Shown here piece by piece: positions 1 through 64,000 of a stretch of DNA of 64,000 bases. The stretch's first letter is position 1. Every line of letters begins with the position of its first letter. The translations under genes and the position numbers were made by a program. The notes beneath the pieces were generated by a model. It ran no database searches. It saw only the letters and a program-made list of their open reading frames with translations, and was not told the origin of the DNA. The DNA comes from Aspidiotus rigidus (Eukaryota > Arthropoda > Insecta > Hemiptera > Diaspididae), in NCBI GenBank assembly GCA_035079385.1, contig JAVHKY010000047.1, forward strand, positions 992,001 to 1,056,000. The letters run 5' to 3'.

Positions 1-229
1 TTTATCCGTACATCAAATTCGTCACAATTGGTGACCGGTTTCCAATATACAGATCATGAAATTTTACCGCTTTCGATAAAAATTTATCCCTCAAGACGCA
101 CTACACCGACTGGTAAAATACTATTGGCTAGAATTCTGCGTGACTACACATGTACTGCATGTATAAAGAGCAAAGTAGCTTATTATATTAGTACCTATGC
201 TAAGCTGAGAAGAAAACGCCAGGCTAGAG

Positions 230-700
230 TCCAGGGTCTGCTTTATAGAGTCTTCATAGCTACGGGCCATATTTATGTTGGAAAGTGGAAAATGGAACTT
301 TCCAACATAGAGTCCAGGGGCTCAGGCTTCACCTATAAGTACAAATTAAGCTAAGACTCTGCTGACTTGGTCCTTGGACTACTGTAGATACAGGCAGATA
401 AGATAGGCTAACTTAGTTAGCTTTGTAATCTAAAGAGTTCAATCCTAGTATTACTAAAGAATAACGTCTATGTGATGACGTCATAGAATGGATGATTCGT
501 AACGTCATCAGAGGTATTTTCGACATTAACATGCGGTCTGTAAACATTGAATACAATTATAATTTGTGACAAAGACGTACTTTATCAGCGAGTAGTAAAG
601 CTACCAAATATTTCAAGTTTTAAAGGACTTCGAAAAATTTTGACTTTGGAGTTACTTATACCAGGGGCAGGAGCTAAAGATAAGAGACCGTAAATGAACA
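230..700 (+). repeat. Diverged dispersed repeat, copy 1
   Basis: Shares several ordered blocks with a second copy at about 1385-1870. The blocks include the 'aagctaagactctgctg' stretch, a 'gatgac..catagA.tgg.tgattc' block followed by 'cagaggtattttcg', and 'aaaattttgactttggagtt'. The copies keep the same order and orientation, so this is an old direct duplication or two copies of one dispersed element. No coding signal was recognised. Confidence 0.6.
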
Positions 701-1384
701 GCTGGAGGAAGATGTGAGTGACCAACAGGCTAGAGTGTTGCTAAAATTGTTTCTGATCTCTTGTCGGCTAACTATGCCCTTGGATGAATTCTCGGAGGAT
801 AGTCCGAGCAAATTTCAATCGTTCAAACATGAAAATCAAGTCCCCATTAAATTTGCCTTCTTGTACTCTGAACAGACTACTAAACAATTCTCATTTTGAC
901 ATGGACATGCCTTATCACTAATAGGGATGTGTAACAAGAATTCGCGCGACCAAAACTTTCAATAACAAATTCTGGAATTTCTATTGATGTCTCGAGAAAA
1001 GCGCGGGCTCGACCTACAATAGGGACTTGAAAATACGAGCCAATATATAATCCAAAATGATTGAAATGTAGGGAGCATTATTAAAAAACAAAAAAAGCTT
1101 TTTCTGCTCCTCTTCAACGTGGTTTGAACCTTCGATCTCTCGCGTAACAGGCAGTCACCAAAAACAATTTCACCATTGAGGTGTGCAAGCTCGTCAATTC
1201 AATTTGATGATTTTTCAACAGCGTTTAACATGTCAAACTCAGTTACTTTTCCATCATCAAAATACCAATGATTGCAGAGAGCTGTCGAAGAAGCTGCACA
1301 CTCAAGAGCACCGCTCACCCCAAAAAGAAGTAGTTCAGAAGTAATAGCCCCCCCTAGAAACATACGAGCTCGTATAAATAGTTG

Positions 1385-1870
1385 AATACTGAGCTGAGAA
1401 GCAAGTGCCCAAAAGCCAGGCTACATTCTAGAGGCTTCGGCTTCATATAAACAGAGGTGTAGCGGGAGTGAAGCTAAGACTCTGCTGGCTCGTACCACAC
1501 ATAAGATAAGCTAGCTCGGAATACTAAAAAATATAGTCTATCTGATGACCAGTATCCCGGCTGGAAAGGCTCACGAGGGTTTTCATAGGGGCCCGCGAGA
1601 AACCTCTTGAAAGTTTGACCATGAGAGTTTTCGGGGCCTGACGAGCTGGTTAACCCGGCCTTCCGGCCTAAAAAATGTGAGCTAGCACGACACTGCTGAT
1701 GACCTCATAGAGCGGGTGATTCATGACGTGATCAGAGGTATTTTCGGCGAGAAAACATAATTAATCCGCGAGTAGCACTTCAAGTTTTATAGAATTTGGA
1801 AAAATTTTGACTTTGGAGTTACATACATAAGGAGCCGGAGCTATAGATATGAAACTCCAGATGACGTCGT
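1385..1870 (+). repeat. Diverged dispersed repeat, copy 2
   Basis: Second copy of the repeat at about 230-700, in the same orientation. It carries an extra block of roughly 130 bases around 1550-1680 that is absent from copy 1 and is richer in G+C (short runs such as 'ggggcccgcgag' and 'aacccggccttccggcc'). Function unknown. Confidence 0.6.
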
Positions 1871-4760
1871 TGGAGGCAGGTGTGACGTCATCGAGGGGCA
1901 CAAAGACGTTTTCATAATCTCATATTTAGAGTTGATAGCCTTAAAACTCTCTCCTCTTCCACCTTTTTAATGAAATGACGGATATAACCCAATGATGAGT
2001 TTTTTGTTGGTGCGGCGAATCAAGTTTGCGACTCTCAGAGAACGGCAGAATGTATATATACAGTATTGCATTAAAAGAAATAAACCCATTCATGACTAAA
2101 TCCTCACGGTTTCTTCCTAGGCGTACGCTACTTCCATTCTTCAAAAAATATTTTTTCTATCGAAAGTTTTTGAACCAATACAGGAGGAAAAAGGTAAAAA
2201 TAAAAGTGAAAGAAGTATTTTTGCTTACCGAATGGAAATGTCGTCACTGTAAAAGCGACGATCAGCAAAACGTAATGACGGGTAATAATTCTTACAAGAG
2301 TCGGATGCAGCTAAAATGAAGTGTCGAGAAATCAAATTCGTACATTACGGAAGAAAGTTTTGAAAGAACGCAATTTACAACTTATCCTCATTCGTCCAGA
2401 TTGAAAATAAGTTTTTCTGTCCAGCATAAAAATATTTTTGGCACTAGCACACGTTACCTTTTGAATCGTGATTATATTTTTCTGGCCCACCCGCATACGA
2501 TTTACATTGGCATCATTTGACAAGTTGACGCGAACGTATTTTTTTACAGGTAGTCAAAGAATGTTTTTTTTTTTAAATTCAATTCTCCGACTGTTGGAAT
2601 GGTTACTCGTTTTTTAAATGTATTTAAAAAATTGGGTAATCTGTAATTGATTCCTCAGTGACCGCAAACTACAGTCGTACGATTTCCTCTAACGTAAAAA
2701 ACTGGCTAAAATACGTACGTTCATAAATGGTGTACCCATCTCTTTCATGATATATTCTTGACGCCTTATGAATTTTCTTCATAAAAACCTGGGGACTGAA
2801 TATAGTCTACAGTAATTCTTTTCTTTTCGAACAATGCAAAGGCCTACTCAAATTAAATGTTATTTGGTCGCAGGCACCTGCTTTTCAGGAAAGTTTTGTT
2901 TGAGATGAGTTTTCAAATATAAATATAAAACAATGGAAGCAAACCTTTGAGGAACGAAAAATATTTTTTAAATTGTCTGTTATAGCCTCCTTCGCGTCTG
3001 AGACATTTCACCATCGAGTAGTTTTGAGAACAAAAGTGAAGTTTTAGACAGTTCCACTTTACAGAAGCTTTTCAAAGTCTTATCACGCGTTATATTTGTA
3101 ATCGAACGAGAATCATCGTTCATGTTCACGGAAACGAACTTCTGCTATCAATAAACGTAAAATTTCCATACAAATTATAACTAAATCTACAAAAATTGAA
3201 CATTTCTCATTCATTCAGTAATTTAAAATCAGTATCAGCTTTATTTACTTTCGTCATTGTAAAATGTATCTTGCCTTTATGAACCACTAGTCAGCAGTAC
3301 GGACAATGGATACGAGGAAAAAACTTAGACTCACTTTCGTTGCAACATCAAGACCCATTACAAACTGTATAAATTATTATGAATACGAAATATTTTGTCC
3401 TCTTAATAAATTCGTCGTCTTTGTACCGATATTCTAACATGCACCCTCGATAATATGATGAACGAAAGAAAACGAAAGCCTCCAATATTTCACATGCGAC
3501 TTCAACTAATCTCATCTATATCGACATTTGACACGCACGTAATTCTTAATTCTTTATTAGACGATGACGTATACGAAGATCATCTAGGCCTACAATCACC
3601 CATAAATGAGGTACGTACATGATACAGACTTACATACACATGTACAATAAAGGTATACCAGCTACGCTTAAAAATAGAAAATCGACTACAAGGTCTGCAA
3701 TAAATTTTCGTATTATACCTTGTTACCAACCAAATTTATTACTGTTTCGTTTATTTGCTCTCGCTAATTGACCGTTAATGAACGTGTCGAGCGTTCTCGT
3801 GACTCGCGACGAGTCTCGTCCACACACAAACCAGCACCTTAATTAGACCTGAGACGTTTTTGGAGATTCATTTAGCACAAACATATGTCGTTCAGTCAAA
3901 ACAACGAAAAATATAAACTTTGACTACTAAACGCACCAACTTGGCTATCGGACATCAACCTATCGCAACTTATCAGAAAAACCAGACAATTTTTACGTTC
4001 AATCGTATACAATGAAGGGGACAGTGAGATAGAATTTGATAAAGTGACAATTTAGTCCATCACATTCGGAATGTATACACAACAATTTTCTGGAAACGGA
4101 AACATTTTTCCAGGTCCCGTATTCTCATACCTACATTTCCTGGTGTACGGTGCAAACATGTGCTCGAAACATACGTCATACAGTTCTCGGTGCCATCCAT
4201 CAAACGAGATGCTTCAACTATGTACGTATGTTGCACCTCCTACATTTACTTTTTCAAAATGTTCATTTCGACTCGATAAGAAAACAGCTCAGACAACATA
4301 CTATGCTCCTCGTAAGTTTATTCAGGTGGGCCCATTGTATACGCATTATTGTATTGCGCCAGAAATAAGGAATAGAACGTGACTACTGAAGTAAACAAAA
4401 CAAATGAAGAATGATAACAAAATAATGTGCGCGGAATATGTAAAAAACTAACACCAATTTTGATCGCTCTGTACCAAAATAAATAAGCGATAGTCGATCA
4501 TCGGTGTCAGGGAAAAGATTATCTTATTGGACAAAGAATGAACGAATGTTTCTCAAGTAACCATCAGTTACCTTATGAAGGAAAACAAACGAAGAATAAC
4601 TTCCGGGGAAATTCGGTTAACAGAGTAACGTACGAAACCGGTTCGACTCAGGAGGAAAATCCATCAAAAACTTCCTGCATTGAACCAATTGGCCACCACA
4701 GTTCCGTAACATCGAAAAATTATGAGTTGGAGGGATTCCTCATAATTACGAGACACTTTT
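1871..4760. other. No gene recognised, AT-rich stretch
   Basis: All open frames here are about 100 codons or shorter, overlap on both strands, and show no recognisable domain. I see no long tandem or inverted repeat. It may be intergenic or intronic host DNA. Confidence 0.5.
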
Positions 4761-4782
4761 ACAGTCACGTAACGAAATTTTT

Positions 4783-5575
4783 TTGAAAACTTACAATAGC
4801 GTCCTCGTGAAAGCAGATAAAGGTGAGACTCTCATCACTTTGTCGTCCTCCGTGTATCATAATGAAATGTCCTCCTTTCTTCATTCTTCTGGTACCGTCC
4901 CATCGACGCTTAATTACAACTCCCATATTCAAAATATAAGACGTGCAGTCCAGTACTCCCAAGTTATCAGATAAAAAAGCCCGTGACGCCACCCTAGTGA
5001 TGAACCCTTCGCCCCCGCGGCTCTGCGGTCAACTTGAAACGCGCAGGCCTAATCTGCCTATCCGTCCTGTCGTCGCGTACTACACCGATACTTCTTACAA
5101 GCTGGCTCGTTTTCTTGGCCAATGGTTTCGCCCTAACGCCGATTTCTCCTCGCAACACACGATCTTGAATTCCTCGAATCTCGCCTCAAATTTAGAAAAC
5201 TCTGAGTTTCTCCAAGACTCACTTCTAGCTTCTTTCGATGTATCTAGCAGTACACCTGCATAGCTGTTACTCTGAGTATTAATTACATGCTTGATCGTCT
5301 ACCTTCCCGCAACATCGGCCCTGATATCCTTTCTGAATTCAAGTTCTCGTCTCCTCATGTTTGACCCACAACATCTGTCTCCATCAGGGCACTATTTATG
5401 AATTTTCTGATGGCCTTCCTATGGGTATTCCCCTCTCCTCGCTAGTTGCCGACGTCTTTATGGATCAGCTCGAAACTAGTCTGCTCTCTAACCCTCTCCT
5501 TCCATATCCTCACCTGGCTAAGGTATGTGGACGACATTCTCTGTATTTGGAACCATCGACTGTCTTAAGGATGAC
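4783..5575 (+). pseudogene. Penelope-like element, reverse transcriptase relic
   Basis: A decayed piece of the PLE reverse transcriptase, spread over at least three frames. In order I see a 'VKADKGETL' block (4807-4840), the 'RPNLPIRPVVAYYTDTSYKLA' type finger region (near 5049-5110) followed by 'FLGQWF', a 'LLASFDV' block (about 5221-5245), and 'DGLPMGIPLSSLVADVFMDQL' (about 5406-5475). After a frameshift comes the catalytic 'RYVDDILCIW' at about 5521-5552. The GIY-YIG half is missing. Frameshifts and stops rule out function. The PLE assignment rests on block order, which matches the better-preserved copy at 61.7-63.9 kb. Confidence 0.85.
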
Positions 5576-5599
5576 CATGCCATAGCTCATCGTCCTTCA

Positions 5600-6386
5600 C
5601 TCTGCTCGCAGAACGTGAGAGTTCAATTGCGAGTATTCATGCACCTTGAGAAAGCAATTGAAGAACCATAAATTATCTTGGGAATTACCCCAGTATCCCA
5701 TCAATGACAACCTATAATAGAAAACGTACGCTCGTCTTCTTCCTCTCTGCTTGCAGAATATGGAAACACAACCGCAAGTATTGACTAACACTTCTTGAAC
5801 AAGCAATTTGAGACCCATCAATTGTCTGCGGAAATGACCCACTTCTTTTTGTTTTGAACCAGAGAGAATTTGAACGGCTTAAAAGGAGGCAATGTGTGAC
5901 ACTGTTACTACATCGCAGCGCCTGAGGCGTATCCAGCAGCAGATGTATCGAAGGGTCGTGTCCGGAAATCCCGCGGTGTTCGTCTCAGGTCCAGGAAACA
6001 AGAAAAACACGCTGCTCAAGTCGCATCAGGAATGAGAAGTTGAGGTTAATGACGGTGGCAACTTTGGGTGCACTTCCCTCTGCTGAACTGCCTGAACTGG
6101 AATGGTTTTGGAAGTTTGTCCGTGGATAATTGTGGCTGCAGGCTTCAGTCCAGATAGGCAAGAAGCCTTAGTATAAGCTTATCAGGATAACTCCCAACGT
6201 CGAGAAGACCCTCTCTTTTATAAGCCTAGCATACTCCAGGTTTTAGGCCTAGTATGATTATGGCTGAGGAAAAATATACCCTCCAAAGTAGCAAAGGTCG
6301 ACATTTTCCTGTCCCTAAAGTAGGTCAATGTCATTCATACCGTCATCTTGTCCTTCAAATTTCTGACCGCATTCAGCTCAAAGACA
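5600..6386. other. No gene recognised between PLE relic and TIR element
   Basis: Only short open frames. Parts may be the decayed remainder of the upstream Penelope-like element, but I cannot align them by eye. Confidence 0.4.
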
Positions 6387-7005
6387 TAGTAGGGTCCTCA
6401 TTGTAAATCCGCTTGATGTGCCTGTTAAAAGTAATTTTATGATTGATTATTGTTCTACATACTCAGACGAACAAATATAGCCTGTATGCCTATTTTTCTC
6501 ACTCCCCGTTTTCCAAGGTACCACCCCCCAAATCTAAAAAGCTCGTTTATCTCGAGAAACATTGACTTTTTTAAAAAAGTTTTCAAACAAAAGTTGTTCC
6601 ATTATATCTCTTCTACAACTTTACTACCTATGAAAATTTCATTTTGAACAATCCTCACGCTTTAAATTTGAAAAAACATGGTAAAAAAAACAAAGAATCA
6701 CGTTTTTTACATTCCTAATGAGAAATTCCAAACATACAGTCAAATATATGATTACAAAAAATGTTTAGAATTCAATTTCCTTTTAAATGAGTATGAAGAC
6801 AACTTTACCCCACCCCACCCTCATTTCAAAAGCTCCCCTCTTACCTCGCAAACATTTGATTAGTGATGAATTTTCAATAGAAAGTAATTTCTATGGTAAT
6901 TTTACTGAAAGGGACTATTATACATCTGAGTCAGTAGCTATTTGATTCGGTTTACAAAGCAATTCTGATGAATATTACAATTATTTCTAACTTATGATTA
7001 TTTTT

Positions 7006-7938
7006 GCTTTATTTCCCATGAATTCTTTTCTCAAAATCTTCCAGGTAGCCATTCTTGTTGTTGTTGTTGTTGTCACACTCTGCATTACACGCGCAAAGTT
7101 CAGAGCAGTTCATTTTATTTCTGAAGCACCCACATTTTCTCAAACACTTCTTTCAACATCCGCATTTAATCAATTCAATTACAGCTGAAGGAGCTGGATT
7201 TTTGGTTGTAGTTTTTGCCTTGTAGTTACCATTGGGATCAAGGTCAACAAACGCCCAACTTTCTGTCAAGTGACTTCATATATAAGAGACGTAGTTTGCT
7301 CTTTGGACGTGTTGCTCAAATGCGGCAGGAGAGGGAGGCAAATTTTCAGCCTTGCAACTTTTGTTGGAATAGAGATACCACCTCAACTCTCCCAACGTAT
7401 TTATTTTCTTGTTTTTGTACATTCGACACAACAATTTTTGTAAATTTTCATAACAGATAGGCTGTAAATGAGCATTGTACAGGTCGTTCAAATACAGTAA
7501 CATGATTCTCTTTCCTCAGTTTAGAGATGAAAAGCAGAACACCAATCTTTTGTTTTTCCTAAAAACTTTCCACTCACATTGGTCCCAGTGAATGCATAGA
7601 AAGCCAGAAAAACTTGGCATAAAGGTTTTCCCAGGCTTGCGCAAATAGGACCTAAGGGGATGGTTTGTCAATTCTTACCTGATCCGTACAGTACAAATAT
7701 ATTTCTCGGAAGACATTTTTCATAAAAATTAATGAAGAGCATTAAAACATTGGTACCTGATAACATCACGGTAACAGAAGTGTCTTTTTTCACAGTTGAA
7801 GCATGCAAAATGATAAAAGTGTCAGCTTTTTTGTGTCTGTGGATTCTCAAATTCTTTGGTATGTTACAATTTCCTTTGGTCAAATTTTTGTATATTACCA
7901 TAATTGTTTTTTTGGGCCGTGGCTCAGATGTATAATAG
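7006..7938 (-). pseudogene. Decayed transposon protein with 'ADT/DTDVL' domain and C-terminal CXC Cys cluster
   Basis: Read on the minus strand in several frames, this region gives an ordered series of blocks. 'HRHKKADTFIILHA' is followed by 'VTVMLSGTNVLMLFINFYEKC' and 'FVLYGSGKN' (about 7935-7670). Next comes 'FYAFTGTNVSGKFLGKTKDW' (about 7605-7545), then 'LPPSPAAFEQHVQRANYVSY' (about 7335-7276). Last are 'NPAPSAVIELIKCGC', an in-frame TGA, and 'KKCLRKCGCFRNKMNCSEL' (about 7165-7095), with a poly-Asn tract from the GTT repeat. I recall this block order from transposon-encoded proteins that databases often label Tesmin/TSO1-like CXC; that is memory, not a search. The acidic DTD motif has decayed to GTN here. 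Frameshifts and a stop make it non-functional. Its position between the TIRs suggests it was the element's own gene, now missing the N-terminal half. Confidence 0.7.
7053..7072 (+). repeat. (GTT)n microsatellite inside the TIR element
   Basis: About six GTT units. On the minus strand they read as Asn codons just after the CXC cluster of the decayed transposon protein. Confidence 0.8.
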
Positions 7939-8489
7939 TCCCTTTCAGTAAAATTACCATAGAAATTACTTTCTATTAAAAATTCATTATTAATCAAATG
8001 TTTGCGAGGTAAGAGGAGGGGCGAGGGTGGAGCTTTTGAAATGAGGGTGGGGTGGGATGAAGTTGTCTTGATACTCATTTGAAAGGAAATTGAATTCTAA
8101 ACATTTTTTGTAATCATATATTTGACTGTATGTTTGAAATTTCTCATTAAGAATGTAAAAAATGTGATTCTTTGTTATTTTTACCATGTTTTTTCAAATT
8201 TAAAGCGTGAGGATTGTTCAAAATGAAATTTTCATAAGAAGTAAAGTTGTAGAAGAGATATAATGGAACCAATTTTGTTTGAAAACTTTTTTTAAAAAGT
8301 CAATGTTTCTCGAGATAAACAAGCTTCTTAGTTTTGGGGGGGTGGTACCTTGAAAAACGGGGACTGAGAAAAATAGGCATACAGGCTATATTTGTTTGTC
8401 TGAGTATGTAGAACAATAATCAATCATAAAATTGCTTTTAACAGCCACATCGAGCTGATGGGTTTTTCTGTACAATTGGGACCCTACTA

Positions 8490-11400
8490 ACATGGACTTA
8501 CTAGAAATTCAGAAGAACAACTCTCTAACGATAAGCGAAAAATGGAGATCACGTTTCATATAACAATTAAGAGAATATGTATAGAACGGTTTTTATTGCT
8601 ACAATCGAAGAAAAGGCGCTATCACAAGGAGAAAGTGGAAGTCGAACTGAAAATACAAGAGAAGGTAAGGCGATATGCCTATGTCCTGGCCTCTACTCTT
8701 CTTCCACAATATTCAGGTCGTGTTCCAAGGCAGTCTCTAAGTAGTTCCACAATAATCTGGACTAGGGGCGTAAGGTCAGGCTCACTAGAGGGGACGAGCA
8801 GGACCAAGAATTAAGAGAGCAGACATTCACACTGATACAGATTCAAGGTAGACTCATTATTAGAACAAATACTTCATTATTGATTTGTTTCGGCTGCGAA
8901 GGAGTTAATGAAATAGTATACTCCCCTTATACTACCCTACGAGTGGTAAAACGTTACAAGATTTTGATAAGACTTCTCCAAGAAATTCATGATTAGTATA
9001 TTATGTTTAGTCTTGATGGGTGTAATAATTGCACAATACGTCGAATATACGCATACAGTAATTTTGCCGATCAAATACAGCTATAGTTGAACCATGATTC
9101 AGATCTTAGGTGAGATGAATTCTAAGTTGTTGAGCAACTGCGAAAAATTTAGTTTTTTCAGTAATACTATCTGGGACGACGTCTCGACTCAAGTCAAATT
9201 GTACCTTAATTCTCCTTCTACAACTTTTAAGAACTTGAAAATATTCGACTAATCATACGAAAAGAACTTTATAAAAAAACTATGAAAACATATTTGGTGA
9301 GTATTCCGCGAAGTCGCTAAAATTTCTGCCTTATTCTACGCATTGAATGATCGTACAAACATTACGCATCATGATAAGGTATATAAAACGTTCAATTACA
9401 AATCGTAATGACGTCTATATGTGACGAGTAAAATTTACACACACCGTGTTAAAAATACCTGCGCGTGCAATTTACATACATCGCCATCACTACCTGCAGG
9501 CAGAGTACGTATGTGTGCAATTTACTTGCACGTGTATGCAATTTTCTTCTTTCCATCGGACTCAAGTCTGGGACACAACATCAGAATAAACAATAAAAGG
9601 ACACAAAGTCGACAAGCGTGACTATATTTCGGATGATGTAAGTATTTCTAATTTTGAGTCATTGGAATGAAGAATCAATGCGCCAAGGTGAATCATTAGA
9701 AACAGACGCTTTTTGGTTGACTAAAAATTTATAATATGGACTTCTTTTCTAAGATTTCATGCTGCCGACAATTGGAGCCGGTTTTTTCAAACTTTTAATT
9801 CATAATTTTTTTTATTTTGCTGTCTTTTTTGCTTTCACCAAAACTTCAAACCAAATTAATTAACTTGAAGGTACATTAACACATTAATCATTTTCAACTG
9901 AGAATTCAAATATTATTAAGAAATATAGAACTTACTCCTACTTCACAGGGCTTCATTTTTGATTCATCTTCCAAAAAATTCTATCCTCCAATAACATTTT
10001 GAAGCTGTAAAAAAAGAAAAAAAATAATGATCTGTAATAAAATTCATTTATACTGTGCTGAAAGTGCAACACTTATTATGCAGCAGACTGTCGTGCATTC
10101 ATTTACATTACATAAATTCTTCGTTGCGATAATAAATGATTTAAATTTTTATTAAATGAGTTTGCTGCACGATTTTTCTATCGGTAATCGACATCCTCCT
10201 GTCCATCATAGTTGCGGCACGCGGACTCCGCAAGCTTTCATAATGTGGTACGGTTAAGACATAAAATTTTACAACGTACATAATACGACAGTAAACAAAG
10301 TTTTTATTTAACAATAAAATTAAAAAATATTAACTCACTCGAAGTTGCTTAGACAAACAAACGACTTTATATATAGTCGAGAATCAGGGTCTGCGAGAGA
10401 AACTGGAAAACTTATGAAATTACACCAGTTCGTTGTTTGCTTTTCTTATTACGTGTAAAAATGAATTAATCTGGACGCTAGGGATTCCAAAAATGCCATT
10501 CTGGCCGCATTAAAATGAGTCGCCTACGCCAAGGAGTTTCCGGAAACTGTTCAACTTACGCGTGTGTAAAAAAAAAAAAAAAAGAATAAACTAAATTTGA
10601 TAGCGTCGATTTTTAACTGAATTCTACTGATAATTCAGTATTGATGATCACTTTTCAGACTAAGTGAAAACTTTTCTATCCATATATAGTAAGAAGTAAA
10701 AAAACCAAGATGAATTGAAGAACAAATGAGGAAGTCGTATTTATATTGTTCAAGTTTTAGAATTAATAAAAATTGCGAACGAGAATTGAGAGATGATATT
10801 TTTCTCTTCTTTTTCTCCCATATATAAGAAATCAAAACAAAGAAAACGAAGGATTAGGATGATAACATTATTACAAAAGAGAGAAAATCAACTTTTCTTT
10901 GTCCTGGTGGAGTAACATTTGCTCAGGTCTTATAAAAATAACACTTCTTTTGTACTTTGTTTTCTTTCTTATCGCGGTGGGTATGCCATTATATGCAGAA
11001 ACTGCTACCACTTGTTACAATAAATTTTCAGTATAGTAGCTCACAAATCGTACAATAACGAAAATGAAGCTTATTAAAAAGTTAATAGTCGTGTACTGTA
11101 CTACTTGAGAGCGAAATTATTTCCAAGATACAAACGTAAAACTGAAAATGCTTGAAATTTTGTACGGGTATAAGTACTAAAGAGTACGCACTGTTTTTGT
11201 ATCTTTCGATCTCTAATATGACTGCATTCATTTTAATTTTATGAAGCGAATTCCGAATAGAATGTTGTACTACCTTAAGACGCTGGTCAAATTGTGCGCG
11301 TAGGTGAACTATTTCAACTCTAGCTTACTTCAGAAAATTATAGCATTTCAGCGGATCCTACGTGAACAACGTGTTTATTTTGAAGAAAAATTTGTTGATT

Positions 11401-12420
11401 AAAAATTTTTCGAATGGATCTTAGAATTTTTTAAGAATCGTTCTGAGAGATTTGAAAACACTCCCGCTTCATTCTTTCCGAACAGATGTTTCAATTGGCA
11501 AATGAAATAACTTCTAACAAGTATATTGGGGAGCTTTAGAAAAAAATCACTCAATACTGGTTGCGAATCACGAACAACACGGAAATTAATCTCATTTCCT
11601 GAAACACATGTTCAATAACCCACCAGGAAAATAAATTGGGATTTTTTGCTCTTCACACAAATTCTCTATTTATTGAATCCTTCTGACTCCACTCTCACTT
11701 TATTTCAACTCTTGACTACAGGTTTACTAATAATACGATTCTGCAGACTCAGCAACTAAACAAGTCGTCATCTTGTCAAGCATCTTTGATAATAGCCTCT
11801 TCTCAAAAACAATTTTTGTCCCATCGTCCTTCGTTCAGCAAAACTATTGCTGAAAAAAGTCGAGACTACCGGCAATCCGACATAACTTTCAATTATGGAG
11901 CCAATTTCCACACAATGATCACCTTTCACCGGGAAAACCAAACGGCTGTGCTAATTTGGAGTATAGGATGTACTTGTTTCACCTGCGTACTGAGTTACAT
12001 ACTATACGATCTAAACTTATTTCCATCCCTTCTGGTTAGCACTGTCAAGAGAAATCTCAAACGATTAGCCACTTCTTTTCTCATTTGCAACTCTAATCTC
12101 ACAACTCCTTTCTCGAAGTCCTGTATTCTTAAGATGCAACCTCAACAAGATATTCTTGAACCAGGAATTTCTCCCTCCTTGTAAAAATTTTTAACACCGA
12201 ACAGATGTACTGAAAAACCTAGCTACTTGAAATAATAATGATGAGAAAAATTATACTGCAAACACTCATCCTTCATTTTTTGAAACACAGCATAACAACT
12301 AAAAATCGTTTGAAAATCAATGAAATGTTTTTAAAAGTATTCTTTGCGCTGGATTCAGAACCGTTTTCCGTTTTTGTTAGATAATCGCGTTCTCTTGCTC
12401 AGTGGTGTCGCTGGAAATTT
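8490..12420. other. No gene recognised; AT-rich with short simple repeats
   Basis: Several short frames of 60-130 codons occur without recognisable domains, including one at 11786-12184 (+). There are A-tracts near 10010 and 10567. I see no long repeat and no element ends. May be intron or intergenic DNA. Confidence 0.45.
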
Positions 12421-12589
12421 GTTTGAGGGTGGTGAATATTTTAGACATTTCATGTACCCATAAATTTTTATAATATTGGGTTTTAACTAGAACGTGGCAT
12501 TAAGTATTTCTTTTGTTAACTGTGATGATTTGGGTGAAGGGTAATAATTTTGGCCAAAATCACCCCGCCTGAAATTTTTGGGGTGGTAA

Positions 12590-12858
12590 AAATTACCGAA
12601 TGACTCCTCCCTCAGCGACTCCGCCGATCTTTTTTAGTTTCCATGCGCATCGCCGCGAGACAAACCGTTCCTTTTCAAGTGTGGATACTGCTACTGTTAA
12701 TTGAAGCTCGAAAACAAACGTCGCGTCTTGCGACGATACGCGGCAACTAAACAAGATAATACGAGAACGCATTTTCACAGTTCTAGGTTTTCAAACGATT
12801 CCCAATTGTTGCGTAGTGTTATGTTATCGCTCTTTGCAACATCTTAAACGTCATAAGG

Positions 12859-12896
<38 letters not shown>

Positions 12897-13612
12897 CGAA
12901 ATAAACTGTGCTGTTTGTTCAGTTCTCAGTTTATTTCGATGGTAAGAATTTTTCTCTAATTTTGATCAATGTTGATAATATTACTGAAATTCAAATAAAT
13001 TTTTTTTAATAATAAAATTAGAGATATTACCTAAAAATGAACTTTTATTTAATTATTTTGGATTCAATCAATAATTTTAAATTATTTTGCGAATATAATT
13101 AATAAAAATCATTTTTTTGAGTTTCAATTTTATAAATTTTTGCACTAATATTTTATAGATTTCAATTTTTTAATTTGAAAAGTTGATATAAAAAAGACAG
13201 ATCTCCTTTTTCATAATTAAATATTGAGTATTGATAAGAAGGAAATAATTTATTCTTTCAAAACTCAAGATATGAATTTTTTTTTCTCTACAAATATTAT
13301 TCAATTAATTTGATTATTTTTCATTTCAATCGTGGGTACTAAAATATTATAAAATATAAAAAATATAATTAATATCATTCATTTATATTACTATTATAAC
13401 TTTGAATATAATTATGAATTCAATAAGTCAAATAAAAAGAAAATACTTGCAATATGTAAAATTCAAATCCTGACTCACGTCCATTAAAAAAATTTTTTAC
13501 ATCATGATTATTAATTATTGTTGTTTAAATCAAAATAAAATAGTGAATTATCAAATAAAAATTCTTAATTCATATTATTCAAGTCAATCATATTTAAAGA
13601 AATAAAAAAAAA
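12590..13612 (+). repeat. ~1-kb AT-rich repeat, copy 1
   Basis: Nearly identical over its length to copy 2 at about 14364-15413, in the same orientation. It starts at 'attaccgaatgac' and ends in an A-rich tail after 'catatttaaagaaa'. Early in the copy (12852-12894) is an uninterrupted run of about 40 A, which in copy 2 is a shorter mixed A/AAG tract. Immediately after it is a hairpin pairing 'aaataaactg' with 'cagtttattt'. No coding potential. Confidence 0.85.
12852..12894 (+). repeat. Poly(A) tract of about 40 bases
   Basis: A single long homopolymer inside the ~1-kb repeat copy 1. The matching site in copy 2 (about 14645-14692) is interrupted and partly replaced by AAG units, so this tract has expanded or decayed independently in the two copies. 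Confidence 0.85.
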
Positions 13613-13739
13613 TTAGAAGCCATTGCAGACGTTGCAATGGCAGCGGGGAACCCGCAATTCCTTAACTCGACCTCTCAGGTGGTGTGGAACTGAGTTGATA
13701 TTCTTGTCATATAATTCAAATCGAAATTATCATTCTACA

Positions 13740-14212
13740 TTCCCTCCTATCATATATAGCTCGAGAGTCGAAATTCTTCTAAGTCCCCCTTCTATCATAT
13801 ATAGCTCGGAAGTCACGATTCTTCCAAGTCCCCCTCCTATCATATATATCTCAAGACTCGAAATTCTTCTAAGTCCCCCTCCTATCATATATAGCTCGAG
13901 TCTCAAAATTTTTCTAAGTTTTTGGTTGGACGGCGGACGGTAGCTCGAAAATCAAAATTCTTCCAAGTCCCCCCCCCCTATTATATGTATATAGCTCGAG
14001 ACTTTACATTCTTCCAAGTCCCCCTCCTATCATATATAGCTCGAGTCTCAAAATTTTTCCAAGTTTTTGGTTGGACGGCGGACGGTAGCTCGAAAGTCAA
14101 AATTCTCCCAAGTCCCCCCCCCCCCGTATTATATATAGCTCGAGACTTTAAATTCTTCCAAGTCCCCCTCCTATCATATATAGCTCGAGACTCGAAATTC
14201 TTCCAAGTCCCG
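13740..14212 (-). repeat. 45-bp satellite array, about 10 units
   Basis: Tandem copies of a unit built around 'tcctatcatatatagctcg', then 'gactcgaaattcttc' and 'aagtcccc'. Twice (about 13918 and 14063) the array is interrupted by the same 'ttttggttggacggcggacgg' type block, giving a higher-order repeat of roughly 145 bases. The unit length is a multiple of three, so long open frames appear (13623-14215) that are not genes. Confidence 0.9.
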
Positions 14213-14227
14213 TAACCTAACCTAACC
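14212..14227 (-). repeat. Short telomere-like (CCTAA)n run
   Basis: About 2.5 units of CCTAA follow the satellite array directly. TTAGG is the common arthropod telomere motif. This run is far too short to be a telomere and could be chance or an internal scar. Confidence 0.35.
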
Positions 14228-14363
14228 TGCGAACGTGGGCGGGACGCGGACGCGAACGTTTTCTGAGGATGTAATCTCCTAATAAAATGGATAGCGGGTT
14301 GCCCGCTAAAAATCCATGATCACCTTTGCAACTAGCGCTACCTAGTGTAGGTTACGCCACCTA

Positions 14364-15413
14364 TTACCGAATGACCCCTCCCTCAGCGACGCCGCCGATC
14401 TTTTTTAGTTTCCATGCGCATCGCCGCAAGACAAAACGTTCCTTTTCAATTGCGTGGATACTACTACTGTTAATTGAAGCTCCAGAACAAACGTTGCGTT
14501 GCGTCTTGCGACGATGCGCGGCAACTGAACAAGATAATATGAGAACGCATTTTCTATCAGAAAACAGTTCTAGGTTTTCAAACGATTCCCAATTGTTGCG
14601 TGGTGTTAAATTATTGCTCTTTGCAACATGTTAAACATCATCAGGCAAAACAAAAAAAGAAAAAAAAAAGAGAAGAAGAAGAAGAAGAAATAAACTGTAC
14701 AGTTTGTTTAGTTCTCAGTTTATTTCGATGGTATGAATTTTTCTCTAATTTTGATCAATGTTGACAATTACTGAAATTCAAATGAATTTTTTTAAATAAT
14801 AAAATTAGAGATATTACCTAAAAATGAACTTTTATTTAATTATTTTGGATTCAATCAATAATTTTAAATTGTTTTGCGAAAACAATTAATAAAAATCATT
14901 TTTTAGAGTTTCAATTTTATAAATTTTTGCATCAATATTTTTTACGGATTTCAATTTTTTAATTTGAAAAGTTGATATATTATTATCTCAAAAAAGACAG
15001 ATCTTCTTTTTCTTAATTAAATATTGAGTATTGATAAGAAGGAAAAAATTCATTCTTTCAAAACTCAAGATATGATTTTTTTTTTTCTCTACAAATATCA
15101 TTCAATTAATTTGATTATTTTTCATTTCAATCGTGGGTAGTAAAATATTATAAAATATAAAAAATATAATTAATATCATTCATTTATATTACTATTATAA
15201 TTTTGAATATAATTATGAATTCAATAAGTCAAATAAAAAGAAAATACTTGCAATATGTAAAATTCAAATCCTGACTCACGTCCATTAAAAAAATCTTTTA
15301 CATCATCATTATTAATTATTGTTGTTTAAATCAAAATAAAATAATGAATTATCAAATAAAAATTCTTAATTCATATTATTCAAGTCGATCATATTTAAAG
15401 AAAAAAAAAAAAA
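14364..15413 (+). repeat. ~1-kb AT-rich repeat, copy 2
   Basis: Second copy of the repeat at 12590-13612, about 1775 bases downstream. The similarity begins at 'attaccgaatga' and stops in an A-rich tail (about 15400-15413). A GAA/AAG microsatellite (about 14670-14692) replaces part of the long A-tract of copy 1. The pair flank the hairpin-bounded satellite element. Confidence 0.85.
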
Positions 15414-15722
15414 AGATGATGAAAATTTTAGTAATTTATCATGAAAACAAAATCATTATTTTAAGATACAAATAAAAAATATAATTAAATGACCTACTTT
15501 TACTACTGTTTAGTTCGCATTTCTCTTTATTTCTGTCTATTTTTACATTTTGTTGTCTCGTGATGGTGTTCAGTATTTCTGTTTACTTTGATATGTATCT
15601 GTAAGATATAATCAAAGCAATTTTCACAAGGAGATAGTCCGCCCCTCTTCAGGCAATTTGAATTTCAACTTTTAGGCTATAAATATGAATTGCGATTTCA
15701 GAGGAGGCGAGTGTTAATACAG

Positions 15723-15923
15723 CTTTTCCAGTATTCCGAATTGCATACGTATTCCCCTACGAGTTATCGAGTTGATGATATTTCTAACATTGCTCCAATG
15801 GGTGTTGCTGGATTCCATACTCATTCTCATTCTGAAGTAGTTTGCCATAAGAGCAATGTTAGAAATACCACCAACTCGATAACACGTAGGAGAATACGTA
15901 GGCAATTTGGAATACTAGGAAAG
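15723..15923. repeat. 200-bp palindrome (long hairpin)
   Basis: Arms 15723-15795 and 15851-15923 are reverse complements with a few mismatches, separated by a 55-base loop. The mirror symmetry produces similar open frames on both strands (84 and 63 codons), which are not genes. It could be a foldback/MITE, or a transcript from it could fold into a long hairpin. I see no clear target-site duplication. Confidence 0.85.
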
Positions 15924-15944
15924 CCCTATATTCCAAAAAGTTGA

Positions 15945-18900
15945 AAATTTTGATTTTCGAGATGATATATTTACATGAGGGTGATCGGGAGTAATCCTGA
16001 CTTCCTAACTAAGTATTCATAATTTTTTTTTTTTTTTTTTTTTTAACGAGCATTTAAGGAACACAACCGGGCTATTAGCTCGACGAATATTACATATGAG
16101 TATAGGTGTAATTTACATTTTGGCATGATGAGTTAGGGATGAATATGGTGATGGTAGTAGTGTGCGAATTATTACTTTTATATGTGTATAATATATATTT
16201 ATTGATAAGTATATATAATTTTTTTTTTTTTTATACATGGAGGAGTAAAATTGGGTGAGGCGTATGTATTGGAGGGAGGAGGTTATTGAATAATGAATAG
16301 TGGAACTTGAAAAAATCTTATTCAGTGGTAGTACATTGAAAAATTTCGATTAATCTTTATAATATACATAGATTCCAATCAATTATCAAAACCAAATTCG
16401 GTAAGGACTTATTCAATTTCTAATTTTCCCATCGCACCAATGAACACATAGGAAAGATGTCATTTCAATCACACGAGGTGTCATCCTTTTCGTACGCTTA
16501 TTCAACTCGATTACATTTTCGAACGTTCACGCTTTCAAAAAATAACCAGCAACGCACTAACGACGTTTCATAAAGGATAAAATGGTGTAGGTAGAAAACA
16601 TTGATGATACATAGGTCCACCACCCGTTTCGTGGAAATGCTCTAAGAAGCTTTAGCCTCTCACTTCATAGCAAATATCACGAGTCACTAGCATGAAAGTC
16701 TGTTCCAGGCCTTTAGAAATCCGTGCGATGAGAAACATTAAAGTGACAAAATTAATTTCACTAAAAAATACATCGTCGCGAGTTGACATCTCACCTATAT
16801 CCAGTTAAAATTTACATTTCATCGAGTCAAATTGAATAAAAATGTTTTTCGGCATTTGTACACGCTTTCGACCTCTCGCATAATCATTATATTCTCGCAG
16901 AAAAAAATGATTTTAATGAGGGCGAGTCGACTCGTGACAACGGATTTCTTCTAGAATTTGTCAAGCTTTCTCTTCCTTTTCTGCGTTCGAGGATATTTAT
17001 CGTAAAGGGGCATTTGCTACCCATTACGTTTCTCGAAGTTTGTATTACAAGATGATAAAATGAATGAGCTTCCGCTCGCCCGCCTCATTCAACTAGATTT
17101 TCGGTTAGAAAATTTTGTCAATTAATAAATCACGTTGATAGTATTTTTGATCAATGTATTTACGCGAGAATCCGACTTCTGACCAAATATTTCTAACCTA
17201 TAATCCTTCTCTGTCAATGATTATATCCAATTTATACTCCATCCAGTGCACGGTTGACCTTCCAATTTTTCTATAATCTATTCGTTTTCACTTTTGCTGA
17301 TTTTTGATACGCTTTACAAAAGCGTTCTCGTTCCGAAACCTCATAATCTAAAGACTGGGGTGGCGGAAGGTCGAACGGAATGATTGAGTATTTTTATTTG
17401 ACCACACAAACTTGAAAATGCTCGGATAATTAATTTCAGCGAATAGATTTAGTGACCAATAGAAACGAAACTTCTTTAAATCTACGCGACTCGTTTAACG
17501 ATTCATCTTCAGAACAAGTACGTACAGGATGAAAAAAAAAAAAAGAATATTCATGAGAAATATTCATAAATATCCTGATTAAAAGAGTCGTAGACTCTGA
17601 ATTTATGGGAGAAAATTATCGTTGAATCATTATCATTATTAAAACAGCGAAATGAGCAAGACCAAATGTACACGATTTTGATGAAAAGTGGCAATCATCG
17701 AATATTGGTAAGATAGAGTCGTTCCATTACCGAATAAACTGCCACATCTTTTAGGATTGAAAATATAAAGGCCCCCCAACGCCGAAAGAAATGAGATCCG
17801 ATTTATCATCAACACTGAAAAATTACTTCTTTGTTTTCATACTCGTAGAGAGTAATTGTTTGAATTTTGGTCATTTATTACTTAAAGCGCGAAATTTAGG
17901 GGAAGTAGCGCAATTTAAACGGGTACGTTACTTTCTTCGACGACCTAGTCCGCGACTCTTATTGAGAAACCATCTGACTTCGCAATAATGCAGAGTATTT
18001 CGGCTGGAAACGAATAAAATAACGTTTTTTTGATGTTTCGAAACTCAGTATAACAGGGCATCTTCACATTTCAGTAACGAAATACGATCCGTATTTATTA
18101 GGAAGAAAAGCTCTCCAGAATACTGAGGAAACTTTGGCTGCTCTATTTATTGTAACTTAACGTTAAATTATTATGAAAATAATGTGTTTCGGTTTGCAAA
18201 CGCATTCCCTCTCGCTTCCCTATAGCTTTTCAAACTTTTCTATTGTTATACCAACGCTTTTCTTACGAGCAGTTTGTTCATCTACTAAAGTATTTACCCA
18301 GAATAATTTTTCTCTAATTAAACGATAATGAAACGAAGAACTTAGTTATAAGAAAAACGAAAAAAGGAGGAAGAAAAATATGGATCGTAACCTTTGGACT
18401 CAAAAATCAGACACAAATATAAAAATGGAGCAAACAGTTTGGAGTTATCCTAGCTATAGTCACGAGATGTACGGAATTATTTTTTCATATTTTGTTTTCT
18501 CTTTTTTCAACGAATATCCGGAAAGATGTCGGCCATCACCATGATTGGCTTACTCGACGCTTTTCATTACTTTTTTCCCCATTTTTTTCCCCCATACTTA
18601 CGGAGATTTACAACCAAAAGCGATTTTAATAGAGCTTATAGAGGAAAACAGCCAGGCCGGAAAAGAGATAAGAACGCCGAGATTAAATGTCTATACATGT
18701 CGTTCGGTCTGCAAAGAAAGGTCTCAGTATGCAAGGAACATCGGTTCATCAAAAAAGGGAAATAGATACGGGTTTATGAAATAAAAATGTGAATATCCAA
18801 TCAAGCATGAAACTCTCGTCTACAACGAAGATTTATATTTACTCATAAATGCACACGATGGGTATAATTTCATAACACTGTGATTTTCAGTTAATTACGA

Positions 18901-20960
18901 ACGAACAAAAATTATAAATAAAAGTATAATGGATAAATTTTCGAAAAGCGTCTTTTGTATGAATGTTTTCGTATCACCAAAAAAAGCCCGAAAACCGAAA
19001 ATAACTTGTTCCAGGTAGAGTCGCTCGGGAAAGGAGATAGAGAGGTGTATCACTCTTCTAAAGGTTTTGTCATTTGGCAGACAAATTTAATATAGCTTTG
19101 TTACCTTGGAAGATTTGATATTTTCATCTTTGGTTTTTATAAGAAGCTGCTTAAGAATGTTAGAATTATATAATAAACAGAGAGGGAGCCAAAGTGGCGA
19201 AGGGTGCGGCCCAATTCGACCTTAAGGTTGCCGGCCAGCGGACAACTTTTCCGAAAAACTGCCCGATAAAACAGGTCCCTAAAATGAAGAAACAGAAACC
19301 TATTGTAGTCGAGATCGAAGTACGAAATATTCGAACTTTCACACATATAGCATCATTTCTGAAAATGAAAGAGAATGAAAAGATTTTTGTCGCGTCGAAA
19401 GTATTCTCTAGGAGGAAAACGAGATTTTTTGGAGACTCTAAGATGTTTCAAATAAAATTACATCACTTTTATCAAACTGTAAGCTAGATCCCTCGCTATG
19501 ACAAGAAATTTACTTTTGTAATCGAGAAATACACGTCTCATAATAGAAGAAGGTCCATTCACAAAAATCAAAACAACTCAGAATGTTATCAACATGTGCA
19601 TCGTTTGAAGAATCAAGGAAATATTATTCCTCCATAGTTTTCTCCGCACAGAAATGTAATAAAATTTTAGAAAGAAAAATCGTCGCACGGAAATTTCGAC
19701 CTTCACGCAGGAAATTTTTTCCAACAGAATTCTAGAAGAGTTGAAAAAAAAAATTACCGCGAACAAAATATGTTTTCTGTAGAAAAAAGTTCTTCATGGA
19801 AAATTAGCTGTATATAAAATCATAATCTCGGTCGCTTTGAACGTCGATAAACAAAATTGCTAGCATATACGTATCACGCGTATCAAATGGGGAACACGTA
19901 CTCCAACTTATATGACTTTGATACGAAACACGGATGATAAAAACGAATTTTTTCCGTTTTACGGAGAAAATAGAAAATAGGGACTCGTAAGATCTACATA
20001 GTATCGACAGCTTCCGAACTACATTAAGTATTTGTATAATGGTTTTTTAAAACAGAAAAGATATGACTCGCCTCATCTTGTGTACGAGCGTGTCACCTTT
20101 TTCCTCATACATTATTTATCTACATACAGTGTTTTCAAATCTCAATATCAACAAAACACATTATTTACCATTATTTTTATGTATGAAACAGCTTATGTCA
20201 GTATAAATCCATATTTGTGATAGGTACGTAGCTCGTTTGGAGACCTTTTCATATCATCGCGTAATAATTTAATATGGACGTTCTATCTATGAGACGTAAA
20301 ACGATTATTATCCGTATCTCGTAAAATTACTATCGCAGAAATGAGGTAAACGATATTAATAAGAAATGAAGTAAGATCTTGGTGTACTTCACAAGCGAAA
20401 AGTGAATAACGGCATCGCTCACTTGAGAAGACTCCAAAGTTGAATCTTTTCTGACCTATCCGCTAAATTATTTCCCCCTGTCTGCTCAATTTCACTACCA
20501 CCCTTGCACCTCACATATCATTCTATGTCTAGAATCAAAACCAAGTCTACCAGGACTCCAAGCAAGTTACATCCTTTCCTGAAATCACTGAGACGATACC
20601 CTTCCATCTCATCAGACCTAATGATTCATTACCGGTCACTCATTTCAATCAAATCGGCCCAGATCACCTGGTCACCTTGAAATAGGAAGTCAAGGCGTGA
20701 GGACATTCTTCTCGTTTGCCTGAAACTATAGGACAGAATCTAATCACTCAATTATGCTTCTCCGCCTTTGCCTTCTGCTCGTTCTGGAATTGAAAAACAG
20801 CATCCGTGGGTCCCCTTTTCTTCAATCCTCAACATTAATCTTCGTGACCATCATAAAGTATCGTAGAACTTCTCTCCATCCTTAGCAAACAATGCTGAAA
20901 CACCCAAAAATGTTCAGTCTTTTACTATAACCAACTATTTTATACTACGCTATCCACAAA
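15945..20960. other. No gene recognised; simple poly(T) tracts
   Basis: There is a run of about 20 T near 16023-16044 and another near 16208-16220. Short frames of up to 97 codons (for example 19194-19487 +) have no recognisable domain. No long direct or inverted repeats were seen by eye. Confidence 0.45.
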
Positions 20961-21043
20961 CTTCATTAAAAATACAGTATGTAGATTCTAGATTTCATTC
21001 GCCGAGTCTTCAATCATATTGTATGGAATTGAACAATTAGTAA

Positions 21044-21066
21044 TGAAGAGAGAGAGAGAGAGAGAT
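21044..21066 (+). repeat. (GA)n microsatellite
   Basis: About nine GA units, directly upstream of the short PLE relic. Confidence 0.8.
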
Positions 21067-21074
21067 AGGAAGCC

Positions 21075-21265
21075 ATTGTTATCAAAAATCCTGTATTTCC
21101 CTTCTTCTGGACGGTCTGCCAAGGTGCATAAGGCTGGCACTCCTATTCACCCCGTCATTTTTTTATGTCTCCTCTTCGTCTTATTCGCGGATACTCCTTA
21201 TCCGCTTGCCAAATTTTTGGACGAATGGTTCGAATTTCCCCCCTCGAGTCGCAGCGGTACAAATT
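21075..21265 (+). pseudogene. Short Penelope-like reverse transcriptase fragment
   Basis: A single stretch reading 'LYFPSSGRSAKVHKAGTPIH', then a gap with non-matching residues, then 'DTPYPLAKFLDEWFE'. This corresponds to the 'K.HK....RP....P.Y.lAkfL..wf' finger block seen in the other PLE copies in the window. Only about 60 codons remain, with no catalytic block. Confidence 0.75.
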
Positions 21266-21519
21266 GTGTTACTGATAGCCGTGCACTCGCATGATGTGGA
21301 GGAATCCTTTTCCGAGACACAAGAAGACAATCATCTCCTTTGTATTGTCATGCTCATGAATTCCAATATTTGAAACATTGTCACCTCAACTTGAGAGGAG
21401 ATTCCTGCACTTCATGGAAGTGCACGGCTCCCAGTAACACAGTTTGTACCTATACGACTTCAGGGGAACAAAAATAAACATTCAACACATTAAAGTAAAG
21501 GAAATGAATCTTAGGGGTG

Positions 21520-22265
21520 GGTGTGTATCGGTTTTTTACTATCTCCAGAGCGTCCTAGCGACTGGAGAATTTATTGACTATTTTTTTCCAACTTGTAAGA
21601 CTTATTAACATAAGATTTGACCTAATTGATGAAGAAGATACCAAAAATCAGAGCTCTCCATGTTCAAAAAGTGGATTTTCTGAACTTGGTATTTCTAGAC
21701 CGTTCCGGCAATTGGAGAATTTATTGACTAACTCGGCGGATGTATTTACATAGGAATTGACCTTGTTGATAAACAGGATATGAAAAATCACGGTTTTCCA
21801 TGTTGGAAAAGTGGATTACCTGGAGTTTTTACTATTTCCAGAGCATCCCAGAAACTGGAGAATTTTTTGACTATTTTTTTCAAACTCAGCGGACATGTTT
21901 ACATAGGAATTGAATGAACGCAATACCAAAACTCACGGTCCTCCAGGGTAAAAAATTGGATGTTCTCAATTATTTGTCCTTTCCAAACCATAACAGTAGC
22001 TGAAGAATTTGTTGACTATTTTTTTCGAACTTGGCGTACATGTTTACTTAGGAATTGAACGAATTGATGAATGAAATACCAAAACTCACGGTCCTCCAGG
22101 GTGAAAAAGTAAATTTTCTCACTTCTCTTCTATTTTCAGACTGTTCCAGCGACTGGAGTATTTTTCAACTATTTTTCTCAATCTAACGTACTCCACCTAA
22201 TCGGTGGACGTGTTTACATAAGAATTGACCAAATCGATAAACGAAATACTAAAAATATATTTTTG
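21520..22265 (+). repeat. ~150-bp degenerate tandem repeat, about five units
   Basis: Each unit contains 'ctggagaattt.ttgactatttt', then a 'gtttacataggaattga' block, then 'aataccaaaa.tcacggtcctcca'. The 'ggagaattt' landmarks recur roughly every 140-157 bases (near 21559, 21709, 21853, 21993 and 22150). The units are clearly related but diverged, so the array is old. No coding signal. Confidence 0.8.
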
Positions 22266-22730
22266 GTCTATCAACATTCCCATTTCATCTCATGGAGGAA
22301 TGCGTATTTTTCACCTCGAACATTGACCAATGATTTCTCGCGGTCTATTGCGGTAGCAGTCATAGTTCACCCCGCTATTCATGGAAAAATCACAGAAATT
22401 CATTAAATATTGATTCTTTTGGGAATATTGCACCTCACCGAGGACTATGGTACTCATGTATGTTGTAGTGGAGGGTATGGCGCTTCAAGTGAATGATTTT
22501 TCCCAGGTGCCTCCCCCCCGATTTTTTTTTTATTCGAGTTTGAAGTTTTGTTATAGCTAGAAACTAGGGAAAATATGAATGGTTTTTTTTGAAAAAAATA
22601 CCATGGATGAACACTAAAATGTCCTCAAGTTTCATTGCTGTGCGATCATTATTGGCTGAGATATAGCCATTTAGATTTTAGGCCTAAAAATCACTCTGCA
22701 GCCCATGTGGGTGAGCGGATGGGTCCAATT
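22266..22730. other. No gene recognised
   Basis: Non-coding stretch between the ~150-bp tandem array and the next PLE relic. It contains C and T homopolymers near 22516-22532. Confidence 0.4.
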
Positions 22731-22789
22731 TTTTGGATTTCGAGTTTTCTCATTGGGGACAATATTTTGACGGACATTTGAAACATTTT

Positions 22790-24725
22790 CCGACCAAGGC
22801 CATTTTCCCCCCTTACCCGACTAGAGCCTTTCATCTTCCTTATTCCAAAAATTCAGTCACTCTTCTCGACGCCATTGAGGACGTCACTCCTTCTCCAGGT
22901 TCTTCTTTAGTTTTGATGTTGTAGGTCTGTTCCCACACATCTCTAAAAACCCCACTCTTCGATCTCTAGATGAGCTCACCTTCCTCACGAATAAATCATC
23001 GAATTTTCCAAACCTCTTGATACTTGTTCAACACTTAACTTTTGTAAATTCAGGGATAATAAATCCCATGAGTTTCCTGGTGAAGTCGGTATACCAATTG
23101 GTTCCATCTACGGCTCACTTATTTATGAAGCTTTTGTGCATACAATCGAAACAGATTTGTTTTTTCTGTATCACTCCCACGGTTCATGTTCTCACAGGAA
23201 CATCGATTACGTCTTGTGCCCACGGAATGATTCCAAACCCTTCCTAAGTGAGTTTCTTAACCTTCTTAACAGATTTTATCCATCTACACATTTCACAGAG
23301 ACGTATTGGCTCAGATTTTTTAGGCCGGGTAAAAAATCCTCATCTTCGAATTTTCAATAATTTTCTCGCAACCTTCGTAAGCCTTTTCGGGTTGCGCCAG
23401 CACGACATCGCTGTTCGCGGGGCCATTAGCTATTTCGCGGTAAATGACTCCGCAAACGCCTCTTTTTGATTTGGACTTTATGCGGGACCTCTTGCGATTT
23501 TGCGGCAAATGACATTGCAAACACCTCTCTTCCAATTTGGACTATTTACGGGACCTTTTGCAAATTTTCTGGCAAATGATACTGCAAACGCCCCTTTTCC
23601 AATTTGAACTATTTGCGGGATCTTTCGCAATTTTCTGGCAAATAACACTTCAAACATTTCCGATTTAGACTATTTGCGTGACCTTCTACTATGTTGTGGC
23701 AAATGACACCGTGGACAGCTCTTTTTCAATCTGTACTATTTGCGGGACTATTTGCGATCTAATTGCAAGTGACACCGAAAACGTCTATTTCCCGATTTGG
23801 ACTATTTGCGGTACCTTTTGCGATTTGGCGGCAAAATGGCACAGCAAATGCCGCTGATCCAATTTGGACTATTGGCCAATGCCGTGCTGGATCACATCCC
23901 TCGTCAGGCAACTTAAACACTTATGGTCAAACTTTCAAGCATTTTCTCGCGGGCCCCATACAACTTTCGCGGGACTTTTCTGGCTGTAGATCCTCAACCA
24001 CCAGGTCGGGACAGTGCCACACTAAGAATCCCTATGATCAAATTCTTCGATCTCTCGCTTCTCATTGTTCAGGAACACCATCAGTTGAGTATCTTCTTAC
24101 CTATGGATCATCTTTTTGCCTTATGAACAGCAACCTCGCGGCTTTCAATTCCACAATCCACTGACTAGTTTAAATTCGGATGGACCTTTCTGATTTCGCA
24201 TTCGTAAATTCCTTGCTAAGTCCAACAACCTTAATATTAACGTTGAGAGAATGATCCGTAAAGAAATCATTATCACCTTCCTCCCTTCTTCCATACTCTG
24301 AAGAAATCGAAAAGAGACAAATAGATCAGGCTTCCCTATCTTGGGAAATCTTCCTGTGATTTAAGTCACATTTTCCGCTACTTTGGTTTTCGTCCCGCTT
24401 ATTACAAACAGTTTTCTACTCCTAAGCGTTTCCTTGGGAGAACCAAGGATGAAATTCCTCGTGAAGAGGAGAGTGGAATTGATAGAACTGCTTATCGAGA
24501 TTGCCCTGCCTTCTACGTAAGTAAGGCTAGCAGACAGGTCAATTTTAAGATTGATTTCAGCCGTGTCTGATTATCTGATTTCCACCGGCTATAGCTACAA
24601 GCCTATAAAGGGGGTTCACATCGAATATTCACGTCTGAAACGATTGGCATTAGAAGAAATCGAAATCATGCGTCATTATCTTCGTGCTGACATCACACTC
24701 CTCAACAGGTTTGTTCCTGAGTAAG
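22790..24725 (+). pseudogene. Penelope-like element relic, split by a 66-bp minisatellite
   Basis: The RT half is visible as 'LLDAIEDVTPSPGSSLV' (about 22863-22913), a decayed catalytic region 'HRNIDYVLCPRNDSKPFLSE' (about 23193-23250) and 'FLNLLNRFYPSTHFTE' (about 23252-23300). After a minisatellite insertion the GIY-YIG half resumes. It reads 'FRYFGFRPAYYKQF' (about 24372-24415), 'YRDCPAFYVSKASRQVN' (about 24494-24545) where the PLE consensus has FY-x-GKTSRQ, and 'LEEIEIMRHLRADITLLNRFVPE' in two blocks (about 24650-24722). Stops and shifts are numerous. The 3' end is near 24725. Order and content match the PLE at 57.7-58.4 kb. Confidence 0.85.
23390..23885 (+). repeat. 66-bp minisatellite, about seven units, locus 1
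   Basis: Units read roughly 'ggcaaatgacaccgcaaacg', 'cctcttttccgatttggact', 'atttgcgggaccttttgcg'. Flanking blocks ('ttaggccgggt' upstream, 'atggtcaaactttcaagcat' downstream, 'cttttctggctgtagatcctc') also occur around the second array at 40.0-40.7 kb. Minisatellite and flanks therefore travel as one element, inserted into a PLE at this locus. Confidence 0.85.
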
Positions 24726-26340
24726 CTGTACCGACCATACAATAGGGGGCCTTCGTGACGTGATGAGTATCACTCATCGTTGCACTCTGGATCTCAGCAA
24801 TTTTTTGTTTGTGCGACCTTTGTAAAATTCAAGTAGTTAATTCAATCTTATTGTCGGTGATAATTCTTATATTTTCTATAGTCCTTCACACTAAGATTAC
24901 GAGTAGGTTGTTCGAGAAAAAAAAAAAGTTAGGGAAAGGTAGGGCAAAATCCCTATACGACTCAAAATTATACCCTCTTCTGCTTCTCCTACTAGAAATT
25001 ACAATTTTCGAAGATACGTCTATCCTTCGAGAACGAAATCATTACGATACATCGAAAGACGAAACATAACCCTAAGATTTGAGCTCGTTCATCAACATAC
25101 TTACGAAGTTATAAACCCTAAACAAATCAGTGAATGCGTTTATAATATAATCTGTTCAGCTGTTTTAACGGCAAAAGGCGGTAGAGAAACTCAATAAAGA
25201 TAATAACATCTTTCATACAGCCATACCTGACGAAGTAACGGAGAGACGATTATATCGTCAATATTTTCAAGTTTTCTCGCCGCTAGCGGAGTTATAACGT
25301 CGCAATCTATTAATAGAATTTTTACTGGAACTCTCGCTATCAAAAAAAGCTGAATTTATGTTAGTCTGAAAGTTGCACGCTATTATCGTGGCAATGATTC
25401 ATTGCCTGAACGCTTATGTCAAACGTTGTTGTAAACAGTAGTAATTCTTCACCTGCGACCCGTCGCGTTGCGTCGCGCCGCCGTCGTGTTCTCCACATAA
25501 TTCTTGAACGCACCGTACCTCTATACAAGACGTTCTTGAAATTCGCACCAATTTCAATTTCGCAATCATATCGAAATTTTCACTCTCTCGTAACTTACGA
25601 GTGCGAGTGACCTTCGTCGAGATGACTTCCGGATTCACATGTACCCTTACGTTAAAATCTCGTGCAACGCGTCCGTCATTTTCGTAGTTATAGTGAAAAC
25701 GAGTTCGATATTTATTAGAAAGATTAATAGAGCGTAAAATTTCGCGGAGTGATTGCGCGAATTTCAAATCGAACTTGACGTTTTGCGGTTTTGTCTTCAT
25801 CTACACGGCGGAATGTGCGGCATATATAGAACGCGCCGTGCACGTTATTCCCACATTCCATTCATGGCCATAGATGCTCACCCCACATACGGCCTACGCA
25901 CACAGAAAACTTTCACGATGATTTTTTTTTTCTTTCCTTTGCTTTCTCAACTTTTAAACATATTTATCACCTATGGTTCAATATCCGCTCGACGTAATGT
26001 TACGATCCAGACAATTAAATTCGGCGACTAGAACGCGGTATAATTTTCTCGCAATGGAATACGATCATTATTATTAGAGAATATACAGTAGTCACGGAGG
26101 GCGAAAGAATCAAATGAAAAGACTATGAAGTGGCCCATAAAACGGAATTTTAGGCGCCTGTAAGCCTATCGAAAACTGTATTTTATGAATATGAACTAAA
26201 GTATATTAATTTGTGAAGAATATTTTAATGTTGTATACCACTTTATATAAACCCCGAAAAATGTGTATTCGTTCTCAGAATTACATTTTCGTACGAAGTG
26301 ATAAAAATCGAAGTATGCATCTACTCCTCGAGTACTACTG
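24726..26340. other. No gene recognised
   Basis: A 128-codon minus-strand frame (25414-25800) has no recognisable domain and lies in ordinary AT-rich context. A short hairpin 'gatgagtatcactcatc' sits just after the PLE relic (about 24760). Confidence 0.4.
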
Positions 26341-26344
26341 GATA

Positions 26345-26809
26345 CTAGAGAGGGATTTCTAGAAGAAAGGATCGAACTTGGACGATCACCTCCAATTCTA
26401 AACAGATCCATGGTCGAAAACCGACTTGATTTGGTGCTACTCCGACAGGCGGTTTACCGGACACGTATGTAATAATGCAGCCTACCGTGGTGCAAGGATG
26501 ACGAACATGAGTAATAATTGTGAACCGTCGGGGTCCGACTTCTAGAAGGTGATCGACAATGACGTAGAAGTACAGAATCAGAGGAACCATAGTGGGAGAA
26601 TAGATGAACCAATCCATTCGGATGAATGGGTCGCGTAACGATGCTTGAGGTCTCTCGGTTATGACCACGACACGATAAACCATCGAGGAAACTTCACGGA
26701 TCAGACCTCTGGTGCGCACACGCAAGCCATCGAGCGGTCCTGGCTGGACGCGAAGGTGTGCCTCCAGAAAAAAATGCGAGAGAGGCCTAACCAGCACTCG
26801 CAGTTGCAC
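26345..26809 (-). CDS. Unassigned 154-codon open frame in a GC-richer patch
   Basis: An uninterrupted minus-strand frame of 154 codons. The surrounding 500 bases are visibly richer in G+C than the rest of the window, as coding exons often are in AT-rich genomes. The product is Arg/Val/Pro-rich with a hydrophobic middle ('MVPLILYFYVIVDHLL'). I recognise no family. A second minus-strand frame across the same DNA is also fairly open, which weakens the case. It could be an exon, part of an unknown transposon, or chance. Confidence 0.15.
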   Translation of the reverse strand: MQLRVLVRPLSHFFLEAHLRVQPGPLDGLRVRTRGLIREVSSMVYRVVVITERPQASLRDPFIRMDWFIYSPTMVPLILYFYVIVDHLLEVGPRRFTIITHVRHPCTTVGCIITYVSGKPPVGVAPNQVGFRPWICLELEVIVQVRSFLLEIPL

Positions 26810-26814
26810 CTCGA

Positions 26815-27789
26815 TTTCATCTGATGGAGGTTGAAGCGTCGGGATGAGCCTGACCTTGAAAGACGTCCGTCATGTACACTGCTAAATGTATTTATTAAAT
26901 ATCTTTTCTAATTGTTGACAACATTTGATGATGACAGCTCTTCTTTATGACGATCATGTATGTTGCGATACATAATTTCTATGATATTGTTCTACTCTAC
27001 ATTTTTCCAATATACGTGTGGGTTCTTAGGGTGTTTAAGGTAGACCGCATATTGGAGTAGCACCCTTGACTTTACTCGACCGAGTTAGAGATAAAGAAAT
27101 CTAGCAAAATCTCTACGCAACGCTGTCCAAGAAAAAGATTTTTATGAATGAGAATGGAAACCATATTTGATATCTTCCCACTTGTAATTCCTACCTTCTC
27201 GTTATAGGCTAGAGCCTTTTTCCACCACACAGAGCTCGAGTTCTAAAATAAAAATTGTATGAAGTCTTCCTAGATCAAATTCATTTGAAACGAAGTAAGG
27301 ACCATTAAGATCAAGGTCATTAGCACAAGTCGGAGAAACTGAGATCAAGGACGTGCTGCAAGATCATTGAGTCCACCAAGGCCCTTTTCTCTGGGTCGTA
27401 TACCGGTCCACATGCCAACATACGTAGGGGTCCTGCTAAGCTTACTTCAATAGGGTCGGAAACACTTAAAAAAGGAACAGAAAATCTGTCAAATTCAGAC
27501 AAGTAAGAAAGGCCGAATTTCATCGAGTATCACACGATTCGACACATACGTTCGTCTGAACAGCCTAATACAGGTATAGTATGAGCCTGGTATAGGCCTA
27601 CGATGACAAACAACGCCCGTTTTCCTTCTCTTTGGCCCTAGATTGCTACAAATTAGGAGTGCAAGATATAAAAATTATAATTACGTTTATTCTCACGAAA
27701 TTATAATTTTCTTTCTTACTCTGATAAATATCTCGTACTCAGGAATAAACCATCCAACCTACATCAGAAGTATGTTGGGCTAAGTTGCT
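26815..27789. other. No gene recognised
   Basis: AT-rich to mixed composition; frames under 70 codons and no repeats noticed. Confidence 0.4.
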
Positions 27790-27804
27790 GAGCCTAGTTT
27801 AGCC
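27790..27804. repeat. Left flank of a candidate 15-bp target-site duplication
   Basis: Reads GAGCCTAGTTTAGCC and is followed at once by 12 T. The same 15 bases with one change occur at 31259-31273, at the other end of the hairpin element plus LINE unit. Confidence 0.6.
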
Positions 27805-27816
27805 TTTTTTTTTTTT

Positions 27817-28510
27817 GACATGTTCCATGTCTTTTCTCTCGTCGGACCCCGATTTTGAAACTCGCGAGTACACCCCCCCCGTCAAGAGAAATCTCTACCC
27901 CGTGGGTGATTCAGAAATTCGCGAGTACACCCCGCGTAATAATAATAATTAATTAATTAATAAATAAATAAATAAATAAATAATTAAATAATTAAATAAA
28001 TAAATAATTAATTATTTAATTAAATAATTAAATAATTAAATAACTAAATAATTAAATAATTAAATAATTAATTAATTAATACTTAAATAATTAAATAATT
28101 AAATAAATAAATAATTAAATAATTAATATAATTAAATAATTAAATAAATAAATAAATAATTAAATAATTAAATAATTAAAATAAAATTAAATAATTAAAT
28201 AAATAAATAATTAAATAATTGAATAATTAATATAATTAATAAGTAGAGGGGGCGAACGAGCGGAGCGAGTTCGCGCTACCTCATATTTCTCATAGAAGAC
28301 TTGAATTTTCTCGTACCATTCCAATACAACAGCGAGATCGCTCGTTCGCCCCACGAAAGTTGATACCTCAAAATATAAAACACCCACAATTACCTCAAAA
28401 TATTTCTCATACAAGGCTTATACGACGCCAAGATAGGTAAAGGGGTAAACGAATAATATCTCACGAACACTTGACCTAGTAGAAGAATTAATAATAAATA
28501 AATAAATGAA

Positions 28511-28543
<33 letters not shown>

Positions 28544-29148
28544 GAATAAATAAAGGCTGAATAGTCGAAATTTTTCCAAGTCCCCTAGACTTGAATTGTC
28601 TCACACCATTCCAATACAACAGCGAGACAGGGGGCGAACGAGCGGAGCGAGTTCGCGCTACCTCATATTTCTCATAGAAGACTTATACGACGCCAAGATA
28701 GGTAGAGTTTTCCAATCCCTCTTCTTATCATATATGGCTGGATAGTCGAAATTTTTCCAAGTCCCCTAGACTTGAATTGTCTCATACCATTCCAATACAA
28801 CAGCGAGACAGGGGGCGAACGAGCGGAGCGAGTTCGCGCTACCTCATATTTCTCAAAAAAGACTTGAATTTTCTCATACCATTCCAATACAACAGCGAGA
28901 TCGCTCGTTTGCCCCACCGAAAGTTGATACCTCAAAATATAGAACACCCATAATTACCTCAAAATATTTCTCATACAAGACTTATACGACGCCAAGATAG
29001 GTAAAGGGGTAAACGAATAATATCTCACGAACACTTGACCTAGTAGAAGCCTAGACTGACATATTTCATGATGACTGATAAGATATAAAAGACATGGAAC
29101 ATGATTTTCATTTATTTGGCTATGCCAGAAAATTTAATAATACTACAA
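27817..29148 (-). mobile_element. GACATG-type hairpin element, copy A
   Basis: Begins at the terminal hairpin GACATG-TTC-CATGTC (27817-27831). Going inward there is a 'cgcgagtacacccc' block, a long AAAT/AATT-type simple repeat (27936-28240), and two rounds of a block containing 'gggcgaacgagcggagcg' and 'cgacgccaagatag'. One 45-bp satellite unit lies near 28715-28762. Near the other end the matching sub-terminal hairpin ACATG-GAA-CATG (about 29093-29105) is followed by 'ggctatgccagaaaattt' and 'aataatactacaat'. It shares both ends with copies at 37.8-39.4, 48.5-49.9 and 52.2-52.6 kb. No protein is encoded. The open frames inside it that recur between copies are by-products of DNA similarity. 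Helentron-like is my best guess at the class. Confidence 0.8.
27936..28242. repeat. Tetranucleotide-type AT simple repeat
   Basis: About 300 bases composed almost entirely of AAAT, AATT and related units, internal to hairpin element copy A. Equivalent TTTA tracts occur in copies B and C. Confidence 0.9.
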
Positions 29149-29358
29149 TTTTTTTTTTTTTTCTATTAAATACCTCGGGTACCCTGCTTACGTGCATTTG
29201 GTGCATATCGAAGAGGGTGTCGAGGGGGAAAAGAGGGGAAGAGGGAAAAGGAAAAAGAGTTTATGGGGAAGGATAGTTAACGTTTACTATGCAATATATC
29301 AGCTTCTATTTGTCTTCTCTTTGCCTGTCGTTCATCTTCCCAAAGCGCTTTTGTTGTT

Positions 29359-29712
29359 TCAATTAGGTACGTCCGAGTATCCTTCTCCTCTATATTCAAT
29401 TGGTCTGTTCTCGGTATATAGGCTACAGCGTACATACACGTGTTCGGGCGATTGTTCTTCTTTTCCACAGAAACACATTGCAGTTCTTCTGCGTTTCATT
29501 TTTGTTAGGTATGCGCCAAATGCGCCATGTCCACTTATTGCTTGGCTAAGCCAGAAGTTGGGTTCCAATTGCACTCCAGGTTCTTTTATGACCTGCGCCC
29601 TCCATTTACCTTCGGCGTCTCTCACATATTCTTCCCGCCAGAGTTTCATGGCCTCCACGGCCATTGCATTCCATAGTTGGCTCATGGTATCAAACTTGTG
29701 TGGCTGTTTCAA
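29359..29712 (-). pseudogene. LINE C-terminal domain with Cys/His motif
   Basis: 117 codons continuing the LINE reverse transcriptase after a small frame change. Near the C-terminus is 'CFCGKEEQSPEHVYVRC', fitting the C-x-C-x(n)-E-x-x-x-H-x(4)-C pattern at the end of R1-type polyproteins, a likely nucleic-acid binding module. A reading-frame break separates it from the RT, so the copy is dead. Confidence 0.8.
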
Positions 29713-30611
29713 CAGGTAATTTTGTCAGCGCGGGCTGTGATTTCATACTTGAGTGGCACCCAGTTGCATACTGCACTTGCAGTCATATATGTCACCGTTC
29801 TGTAGAGCCGACCATAGCAAAGTAGCATACGTCGGTGTATTTTGTCAGCGTAGTCACTTACTCTTTTTACTGTGAGTCTATGAGCAAATGCTGCACTAGC
29901 ATATCTTATATAGGCGCCAACTGTTCCATACAGCATTGTTCTTCGCGCCTTTGTGTGATATCCGTATGTGTTCCTCGCTATCGCTTGGATTTTTGGGATC
30001 ATCTTCATTGTTTTCTCCCACATTTTCTTCATGTGCGTTTCCCACGTCATATTTCTATCTAGCCATACACCCAAGTACTTAATTTCTGTCTTTGGTATGA
30101 TGACATTCCTATCCACGACAAATGGCACATTGTTCTCCACCCAGCCAAATACTATGACTTCTGTCTTTTTGATGTTCAGGTGAAGTCCACACACTGCAAG
30201 GTCTTCATTGATGTCTTCAATGCTCCTTTTTATTTTCTTGTTCAGTTCAACCTGTGTGTTTGCTGCGATTAATAATAGCGTGTCGTCAGCATATGCAAAG
30301 TGTTTTACCCATCTCTTCCTCAAATTAGTCAAGATCTGGTCATAGCTGATATTCCATAGCAGAGGGCCTATGACGCTTCCCTGACGGCATCCACGCTCTA
30401 GATGGTGTGTTACTCCATACCTGGTTACCTTTCGACCTATACAATAATTATGCATAATTTCTACCGAATAATTTGGGACTTCATATTTCTTCAGGCTCTC
30501 GATTATGTGTGAATAGTAGACATTATCGAAAGCGCCACTAACATCCAATGATACCGCTGTTACAAACTTTGCAGCCTCGCGCATTTTTCCTATGCTCTTG
30601 ACCGCAGCCAC
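29709..30611 (-). pseudogene. R1-like reverse transcriptase core
   Basis: 300 codons with clear LINE RT blocks: 'VSLDVSGAFDNVYYSHI' (first catalytic Asp), 'LERGCRQGSVIGPLLWN', the 'FAYADDTLLLIA' active site (about residues 104-115), 'LHLNIKKTEVIVFG' and 'IKYLGVWLDRNM'. Thumb and connection follow ('TMLYGTVGAYIRYASAAF'). It would copy the element's RNA at a nicked target. The N-terminal finger region lies upstream in another frame (30853-31134, with 'LNNKSAPGPDGI'), so this is a broken gene. The best-preserved LINE RT in the window. Confidence 0.92.
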
Positions 30612-30852
30612 TACACAGTCTTCACAACTGCGTCCAATACGGAAGCCATACTGTGTAGCTGATATCTTCTGATCAGATGCAGTGACTTATACGGGTGGAG
30701 GTACATCTTTCAAGCAACTTTCCCAGTGTAGGGAGTAGAGTCAAGGGTCTATATTATGTTGGGCAGTGTGGGTCTCCTTTGTTTTTCGATATCAAGGCAA
30801 GTCTTCCTATTTTCCATACATCCGGAAATATACTCCATGCCAGGCATGCATT

Positions 30853-31134
30853 TTATAGGTCAGGCAGTACTTGGGGATGTTTGATATTGAAGACTTTCAA
30901 AACTTTGTGGTTGATACCATCAGGTCCAGGTGCAGATTTATTGTTCAATTTTCGTATATGATTTTTCAATTCTTCTTCACAAATAGGGACATCAACTTTA
31001 ATTTCCTCTGTCCCATGTTTAGTCTGCAAAAGATCATGTGGTGCACTTGCAAATTTAGCCTGCAGTGAGGTTTCATTAGCTTCCTTTTCATTCCTGGTCA
31101 TTGTACCATCTGGTCTTCTTATGACGCTTGACAC
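30853..31134 (-). pseudogene. LINE reverse transcriptase N-terminal fragment
   Basis: 93 codons ending in the first RT block ('EEELKNHIRKLNNKSAPGPD'), which in LINEs precedes the catalytic core by about 60 residues. It is separated from the core (30611) by about 240 bases with shifted frames. Upstream sequence to about 31240 still reads as plausible linker ('YGRPYKVVISDPNNKNQ') before similarity ends. Confidence 0.8.
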
Positions 31135-31258
31135 CTGATTCTTGTTGTTTGGGTCTGAGATGACTACCTTGTAAGGTCGACCATATGCATTCCTCTGATC
31201 AATAAATTGGCACCATGCTTCTTCCCGTGAGGGGTTATCAGCGCTCTATAGCTCTTCC

Positions 31259-31273
31259 GAGCTTAGTTTAGCC
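31259..31273. repeat. Right flank of the candidate 15-bp target-site duplication
   Basis: GAGCTTAGTTTAGCC, one mismatch from 27790-27804. It lies about 10 bases beyond where LINE similarity fades. Confidence 0.6.
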
Positions 31274-31309
31274 TAGTACACTATATAACAGCTCTAATAT
31301 AGAAAACTC

Positions 31310-32310
31310 GAGAGTCGAAAGTTTTCCAAGTCCTCCTCCTATCATAATAGATAAAACAGTTTCCCTGTTAAAACGACGGCATCCTTAACGAAGTTAAACG
31401 GGGAACGCAAAGAACCTGTTTTATGGGTCATATGGGATTTGGTATTGAGAATTCAAGGAAGCCTAGACCTAGATGAAGCTAGTATAAAGGATCTACTATA
31501 AGCCTCGTATAATATATTTCGAGAGTCTCAATTTTTCTCGAATATCAAGCTCTGTATGAAAGGAGGGGGACTTGGAAAAAATTGACTCTCGAGCTATATA
31601 TGATAGAAGGGGAGTAAGAAAAATTCCTAGCATATATGGCTCGAGAGTCGAAATTTCAACAGGGATCCTGTTCTATAAGGGCGCTTTTTGAGAAATTTGC
31701 CGTGCGCCGTCCGCCGTCCAACAAAAAACTCGAAAAAATTTCGACTCTCCAGCTATATAATATATGAAAGGAGGGGGACTTGAAAAAATTTCAATTCTCG
31801 AGCTATACATGATAGGAGGGGGACTTGAAAAAAATTCCAACTCTCGAGCTGCATACGATAGGGGGACTTGGAAAAATATATAGCTCGAGAGTCAACATTG
31901 TCCCTCTCTAATCATATATATAGCTCAAGATTCGAGAAAAATTTAGACTCTCAAACTAGGCTTTCTTTATCCTAGCTTCATCTAGGTCTAGGCTTCCTTG
32001 AATTCTCAATACCAAATCCCATATGACTCATAAAACAGGTTCCCTGCGTTCCTCGTTTAACTTCGTTATGGAAGGGACTTAGAATACCTTTTCTGAGTCT
32101 GCCGCTGCATATCTAGCTCATTGAAGGGGCCAAGTCAATTGGTACCTGAAGCATTGCATATCTAGTTACTCGAAGGGTCTATCTTTCAGGCTATATACAC
32201 AGACCACCGAGGGTGGCTTGGAAAATTTTAGATCTTCGAGCTCTACCGGCCGGTCGGACGGCGGACGTTTTCTCCACAAAATCCCCCGAAAACAGGTTAC
32301 CTGTTAGAAC
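31310..32310. mobile_element. AACAGG-type hairpin elements with 45-bp satellite, partly inverted
   Basis: Two copies of one element end face each other: about 31355-31520 on the minus strand and 31965-32095 on the plus strand. Both contain 'aggcttccttgaattctcaa', 'accaaatccc', an AACAGG/CCTGTT hairpin and 'gtttaacttcgtta'. Between them lie about seven 45-bp satellite units (31540-31960). Hairpins are AACAG-TTTCC-CTGTT (31355-31369), AACAGG-GAT-CCTGTT (about 31666-31680) and AACAGG-TTA-CCTGTT (32291-32305). 'gtgcgccgtccgccgtcc' follows one hairpin as it does at 49.16 kb. Rearranged relatives of the cleaner copy at 49114-49732. Confidence 0.7.
31540..31960 (+). repeat. 45-bp satellite array, locus 2
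   Basis: Units with 'aggagggggacttg', 'aaaatt.cgactctcgagct' and 'atatatgatag', diverged and with switches of orientation (near 31620-31650 and 31880-31930). The same family occurs at 13.7-14.2 and 49.2-49.6 kb. Confidence 0.85.
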
Positions 32311-32825
32311 ATTAAATCATGGATATCTTTCCTTGAAACTACATAGGCTAGTCGTGAGTAAGGATTCAGTCTAGTATAATGAAGGTCAAGGATACAGGTG
32401 CCAAAGTAGCGGAGGTCGAAATTCTCCCAAGTTACTATGACGTCATCTTCGCCTCGCGATTTTGTGACTTAAATTTTCGAATGATTCTTAACCTTATAAC
32501 ATATCATGTCGAAAATCGCGACGGTATTTTTCCGACAATTTTCCCAGAAGAATCCCAATCAAACGACCACCAGAAAACTGTAACAGTTTTTTGTGATTGT
32601 TTTTCCAAGAGTACGTAGTCCCAATCTTACAAGCATATTATGTAAAATGCTAAGGCTATATTAGGTCTGGCATACAATATGCCAGGGCCTCCATATATTG
32701 CGCGTTAGGCTAACTCGCTCATCTTGCCCTCTATACCAGGCTTTCTCCATACTATCCCTAACATATACAGTATACTAGGTTTTAACTACTAAAAACATAC
32801 GAGAAAATCAGGACTAAAAAAGAAT
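32311..32825. other. No gene recognised
   Basis: Contains a 79-codon plus-strand frame (32379-32618) without known motifs. Confidence 0.4.
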
Positions 32826-32829
32826 ACTC

Positions 32830-33235
32830 CGATGCGTCCCGTTGTCTCCTTCGTGTCTTCTCCCACATACCCCCTTGCGAAATTCTCGGGTCGTTGGTTC
32901 AAATCCAGAGTTGATTTTGAGTCACCTACTCTGTAAAAAATTCGGCATCTTTGGCTGATAGGCTCAAAGATCTGGAAGTTGGTGGCTCGTCTATCAATTA
33001 CCTGGATTTGACGATTTCTGAAAGAGACGGCGTCTACGAATTTACTATCTATAGGAAAGATACTTCGAAACCCTCGGCGAGCCTTTTCGTCCTGTTGCTC
33101 ATAAGTTCGCTACATTTAATAGCTTAATCCATTGGCTAGCCCGTATCCCGCCGAGTTAGATCACTTTCCAAACGAAGTGTTTATAAAACATTTGACTAAA
33201 GTGAATGAGGTCAGTTTGGATGGTTCGCTGGAGAT
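32830..33235 (+). pseudogene. Penelope-like reverse transcriptase fragment
   Basis: Two blocks in different frames: 'YPLAKFSGRWFKSRVDF' (about 32868-32920) and 'GGSSINYLDLTISERDGVYE' followed by 'FTIYRKDT' (about 32980-33066). The second matches 'GGFTINFLDLSVSVTDGIHE' plus 'FGIYRKDT' in the PLE at 51.1 kb. In the intact protein these lie about 200 residues apart, so the catalytic middle has been deleted here. Confidence 0.8.
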
Positions 33236-34975
33236 TGTTTATTATTTGTCGTTTGAGAAATACTGAATATTTTTGTCATATACTCTTCATTTCATTCGCT
33301 TGTTCTACTCAACACATTTCTGCCTCTAGATTCGTGTAGATATACTTTTCAAATGTCACGTCAAAATTTCTGGTTTGCTTCACGCTTTTCGAGTCGAGCG
33401 ATAATCCATGCCTTCTCAATTTACGTAAGTGAAAAGTATACAAAACCGCGAATACCGTCTTTGTTTCAGTATCTTGTTGGTAGCATTATCGGTTATTGGT
33501 GAGTGAATGTCGGAACTTTATTGTCGCATTTAGTGAAGCTCGAAAATTCGGTGGCAACATACGGATATATCAATGAGAATATTCTGTCATAGAATATCAC
33601 GATGGGAGTATACGTATAATGTACATTCAAATAAAGGGGAAAAAAAAGATTGATAGAACGTAATACTGTACAACTACAGCGTGGAAAAAAGGAGATTTAT
33701 CTCAACTTAGGTTCAAAAATGATGTAACGAAAATTGACATTTTCTCTGACAGGGTATATACCATATTGGATTATACAACGTATACGCACAACATTGCACA
33801 ATATGTTTAGTAGGAACGCGATATTTCTTTCATCGCAAACTTCGAATTTCGCAGAAAACAAAAGTTGATTGTGGTATCAGAAGGTGATAATGCTATATAA
33901 TCTTTTCTCAAGGAAACGTCGTAATTTTTGATATTCCGGGTCGAATTTGTACCGTTACGGTTGTATTCCTTTTACATGTTAAAGTAGAATTGTTGTATCC
34001 GTAGGCAATTGATTCTGCCATCTGAGACCGGAATATCACTACTTACAAAATTTACTTCAAAATTTCTCTTGATTATATTACGTCTAGCGAGGAAAGGACG
34101 GTTTTATCATGCTTACTTCTATATATATTTTAGCTTCGTTTGAAACGCCCGAACATTCTTCGACTGTGGGTGGCTTCGAACGAAGTAATTTTCTTCGAGG
34201 TTTATCAAGAATTATCAAGACTGAAGAAAATATGAAAATGAGGAATTTTCTTTACATACGAGGGAAATTCTTTATGAATCTGAAAAGGGGGAAAAAATAT
34301 TAGCAAATAAGCTCCAGCTCAAACGAATTTCTTGAACGTAAGGAAGGATAGAAATCGAAATTAATATTTTTTAACGTAGCAAGTACACTTGTTGTGGTTG
34401 CTTCTATTGAATCCGGAGGGACGCAGGTATTTTCGAAAAAAAAAAAATATATATATATACAGAGCCACTGCATGTCTTGCAATACCAGCGAGTTATGATT
34501 CTTAGTTCTTTTTTTCCATATCTTTGGGTCAGGTCTGGAGATAAAATTTGTGTTCAGAATCGTATGGCGTTAACGTCCTCCTGGCCTTGAAACTTGAAAA
34601 AATTTTTACAGGTATTGCTAAAATATGATAATTATAGCTCAGTACATGAGCTAGACTACTCATATTAGTACATAATAATAAGTAAATTTGCCATCTATGG
34701 CTCCTTAATACACAGTATATATTTTACTAGGCTGAATGAGGCTGAAGGGATAGCCCGAGTACCTACGTCATTAATAGACAGACCAAGAAATACCGGTTGA
34801 GGAAAGCTGAAAAGTCGTCGAGTATCTGATTACCGATTCATGACAGGAGGTGTAAAAGCGCTGGCGATCTGTTTGTAATTTCTGTGGTTCTTGTAAAAAA
34901 CTCAGGGCGTGTTTACTCGTTTCAAGTATTCCTTCTTTCTGTATGGCTGGCCATAATTTAAAAAATCGTATCGAT
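33236..34975. other. No gene recognised; one A/TA simple repeat
   Basis: An A-run followed by (TA)n lies at about 34434-34459. Frames are below 70 codons. Confidence 0.4.
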
Positions 34976-34979
34976 TCTA

Positions 34980-35410
34980 TGCTGGTAGACTTGGAAAGGC
35001 CTCAAATCGAAGTCCATTCGAAGTCGATAGACCATCACTCCCTCATGGCATACTGTCTGTCGGGTGACTGTCCTACTCGCAGATAGAATGTGTAGTCATA
35101 GCACTGAGAATTTCAATTATGTTTGACTGGAGCAGCAATGGTCGAACGATCACAATTCCTACCCTGGTTAACGGTCAACATTAAAATCTGATATCACAAG
35201 TTGACACTTTTTTTACCTTGATTCTGAAACTCTATCAGATTGTGGATTTCAAATCAACGCTACCTGATGATTAACGTATAATCAACCCAAAATCGAGGTG
35301 TTGTCAATCTAAAATGCAAGATCACCCCGCTCATGGCATACTAACTGTTTGGTGACTTCCCCATTTGCAGACAGTATAACTCACGAAGATTAGGCTCAAC
35401 ACTAAGAATA
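34980..35410 (+). repeat. Dispersed repeat family R, copy 1
   Basis: Shares ordered blocks with copies near 37545-37800 and 39530-39800: 'aaatcgaagtc', 'ggcatactgtctg...gactg..c.actcgcagat', 'gagaatttcaattatgtttgac', 'attaaaatctgatatc'. Not coding. The second long-TIR element lies between copies 1 and 2. Confidence 0.7.
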
Positions 35411-35415
35411 AATAA

Positions 35416-37539
35416 AAATAAATGCCGGCAAAGGTTTTTTTCGTGGATTATGTTTAAAATGGTCTCCTAACAAACATACTAAAAGTCCACAGTGATCAAA
35501 GAGCGGGCCCTCCCCCAAATGGGGTCAAAGTACCACAAAAATTAGTTTTCTGAGAATAAATCGAAAACTAAGCATCAGAGAAAAAAAAGTTTCAAACAAA
35601 GGTTGTTCCTCATCAAATTTCCTATAAATTTCACTACATGTATGTCAACTTAGCCCAAAAACTCGAGCTGAAAACTTGGTTTGAAAGATGAGCGATTTTC
35701 TAAAACTTTTGATTTTAGTGTTAGGGTAGTCAAATTAGACAGGTTTCGAAAAAAAAAGAACATTGCGACATAGTAAAGGTCTGATTGCTGGAAATGGTCA
35801 AGAATGAAGTCCAAAACAACATACTAACTTCTCCGCGATTTTCCTCAAGAGCAACTTTTTTTAAGGGGGTTGAAACCCCTTCAAGATCAGTTTTTTGTAA
35901 ATATCCCACTTAACACGCATTTTAGAGAAAAAAGTCATCAGTCAAAAATTATTCCTCGTGAAATTTCCTATCGGACTACATATTTCAATTCTAACCTACA
36001 AGTGATAGTCAGCTCAAAAATTCATGAAAATTGAGCCCCGCCATGCAAATCCGTGAATGACGCGCTCCTTGCCGAGAGATGACGTCGTTGCGCCGTGGTT
36101 ACGCGCGAAGGTAACGTTAATATTTCGCTACTACATACGATGAAACGTATACTAATCTTATTAGTTTTAATTAATTGTCACAGGGAATTTGCTGCACGAT
36201 ATTATTTTGAGAAAGGTATAATCAACTGCCTATCATACATGAAAATAAAGTTTCCATACATGGACAGACATTTTAAAAATCGTTTGTATGATATGTAGAA
36301 AGCTGAATGGGGGGCTGTAGACATGCGAGCCCTTTCCCCATTTCGATTTTTCTAGTTGGCGTGGCTGGATTCGTTTGTACTGGGTTGTGCCGTAGAGTTT
36401 TACGTTCGTGCTGGTCTTCTTCCCCCTCCAACCTTATGAGGGGGCTGTATGCCAGGCCAGGCCAGCACGTCGTACTCCATTTTCGGACTGAAAAAAAACT
36501 GAATTTCGTGTGCTACGTTTTTGCTGTAGTATGCTCTCAAGTTTTCCATTCTGGTTGTTTCAAGCGATGGTGGGAATGGATGTGGTCTTCTGTTGTCGAC
36601 TCGCGGTGAGATTTTGACTTCGACCCGCGTACAATTAAAGTGGGCTAACGAGTGGAATTGTTTCAAGCAATGGAAGGAATGTCACCAAGAAGCTTGTTAT
36701 TGTTGTGTGCTCCCACAAATTCAAGAAGAACCGCCGCAATACAAATCCGAGAATAACGCGCTCCTTGTCAAAGTTGGCGTAGTCGCATGAGGGTTTCACG
36801 TTGATAGTCGATTGGGTCGGGCAAACTTGCTCCGCCATTTCAGGCGATCTCCCGAGAAGCTTGTTTTGCGGTGAGAGATTGACTACATGAGTCTTGCAAT
36901 TATCAAAACATAGAAACAAGAGATAACAAGCTTCTTGGTATCATTCCCTATATCGCCTGGAACAATAAGGAATTCAGCAAGTTTGCCTGGATTTCACAAG
37001 GAATAATTTTTGACTGATGACTTTTTTCTCTAAAATGCGTATTAAGCGGGATATTTACAAAAAACTGATTTTGAGGGGGTTTCAACCCCCATAAAAAAAG
37101 TTGCTCTTGGGGAAAAACGTGGAGAAGTTAGTATGTTGTTTTGGACTTCATTCTTGACCATTTCCAGCAATCATACCTTTACTATGTCGCAATATTCTTT
37201 TTTTTTCCGAAACCTGTCTAATTTGACTACACTAACACTAAAATCAAAAATTTTAGAAAATCGCTCAACTTTCAAACTAATTTTCAGCTCGAGTTTTTGG
37301 GCTAAGTTGACATACATATAGTGATATTTATAAGAAAGTTGATGAGGAACAACTTTTGTTCGAAACTTTTTTTTCTCTGATACTTAGTTTTCGATTCATT
37401 CTCAGAAAACTAATTTTTGTGGTACTTTGACCCCTTTGGGGGGGGGGACCCGCTATCTGATCGTCGTGGACTTTTAGTATGTTCATCAGGAGACCATTTT
37501 AAACATAATCCACGAAAAAACCTTTGCCGGCATTTATTT
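35416..37539. mobile_element. DNA element with ~549-bp terminal inverted repeats
   Basis: Arms 35416-35964 and 36991-37539 are reverse complements with a few percent differences; both outer ends read 'aaataaatgccggcaaagg' going inward. The centre (35965-36990) is about 1 kb and richer in G+C, with frames of up to 100 codons but no domain I recognise. A ~30-base block around 'cgcgctccttg' occurs twice in the centre (about 36041-36073 and 36735-36769). Arm length and centre length almost equal those of the element at 6.4-8.5 kb, and both arms contain 'caaacaaa[ag]gttgttcc'. I infer one superfamily. A target-site duplication could not be settled by eye. Confidence 0.85.
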
Positions 37540-37544
37540 CCATT

Positions 37545-37811
37545 TCAAAACCTAATCTGCCTGCCCATCAAGAATTTCAACTACGTTTGACTCGGGCAGC
37601 AATAATCGAACCGATGCAATTTTAACGTTGATTTTCAGTTAACATTAAAACTCATTTTTGATCTGAATTCTGAAATCCTATCAAATCTTACACTTTGAAC
37701 CGACGTAATCAGGGGAATAACGTGTAATAGACCCAAAATCGAGGCGACATCAATCTATAATATTGGAAGTCGATTCTATTTCAATATCGACGATGAGTCG
37801 ATGATCAAAAA
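37545..37811 (+). repeat. Dispersed repeat family R, copy 2
   Basis: Begins right after the long-TIR element and ends where hairpin element copy B begins. Blocks 'aagaatttcaactacgtttg', 'gttaacattaaaactc' and 'gacatcaatctataat' match copies 1 and 3. Confidence 0.7.
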
Positions 37812-38287
37812 TTGGTCATATTGTAGTATTATTAAATTTTCTGGCATAGCCAAATAAATGAAAATCATGTTCCACGTCTTTTATATTTTATCAGTCATCA
37901 TGAAATATTTCAGTCTAGGCTTCTACTAGGTCAAGTGTTCGTGAGATATTATTCGTTTACCCCTTTACCTATCTTGGCGTCGTATAAGTCTTGTATGAGA
38001 AATATTTTGAGGTAATTGTGGGTGTTCTATATTTTGAGGTATCAACTTTCGGTGGGGCGAACGAGCGATCTCGCTGTTGTATTGGAATGGTATGAGAAAA
38101 TTCAAGTCTTTTTTGAGAAATATGAGGTAGCGCGAACTCGCTCCGCTCGTTCGCCCCCTTTCTCGCTGTTGTATTGGAATGGTATGTGACAATTCAAGTC
38201 TAGGGGACTTGGAAAAATTTCGACTATCCAGCCTTTATTTATTTAATCGTTTAATTATTCAATTTTTTAAATATTTAATTATTTAAT

Positions 38288-38323
<36 letters not shown>

Positions 38324-39427
38324 TTATTAATTCTTGTACTAGGTCTAGTGTTCGTGAGGTATTATTCGTTTACCCCTTTACCTATCTTGGCGTCGTATAA
38401 GTCTTGTATGAGAAATATTTTGAGGTAATTGTGGGTGTTCTATATTTTGAGGTATCAACTTTCAGTGGGGCGAACGAGCGATCTCGCTGTTGTATTGGAA
38501 TGGTATGAGAAAATTCAAGTCTTCTATGAGAAATATGAGGTAGCGCGAACTCGCTGTTGTATTGGAATGGTATGTGACAATTCAAGTCTAGGGGACTTGG
38601 AAAAATTTCGACTATCCAGCCTTTATTTATTTAATTGTTTAATTATTCAATTATTTAAATATTTAATTATTTAATATTATTTATTTATTTATTTATTTAT
38701 TATTAATTCTTGTACTAGGTCCAGTGTTCGTGAGGTATTATTCGTTTACCCCTTTACCTATCTTGGCGTCGTATAAGTCTTGTATGAGAAATATTTTGAG
38801 GTAATTGTGAGTGTTCTATATTTTGAGGTATCAACTTTCAGTGGGGCGAACGAGCGATCTCGCTGTTGTATTGGAATGGTATGAGAAAATTCAAGTCTTC
38901 TATGAGAAATATGAGGTAGCGCGAACTCGCTCAGCTCGTTCGCCCCCTGTCTCGCTGTTGTATTGGAATGGTGTGAGACAATTCAAGTCTAGGGGACTTG
39001 GAAAAATTTCGACTATCCAGCCATATATGATAGGAAGAGGGACTTAGAAAATTTTCTAATTATCAATTATATTAATTATTTAATTATTTATTTATTTAAT
39101 TTTTTAATTTTTTTTTATTTAAATATTTAATTATATTAATTATTTAATTATTTATTTATTTATTTATTTAATTATTTATTTATTTAATTATTTAATTATT
39201 TATTTATTGATTTATTTAATTATTTATTTATTTAATTAAATATTTATTTAATTATTTATTCATTTATTTATTTATTATTAATTATTATTACTACGCGGGG
39301 TGTACTCGCGAATTTCTGAATCACCCACGGGGTAGAGATTTCTCTTGAGGGGGGGGAGGGGGGGGGGGGTGTACTCGCGAGTTTCAAAATCGGGGTCTGG
39401 CGAGAGAAAAGACATGGAACATGTCAA
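37812..39427 (+). mobile_element. GACATG-type hairpin element, copy B, with internal triplication
   Basis: Starts 'ttggtcatattgtagtatta', then 'ttctggcatagccaaataaa' and the sub-terminal hairpin CATG-TTC-CACG (a decayed CATG stem). The block 'actaggt.cagtgttcgtga' to the TTTA tract is present three times (from about 37926, 38339 and 38714), giving units of about 413 and 375 bases. One 45-bp satellite unit is near 38995-39045 and TTTA simple repeat occupies 39055-39288. The 3' end is GACATG-GAA-CATGTC (39411-39425) followed by AA. Non-coding; repeated short frames are by-products of the triplication. Confidence 0.85.
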
Positions 39428-39529
39428 AAGAGCGATCGATTCTCAGTCGACTTCTACAAGTTTCTCTATCGACCAGAAATCAACAGAGCTCTGTTGAGTC
39501 AATTAACAATCGATTTGAGTATGTTGGTA

Positions 39530-39850
39530 GACTTTGAAAGGACCACAAATCGATGTCAATCTGAAGTCGACGCACAGTAACCCCACTTCGTAGCATTCTG
39601 TCTTCAGATAGCTTCTCTACTCGTATATGGACGGAATGCGTAGCTATAATTCTATATTGAGGACCATTGAGAATTTCAACTATGCCTGACCAATACAGGA
39701 ATGCGATCTACGCTATCTCGAAGTCGATTTTCAGTCTATATTAAAATCTAATACCAGGATCTCGTCGCACACATTATTGACCTCAATACTGAAATCTCAG
39801 CAAATTGTGCAACTGAAATTCACACAATTTGACGCAGATTGCAAGTCTTC
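39530..39850 (+). repeat. Dispersed repeat family R, copy 3
   Basis: Blocks matching copies at 34980 and 37545, including 'gagaatttcaactatgcctg' and 'cagtctatattaaaatctaa'. A further scrap is near 40680-40770 ('catcaatctataacacc', 'gagtcgatggtaaaaa'). Confidence 0.65.
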
Positions 39851-39914
39851 TTCCAACAAATCAGTGTCTTGATGGCTCACATTTCTTCAAGCCTGGTAAC
39901 CGGCTCTTCGGGCT

Positions 39915-40680
39915 CCCCAATTCTAATGGTCAAACTTTCAAGAATTTACTCGAAAACCTCAGAGAATCTTCGTGGGCTTTTTCTGACCTGGTATCACCCG
40001 GTGCCCTCTGCGCTTCACGGGACTATTAGAGATTTTGTGGCAAATGACACCGCGAAAGCATCTTCTTCAATTAGGACTATTTGCGGGACCGTTTAGCCTC
40101 TTACCGCGAACGGGGCTTTCCTGGTTTTGACTATTTGCAGGACTATTTGTAATTTTGTGACAAATGACGCCGCAAACGCCTCTGTTCCGATTTGGACTAC
40201 TTGCAGAAATTTTGTGTGATTTTGCGTAAATGACACCGCTAGTGCTTCTTTCCTGATTTGGACTATTTTCCTTCTCGCACCGCAAATGACACCTCAAACG
40301 CCACTTTTCCAATTTGGATTATTTGGGGGACCTCTCGCAATTTTGTCGCAAATAACACCGCAAACGCGTCTTTTCTGATTTGGACTATTTGCGGGATCAT
40401 TTGCAGTATTTTGGTGGCGAACGACACCGCGACCGCCTATTATTCTGCGCTATTTACGGCACCTTTTGCGATTCTGTGACAAATAAAACCGCAAACGCCT
40501 CTTTTCCATTCAAGATTATTTGTTAAAGTCACGCTGGATGACATTTTTTAGGCCGGGTGACTAGCATAACGGGCGCTCATGGTCAAACATTGACGAATTT
40601 TCTCACGGACGCCATAAAAACTTCGCCGCCCTTTTCTGACCGGAGATTCTCGGCCACCCGGCGACTCAAAATCGGAGACA
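39915..40680 (+). repeat. 66-bp minisatellite with shared flanks, locus 2
   Basis: About seven 66-bp units (40025-40520) of the same sequence family as at 23.4-23.9 kb. Flanks 'atggtcaaactttcaagaat' (about 39927) and 'atggtcaaacattgacgaat' (about 40580), and 'ttttttaggccgggtg' (40545), match the other locus. As there, a PLE relic lies beside it. Confidence 0.85.
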
Positions 40681-40854
40681 TCAATCTATAACACCAGGCG
40701 TCGTTCCAATACCGAATGAGTCGATGGTAAAAACCACCGGTTCACTTTGAGTCGAGTTTTTATTTGGGCCAATTTACGGTCTATATCAGATGGAATCAAA
40801 TTGCCTTAAGATCAAAGTTGTCTTCATAGGTTTTCTGTTGAAAACCCACCCACG

Positions 40855-41230
40855 AGACCCGACATCGCTTTCTACACGGAAACCTCTTATAATCTAGTCG
40901 AGTTCCTTAACCACTGGTTCCGAGTTATACAGCTTTCCTCCGTCCTCAAATCTAAGGAGCTCGCGGATAAGATCAAGAATTTGGACCTCTCTCTAAACGT
41001 AAGACTTATTCCTTTATTTCAAAAGCCATGTACACCTACATTCCAGAGTAAAAAGCAATCTGACACGTGGGTTTGACTCGTAAAAAAAGACGACCTCTAC
41101 CACAATGTAATTGCTGACATGCCAAAGTCGTTCCTCTTTCTACATTGAACAGACTAGTAGATCTTCACACGTATGCTTTAAGAAGCACATAGATGCTAAT
41201 TGGAAGAAGAAGTCTGAAAACTCAACTTCA
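40855..41230 (+). pseudogene. Penelope-like element relic
   Basis: First block 'ENPPTRPDIAFYTETSYNLVE' type followed by 'FLNHWFR' (about 40848-40925), the PLE finger region. Then, after loss of the RT core, 'SRSSFYIEQTSRSSHVCFKK' (about 41121-41190), which corresponds to the GIY-YIG block where other copies read FYIGETGRQ. The catalytic Gly is changed to Glu here. Heavily deleted. Confidence 0.75.
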
Positions 41231-41539
41231 ACTGACATCGTATCGAAATCTGAACCTCCATACAGTACACTGCACTTCAAATGCTCGCAATCTTTTTCTT
41301 CGCACTATCCTCTCCTGGGTCATCTTCTTTCATGCGCCAGCTTCTTCCCGCCAATATTACCTTTCTCCACCCGATAATGAGACACTGCTCGCCATCAAAA
41401 CCGCGATCTCATTTCAAGTCCACATTTACGAGTTTGTACTTAGGTTAATGAAAAGCATTTATTCCACCAATAAAACTTTGACGTCGATAATCACTTGCGA
41501 GCTTGAATCGGAATTTTCTGAACGACAATTGGAGACCTA

Positions 41540-43090
41540 AGTAATTCGAAATTCAAAAAAGAAAAGGGAAAAAATCTCGTTGTTTCAGTCAGCTATTATT
41601 TTATCGGCTCGAACTATTGCGCGACATAGGCTTAGTTACTATTCTTAGCTACCGACCGCTAGATACTGTCCAGCTTCGGATAATCTTTTCTCAATATTCG
41701 TCTATTGTGTAGGTTGAGATCATCATCTCGATATATTTCATTATTAGTGCCGTGTGTATTTTTCCATGCAATCTAGGTACCGTATACATTTACAATGAAT
41801 GAACGACGAACGGTTATGTGTAGTTAGCATGGGGAAACTCTAACCTTGACTGTATATTACCATAATAGTTGTATTTATTTCCGAATAATTTGTTTTGATT
41901 TTTCTTTCTCACATACTCGGACGGCATATGTTATGAAATATTCAATGCAGCCTCGGCATATATAGTCTTGCACTACTGTTTATTACGATGGTCCAAACAC
42001 AGTCTGTCTGGTATACCTATAGGTATTTGATATCACGATGACATAATATATCAGGGAGTCAAATCAATTTTTTCCCGATCTACTCGAATACAATGTACGG
42101 CTGTACGCAGTATAACTCTATGTACCTATCTAAGTAATTGCAAAAATACAAACTCTGGATACACAAGGTTCATGGTTGTAATGATGAGCTACAGACACAG
42201 AAAACTGTTTACGCATCCTACATTCTGTGCAACTTATGTGCAATTTTTTTACGTGACATGAAAGGTGATCCGCCGCAAACGCTTTATCCAAGTATTTGCA
42301 TACTGTGTTCAGATGAAAATGATATCTGCACGGATGAAAATGGACTATACCGTGAAGCTGCAAACAGAATATCGAAAGATGCGATATTCTCTCTTGAGAA
42401 TATATTTCCTGATTCGTGCTTAAAATTTCTAATTCTACGAGACTCGTAAGAAAATTATAGGAAATAGGTAATCTAATGTTTCCTTCGACAACAGATCTTT
42501 TTGCCAATCAAGATACCGTTGTCGAATGCAAATCAAGCTCCTTATGAATCGTTTTCCGTAACTCAAATCTGTTGAGTCAAAGAAAAGTTATGAGGTAACG
42601 ACCAACTTAATCTAAGGTAACTATTCACACAAATTTCTTATATTCATTTGCCTATCAATCAGGAACTTCTTGATGTACAAAGTTTATAAGATGATTTCTC
42701 CAACTGATGCCAATCATATAAAATCATATTTTTATATATTAACAAAATACCGTTTTCTGATTAGCTTTCGTCAGCATCAGCCAAACAAATAAGGACACCA
42801 TACCTACATGAAGTGCTTCACATCAGCTTCTCAATTAAGGACGATCCAACTGGACTTTTGAGTGAATGCCTGAGTCTGCCACTTCTCACGTGCGGTCTTT
42901 CTATCAGGAAAAAACTTCAGTTCCGTATGATCCTCTAGCGTGTGACCCAAAAAAAGCGAGTCTGGGTGAATGAACATGATTCTTTGACATGCGGCCCTTC
43001 GACCACCAAGAATCAACGACTCCCTGTTGGAGAGGTGACGAATTTGATTTCTAATAGTGGGATGCGTGAAGTGTGCGTGACTTAGGATGG
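41540..43090. other. No gene recognised
   Basis: Overlapping frames on both strands (42138-42449 + and 42130-42507 -) of 103 and 125 codons have no recognisable domain. No tandem or inverted repeats seen. Confidence 0.4.
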
Positions 43091-43224
43091 CCAAGGAGCT
43101 CCATTTCCCCAACTCCCCATGACGGAATTTTGAGTCGCGACTAATGCCATAATTTTGTTCACATTTTGATCAATTTCGTTCAACAAATTTTAAATTTTAT
43201 TCAGTCGTAGTTTCCTCGCTACAG

Positions 43225-43700
43225 CTATTTCAAATTTGGGGGCCTGGGGAAATGCAGCCCCTCCATCTCCAAATTTTGGGTTCAAATCCATGTGATAATT
43301 AAGTTCACATTTTGTTTAACAAATTTCAAATTTTGTTCACTCGTCGTTTTCTCGCTACATCCATTTCAAATTTGGGGGCCTGGGGAAATGCAGCCCCTCC
43401 ATCTCCAAATTTTGGGTTCAAATGCATGTGATAATTAAGTTCACATTTTGTTCAACAAATTTCAAATTTTGTTCACTCGTCGTTTTCCCGCTACATCCAT
43501 TTCAAATTTGGGGGCCTGGGGAAATGCAGCCACTCCATCTCCAAATTTTGGGTTCAAATCCATGTGATAATTTTGTTCAATTTTATTCAACAAATTTTAA
43601 AGTTTGTTCACTCGTCGTTTCCCGCTACAGCCATTTCAAATTGGGGGGGGGGGGAATGCGGCCCCCCATCTTCGAATTTCGCATTCAAATCTATGTGATA
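43225..43700 (+). repeat. ~135-bp tandem repeat in the left arm
   Basis: Four units with 'tttcaaatttgggggcctgg', 'ggaaatgcagcccctccatc', 'tcaaatccatgtgataatt', spaced about 130-138 bases (near 43231, 43369, 43500 and 43630). The matching place in the right arm has about one unit. Confidence 0.85.
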
Positions 43701-44079
43701 ATTTTGTTCACATTTTGTTCAATTTTGTTCAGGAAACTATGGATTTTGTTCACCCATCATTTCTCCGCTACATACATTCAACATTTTGGGGCCTAAGGAA
43801 ATGTCTACACTTTCCCTATCTCATCTATGAATTTCCAAGCAGAATTCACCCATATTTGCCAATTACTCACATCTCATATTTTGGGACAGGCATGAAATAC
43901 CCTTGCCTATCCTCCTTATTTTTGAACTTACATAACATTTCATTCTATTCAATTTTCTAAAATAAATACTGTGCATAATTACAGGGTGCGCCAAAAACAT
44001 GTTAACAGTTGAATGGGAATTTGGGCTAAACCTGTCGTAGCGCAAAAATGCAAAACGCTCATCCTTCGTCATGAGCTCG

Positions 44080-44560
44080 GGGTAAGAGATCAGTCATGCC
44101 CCCGTGTTTGATAAAGGCCGGAGAATCCACGAAAATCTTCCCGACTTCACGCGAGGGAGGGTATCATTGCCTCCTGTGCCTGAAAACGGGAGGATTTTTG
44201 TGAATTCCCCCGTCCGTATCAAACACGGGAGTATGACGGTTCTCTCACCGCGAGCTCTTGACGAAAGGTGAGCGTCGAGCTGTATCATTCCCTCCTTCGC
44301 GTGAAACCAGGAAGATTTTTGCGGAGTCTGTATCAAAAACACGAAGGTATGACGGTTCTCTCACCGCGCTCTAATGACGAAAGATGAGCTTCAAGGTATC
44401 ATTCCCTCCTTCGCCTGAAACCGGAAGAAATTTCGCTTATTTCTCTGTCTGTATCAAACACGGGGGCATGATGGATCTCTTACTTCGAGCTCAAGACGAA
44501 AGATGAGCCTCAAGGTATCATTCCCTCCTTTGCGTGAAATTGCGAGAATTTCTGCTCGTC
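44080..44560 (+). repeat. ~120-bp tandem repeat in the centre
   Basis: Four diverged units with 'gtatgacggttctctcaccg', 'gatgagc.tcaaggtatcat' and 'tccctccttcgcgtgaaa'. Confidence 0.8.
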
Positions 44561-44639
44561 AGTACGCGTTGCGTTGATCAAATACGAGACTTCCGCCGAA
44601 CATTGACCGCGCAAAATTTATCGTACAAAATTTTGAGGC

Positions 44640-45290
44640 TTGGGGAAATTTTGACCTTCTTTAGAGCCGTTCATCCATATTGAAGCTTCGTCGAGTCTTT
44701 TGGGTGATTTTTTCGTACCCAGCGCTAAATCGCACTAGAGAATTGTACAAAACTTCGAGGATTACGCAATTTTTAGCGGGGAACCCGCTATCCCTTTTGT
44801 TGGAGGTACTTCCAGGAATTTTTCGTCCGCGTGCGAGGCGAGCGAGGTTGATGACGTCACCGCGAGGAGAGGGGGACTTGGAAAAATTTCGACCCTCTAG
44901 TCATATATGATAGGAAGGGGACTTGAAAGACGACGGCTTCCTTGAAATGGCAGCGCGTTCCGGTTGTCATCACGTCATGATTTTAGGACTTGGAAAACTT
45001 CAGGCTCTAGGGGACTCGGGACAGCGGGTTCCCCGCTGCCATTGCAGTCCTGCAATAACATCTAATTTTTCTTTAGTTGGAGGAATTTTGACCTTCTTTG
45101 AGGCCATACATCTATTTTGTAGCTTCGTAGAGTCTTTTGGGTGATTTTTTTGGACTCAGCACTAAATTTCACTAGCGAATTGTACAAAATTTTGAATATG
45201 ACGCAACTTTTCATTTTGGGGAAATTTTGACCTTTTTTGGGCCCAATAATCCATTTCTATGCTTCGCAGCATTTTGTGACTTTTTTTTTT
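44640..45290 (+). repeat. ~140-bp tandem repeat, split by an insertion
   Basis: Units with 'ggggaaattttgaccttctt', 'cttcgtcgagtcttttggg', 'gcgaattgtacaaaattttg' begin near 44643, 45078 and 45218. The first is interrupted at 44770 by the AGCGGG-type hairpin element, so its remaining sequence gives an approximate empty site. Confidence 0.8.
44770..45060 (+). mobile_element. Short AGCGGG-type hairpin element
   Basis: Starts 'tttttAGCGGGGAACCCGCT' (hairpin 44775-44789). It contains a G+C-rich 'cgtccgcgtgcgaggcgag' patch and 1-2 units of the 45-bp satellite (44870-44935). It ends with the hairpin AGCGGG-TTC-CCCGCT (45023-45037), a second hairpin ATTGCAG-TC-CTGCAAT (about 45040-45055), then 'aacatCTAA' before a T run. 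Both ends match the element at 13.6-14.3 kb. A 16-bp hairpin a few bases before CTAA is what a Helitron 3' end looks like. Non-coding, about 290 bases. Confidence 0.7.
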
Positions 45291-46059
45291 TGTTTTCCCC
45301 GTAAAATTTCAGTTCAGGAACAACAATCTAATTATTTAAATGTTCGAAATCCAGTTCAATACTGTGAATTAATCAATTTTCAAGCCCTATTAATTTTGGA
45401 AACCCTGGCAATTTCCTAAATTTTCGGCACATTTTGGTCGATAACTCGTCTCAGAGAAGACGTAGAAGCTTCGGATATGGCGTAAATTAAAGATAAAATT
45501 GAAATACAAATTCCGAACATTTGAATTATTTATCTAACGTTTTGCATTTTTGCGCTACGACAGGTTTAGCCCAAATTCCCATTTAACTGTCAACATCTTT
45601 TTGGGGCGCCCTGTAATTATGCACAGTATTTATTTTAGAAAATTGAATAGAATGAAATGTTATGTAAGTTCAAAAATTAGGAGGATAGGCAAGGGTATTT
45701 CATGCCTGAGGGTCCCAAAATATGAGATGTGAGTAATTGGAAAATATGGGTGAATTCTGCGTGTAAATTCATAGATGAGAGAGGGGAGGTGTGTACATTT
45801 CCTTAGGCCCCAAAATGTTCAATGTATGTAGCGGAGAAATGATGGGTGAACAAAATCCAAAGTTTCCTGAACAAAATTATCACATCGATTTGAACGCAAA
45901 ATTCGAAGATGGGGGCTGCATTTCCCCGCTCCCCAAATTTGAAATGGCTGTAGCGGGGAAACGACGAGTGAACAAAATTTAAAATTTGTCGAACAAAATT
46001 GAACAAAATGTGAAAAGCGACTCAAAATTCCGTCATGGGGTGGTTGGGGAAATGGCGCC

Positions 46060-48527
46060 AGGGGGGACTTGGCACATTTTTCAGGGTGTCCATTCGTGAT
46101 GATGGTATTTGGAACTTTCTCACTGTATAATGAAGTCTATTGTCAAGTACATCACAAATCATTGGGACGATTTCTCTCACACAACAGTCACGAGGCTATA
46201 TAATATGAAATTTCTATATAGTCCGCTGACGACTACAAACCTTATATGCTGCAAAATTGTACTCATAAGGCGATGTGGTGCGCCGTTAGTACGAACTTAA
46301 AAGTACACCACTGAATTATTGAAGGAAACTAATTTAATGCGACAATTCTAAGAAATCTCCAGAGCATAAAAATTTATTAAATTTTCCTCCTTATCGTGGA
46401 CTGAAGTGCTGCTACACAAGAATTCAACACAACTAATTGACTAAAATATAGTCCTATACTTCCTACGTATCTCATTCTATTACATTTAACTTACACAAGT
46501 TCTTTTTTTTACAAAAGTACGAGGTATATGATATGGCCATCCCGCTTGAAAAAAGAAAATCAACTTTTAATGATTATACAGAAAAGTTGAGCCAAACTTT
46601 TTCTAGTATAGGTGTCTACCCAAAATAACCCAGAAACAAGTCGAAGTACAAACTATTCTTAAAGTTACAACAGGCATACGCCTATGTCAAGTCACCTGTT
46701 AATACGAACGAAAACTTCGACATACTTCATAGTTTCCCAGAATATTCCTTACGCCTCTCGTAAGGACAGATTCGTACTTCCAAACTTGTAGTAATACAAA
46801 ATTATCGTAAGCCCAAAAAAGCTACGACCCTGTTTTACAGCAGCATTGTGCGGTGATAAATCAGGGCAACTTGCTTTGAATGCTGGGTTGAAAGTTTCGC
46901 TACCTTATTATTTGTCACTTTCACATCTAGCAAAAACGCCAATTTAGAAAAATGAGACGACATTTCCTGTTTGGCTTAAAGTTAACTATGTAGTTATCGA
47001 GTCGAGTGAAATATTGATTTGCTAACTCATTTTTTTACGAAGCGTACTGCGTACACCGTTTAGTTAACTGGTGTAAATAATAGGGTTACTTCAAACCTTT
47101 AGAGGATGTGAACGGAAATTATCCTGGTGAAGTAAGTAGACAGTAAACTCATTTGTATAATTTGAGAAATCTATATTACATTTGAAGAACTCGAAACATT
47201 TACTCATTTCATTCACTTTTTCCTAACACAACCCGATACCAACGCGCAAATATTCATGAGTGAGTCTCATTTGGCTGTTCGATATCATCAGGGCGATAGT
47301 TGCATGAAATAATAATGGATTAAAAAATACAGAATGAAAATAGTGAAAATTAAAGTGAATCAGAATTATCAGCACGACACGACAAGCCTGATGCGTGTAT
47401 TACCAGCGTTTATTATGACTAACGCCCGATTTGACTAGCTTATATTTGTCCATTTCATGCTGTATTACTATTCCGATTGCGATTTTGAACTTCACTTTTG
47501 AGACACTTTCAGCTTTGTTCTCACCGTATATTGTGAGTGACGGAGATAGAATGTTTAAATCAGATACTGCTCACACAGTTCAATGTATGAAATAAGAAAA
47601 CGAGTATTTTGACCCATGTGAAAGTACTCCACGAAACTTCGTCGCGCGAAATATAATAAGCAAAATGTGAATAATGCTGTAACAAATTTGACACGACATA
47701 ATTTCCAACGAAGAAAAAGTTCGACGTATCTCATCGGGTTTTCTTCCGCTAATGAACTTCGTAAGACCGTATATATAAATCGTCGAGGTAGCACTTTTGA
47801 ATAGAACATCAGAAAAATTTAGCCTAAACGGTTGACGTTCATGAATTTCTTGTAAGGCTTCTCACAAGACTTAATTGAAAGGCACCAGTTCGAATACTCG
47901 CATCAATAGAGTAAGTTACGACTCATCGCAAAAGATAAGGTTCAATTACTGAATGAAGTAAGTACGGCGTATGCTAAATTTTTCTTATTTATGAGCTATA
48001 CGTTTAGGTGTTGCCATCAATAACGAGAGAGATGTGGGTTCAGTCACGACATAAAACATAACTAAGAACATCAAACGGAGCAGTAGTTATTGAGATAAAT
48101 GACATCAAAACTATCAAATTATTATCATTTCTGGCAGATTTCAACAGGAAACTTGTTTCATGAGAGGGGAGGAGAGTATTTGAGTGAAACATCGACCCTC
48201 TGCCGTGCTTACGGCAATTTGAGGTTCTAAAGGAAGTGGTGCCTCCGATTTATTTAACCTAATCGAAGAACTTTCGAACTTTGAGACACATACAATATAT
48301 GTGCATATCAAGTGGGGTACAGGAAAGATTTTGACTATACTGAGCTGCGTATGAGACAATATGGGGGTAGGTGAAGAGGTAGGAGGACTAGGAAAAGTTC
48401 AGACCACCGAGTTTGAATTTCAAGGGAAAAAAATTCAAAAAAACGATATAGTATCGAGATTGTCTATACGCGCGTCTGTAATAATTCATCGCGAGGAATT
48501 AAAACGCGTCGGAGAAGAAAATGTAAC
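46060..48527. other. No gene recognised
   Basis: Frames of up to 84 codons only. No repeats detected by eye. Confidence 0.4.
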
Positions 48528-48939
48528 TTGGTCATATTGTAGTATTATTAAATTTTCTGGCATAGCCAAATAAATGAAAATCATGTTCCATGTCTTTTAT
48601 ATTTTATCAGTCATCATGAAATATTACAGTCTAGGCTTCTACTAGGTCAAGTGTTCGTGAGATATTATTCGTTTACCCCTTTACCTACCTTGGCGTCGTA
48701 TAAGTCTTGTATGAGAAATATGAGGTAGCGCGAACTCGCTCCGCTTGTTCGCCCCCTGTCTCGCTGTTGTATTGGAATGGTATGAGACAATTCAAGTCTA
48801 GGGGACTTGGAAAAATTTCGACTATCCAGCCATATATGATAGGAAGAGGGACTTGGAAAATTTTCTAATTATTAATTAATTAATTATTTATTATTATTAC
48901 GCCGGGTGTACTCGCGAATTTCTGAATCACCCACGGGGT

Positions 48940-48990
48940 AGAGATTTTCTAATTATTAATTATATTAATTATTTAATCATATATTTATTT
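48940..48990 (+). other. Empty site equivalent to the AACAGG-element insertion
   Basis: Reads '..ggggtagagatttt' directly joined to 'ctaattattaattatatt'. At 49101-49740 the same two stretches are separated by the ~620-bp AACAGG-type element, with nothing duplicated apart from possible T ambiguity. Confidence 0.8.
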
Positions 48991-49113
48991 AATTATTTAA
49001 TTATTTATTTATTTAATTATTTAATTAAATAATTATTTAATTATTTAATTATTTATTATTATTACGCGGGGTGTACTCGCGAATTTCTGAATCACCCAAG
49101 GGGTAGAGATTTT

Positions 49114-49732
49114 AACAGGGAACCTGTTTTATGGGGGGCTATTTGAGAAATCTACCGTGCGCCGTCCGCCGTCCGCCGTGCGCCGTCCAGCGAAAAACTT
49201 GGAAAAATTTCGACCCTCGAGCCATATATGATAGGAGAGGGACTTAGAAAAATTTCGACTCTCGAGCCATATATGATAGGAGAGGGACTTAGAAAAATTT
49301 CGACTCTCGAGCTATATATGATAGAAGGGGGACTTAGAAAAATATCGACTCTCGAGCCATATATGATAGGAGGGGGACTTAGAAAAATTTCGACTCTCGA
49401 GCCATATATGATAGGAGGGGGACTTAGAAAAATTTCGACTCTCGAGCTATAGATGATAGGAGGGGAACTTAGAAAAATTTTGACTCTCGAGCTATATATG
49501 ATAGAAGGGGGACTTAGAAAAAATTTCGAATCTCGAGCTATAGATGATAGGAGGGGAACTTAGAAAAATTTCGACTCTCGAGCCACATATGATAGGAGAG
49601 GGACTTAGAAAAATTTCGACTGTCGAGCTATATATGATCTAGGCTTCCTTGAATTTTCAATACCAAATCTCATTCGAATCATAAAACAGGTTCCCTGCGT
49701 TCCTCGTTTAACTTCGTTAAGTTCTAATTATT
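49114..49732 (+). mobile_element. AACAGG-type hairpin element, nested, with 45-bp satellite
   Basis: Starts with hairpin AACAGG-GAA-CCTGTT (49114-49128), then a 'gtgcgccgtccgccgtcc' patch, then about nine 45-bp satellite units (49195-49640). The tail follows: 'aggcttccttgaattttcaa', the half-decayed hairpin CAGG-TTC-CCTG (about 49687-49697) and terminal hairpin TTAAC-TTC-GTTAA (about 49715-49728). The insertion lies between a T run and 'ctaatt', with the empty site preserved at about 48940. No coding capacity; the 74-codon frame at 49228-49452 is the satellite read in its open frame. Confidence 0.85.
49195..49640 (+). repeat. 45-bp satellite array, locus 3 (cleanest)
   Basis: Units start at about 49231, 49276, 49321, 49366, 49411, 49456, 49501, 49547 and 49592, so the period is exactly 45 with one 46. 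The unit holds 'aggagggggacttagaaaaa', 'tttcgactctcgagc' and 'catatatgat', that is, a CTCGAG and a CATATATG palindrome. Confidence 0.95.
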
Positions 49733-49797
49733 AATTATATTAATTATTTAATCATATATTTATTTAATTATTTAATTATTTATTTATTTAATTATTT

Positions 49798-49830
<33 letters not shown>

Positions 49831-50204
49831 TTATTAATTATTATTATTACGCGGGGTGTATTCGCGAGTTTCAAAATCGGGGTCCGGCGAGAGAAAAGAC
49901 ATGGAACATGTCAATAAGATCATGTTTTTCTAGACACTTAATTAAGGCTGTAGGAGTTTCTGGACCCTTGAACATTCTTAAGTAAGAGTTCGATTTCATT
50001 GACAATAGTTTACATCTTTCAAACTATTCAGAGTTCCTCTCGAATTTCATACCCAAATTTTATGGCCAATCAAGAATGGACATTGATGCACAAGGGTGGA
50101 GGGTTGTTCTCATTCGTGATAATATTAAAAGTAAGAGAAATTTACGACGAGAAAGGAATACTCCGAAGAGGAGTAAAAACTACAAAGACCGCAGAAAATA
50201 AATG

Positions 50205-51670
50205 AAGCCGAGCGCTTTCGGTTAATAAACCATCATCGGGACTGAAATGAAAGCAACTGACAAGAACGGAGAAGAAACCTTGGATCATTAAGGTTGACCA
50301 AACGAGGGTTCATAACGTGAGTCATAGACGAGTTTAATCAACTCATCTTCCGGAATGTACATGTTTAGCACAGTAATATTATCAGTATTGAGATGACGAA
50401 TTATTTCTATGAGCTCGAGGGCAATCCGTTTAAAGTATGAATTCTCCTTATGAAGGAGGCTTGCGGATCCCTCACCGAAGGTATGACCGCTGTTGATCAA
50501 GTGATCGGCAAATGCTGATTCTCCCACACGTCCCTTCTTCTAGGCCTTCAGGTGTTCGTCTAATCTCACCTTCATCTGGCGGCCGGTTTCACCAATATAA
50601 AAACCTCTACAATCCCTGCATTTCAATTTCTAAACACCACTTTTTTCATCCGCAGGTATACGGTCCTATAACTTAACGAACAATCCTTTGACGGTAGTGG
50701 GATTGTAATAGGCTGGTCTAAAACCGAACGGGCGAAGGGCCCGACCCAATTCAGTAGAGAAGCTCCCTAGAAAAGGGAGACGATCCAACGCAATCTCCGG
50801 TCTCGGGGGAGGGAGGTGGTGGAACCAAGACTTTTCCTCGTAATTTTCCTCTGAACCATCGCTTCAACATCAACATTGACACCATTCACTCTACCCAGGT
50901 GTTTTATAGTCGCCAACTCTTTTTTGAAAGCAGCCTGACTCAAAGGAAAGCGAGTCAATCTGTGGACTAAATAACTGTTAAAAGCTCCTAACTTATGAGC
51001 AACAGGATAGCCGGACTAAAACACCGGTCTTAGTATCCTTTCTGTATATTCCAAACTCATGGATCCCATCTGTAACTGAGACCGACAAATCCAAAAAGTT
51101 GATCGTAAAACCACCAACTTCCAAGTTAAATTTTATGGAAGGGTATAATGAATTGAGATACTTCATAAACTCACCAAGGAGATCTGGATGACCAGTCCAC
51201 GTACAGAGAACGTCATTAACGTACCTGTGCCAGTAGTGTATACGATTGAGTAACACCTGGTCCGAGGAGAAGAGGTCAAGTTCAGACATGAATACTTCGG
51301 AGGTGAGGAAGCCAGGTGATCCAATAGGGATCCCAATTTCATCAGGAACTCGAAAAATTGCAAAAATTCCAGAACCAACAGATATTTAGAAGGTTGAAAA
51401 ATTCTTGGGATTCATTATGCGGGATATTGCAGTTAACCAATAACTGGCCCATACGCTGCATGGTGGCAGCTTTAGGGATATTTGGGAACAGACCCACGAC
51501 ATCAAACGAACAAAGGGTCGCGCCCGGAGGCAGTTTTACATCCTTGAGAGCATCAGCCAAGGACAACGAATTCAAAACCGAATGGGGAGACTCATATTCA
51601 ACACGGTTTTCGAACTAACGGTCCAGGAATTTGGCAAGGAAGTAAGTGGGGGAGGAAAATCCGCAATTTT
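50205..51670 (-). mobile_element. Penelope-like element, 5' truncated and frameshifted
   Basis: Minus-strand PLE. Blocks in order: 'SSPTYFLAKFLDR' (about 51650-51610), 'LCSFDVVGLFPNIPKAATMQ' (about 51510-51450), then a decayed catalytic region with 'YWHRYVNDVLCTW' (about 51245-51200) where the usual YVDD is YVND. 'GGFTINFLDLSVSVTDGIHE' and 'FGIYRKDT' follow, then the 'GFRPAYYN'-type linker and a GIY-YIG region 'CRDCRGFYIGETGRQMKVRL' (about 50625-50560). The C-terminal helix is 'SYFKRIALELIEIIRHLN' (about 50440-50385). At least four frames are used. A hammerhead-like core lies just downstream of the stop (50211-50250). Confidence 0.88.
50211..50250 (-). ncRNA. Hammerhead-ribozyme-like core at the PLE 3' end (decayed)
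   Basis: On the minus strand: 'CCGATGA', then a GGTT/AACC stem with TTAT loop, then 'CGAAAGCGCT'. The hammerhead core is CUGAUGA-stem II-GAAA; one base of the first box differs here. PLEs are known to carry hammerhead motifs in their terminal repeats. I could not find a clean cleavage site and stem I, so activity is doubtful. Confidence 0.45.
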
Positions 51671-51699
51671 GGACTGATAATAATGCGACAGGGCCGTAA

Positions 51700-52229
51700 C
51701 TACGGGGGGGAGAGGGGGGAAAAGGGAGCATACACCCTGAAACTTTTTTTGTCCCCCTTAGGAAATATCGGCAAAGAATGCTTTCTAATCGTAAAACCAA
51801 TTTAAGCCTTTTAGCTCATTAAAAAACTTACTTAAAGACTCTAGCCGATAATTTATTGAACATCATTTCATTCTTGCCCCAATCTGCCCCACCTAGAAAA
51901 ATCGCTTCTCACGGGTCAAGGATACTTACTAATATCACGACATTGCGAATTCTGTACACTTTGCACTGGTGAGATCTCAGCTGTGGTATGGGGGTCCACA
52001 GGGAAAAAGAGTTAAAAAAATTTAGTACGATTTCAGAAAAGATTCCTAAAATATTTATACTTCAAGGACTTTGGTTATAATGACTCAACAATATTATACA
52101 AAGAACCAACGTCAGGGTATGAAGATATTACTCTAACAGTATGGAGGGAGGTCGGTCTCTTGTTGCTCATCTGGGACTTGTTACAGTCAAATTGCTGAAG
52201 TAAATAAATACCGAAGAAAAACAAAGGAA
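51700..52229. other. No gene recognised
   Basis: G-rich and C-rich tracts near 51706-51720; no domain seen. Possibly decayed upstream PLE sequence. Confidence 0.35.
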
Positions 52230-52597
52230 AAAATTTTCTGGCATAGCCAAATAAATGAAGATCATGTTTCATGTCTCTTATATTTTATCAGTTATCTTGC
52301 AATATTTTAGTCTAGGCTTCTACTAGGTCAAGTGTTTGTGAGATATTACTCGTTTGCCCCCTTACCTTTCTTGGCGTCGTATAAGTCTTGTATGAGAAAT
52401 ATTTTAAGGTATCGCCCCACGGGGTAGAGATGTGCACGCGCACGGACACACGCACGCGCACGCGGGGTGTATTCGTAAATTTCGGAATCACTTATCGGGT
52501 AGAGATTTCCACGCGCACGGTCTCTCTTGAGGGGGGGGGTGTACTCGCGAATTTCAAAATCGGGGTCCGGCGAGAGAAAAGACATGAAACATGTCAA
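52230..52597 (+). mobile_element. GACATG-type hairpin element, copy D, short
   Basis: A 370-bp version with both ends: 'aaattttctggcatagccaa' at the left and GACATG-AAA-CATGTC (52581-52595) at the right. The satellite, the palindromic 'cgaacgagcggagcg' block and most AT simple repeat are absent. In their place is a (CA/CG)-rich stretch 'cacgcgcacggacacacgca' (52435-52460). It shows the minimal sequence retained between the ends. Confidence 0.8.
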
Positions 52598-52962
52598 AAT
52601 TGAATCGCCAACTTTACAGAGAGAGGTGGGCCTCCTAGCACCGGAGGGTTCGTACGAGACTTACCATTTAGAATTTCAAAACGTAGAACAGCCCAGTTTG
52701 AATGCGCCCCTCTGAGTCAAGCCCCTAACAAAATCGTAAAACACGACAGCAAAATCATCATATTTTTCAACGGAATACTTTTGCACTCAAAATCAACGAA
52801 GCCTTGGTAAAACTGCACGATTAAGGAGAGTAGCCCCCTTACTCACTCACGTAGAATCCTCAATATAACTCACCTCTCTTTCTTACCTGCGGCGAAGGAA
52901 TCTATCGCTTAGTCTTATGCTGCTTTGGAGGAAGGGGGCACGGTTTTCACCATTTGTGACCT

Positions 52963-53976
52963 GTCATAAGAAAACCTACCTTAGCGTCCCAAAAATGGTT
53001 TTTGAGGTTTTCAGTGATCCTTTATAATTGAAACCCGCTCTTTTACGTGGTGGTATTAAAAAAATTCCAAAAAATCTATTTATAGGCCTTAGGAGTCATC
53101 AAAGTCGAGGGTAGATTTGAGACTTCTGGAAAAATGTTTGGACTTTGATGAAATTCAATTTTAGGGGTAATTTTAGGTCGCTGAACATGGATATGACCCA
53201 CAAATTTCATTCCAATGCATATTTTTGGGTCCACGGGTCAAAAAATGGAGCTAAGATGCAATTTTTCAAGCGATTCTTCCAACATAACGATAATTAATTC
53301 AAAATTTTAAACTACGAGTACCAACGTTCAAATAATATATTTGTAAAAAGCGCTATTGAATTGTATTCTTGAATCATTAATCTACAACTGACAAAATTTT
53401 CAGCCAAATGACGCCAAAAACTGCTTTTGAATAAGATTGAATCCTCAAATGTACGAGCCATTTTATAATTGAGGGTTGGATGGCACATAGGCACGTAACA
53501 ATAACAAAGATAGTCTCGAAATCACTATTATATTGTCAGACCAACAACATAAAGGTACAGAAAAACTCGAAAACTCATAAAATACACGAAAAGAAAAATA
53601 TTTAAAAAAAAGAAATTATTAAAATCCAAAAACTAAAACACTAAAAATAACGAGTTTTTATGTTTCGTTAGGATTGACACGCACGTAATTATGTAATTTA
53701 TTATCAATAGTGGCAATTTTAGAAGAATGAAACTTTGAAAAAATTTAAAGAATTCTTAAAAATCGAAAGACCAACGAAAAACAGTAATTTAAAAAACGGT
53801 TTATGTCTTTATGTTGCTGGTCTAACAATATAAAATTATAGTGATTTCGAGACTATCTTTGTTATTGTTACGTGCCTACGTGCCATCCAACCCTCAATTA
53901 ACTGCTTTTGAAGTTAGAATCATCGCTCCTGTAAAATTATGTTTAGGACGCTAAGGGGGGTCTTCTGGTGACAGGT
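52963..53976. mobile_element. Foldback-like inverted-repeat element
   Basis: Outer ends 'tgtgacctgtca' (52963) and 'tgacaggtcaca' (53976) pair, as do 'accttagcgtcc' and 'ggacgctaagg' just inside. An inner pair of ~90-base arms, about 53464-53560 and 53805-53900, is a strong match ('attgagggttggatggcaca' and so on). The left side holds ~450 bases with no partner on the right. No coding domain. The flanks do not show a convincing target-site duplication. Confidence 0.75.
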
Positions 53977-53979
53977 CAC

Positions 53980-55660
53980 ATTCATCGTTGCCATCATTAC
54001 TACTCTTATTAGCGGCAATTTATCTTCAAATAAATAAATAATATGATTAGTTTGAATAAAAGGCAATCAAGAGAAGGTTTTTTGGTATGACACCGAACAG
54101 AAGTTTTCATCATGAGATTATCCCAGGCTAGACCCAAGTACAAGACTAAGAGGGACCTTTGAGCGGTGAATGGGACATCAATGAGATTTGAGTGTATACC
54201 ACGTTTAAGGTCAAAGGTGTGGAACTTGAGCGAGAATATCATTTCCATTTACTTTCACGAGGCGAGAGCAATCTGTTTTGAGAAGAACATCTATTTGCCA
54301 CATTAAATCATTTTAAAACTTTATTTGTCGCATACTAGTGGGTAGACAGTAATACGTATTCATCGAAGTAAAACGATCTTCTAAGTTACGGCTACTCGTA
54401 ATGAAAAGGAGGATACTCTAACGAGTACCCTTTCAAGTTGAAGTCTTCTCAGGAGACATTCGTGATGATTAATCGAAGAAAACAAATTTAGTGGTATATA
54501 TTGCAATAAAAAGTCGTAAATTTTTCTCTAATACTGAAGAAAACAGAGAAATTGAAAAATTACCTAGAGCTTTCTATCATATTTTTGACAATCCACGGAC
54601 TAAGGATTGGTCCAAAAAAAAAAAAAAGAGGGGATAAATTCTATTCAAACTACACAGTATTTCTTGATTTTTTTCGTTTTATGGCTGATACGGTGAACGA
54701 TATAGTGCGTAGTCAGATTCTTATTATGAATCCTACGAGTAAAATGGCTGTGAACCCCTTCTTTTATAGGCACTGAAAAACTAAACTAGGTAGTATTTCA
54801 AACATTGCGGAAAAAATAAATGAAGTTGAAAGTCGGAAATATTGCGTTTTTATGAAGTATGTCCTGGTTTACGGAATACTTGGATGTCACATGCAGTTAT
54901 ATACTAGCAGTACCTAAACACGTCGTTCTAAGTATCACAAACGTTCGACGACACGAAACTCCCAACTGGATAAATAATATAGTTTTACGAAAAACTATGT
55001 GCAGTATAAGTAAGTAGATTACGATGACTTAATTTGACGTGCGATGAAACGCACGATAAATGAAAGCTAAACACCAAATATTACCGCGGCAGTTAGGCAT
55101 CGCTGACACACAAATTCGTACAATCATCATGTGCGGGTGACGTGATTTGAGGAACAATACCTTATGCTGGATTTTTTTTTCTTCTCCATTTCTGGTACAT
55201 ACCGATTCTGGATAATATAAAGACGACAGCTGTCTTCATCGATACATGCTGGTATTTCTTGCAATATTGTCTAATTCTTGGGTTTGATTGACGTTCGGCA
55301 AGGTATTCTTGTCACGATAATCAGACCCTCTATGAGTACGCCACTCTCTCAATATCTAATAAATAGGATTCTCATGAATTTCAAATAACTGAAGTTACGA
55401 TTGCAGGTCCTTTTTTCCTATCCAACAGTTAACCATTTATTATTGACTATCAAACTTTCTGCACAGAAACAAACATAATCAAATTCATATTGGTACTGAA
55501 AATTATTTCTTTTGTATTGCTTCTTGGATGTTTTTAAATAGGGTATTCTGAGAAATTTCTAGATTTTTTGAAGATTTCAACATGTTCAGCTCACCCGCTT
55601 GTCAGGACTTGACGAATAATCGACTTAATGAGGGGAAGTAGACGGCGTAATTATTACTTA
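53980..55660. other. No gene recognised
   Basis: Short frames only (up to 79 codons); A-run near 54615. Confidence 0.4.
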
Positions 55661-56855
55661 TTATATTACAATAAACTAGATGACCTGTGCTGCTCCGCAG
55701 CATTAGTATAATTGATGATAATAATTCAACCATGACACCTGGACAGGGGGAATATATTATTATAGGTGAATATATCCACGTGAGAAATGTAATTGGTGAA
55801 ATCGCGTTTTAATATTTTGGGAATTTGTAAGGGAGGCTATATAAGTTGATCAAGGAGTGATGGCGGATCGGAGGGTATAAAAAATCAGCCCGATCCGTTC
55901 AGGAGTCCCTGGCAAATTGGAAAAGGGTGCTCGTTTTCATTTCACAAATATCCCCTTAAGAAATGTACAGGGAAAAATCGCGTTGAAAATTTGTGAGAAA
56001 GGCGGAATAAATTGTTGAGTGACGGCAAATCTGTTGGTCAGAGGCATTCATTCAAAAAAAAAAAAAAACTGATCTGTTCAGTTTGTCGCTGGTAAACTGG
56101 ATAAAGATAGAGTGGTTCAATTTCATCTAAAAAATACCTATTTCCATAAGAAACGTACAGGGCAAAATCGCGTTTCAATATTCTCCAAAACTGAAATCAG
56201 GGACGGGCTAGCCAGTGGGTAATGGCTTATCTGTGGGTCGGAAGCATTCATTTGAAGAAAATATCAGTCCAATCTGTCCAGTGGAAATGTCTGGCAAATT
56301 TTATTAAGTCTTACTGAATTTTTTCCAATATAAGATATTATGTGAAAAGCTCAAATGAGGAAAATTCAATTCAAAAGCGCCTCAAGTGAAGCGGCTGCTG
56401 ATCCTTAATGGCTCAGCTGGTGTGCTAAGCGAATAAATTAAAGAAACTGAAGCAAATTAGTTGAGTAAAACGGCCAGACGGACTGTCATAGTCATTTTTG
56501 AAAGTTTTTTCATATAGAAGATTTAACATAACAAATACAACAGAAGGAAAAAAAAAAGTATAGAAGGTACCAATGTTTTTTTGTTTTTTTTTTTTATACA
56601 CCCTTTATTGTGAAAATGATCAAAAAAATAACAAAATAAACAAAATAAAAAATAAAGATAAAAATAAAAAGAGAAACATTACAAAACGAGGAAGAGAAAA
56701 ACAAAATTACAGAAATTTAAAAGGAAAAAAAAAATACAAAAATACAAAATAATGATAATAAATTTAAAAAAAAATAAAAATAAAAATAAAAAGGGTGTTG
56801 GAGGATAGCAACTAGGCCTTACCTCGTTTAACAAATTTGTTATGAATTATTTAAG

Positions 56856-57540
56856 TCAAATTGTGATGGATTCCGGAAGATGTTTAAGGAAATGAAAGGT
56901 TTGAGGGAAAATGGATAATTCTTCCGATGAGAGAAGGTCAATAGCTAGGAGAGGGGTTGGAAAATTTAAATTCATACATTCTGAATAGAGTTTTTGTCTT
57001 AAATTTGGTAATTCTGAGCATTCAAAAAAGTAGTGGTTGATGTCGGCTTTCAAAGGGTTATCTGGATGGAAGAAGCATGCGTCAGATTCTATGAGATTTA
57101 TGCGTTTGAGGTGGACAGGGAGACGATCATGTCCGAAGCGAAGACGGCTGATTTTTACAATGAGAGAACAAGAGATGTCGTGAAATTTCTGAAACCAAGG
57201 AGATGTCGGGAGAAAGGGTTGCACAATTAAATAGTGAGAATTTTGATTGTTAAATGAATTTGAATAATTTAGAGACCAGTCATCCCGTGTGGAGCGTTTA
57301 GTGAGCGAATACAATTCTGACATGGGAAGAAGGTTTGATGAGACCTGAGATAGACGTGCTAATTTAGCTTTCTCGTCTGTAATTTCATTGTTAGTAATTC
57401 CCGCATGTGCGGGGATCCAGAGGAAATCAATTTTGATGGGGGAGAGAGAATGGATTATGGATATAATTGATAGAGCTAAGGATGGATTTATGCGAAAAGG
57501 AACGGAAGAAAGAGATTAAAGAGCGGAGAGAGAATCAGAA
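56856..57540 (-). pseudogene. LINE RNase H end and C-terminal Cys/His domain
   Basis: Continuation of the LINE past the PLE insertion. First the end of RNase H with 'PIKIDFLWIPAHAGITNNEI' and 'TDEKAKLA' (about 57445-57360), where the H-A-G and the following acidic residue fit the last RNase H blocks. Then the C-terminal domain with 'ISRLRFGHDRLPVHLKRI' and 'CFFHPDNPLKADINHYFFEC', a C-x(n)-H-x(4)-C type motif. There is at least one stop near the insertion. Confidence 0.85.
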
Positions 57541-57660
57541 ATTGGTAGATTTTATACGGTCCTGCAAGTTATGGCCAAGCATACTGAACGAATGAAATAC
57601 TCAAAATAGTAAAACGAGGAGTAAACTAAACAAAGCCACAGAAATACGATTACACACTGG

Positions 57661-57700
57661 AGCGCTTTCGATTAATAAACCATTGTCAACAGTGACATGA
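57661..57700 (-). ncRNA. Hammerhead-like core of the PLE 3' end (minus-strand arm), decayed
   Basis: Minus strand reads 'CTGTTGACAATGG', 'TTTATTAATC', 'GAAAGCGCT', aligning with the cores at 50.2 and 61.5 kb but with a disrupted CTGATGA box. The mirror copy is on the plus strand at about 58792-58831. Confidence 0.35.
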
Positions 57701-57747
57701 AAGCAACTGAAACCAATTACCGCTAGGAAGGAGAACACCCGACGAGA

Positions 57748-58428
57748 TCATGACTGAACCAGCGAGTCATCACGATGTGAATCATACTCATAAACTAATT
57801 CAATCAATCCCTCATCAGGTATGTGCCTGTTTAGCACATTTAGGCTGTCGTTATTAAGGTGCCGAATAATTTCAATGTGCTCAAGCGCCGTTCGTTTGAA
57901 GTACGAGTTCTCTCTGTGGAGGAGGGTCTCGGACCCCTCTTTATAGCAGTGACCACTGGTAATGAGATGGTCCGCAAAAGCCGACTCCCCCAATTTCTTT
58001 TTCTCCCAAGCTTTCTTATGCTCGTCAATTCTAATTTTAAGTTGACGGCCAGTCTCGCCTATGTATATCCCTTTACAATCATTACAATTCACCTTGTAGA
58101 CACCACTTTTTTCGAGCAATGGGATAGGGTCCTTCAATTTGACAAACAGACTTTTTACAGTATTAAGGTTATAATAAGCTGGTCGGAACCCAAACGGGCG
58201 GAGTACGCTACCTAATTTAGAAGAAAACTTCCCCAAGAAGGGGAGCCTTATCCAACGCTTCCTACTCTCCAATGTCGGATTGCGGGGGAGGGAGGTAGTG
58301 GAGTCCAGGCATTTCCGAGTCAACTTCCTCCGGACCATGAGGTCAATGTCTATGCTCACCTCATTCACTCTGGCCAAATGCTTTATAGTCGATAGCTCCC
58401 TTTGAAAGGCGGTCTGACCAGTGGTCAC
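57748..58428 (-). CDS. Penelope-like C-terminal half with GIY-YIG endonuclease, uninterrupted
   Basis: 226 open codons. N-terminal part has 'TLESRKRWIRLPFLGKFSSK' and 'LRPFGFRPAYYNLNTVKS', the RT-endonuclease linker. Then the GIY-YIG module: 'SGVYKVNCNDCKGIYIGETG', with the Cys pair before it, followed by 'RQLKIRIDEHKKAWEKKK' and 'SAFADHLITSGHCY'. C-terminal 'NSYFKRTALEHIEIIRHLNN' and 'PDEGLIELVYEY' match the PLE at 50.3 kb. The endonuclease nicks target DNA in PLE transposition. The RT is absent, so it cannot mobilise itself, and the Met start has no biological meaning because the element is 5' truncated. This is the cleanest GIY-YIG frame in the window. Confidence 0.85.
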   Translation of the reverse strand: MTTGQTAFQRELSTIKHLARVNEVSIDIDLMVRRKLTRKCLDSTTSLPRNPTLESRKRWIRLPFLGKFSSKLGSVLRPFGFRPAYYNLNTVKSLFVKLKDPIPLLEKSGVYKVNCNDCKGIYIGETGRQLKIRIDEHKKAWEKKKLGESAFADHLITSGHCYKEGSETLLHRENSYFKRTALEHIEIIRHLNNDSLNVLNRHIPDEGLIELVYEYDSHRDDSLVQS

Positions 58429-58880
58429 TGCTATAGACTGGCCGTCAACTTAAAATTAGAATTGACGAGCATAAGAAAGCTTGGGAGAAAAAGAAATTGG
58501 GGGAGTCGGCTTTTGCGGACCATCTCATTACCAGTGGTCACTGCTATAAAGAGGGGTCCGAGACCCTCCTCCACAGAGAGAACTCGTACTTCAAACGAAC
58601 GGCGCTTGAGCACATTGAAATTATTCGGCACCTTAATAACGACAGCCTAAATGTGCTAAACAGGCACATACCTGATGAGGGATTGATTGAATTAGTTTAT
58701 GAGTATGATTCACATCGTGATGACTCGCTGGTTCAGTCATGATCTCGTCGGATGTTCTCCTTCCTAGCGGTAATTGGTTTCAGTTGCTTTCATGTCACTG
58801 TTGACAATGGTTTATTAATCGAAAGCGCTCCAGTGTGTAATCGTATTTCTGTGGCTTTGTTTAGTTTACTCCTCGTTTTA

Positions 58881-59588
58881 CTATTTTGAGTATTTCATTC
58901 GTTCAGAATCAGAAATTATTAGAAAATGTCCCATTTGGAAGTTTTGTTTAATATAATAAAGAGCTTGGAAAATGGCCATCTGTTCTGCATGAAAAATGGA
59001 TGAGAAAGGTGGTAATGCAAGAGAGCAATGAAGAAGCATTGAAGGGATCCAGAAGGCCATACCGACGCCTTCATGGTCCTCAGAGCCGTCTGTGAAAATC
59101 TGCGTATGAAGAGGAAAGTGTTGTTGGATGTACAATTCGAAAAGTTCTTGCGAAGTGAAGTTCGGATTTTTGGGAAGTTTATGAATTTTTATATGTTTAA
59201 AAAGTTCCTGAAATGAGAAGGAAGAGAGGTGGTAGGATGGAATATTAATTATGATGTTCTGAAACCGAAAGATAATGACAGCTCTTTTGCACATTAGAGG
59301 AAGTCGCCAAAAGACAAATATCCATTGGTGAAGGAGGTATGAGATATTCTCAGTGAGTATTGAGTTATGATATGTGATACTACGGATTAAAAGTCTGTCA
59401 GTTAGATAGTTTCGACGATAATGAAGAGGCATTATACCAGTTTCTGCGCAGAGAGCTGGAATGGGAGTGGAGTTTAGGGCTCCTATTATAAGACGAGTAC
59501 ATTTGTTTTGAAAGGTCTCAAGTTTGTTCAGATGAATTTTGCTAGCGGAACCGTAAAGTGTAGAGCCATAGTCTAGTTTCAAGTTCAT
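58881..59588 (-). pseudogene. LINE thumb/connection and RNase H N-terminal part
   Basis: 235 codons. It begins in the RT C-terminal region ('LDYGSTLYGSASKIHLNKLE', 'CTRLIIGALNSTPIPALCAE') that follows the catalytic core in LINEs. It ends in RNase H with 'IFTDGSEDHEGVGMAFW' (first catalytic Asp), 'FHAEQMAIFQALYYI' (Glu) and 'FLIISDSE' (second Asp). The frame then runs into the inserted PLE, so its last residues are foreign. Catalytic RT blocks are missing through 5' truncation near 59590. Confidence 0.88.
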
Positions 59589-60085
59589 TCCTCTCTCACT
59601 GCTGGATGAGTCAACGTAGGTACTATACCTACTGAATAGCTACGCTTCTCGCGCTCAATCAACCGAATGTAAGAAAAATTCCCCATGAGAAATATATGGG
59701 GAGAAAATGCGAATGCGGATAAGTGAGGAACATCTGAAGTGAGGCATTAAGTAATGCTTGATGGGTAATCTAAAGGTCATCCTGAAGAGAATAAAATAAA
59801 ATGAAGCAAATTGGCCCAGTAGAACGGCCTGACGGACTGTCATTGCGTTCAACCAAATGTATGAAAAATTCCCCATAAAAAATACATGGGGAGAAAATGC
59901 GAATGCGGATAAGTGAGGAACATCTGAAGTGAGGCACTAAATAATGCTTGATGGCTGATCAAGAGGTTATCCTGAAGAGAATAAAAAAAAAAAAAAATGA
60001 AGCAAATCGGCTCAGTAGAACGGCCTGACGGACTATCATTGCATTTTTGAAAAGTTTTTCAATATATAAGATTATTATGTATGCA

Positions 60086-61470
60086 TGTCATACGTTCTGT
60101 TGTGAGTGGATTGACCTACACTGAGTGAGAATAAGATGAGAAAGGTGATATTAATTTTTTGCTTCTATCATCTGAAAAAATTTCAAAGTTTAGAACCATA
60201 GATATGCGATTGAAGGGGGTAGAAAGAAGGTAAGTACTTTTCAGTAAGTTCAACAGCTACATTGCAATGGCCTTGATGGCAGAGTAGTGAACGAAATTAT
60301 TCCATAAAACAAATTTTATTCCTTCACCAGGCATTTTGCCAAAAAATATGTATTTGCATTTCCGTGAATGTTCTCACGAACTCTTGTTGTCACATTTCAT
60401 TGACGCACTAGAAATCTACAAAGATGCACGAGTGCATTATTGTTAGTCATTATATGGAATTTCATTTCCCAAGTTTTTCTCATCTCAAAATATTGAAAGC
60501 ACAAGGAAACTTTTCTTTGTAAAAGCACGCTATTATGAATAAATAATGATAATAATATGTGTATCACAATGAAATGTTCGTAATTTTACATTTTCCTTAT
60601 TTGTGTGACTTCCAAGGAGAAGGTAAACAAACTTAACGAGAGGCGAAAAGGCCGAGTAAGAAATGGACAAATAAATTGTAATTTAAAATTATTTCGGCGG
60701 GTATGATTTTTTCCGGCTCGCAGCCGCGTGAAGAGGGAAAAGAAACGAATGTCAATAGCCTACAATCCAGACATAACAAAAGGGTAAAGAGCATCGTGTC
60801 CTATCTTTCAAAAGAAGTGTCTTTTATTTGTTTAGAATGTGTATAAAGCTTGAATATTTACGTACACACGGTAGATTCAAGATTGTCAATGTCTTCGTTA
60901 CGTTTGATTCTATTATTGCCACCAGTCTTACTGAGAAAGAGTGGAGTGATGTGTTAGATACGTACATTTCTGTGAACGGTATTCGCATTCGCGCATCAAA
61001 TGGATATCGAAGAGCGAATATTACGACGAACAGCCAACATCATTTATTGTGCCTTCATTGTAGCGATTCTGACCGTAGTGTCGATCGCTCTCGATTATCG
61101 TATAAATAGCAGACGTTCTTTCAGTGCTTTAACCTTTTTCAGTGTGTGTATATATTAAATGAGGCCTATTTGAAAATGATTTTATCGATAAACAGTATCA
61201 TGCTGGGTTTCGTTGAAAATTACTCGATCTATACTTTGTGTGAACGTGTCCACGTGTATTTTCGAAGTATTCTGACGAGTCGATTTGATGTTTGTTACCA
61301 TTAGAATTAAATTTCTATGCCGACTAATTCGAAATTTTTGCAAATTGTGAGAAAACTAAAATTTCTGATGATGACTATAATATCTGAAAAATGATGCGCA
61401 ATTTTGCAATCATCATTTTATATTGAAAAAGGGTTTTTCAATTGTACAAATCTACTTTATTAGTTGCTTA
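60086..61470. other. No gene recognised
   Basis: One 93-codon plus-strand frame (60828-61109) without known motif. No element ends seen. Confidence 0.4.
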
Positions 61471-61474
61471 TACA

Positions 61475-61518
61475 AGAGTACTTTCGGGTGTTATCCCATC
61501 ATCAGTTGTGTCGCAACT
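61475..61518 (-). ncRNA. Hammerhead-ribozyme-like core downstream of the PLE
   Basis: Minus strand: a 'GTTG/CAAC' hairpin, then a perfect 'CTGATGA' (complement of 61498-61504), stem II GGG/CCC, then 'GAAAGTAC'. The order and boxes match the hammerhead core, and the position, 3' of the PLE frame, is where PLE terminal repeats carry such motifs. The base before the presumed stem I does not give the usual cleavage triplet, so self-cleavage is uncertain. Confidence 0.5.
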
Positions 61519-61564
61519 GGCGAGCAAGGCCTTAACCATGAGTTTTTATAGTATAACACTGTCA

Positions 61565-61745
61565 TCTTATTGGCTATAACAATGCTGTGTTGTGATTGGT
61601 TCACTTCTTAGAAACTTATTCTTACAATAATATGACATTGTGTTCTTATTGGCTAAAACATACTTTTTCGTGATTGGTTCAATCTATATTGTCCTAAATA
61701 CTGCGTTTCTATTGGCCACCTAGATTCCTGCCGTCTCATTGGTTG
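61565..61745 (-). promoter_or_regulatory. Cluster of six CCAAT pentamers downstream of the PLE frame
   Basis: ATTGG occurs six times on the plus strand (near 61569, 61595, 61648, 61673, 61710 and 61738), so CCAAT on the PLE coding strand. Alternating 'ttattggcta.aac' and 'gtgattggttca' blocks look like two rounds of a ~75-bp repeat. PLE terminal repeats can act as promoters, so a CCAAT-box role is possible but unproven. Confidence 0.4.
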
Positions 61746-62839
61746 GTTCCGTTCTTCTTCTCTCGTCCAATCACCAGGTCGAATAATTTTTCGCTGTCAA
61801 ATGTGATTACATTGTTCAAGAGGCAGGCTTTCTTCCTCTTGGCTTTTGCAATCTCCATTTGTTCCCAGAGTTTTCTTCTCTTTGTGCGATTCTCTACGTG
61901 TATGACTTCAAATATTCCCTCTCCATCGTGGTTTTCCTCGTTACAGTGTTTCCCAAACAGTGACTTGCCATCTTCTTTCTCCCTCGACGTTTTGTGCTCC
62001 TTTCTCCTGATCTCAAACTTTCTCCCAGTCTCACCGATATAGATCCCCTCGCACTGTTCACAACTGAGCTTGTACACTCCGCTCAAGCTTTCCTGGTCCT
62101 TTTGTTCCGTCTGGTCATTGCTGATTCTCTTCACCATGGGTTGGTTATTCTGCATACCCACATTCACATCGTAGCCATTGAACGCCTTTATCACCTTGTT
62201 TGTGTACTTTCCTATATATGGTATCGATCCGGAGTACTTTCTCACTATGCTATCACGGGTTCCTTTCTTTGTTTCCATTTTCCCAAAGACTCCCTCCACC
62301 ACATATCTGCGATAGCCATTGGCTTCTGCGATCTGCTTTACTATCTCGATCTCTTTCCTCTTCTCTTCGTTGTTCTTGAGGATAGAAATTGCCCGATAGC
62401 AGTAGTTCTGGATAGCCGCTAACTTGTGCCTGGGGTGGTGGTAGAAGTCGTTTGGGATGATGGTGTCACTATGCGTCGGCTTCCTGTAGATTTTGTATTC
62501 TATCCTACTGTTCTCCATTGTGAGTGTAAGGTCCAAATAGTTGATGGTCTCATTGCCTTTTTCCACTGTGAATTTGATGCTCTCATTCATCGCGTTCATT
62601 TCTGAAAGGAATAGATCCACCTGTCTATCAGTGCCTGACCACACAATTAGGATATCATCTACATATCTGGCCCAGAGTTTGATCGAGTTTCTAAACTTGC
62701 TGCTCTTCAATATCTTGTTTTCCATATCATTTATGAATATCTCCGCCAGTATTGGTGACAGCGGTGATCCCATCGCAAGTCCCCTTTCCTGACTGTAGAA
62801 CCTGTTATTGAAGCGGCAGTAATTCTGGCTCAAGATCAC
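61736..62839 (-). pseudogene. PLE reverse transcriptase core and GIY-YIG endonuclease
   Basis: 367 codons. 'FNNRFYSQERGLAMGSPLSP' leads to 'ILAEIFIND', then the catalytic 'LWARYVDDILIVWSG' (about residues 54-68), 'TINYLDLTLTMENSRIEYKI' and 'YRKPTHSDTIIP'. A linker precedes GIY-YIG: 'SGVYKLSCEQCEGIYIGETG' then 'RKFEIRRKEHK' (about residues 254-285), with 'SLFGKHCNEENHDGEG' carrying the His/Glu region. All visible catalytic residues are present. The frame is cut from the finger domain by a shift at 62838, and about 15-25 residues expected between 'TNIFGTIPKEEL' and 'ILSQNYCRFN' appear to be missing. Internal Met start is a product of the frame break. Confidence 0.93.
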
Positions 62840-63402
62840 CTCCAGTTCCCATGGTATCTGTTGTTTTTGAGCAGAGTGAGAAGTTCCTCCTTCGGTATGG
62901 TACCAAAAATATTAGTCACATCAAAGGATATCAACTTGTCGTTACTCCTGATTTCCAACTTGTCCAGTTGCTCAATCAGCTCTCCGTTGTTTCTGATACT
63001 TCGTCTGGGTGCAAACTGGTAGTTTTCTTTCAGGAATGTGGCTACAATCTTTGCTATTTTGTAGCATGGTGATTGAATGCTGTTGATTAGGGGTCTCATG
63101 GGACGGTTCGCTTTTTGGAGTTTTACAAGCCCCTTGAGTTTTGGTGCAACCGGGTTCATCTCAAGCGTCCTTCCATTGCCGGGTACATCGTTCCGTTTCA
63201 ACGCAGCCTTCAGGTCATCTTGGTATTTCCGCGTTGGGTCCCTTGCCAGCTCTTGGTATCCATTAACTGCGATGTACGACTCCACTTTTTGGATGTAGTC
63301 CTCCTTCTCCATTACCACTACCGTGCTGCCCTTGTCCACCTTTGTCAAAATCAGGTTGTTCTGTCGGATCTTCTTTTGTAGATTTGTGACCTTCCTCTGC
63401 AT
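62836..63402 (-). pseudogene. PLE reverse transcriptase finger/palm N-terminal part
   Basis: 188 codons. 'LILTKVDKGSTVVVMEKEDY' is the early PLE RT block, 'APKLKGLVKLQKANRPMRPL' and 'SPCYKIAKIVATFLKE' the fingers, and 'KLISFDVTNIFGTIPKEEL' holds the first catalytic Asp. It overlaps the following frame by four bases. Together they would form a single protein if the frame were continuous. Confidence 0.92.
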
Positions 63403-63423
63403 TACTTGCGTTCTGTTATAGGT

Positions 63424-64000
63424 TCAGCACATATCCTCTTTGATGTCCAACAGCACTTTCCCAATTTTAGTCCGGGCTTCTGGTTTCACGTCGTGTTCCA
63501 TGGTTTGGATTACTTGTTCGCAGCTAATGGCCATGCTTTCAAGCCTACACTGGTTCAGCCTCTTTGGCTGCACGTACTTGATGCCTTTGTCCAGCAGTCT
63601 TCTTTGTGAAGGTGGCGCTTGATAGGTTCTCGGTTCTGGGAGCAAATTTGTGCTCAACTCTCGCTGTCTCTTCCTTTCTTTCTTCTTTCTTCCGGGTTAG
63701 TTCGGCAAGCTTCTTCTTGATCTGTTTTGTTTGGGCTTCCACTCGTTTTTCCACATAGTCTTCTCCTTTCTTCCCCTCTCCTCCTTTTTCGAACATCATT
63801 TTTTTGACTTCTTGCGGATGGAGTAACCTGGACAGATGGAAATATTGATCATACAGTAGACCATTCAGCCTGGTGACTTTCTTGTAGAGTTCACCAATTT
63901 CGTTCTTCACTCTCAATCTTTCAGCTCGCATCTTGGTGCGTTTCACTGCTGCGCTGTTTCCTGGTAGCCTGATAGTCGCATACTTGGGAATAATGCCTCG
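63424..64000 (-). pseudogene. PLE N-terminal region, Lys/Glu-rich, partial
   Basis: Two overlapping frames (63946-63545 and 63657-63424) read from beyond the window edge, where 'PKYATIRLPGNSA' can be seen upstream of 63946. Content is strongly charged with likely coiled coil ('KKKLAELTRKKEERKEETAR'), then 'RRLLDKGIKYVQPKRLN' and 'AISCEQVIQTM', a region preceding the RT in PLE proteins. A frameshift near 63550-63600 separates the two pieces. Confidence 0.8.

Follow-up and report, generated by a model that had tools for sequence, protein, structure and literature searches.

Elements and hairpins of the window

The window, by which we mean the whole stretch of 64,000 nt analysed here, comes from Aspidiotus rigidus (GCA_035079385.1, contig JAVHKY010000047.1, 992,001-1,056,000, forward strand) and contains seven main elements, E1 to E7, whose ends carry short palindromes. 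These elements and three further features of one of their families lie, in window coordinates, as follows.

13604..14307, minus strand: E1, AGCGGG family; palindromic 5' subTIR AGCGGG-CAA-CCCGCT (14293-14307) after TTTTT, 45-bp satellite array inside, 3' subTIR copy GCGGGTTCCCCGC at 13643-13655, and at the 3' terminus the palindrome CATTGCA-ACGTC-TGCAATG, then a T-run end
27817..29135, plus strand: E3, GACATG family; T-run, then 5' GACATG-TTC-CATGTC; inverted copy GACATGGAACATG and 3' palindrome TGGC-TAT-GCCA
31355..31373, minus strand: head-to-tail junction, where an AACAGG 3' end GCCGTCGTTTT abuts the next element's 5' palindrome AACAGGGAAACTGTT
31658..32070, plus strand: AACAGG-family relic; 5' AACAGG-GAT-CCTGTT behind TTTC, with satellite units inside and a 3' copy (32035-32046)
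32291..32305, minus strand: additional AACAGG 5' palindrome, minus-strand loop TAA
37834..39425, minus strand: E4, GACATG family; anatomy as E3, with a diverged 3' copy GACGTGGAACATG
44775..45070, plus strand: E2, AGCGGG family; 5' AGCGGG-GAA-CCCGCT after TTTTT, a single satellite unit, subTIR copy (45023), palindrome ATTGCAG-TC-CTGCAAT and terminus CTAATTTTT
48550..49912, minus strand: E5, GACATG family, split by the nested E6
49114..49721, plus strand: E6, AACAGG family, nested in E5; TTTT, then 5' AACAGG-GAA-CCTGTT; some ten units of the 45-bp satellite (49197-49638), inverted copy ACAGGTTCCCTG and palindrome TTAAC-TTC-GTTAA at 49708-49720
52231..52595, minus strand: E7, GACATG family; AAA/TTT-loop variant GACATG-TTT-CATGTC

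An earlier note on this DNA had listed hairpins at these ends and sorted them into four stem types. Six are exact 6-bp stems with a GAA or TTC loop (27817, 39411, 44775, 45023, 49114 and 49898), and the AAA loop at 52581 and the TTG loop at 14293 (forward-strand reading) are as listed. The remaining entries needed correction: 13643 has a stem of 5 bp only (GCGGG/CCCGC), 31355 has a single stem mismatch, the hairpin placed at 31666 spans 31658-31672 with the loop GAT, the one at 32291 has the loop TTA, and TTAAC palindromes occur not at 31373 and 49715 but at 31385-31397 and 49708-49720. Since TTAAC belongs to the AACAGG family, as its separate 3' palindrome, we reject four independent stem families and recognize three subTIR families in the window. 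In sense orientation the loop of the 5' copy reads GAA for E2 and E6, CAA for E1, and TTC or TTT in the GACATG family.

Parts of one 45-bp satellite, which had been ascribed to all of the elements, are common to six of the seven (E1-E6), and the repeat tables hold no unit within E7 (52231-52595). Ten ORFs of the window were checked for Rep and none was found; their matches were to RT and, weakly, to GIY-YIG and RNase H. A Noggin match in one ORF is weak and was judged spurious.

Ends, boundaries and insertion sites

The elements have a common layout, with a T-run and a 15-bp palindromic repeat at one end, and an inverted copy of that repeat, a second palindrome and a T-run at the other. Palindromic repeats with a downstream inverted copy were sought de novo over the window plus 200 kb, which gave 13 rows as against 0, 0 and 0 in three Markov controls; ten of these rows belong to the families described here and represent eight distinct elements (E2 and one L023 copy each fill two rows), and the remaining three are inverted repeats of other kinds. 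A relaxed scan for more families, the only one to recover E1, gave 76 rows, against 4 in one control and 1 in another; most of the 76 are families already known or inverted repeats of another kind. Neither viral contigs, searched with two terminal patterns, nor phage records gave a match.

The earlier proposal that the hairpins mark element boundaries is borne out. TT stands directly before 22 of 24 5' palindromes chosen by family patterns that require an intact stem, eight of them from loci fetched with such a pattern; the exceptions are 31658 (TTTC) and an L023 copy with one extra A. From the 3' copy to the 3' end it is about 32 nt in GACATG, 38 nt in AACAGG (a hand count), 78 nt in L034 and 90 nt in L030, and a palindrome close to the 3' end is seen in AACAGG, AGCGGG, L030 and L034, that of GACATG being merely 4 bp. 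Palindromes of 15 bp at or adjoining a T-run occur in all three window families and in four of the five Rep loci, described below, that are not of canonical type. The unoccupied target of E6, read from a duplicated stretch near 48944, is TTTT^C, and at this one empty site any duplication amounts to two T at most. The head-to-tail junction at 31355-31373 is what would be expected if rolling-circle termination is bypassed.

Short elements without ORFs, present in high copy number and with inverted repeats near both ends, might also be cut-and-paste MITEs, mobilized through terminal inverted repeats by a DDE transposase. The ends are asymmetric, however, with the 5' copy terminal and the 3' copy about 32-90 nt internal and followed by an extra palindrome, and neither symmetric terminal repeats nor target duplication (one site) were seen. 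Given also the head-to-tail junction and a Rep/helicase/endonuclease element of the same layout in the genome, we regard a MITE origin as very improbable. The elements differ as well from canonical Helitrons (Helitron1), which have a 5' TC, a 3' CTRR, insertion at A/T and a hairpin only near the 3' end, whereas here a T-run precedes the palindrome at one end and a T-run closes the other.

Genome-wide copies and Rep-encoding relatives

Small hairpins are common, and the window alone holds 28 with a 6-bp stem (at least two G/C) and a 3-nt loop, a point in favour of chance hairpins in repetitive DNA. Six of the 28 have a GAA/TTC loop, and order-1 Markov versions of the window gave a mean of 0.6 and a maximum of 2 such hairpins in 60 runs. 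Across the genome (441 Mb), intact-stem sites number 12,713 for AACAGG, 3,544 for GACATG and 2,834 for AGCGGG, against 15, 32 and 1 for the reversed patterns, and a fourth stem, GACGTG, has 255 against 12 genome-wide. A chance origin is thereby refuted, and we give it practically no probability. The stems differ between families and stay self-complementary, as had been claimed.

The same genome contains at least 151 matches to the Rep domain PF14214, which had none in 14 control genomes. A search for a longer Rep-bearing copy, as the earlier note had suggested, led to an element of 10,699 bp (L032+L034) with the layout of the window elements and the stem GACGTG in place of theirs. Its 5' end is a T-run followed by GACGTG-GAA-CACGTC, its ORF domains are, in order, DUF6570 + Helitron_like_N, PIF1, and UvrD_C_2 + Exo_endo_phos_2 (the last a weak match, 7.8e-5, below the curated cut-off), and its 3' side has the copy CGTGTTCCACG, palindromes and a T-run. 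Three further Rep loci (L030, L031 and L037) share its 5' end.

With high confidence we assign the window elements to the non-autonomous Helentron-type rolling-circle transposons (HINEs, with Helitron2-like termini). Several observations sit less easily with this assignment. The genome yielded no element that combines a Rep gene with exactly the AACAGG, AGCGGG or GACATG ends; the Helentron found has its own 11-bp subTIR pair, a partner being defined by at least 11 bp of shared subTIR. Its endonuclease match is weak, and L032 has its Rep and PIF1 portions in two different open frames. A fifth Rep locus (L033) showed no matching ends within 5.2 kb, and the 3' end looked for in L031/L035 was not found. 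The GACATG 3' palindrome has 4 bp, E6 is short of the last 12-14 nt or so of the AACAGG 3' end present in other copies, only one empty site was read, and three of the 13 scan rows are inverted repeats of other kinds.

A Rep-type user of the hairpins, of the HUH kind proposed before, is likely, because the genome has a Rep/helicase/(weakly matched) endonuclease element with the same end layout. The noted hairpin is the element's 5' ATIR, a palindromic subterminal inverted repeat found at the T-flanked 5' end, and a Rep(HUH)-helicase-endonuclease protein supplied in trans by Helentrons of the same genome, perhaps that of L032/L034 or its close relatives, would nick the T-rich boundary that the hairpin marks and peel off one strand. 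Peeling may stop at the opposite end, which has the 3' palindrome and an inverted copy able to pair with the 5' repeat, and the peeled strand would enter T-rich DNA without target duplication. For rolling-circle nicking and strand transfer the observations are anatomical, namely the tandem junction and the Rep domain; strand polarity and the part played by the folded hairpin are inferred. The assignment brings over 19,000 hairpin sites of this genome (12,713 + 3,544 + 2,834 + 255) into a known transposon class, and the dispersed 45-bp satellite would simply be transposon cargo.

This anatomy is of a kind already described; the feature set, for which the earlier note knew no described family, corresponds to the Helitron2/Helentron/HINE termini in the consulted portions of PMC3627910 and PMC4067079. 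In the latter (Thomas et al. 2014), HINEs of Helentrons are known from the mite Metaseiulus occidentalis, Culex and some Drosophila, and have palindromic subTIRs of 12-15 bp, with the 5' copy 2-4 nt inside its end and the 3' copy about 38-60 nt inside its own, then a 3' palindrome, T-rich targets without duplication, tandem repeats in some, and a Rep/helicase/endonuclease partner. The window elements agree in the palindromic subTIRs, internal 3' copy and palindrome, T-rich targets, tandem repeats and type of partner; they differ in host, in the distance of the 3' copy (about 32 nt in GACATG to 90 nt in L030), in the satellite shared between families, and in that no exact partner was found for the three families of the window. 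Helitron2, as excerpted from Bao and Jurka 2013 (PMC3627910), has a 5' ATIR 0-2 bp from the end within a hairpin and a 3' ATIR upstream of the 3' hairpin, both as here, and inserts "between TTTT and T/C" without TSDs, which the E6 site TTTT^C fits; the same excerpt reports compensatory stem changes for Culex Helitron-1N1/1N2_CQu. Where the longer element of this genome departs from Helitron2 is in its weakly matched endonuclease domain, by which it counts as a Helentron in the strict sense. Drosophila DINE-1 has subTIRs, a 3' stem-loop, TT insertion and central tandem repeats in common with these elements, and its 3' stem varies between species and remains complementary, with compensatory changes suggested (PMC2374699, in part); it differs by a separate 5' inverted repeat and subTIRs that are non-palindromic (PMC4067079, in part). 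Oyster Cg_HINE likewise has satellite-like arrays between HINE modules, with Cg170 satellite units in group 1, and differs in having a subTIR plus a separate complementary IR rather than a palindromic subTIR (PMC7492417, in part).

The GAA triloop

Loops were tallied by hand among the matches listed, which come from the first contigs only. GAA/TTC accounts for 86/100 AACAGG, 43/50 AGCGGG, 43/50 GACGTG and 32/50 GACATG sites listed, the last family also having AAA/TTT in 17/50 and GGA in 1/50; genome-wide, 2,025 of the 3,544 GACATG sites have GAA/TTC. Among hairpins overall (20 spaced 10-kb stretches of eight contigs), GAA is not the most frequent loop, at 8/56 as against 9/56 for AAA, five of the eight being members of these families.

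GAA recurs across families with different stems, and within AACAGG and GACATG the loop is not specially protected. AACAGG has 19,658 sites within one mismatch (9,769 + 9,889) and an estimated 10,930 or so exact sites (86% of 12,713, the loop share coming from 100 listed sites), with approximately 580-590 one-mismatch sites per position, loop and stem alike. Among copies found through an anchor outside the palindrome, loop and stem changes occur in 2/7 and 2/7 for AACAGG, and in 1/6 and 0/6 for GACATG (a seventh row, at window position 10403, had no palindrome and was dropped). We reject strong within-family selection on the loop, since AACAGG loop bases decay at about the stem rate (by this estimate) and the GACATG AAA variant is common.

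The exceptionally stable mini-hairpin is GCGAAGC, which is closed by C-G, so that the unusual stability invoked before is a weak argument for G-GAA-C loops; hairpin energy tables rate all 64 triloops equal on each of three stems. Hairpins in single-stranded DNA are the usual substrates of HUH Reps. The palindrome may nevertheless be the duplex binding site of a symmetric protein dimer in a Helentron-type element, with no hairpin extrusion and GAA a mere spacer, a reading that we consider possible though somewhat unlikely. It accords with the lack of loop preference in the energy tables, with the similar decay of AACAGG loop and stem, and with the strand of the loop, GAA lying in the 5' sense in AACAGG, AGCGGG and GACGTG and on the opposite strand (TTC) in GACATG. 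Against it stand the single-stranded substrates of HUH Reps, palindromes 3' of the ORFs in L029 and L030, in which GAA loops sit on different stems with different closing pairs, and the published 5' hairpins of Fusarium Helitron2, which carry GAA loops (PMC5148889, in part).

In the available portion of that report, FoHeli1 and FoHeli2 of Fusarium oxysporum have the 5' hairpins "TCAGCC GAA GGCTGAC" and "T[c/a]AGTCC GAA GGACTT" with 38-51 nt between an inverted copy and the 3' end. They resemble the window elements in a GAA loop on differing stems and in that inverted copy, and differ in the closing pair (C-G, here G-C), fungal host and lack of an endonuclease. A GAA, or more widely GNA, triloop could on this comparison be a shared, selected feature of Helitron2/Helentron terminal hairpins from fungi (FoHeli1/2) to this genome, with stems diversifying by paired changes; we offer this only tentatively and think it unlikely. 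On this reading Rep would recognise the single strand in its folded form, with family identity given by the stem and a common handle by the triloop. Near the 3' side, GNA triloops occur in L030 (GAA twice), L034 (GGA), L029 (GAA twice) and L036 (GTA); the other 3' palindromes have the loops TTA (L030), TCT (L034), TAT (GACATG), and TC or ACGTC (AGCGGG). Searches of the Helitron literature for triloop, and for hairpin loop with compensatory, gave no match, and GAA loops, seen in PMC5148889, are absent from the consulted portions of PMC4067079 (no whole-word GAA) and PMC4344730.

To our knowledge, structural work has not settled what eukaryotic HUH transposases recognise at the ends of Helentrons, and a recurrence of GAA in other Helitron2/Helentron families would provide a concrete, testable idea of such recognition. 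Canonical-type Helitrons also exist in this genome, apart from the window families, one being of that type by its Rep-PIF1 ORF (L029, termini not located) and another by a hairpin followed by CTAG (L036).

A common plan for the element ends

When each is read whole, the small elements of the window (E1 to E7) share one plan: a run of T leads directly into a 15-bp palindrome at the 5' end, and the 3' end repeats most of that palindrome in inverted form (as a rule with a few inner bases besides), followed by a second palindrome and then another T-run.

Terminal palindromes of the three window families, each named by its 5' stem
AACAGG: 5' palindrome AACAGG-GAA-CCTGTT; second palindrome TTAAC-TTC-GTTAA
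AGCGGG: 5' palindrome AGCGGG-GAA-CCCGCT; second palindrome ATTGCAG-TC-CTGCAAT or CATTGCA-ACGTC-TGCAATG
GACATG: 5' palindrome GACATG-TTC-CATGTC; second palindrome TGGC-TAT-GCCA

The hairpins reported in the earlier note are present, although several positions, stems and loops needed correcting. Its fourth stem type, TTAAC, is the 3'-side palindrome of the AACAGG elements and therefore part of them rather than a separate family. Exact 6-bp stems with a GAA or TTC loop number six in the window, against a mean of 0.6 and a maximum of 2 in 60 Markov versions of it. A blind scan of the window together with another 200 kb outside it, seeking a palindrome with a downstream inverted copy, returned 13 rows, and three Markov controls returned none. 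Ten rows belong to the three window families and represent only eight different elements, as E2 was listed once in each sense and a copy at L023, a locus elsewhere in the genome, was listed twice; three are other inverted repeats. E1 was picked up only by a relaxed scan.

Of 24 5' ends selected by intact-stem patterns, eight in loci that had themselves been retrieved with a pattern of this kind, 22 have TT directly before them, and only 31658 and the L023 copy do not. The AACAGG element E6 (49114-49721) is nested in E5, and its unfilled site, GATTTT^CTAATT, the one empty site read, is found in a duplicated stretch around 48944; the filled site has only two extra T. A head-to-tail fusion lies at 31355-31373, where one AACAGG element's 3' end runs straight into the following element's 5' end; rolling-circle replication that overruns its stop would be expected to leave such a junction.

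In the portions of the papers compared, the window families match the description of non-autonomous Helentron-type elements, or HINEs (PMC4067079), and that of Helitron2, with compensatory changes in the stems and TTTT^T/C targets among the points in common (PMC3627910). The feature set is thus not undescribed, as had been supposed: the elements belong to a well-described transposon class, and it is the families themselves that were not found named in those portions.

Rep-encoding elements elsewhere in the genome

The Pfam model PF14214, the Rep part of Helitron proteins, has at least 151 matches in the genome and none in any of 14 control genomes. Seven Rep loci were fetched, two of canonical type (L029 and L036) and five others. 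In four of these five (L030, L031, L032 and L037) a T-run, GACGTG-GAA-CACGTC and TTTGGCCTAGG follow one another upstream of Rep; GACGTG-type ends were not found in the 5.2 kb of L033. The stem GACGTG/CACGTC is one paired change from GACATG/CATGTC, with GAA on the opposite strand.

L032 and the adjoining L034 form a single 10,699-bp element, in which DUF6570 and Rep share one open frame and PIF1 lies in the next, separate frame, followed by UvrD_C_2 and an Exo_endo_phos_2 match (7.8e-5, below cut-off). On these predicted domains the element has the make-up of a Helentron, the endonuclease match being weak. At the 3' end, the inverted copy CGTGTTCCACG is followed by a pair of palindromes and by a T-run, and the ORF direction agrees with the orientation assigned to the small elements. 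The longer Rep-bearing copy between matching ends that the earlier note had proposed to look for exists with the same layout, but its stem is GACGTG and not one of the window's. L030 and L032 share 96% identity along 3.6 kb, a match that breaks off past the Rep ORF. At L031/L035 a 3' end was looked for and not found.

L030:1830-5738, Rep-encoding Helentron derivative with both ends present, its own 3' end, and a Rep ORF without a helicase match

PF14214 matches scoring like that of L030 occur at C54:1436850 and C54:17115665.

Of the canonical-type loci, L029 holds a 1,786-aa single ORF with Rep and PIF1, and its ends were not located; two strong hairpins downstream of this ORF are a candidate terminus at most. 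L036 has the hairpin GGCGCGCC-GTA-GGCGCGCC, then CTAG, plus repeated units, whose blocks reach 95-97% identity along their longest stretches. Three trios of Rep-domain matches, spaced by about 4.1-4.6 kb, probably represent derivatives of canonical Helitrons arrayed head to tail; L036 covers the first listed.

L029:7066-7142, hairpin with GAA loop and C-G closing pair, ACGCGAGCAGC-GAA-GCTGCTCGCGT
L029:7066-7142, hairpin with GAA loop and C-G closing pair, GGGCCGCC-GAA-GGCGGCCC
C46:624345/628776/632870, spaced Rep-domain matches
C24:5518322/5522936/5527493, spaced Rep-domain matches
C65:1480345/1484909/1489330, spaced Rep-domain matches

Abundance and the GAA loop

Intact stems in the 441-Mb assembly (102 contigs) against the reversed pattern, and GAA/TTC loops among the matches listed, from the first contigs only
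AACAGG: 12,713 against 15; loop in 86 of 100
GACATG: 3,544 against 32; loop in 32 of 50 (AAA variant in 17 of 50)
AGCGGG: 2,834 against 1; loop in 43 of 50
GACGTG: 255 against 12; loop in 43 of 50

Counted over the whole genome, 2,025 of the 3,544 GACATG stems have a GAA/TTC loop. The loop could be a shared, selected feature of Helitron2/Helentron terminal hairpins, with stems varying by family: a GAA/GNA triloop recurs in four subterminal inverted repeat families here, in two in Fusarium and in several 3'-side palindromes. The Fusarium pair, FoHeli1/2, had already put GAA loops on different stems in print, in an account whose relevant part gives them without discussion as a rule (PMC5148889). 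Against selection on the triloop, shared descent of a GGAAC core could account for the four families here, the GAA strand is flipped in one of them, and several 3' palindromes have the loops TTA, TCT, TAT, TC or ACGTC. Nor does the loop show special conservation within families. At AACAGG one-mismatch sites, per-position frequencies genome-wide are, by an approximate estimate, alike in loop and stem, so single copies seem to decay evenly, and selection, if any, would seem to act on source elements, between families. Among all triloop hairpins in 200 kb outside the window, GAA does not rank first (8 of 56, against 9 of 56 for AAA), and five of those eight GAA hairpins are the described families.

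The 45-bp satellite and other repeats

The 45-bp satellite, held earlier to occur in all the elements, has units in E1 to E6 and none listed in E7; in L030 to L035 no unit was found within 5 mismatches of a 28-nt core. Satellite cargo is already described for oyster HINEs in the part of PMC7492417 compared. Relative to element 5'-3' sense, the satellite runs in the opposite direction in E3, E4 and E5 (GACATG) from that in E1, E2 and E6, and the GAA strand is likewise opposite in GACATG versus AACAGG and AGCGGG.

43173-43722, 136-bp tandem array, about 4 copies, 90% matches, by eye unrelated to the 45-bp satellite
23417-23873 and 40116-40265, second dispersed tandem repeat, 66-bp period
57581-58055 and 58435-58909, 475-nt inverted repeat, 100% complementary

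The window is eukaryotic and, to judge from its content, insect-like: it carries Penelope-type and other RT pieces, and the best-matching named relative of its RT is from the psyllid Cyamophila, at 42% identity. The 475-nt inverted repeat overlaps a Penelope-like ORF with a weak GIY-YIG match.
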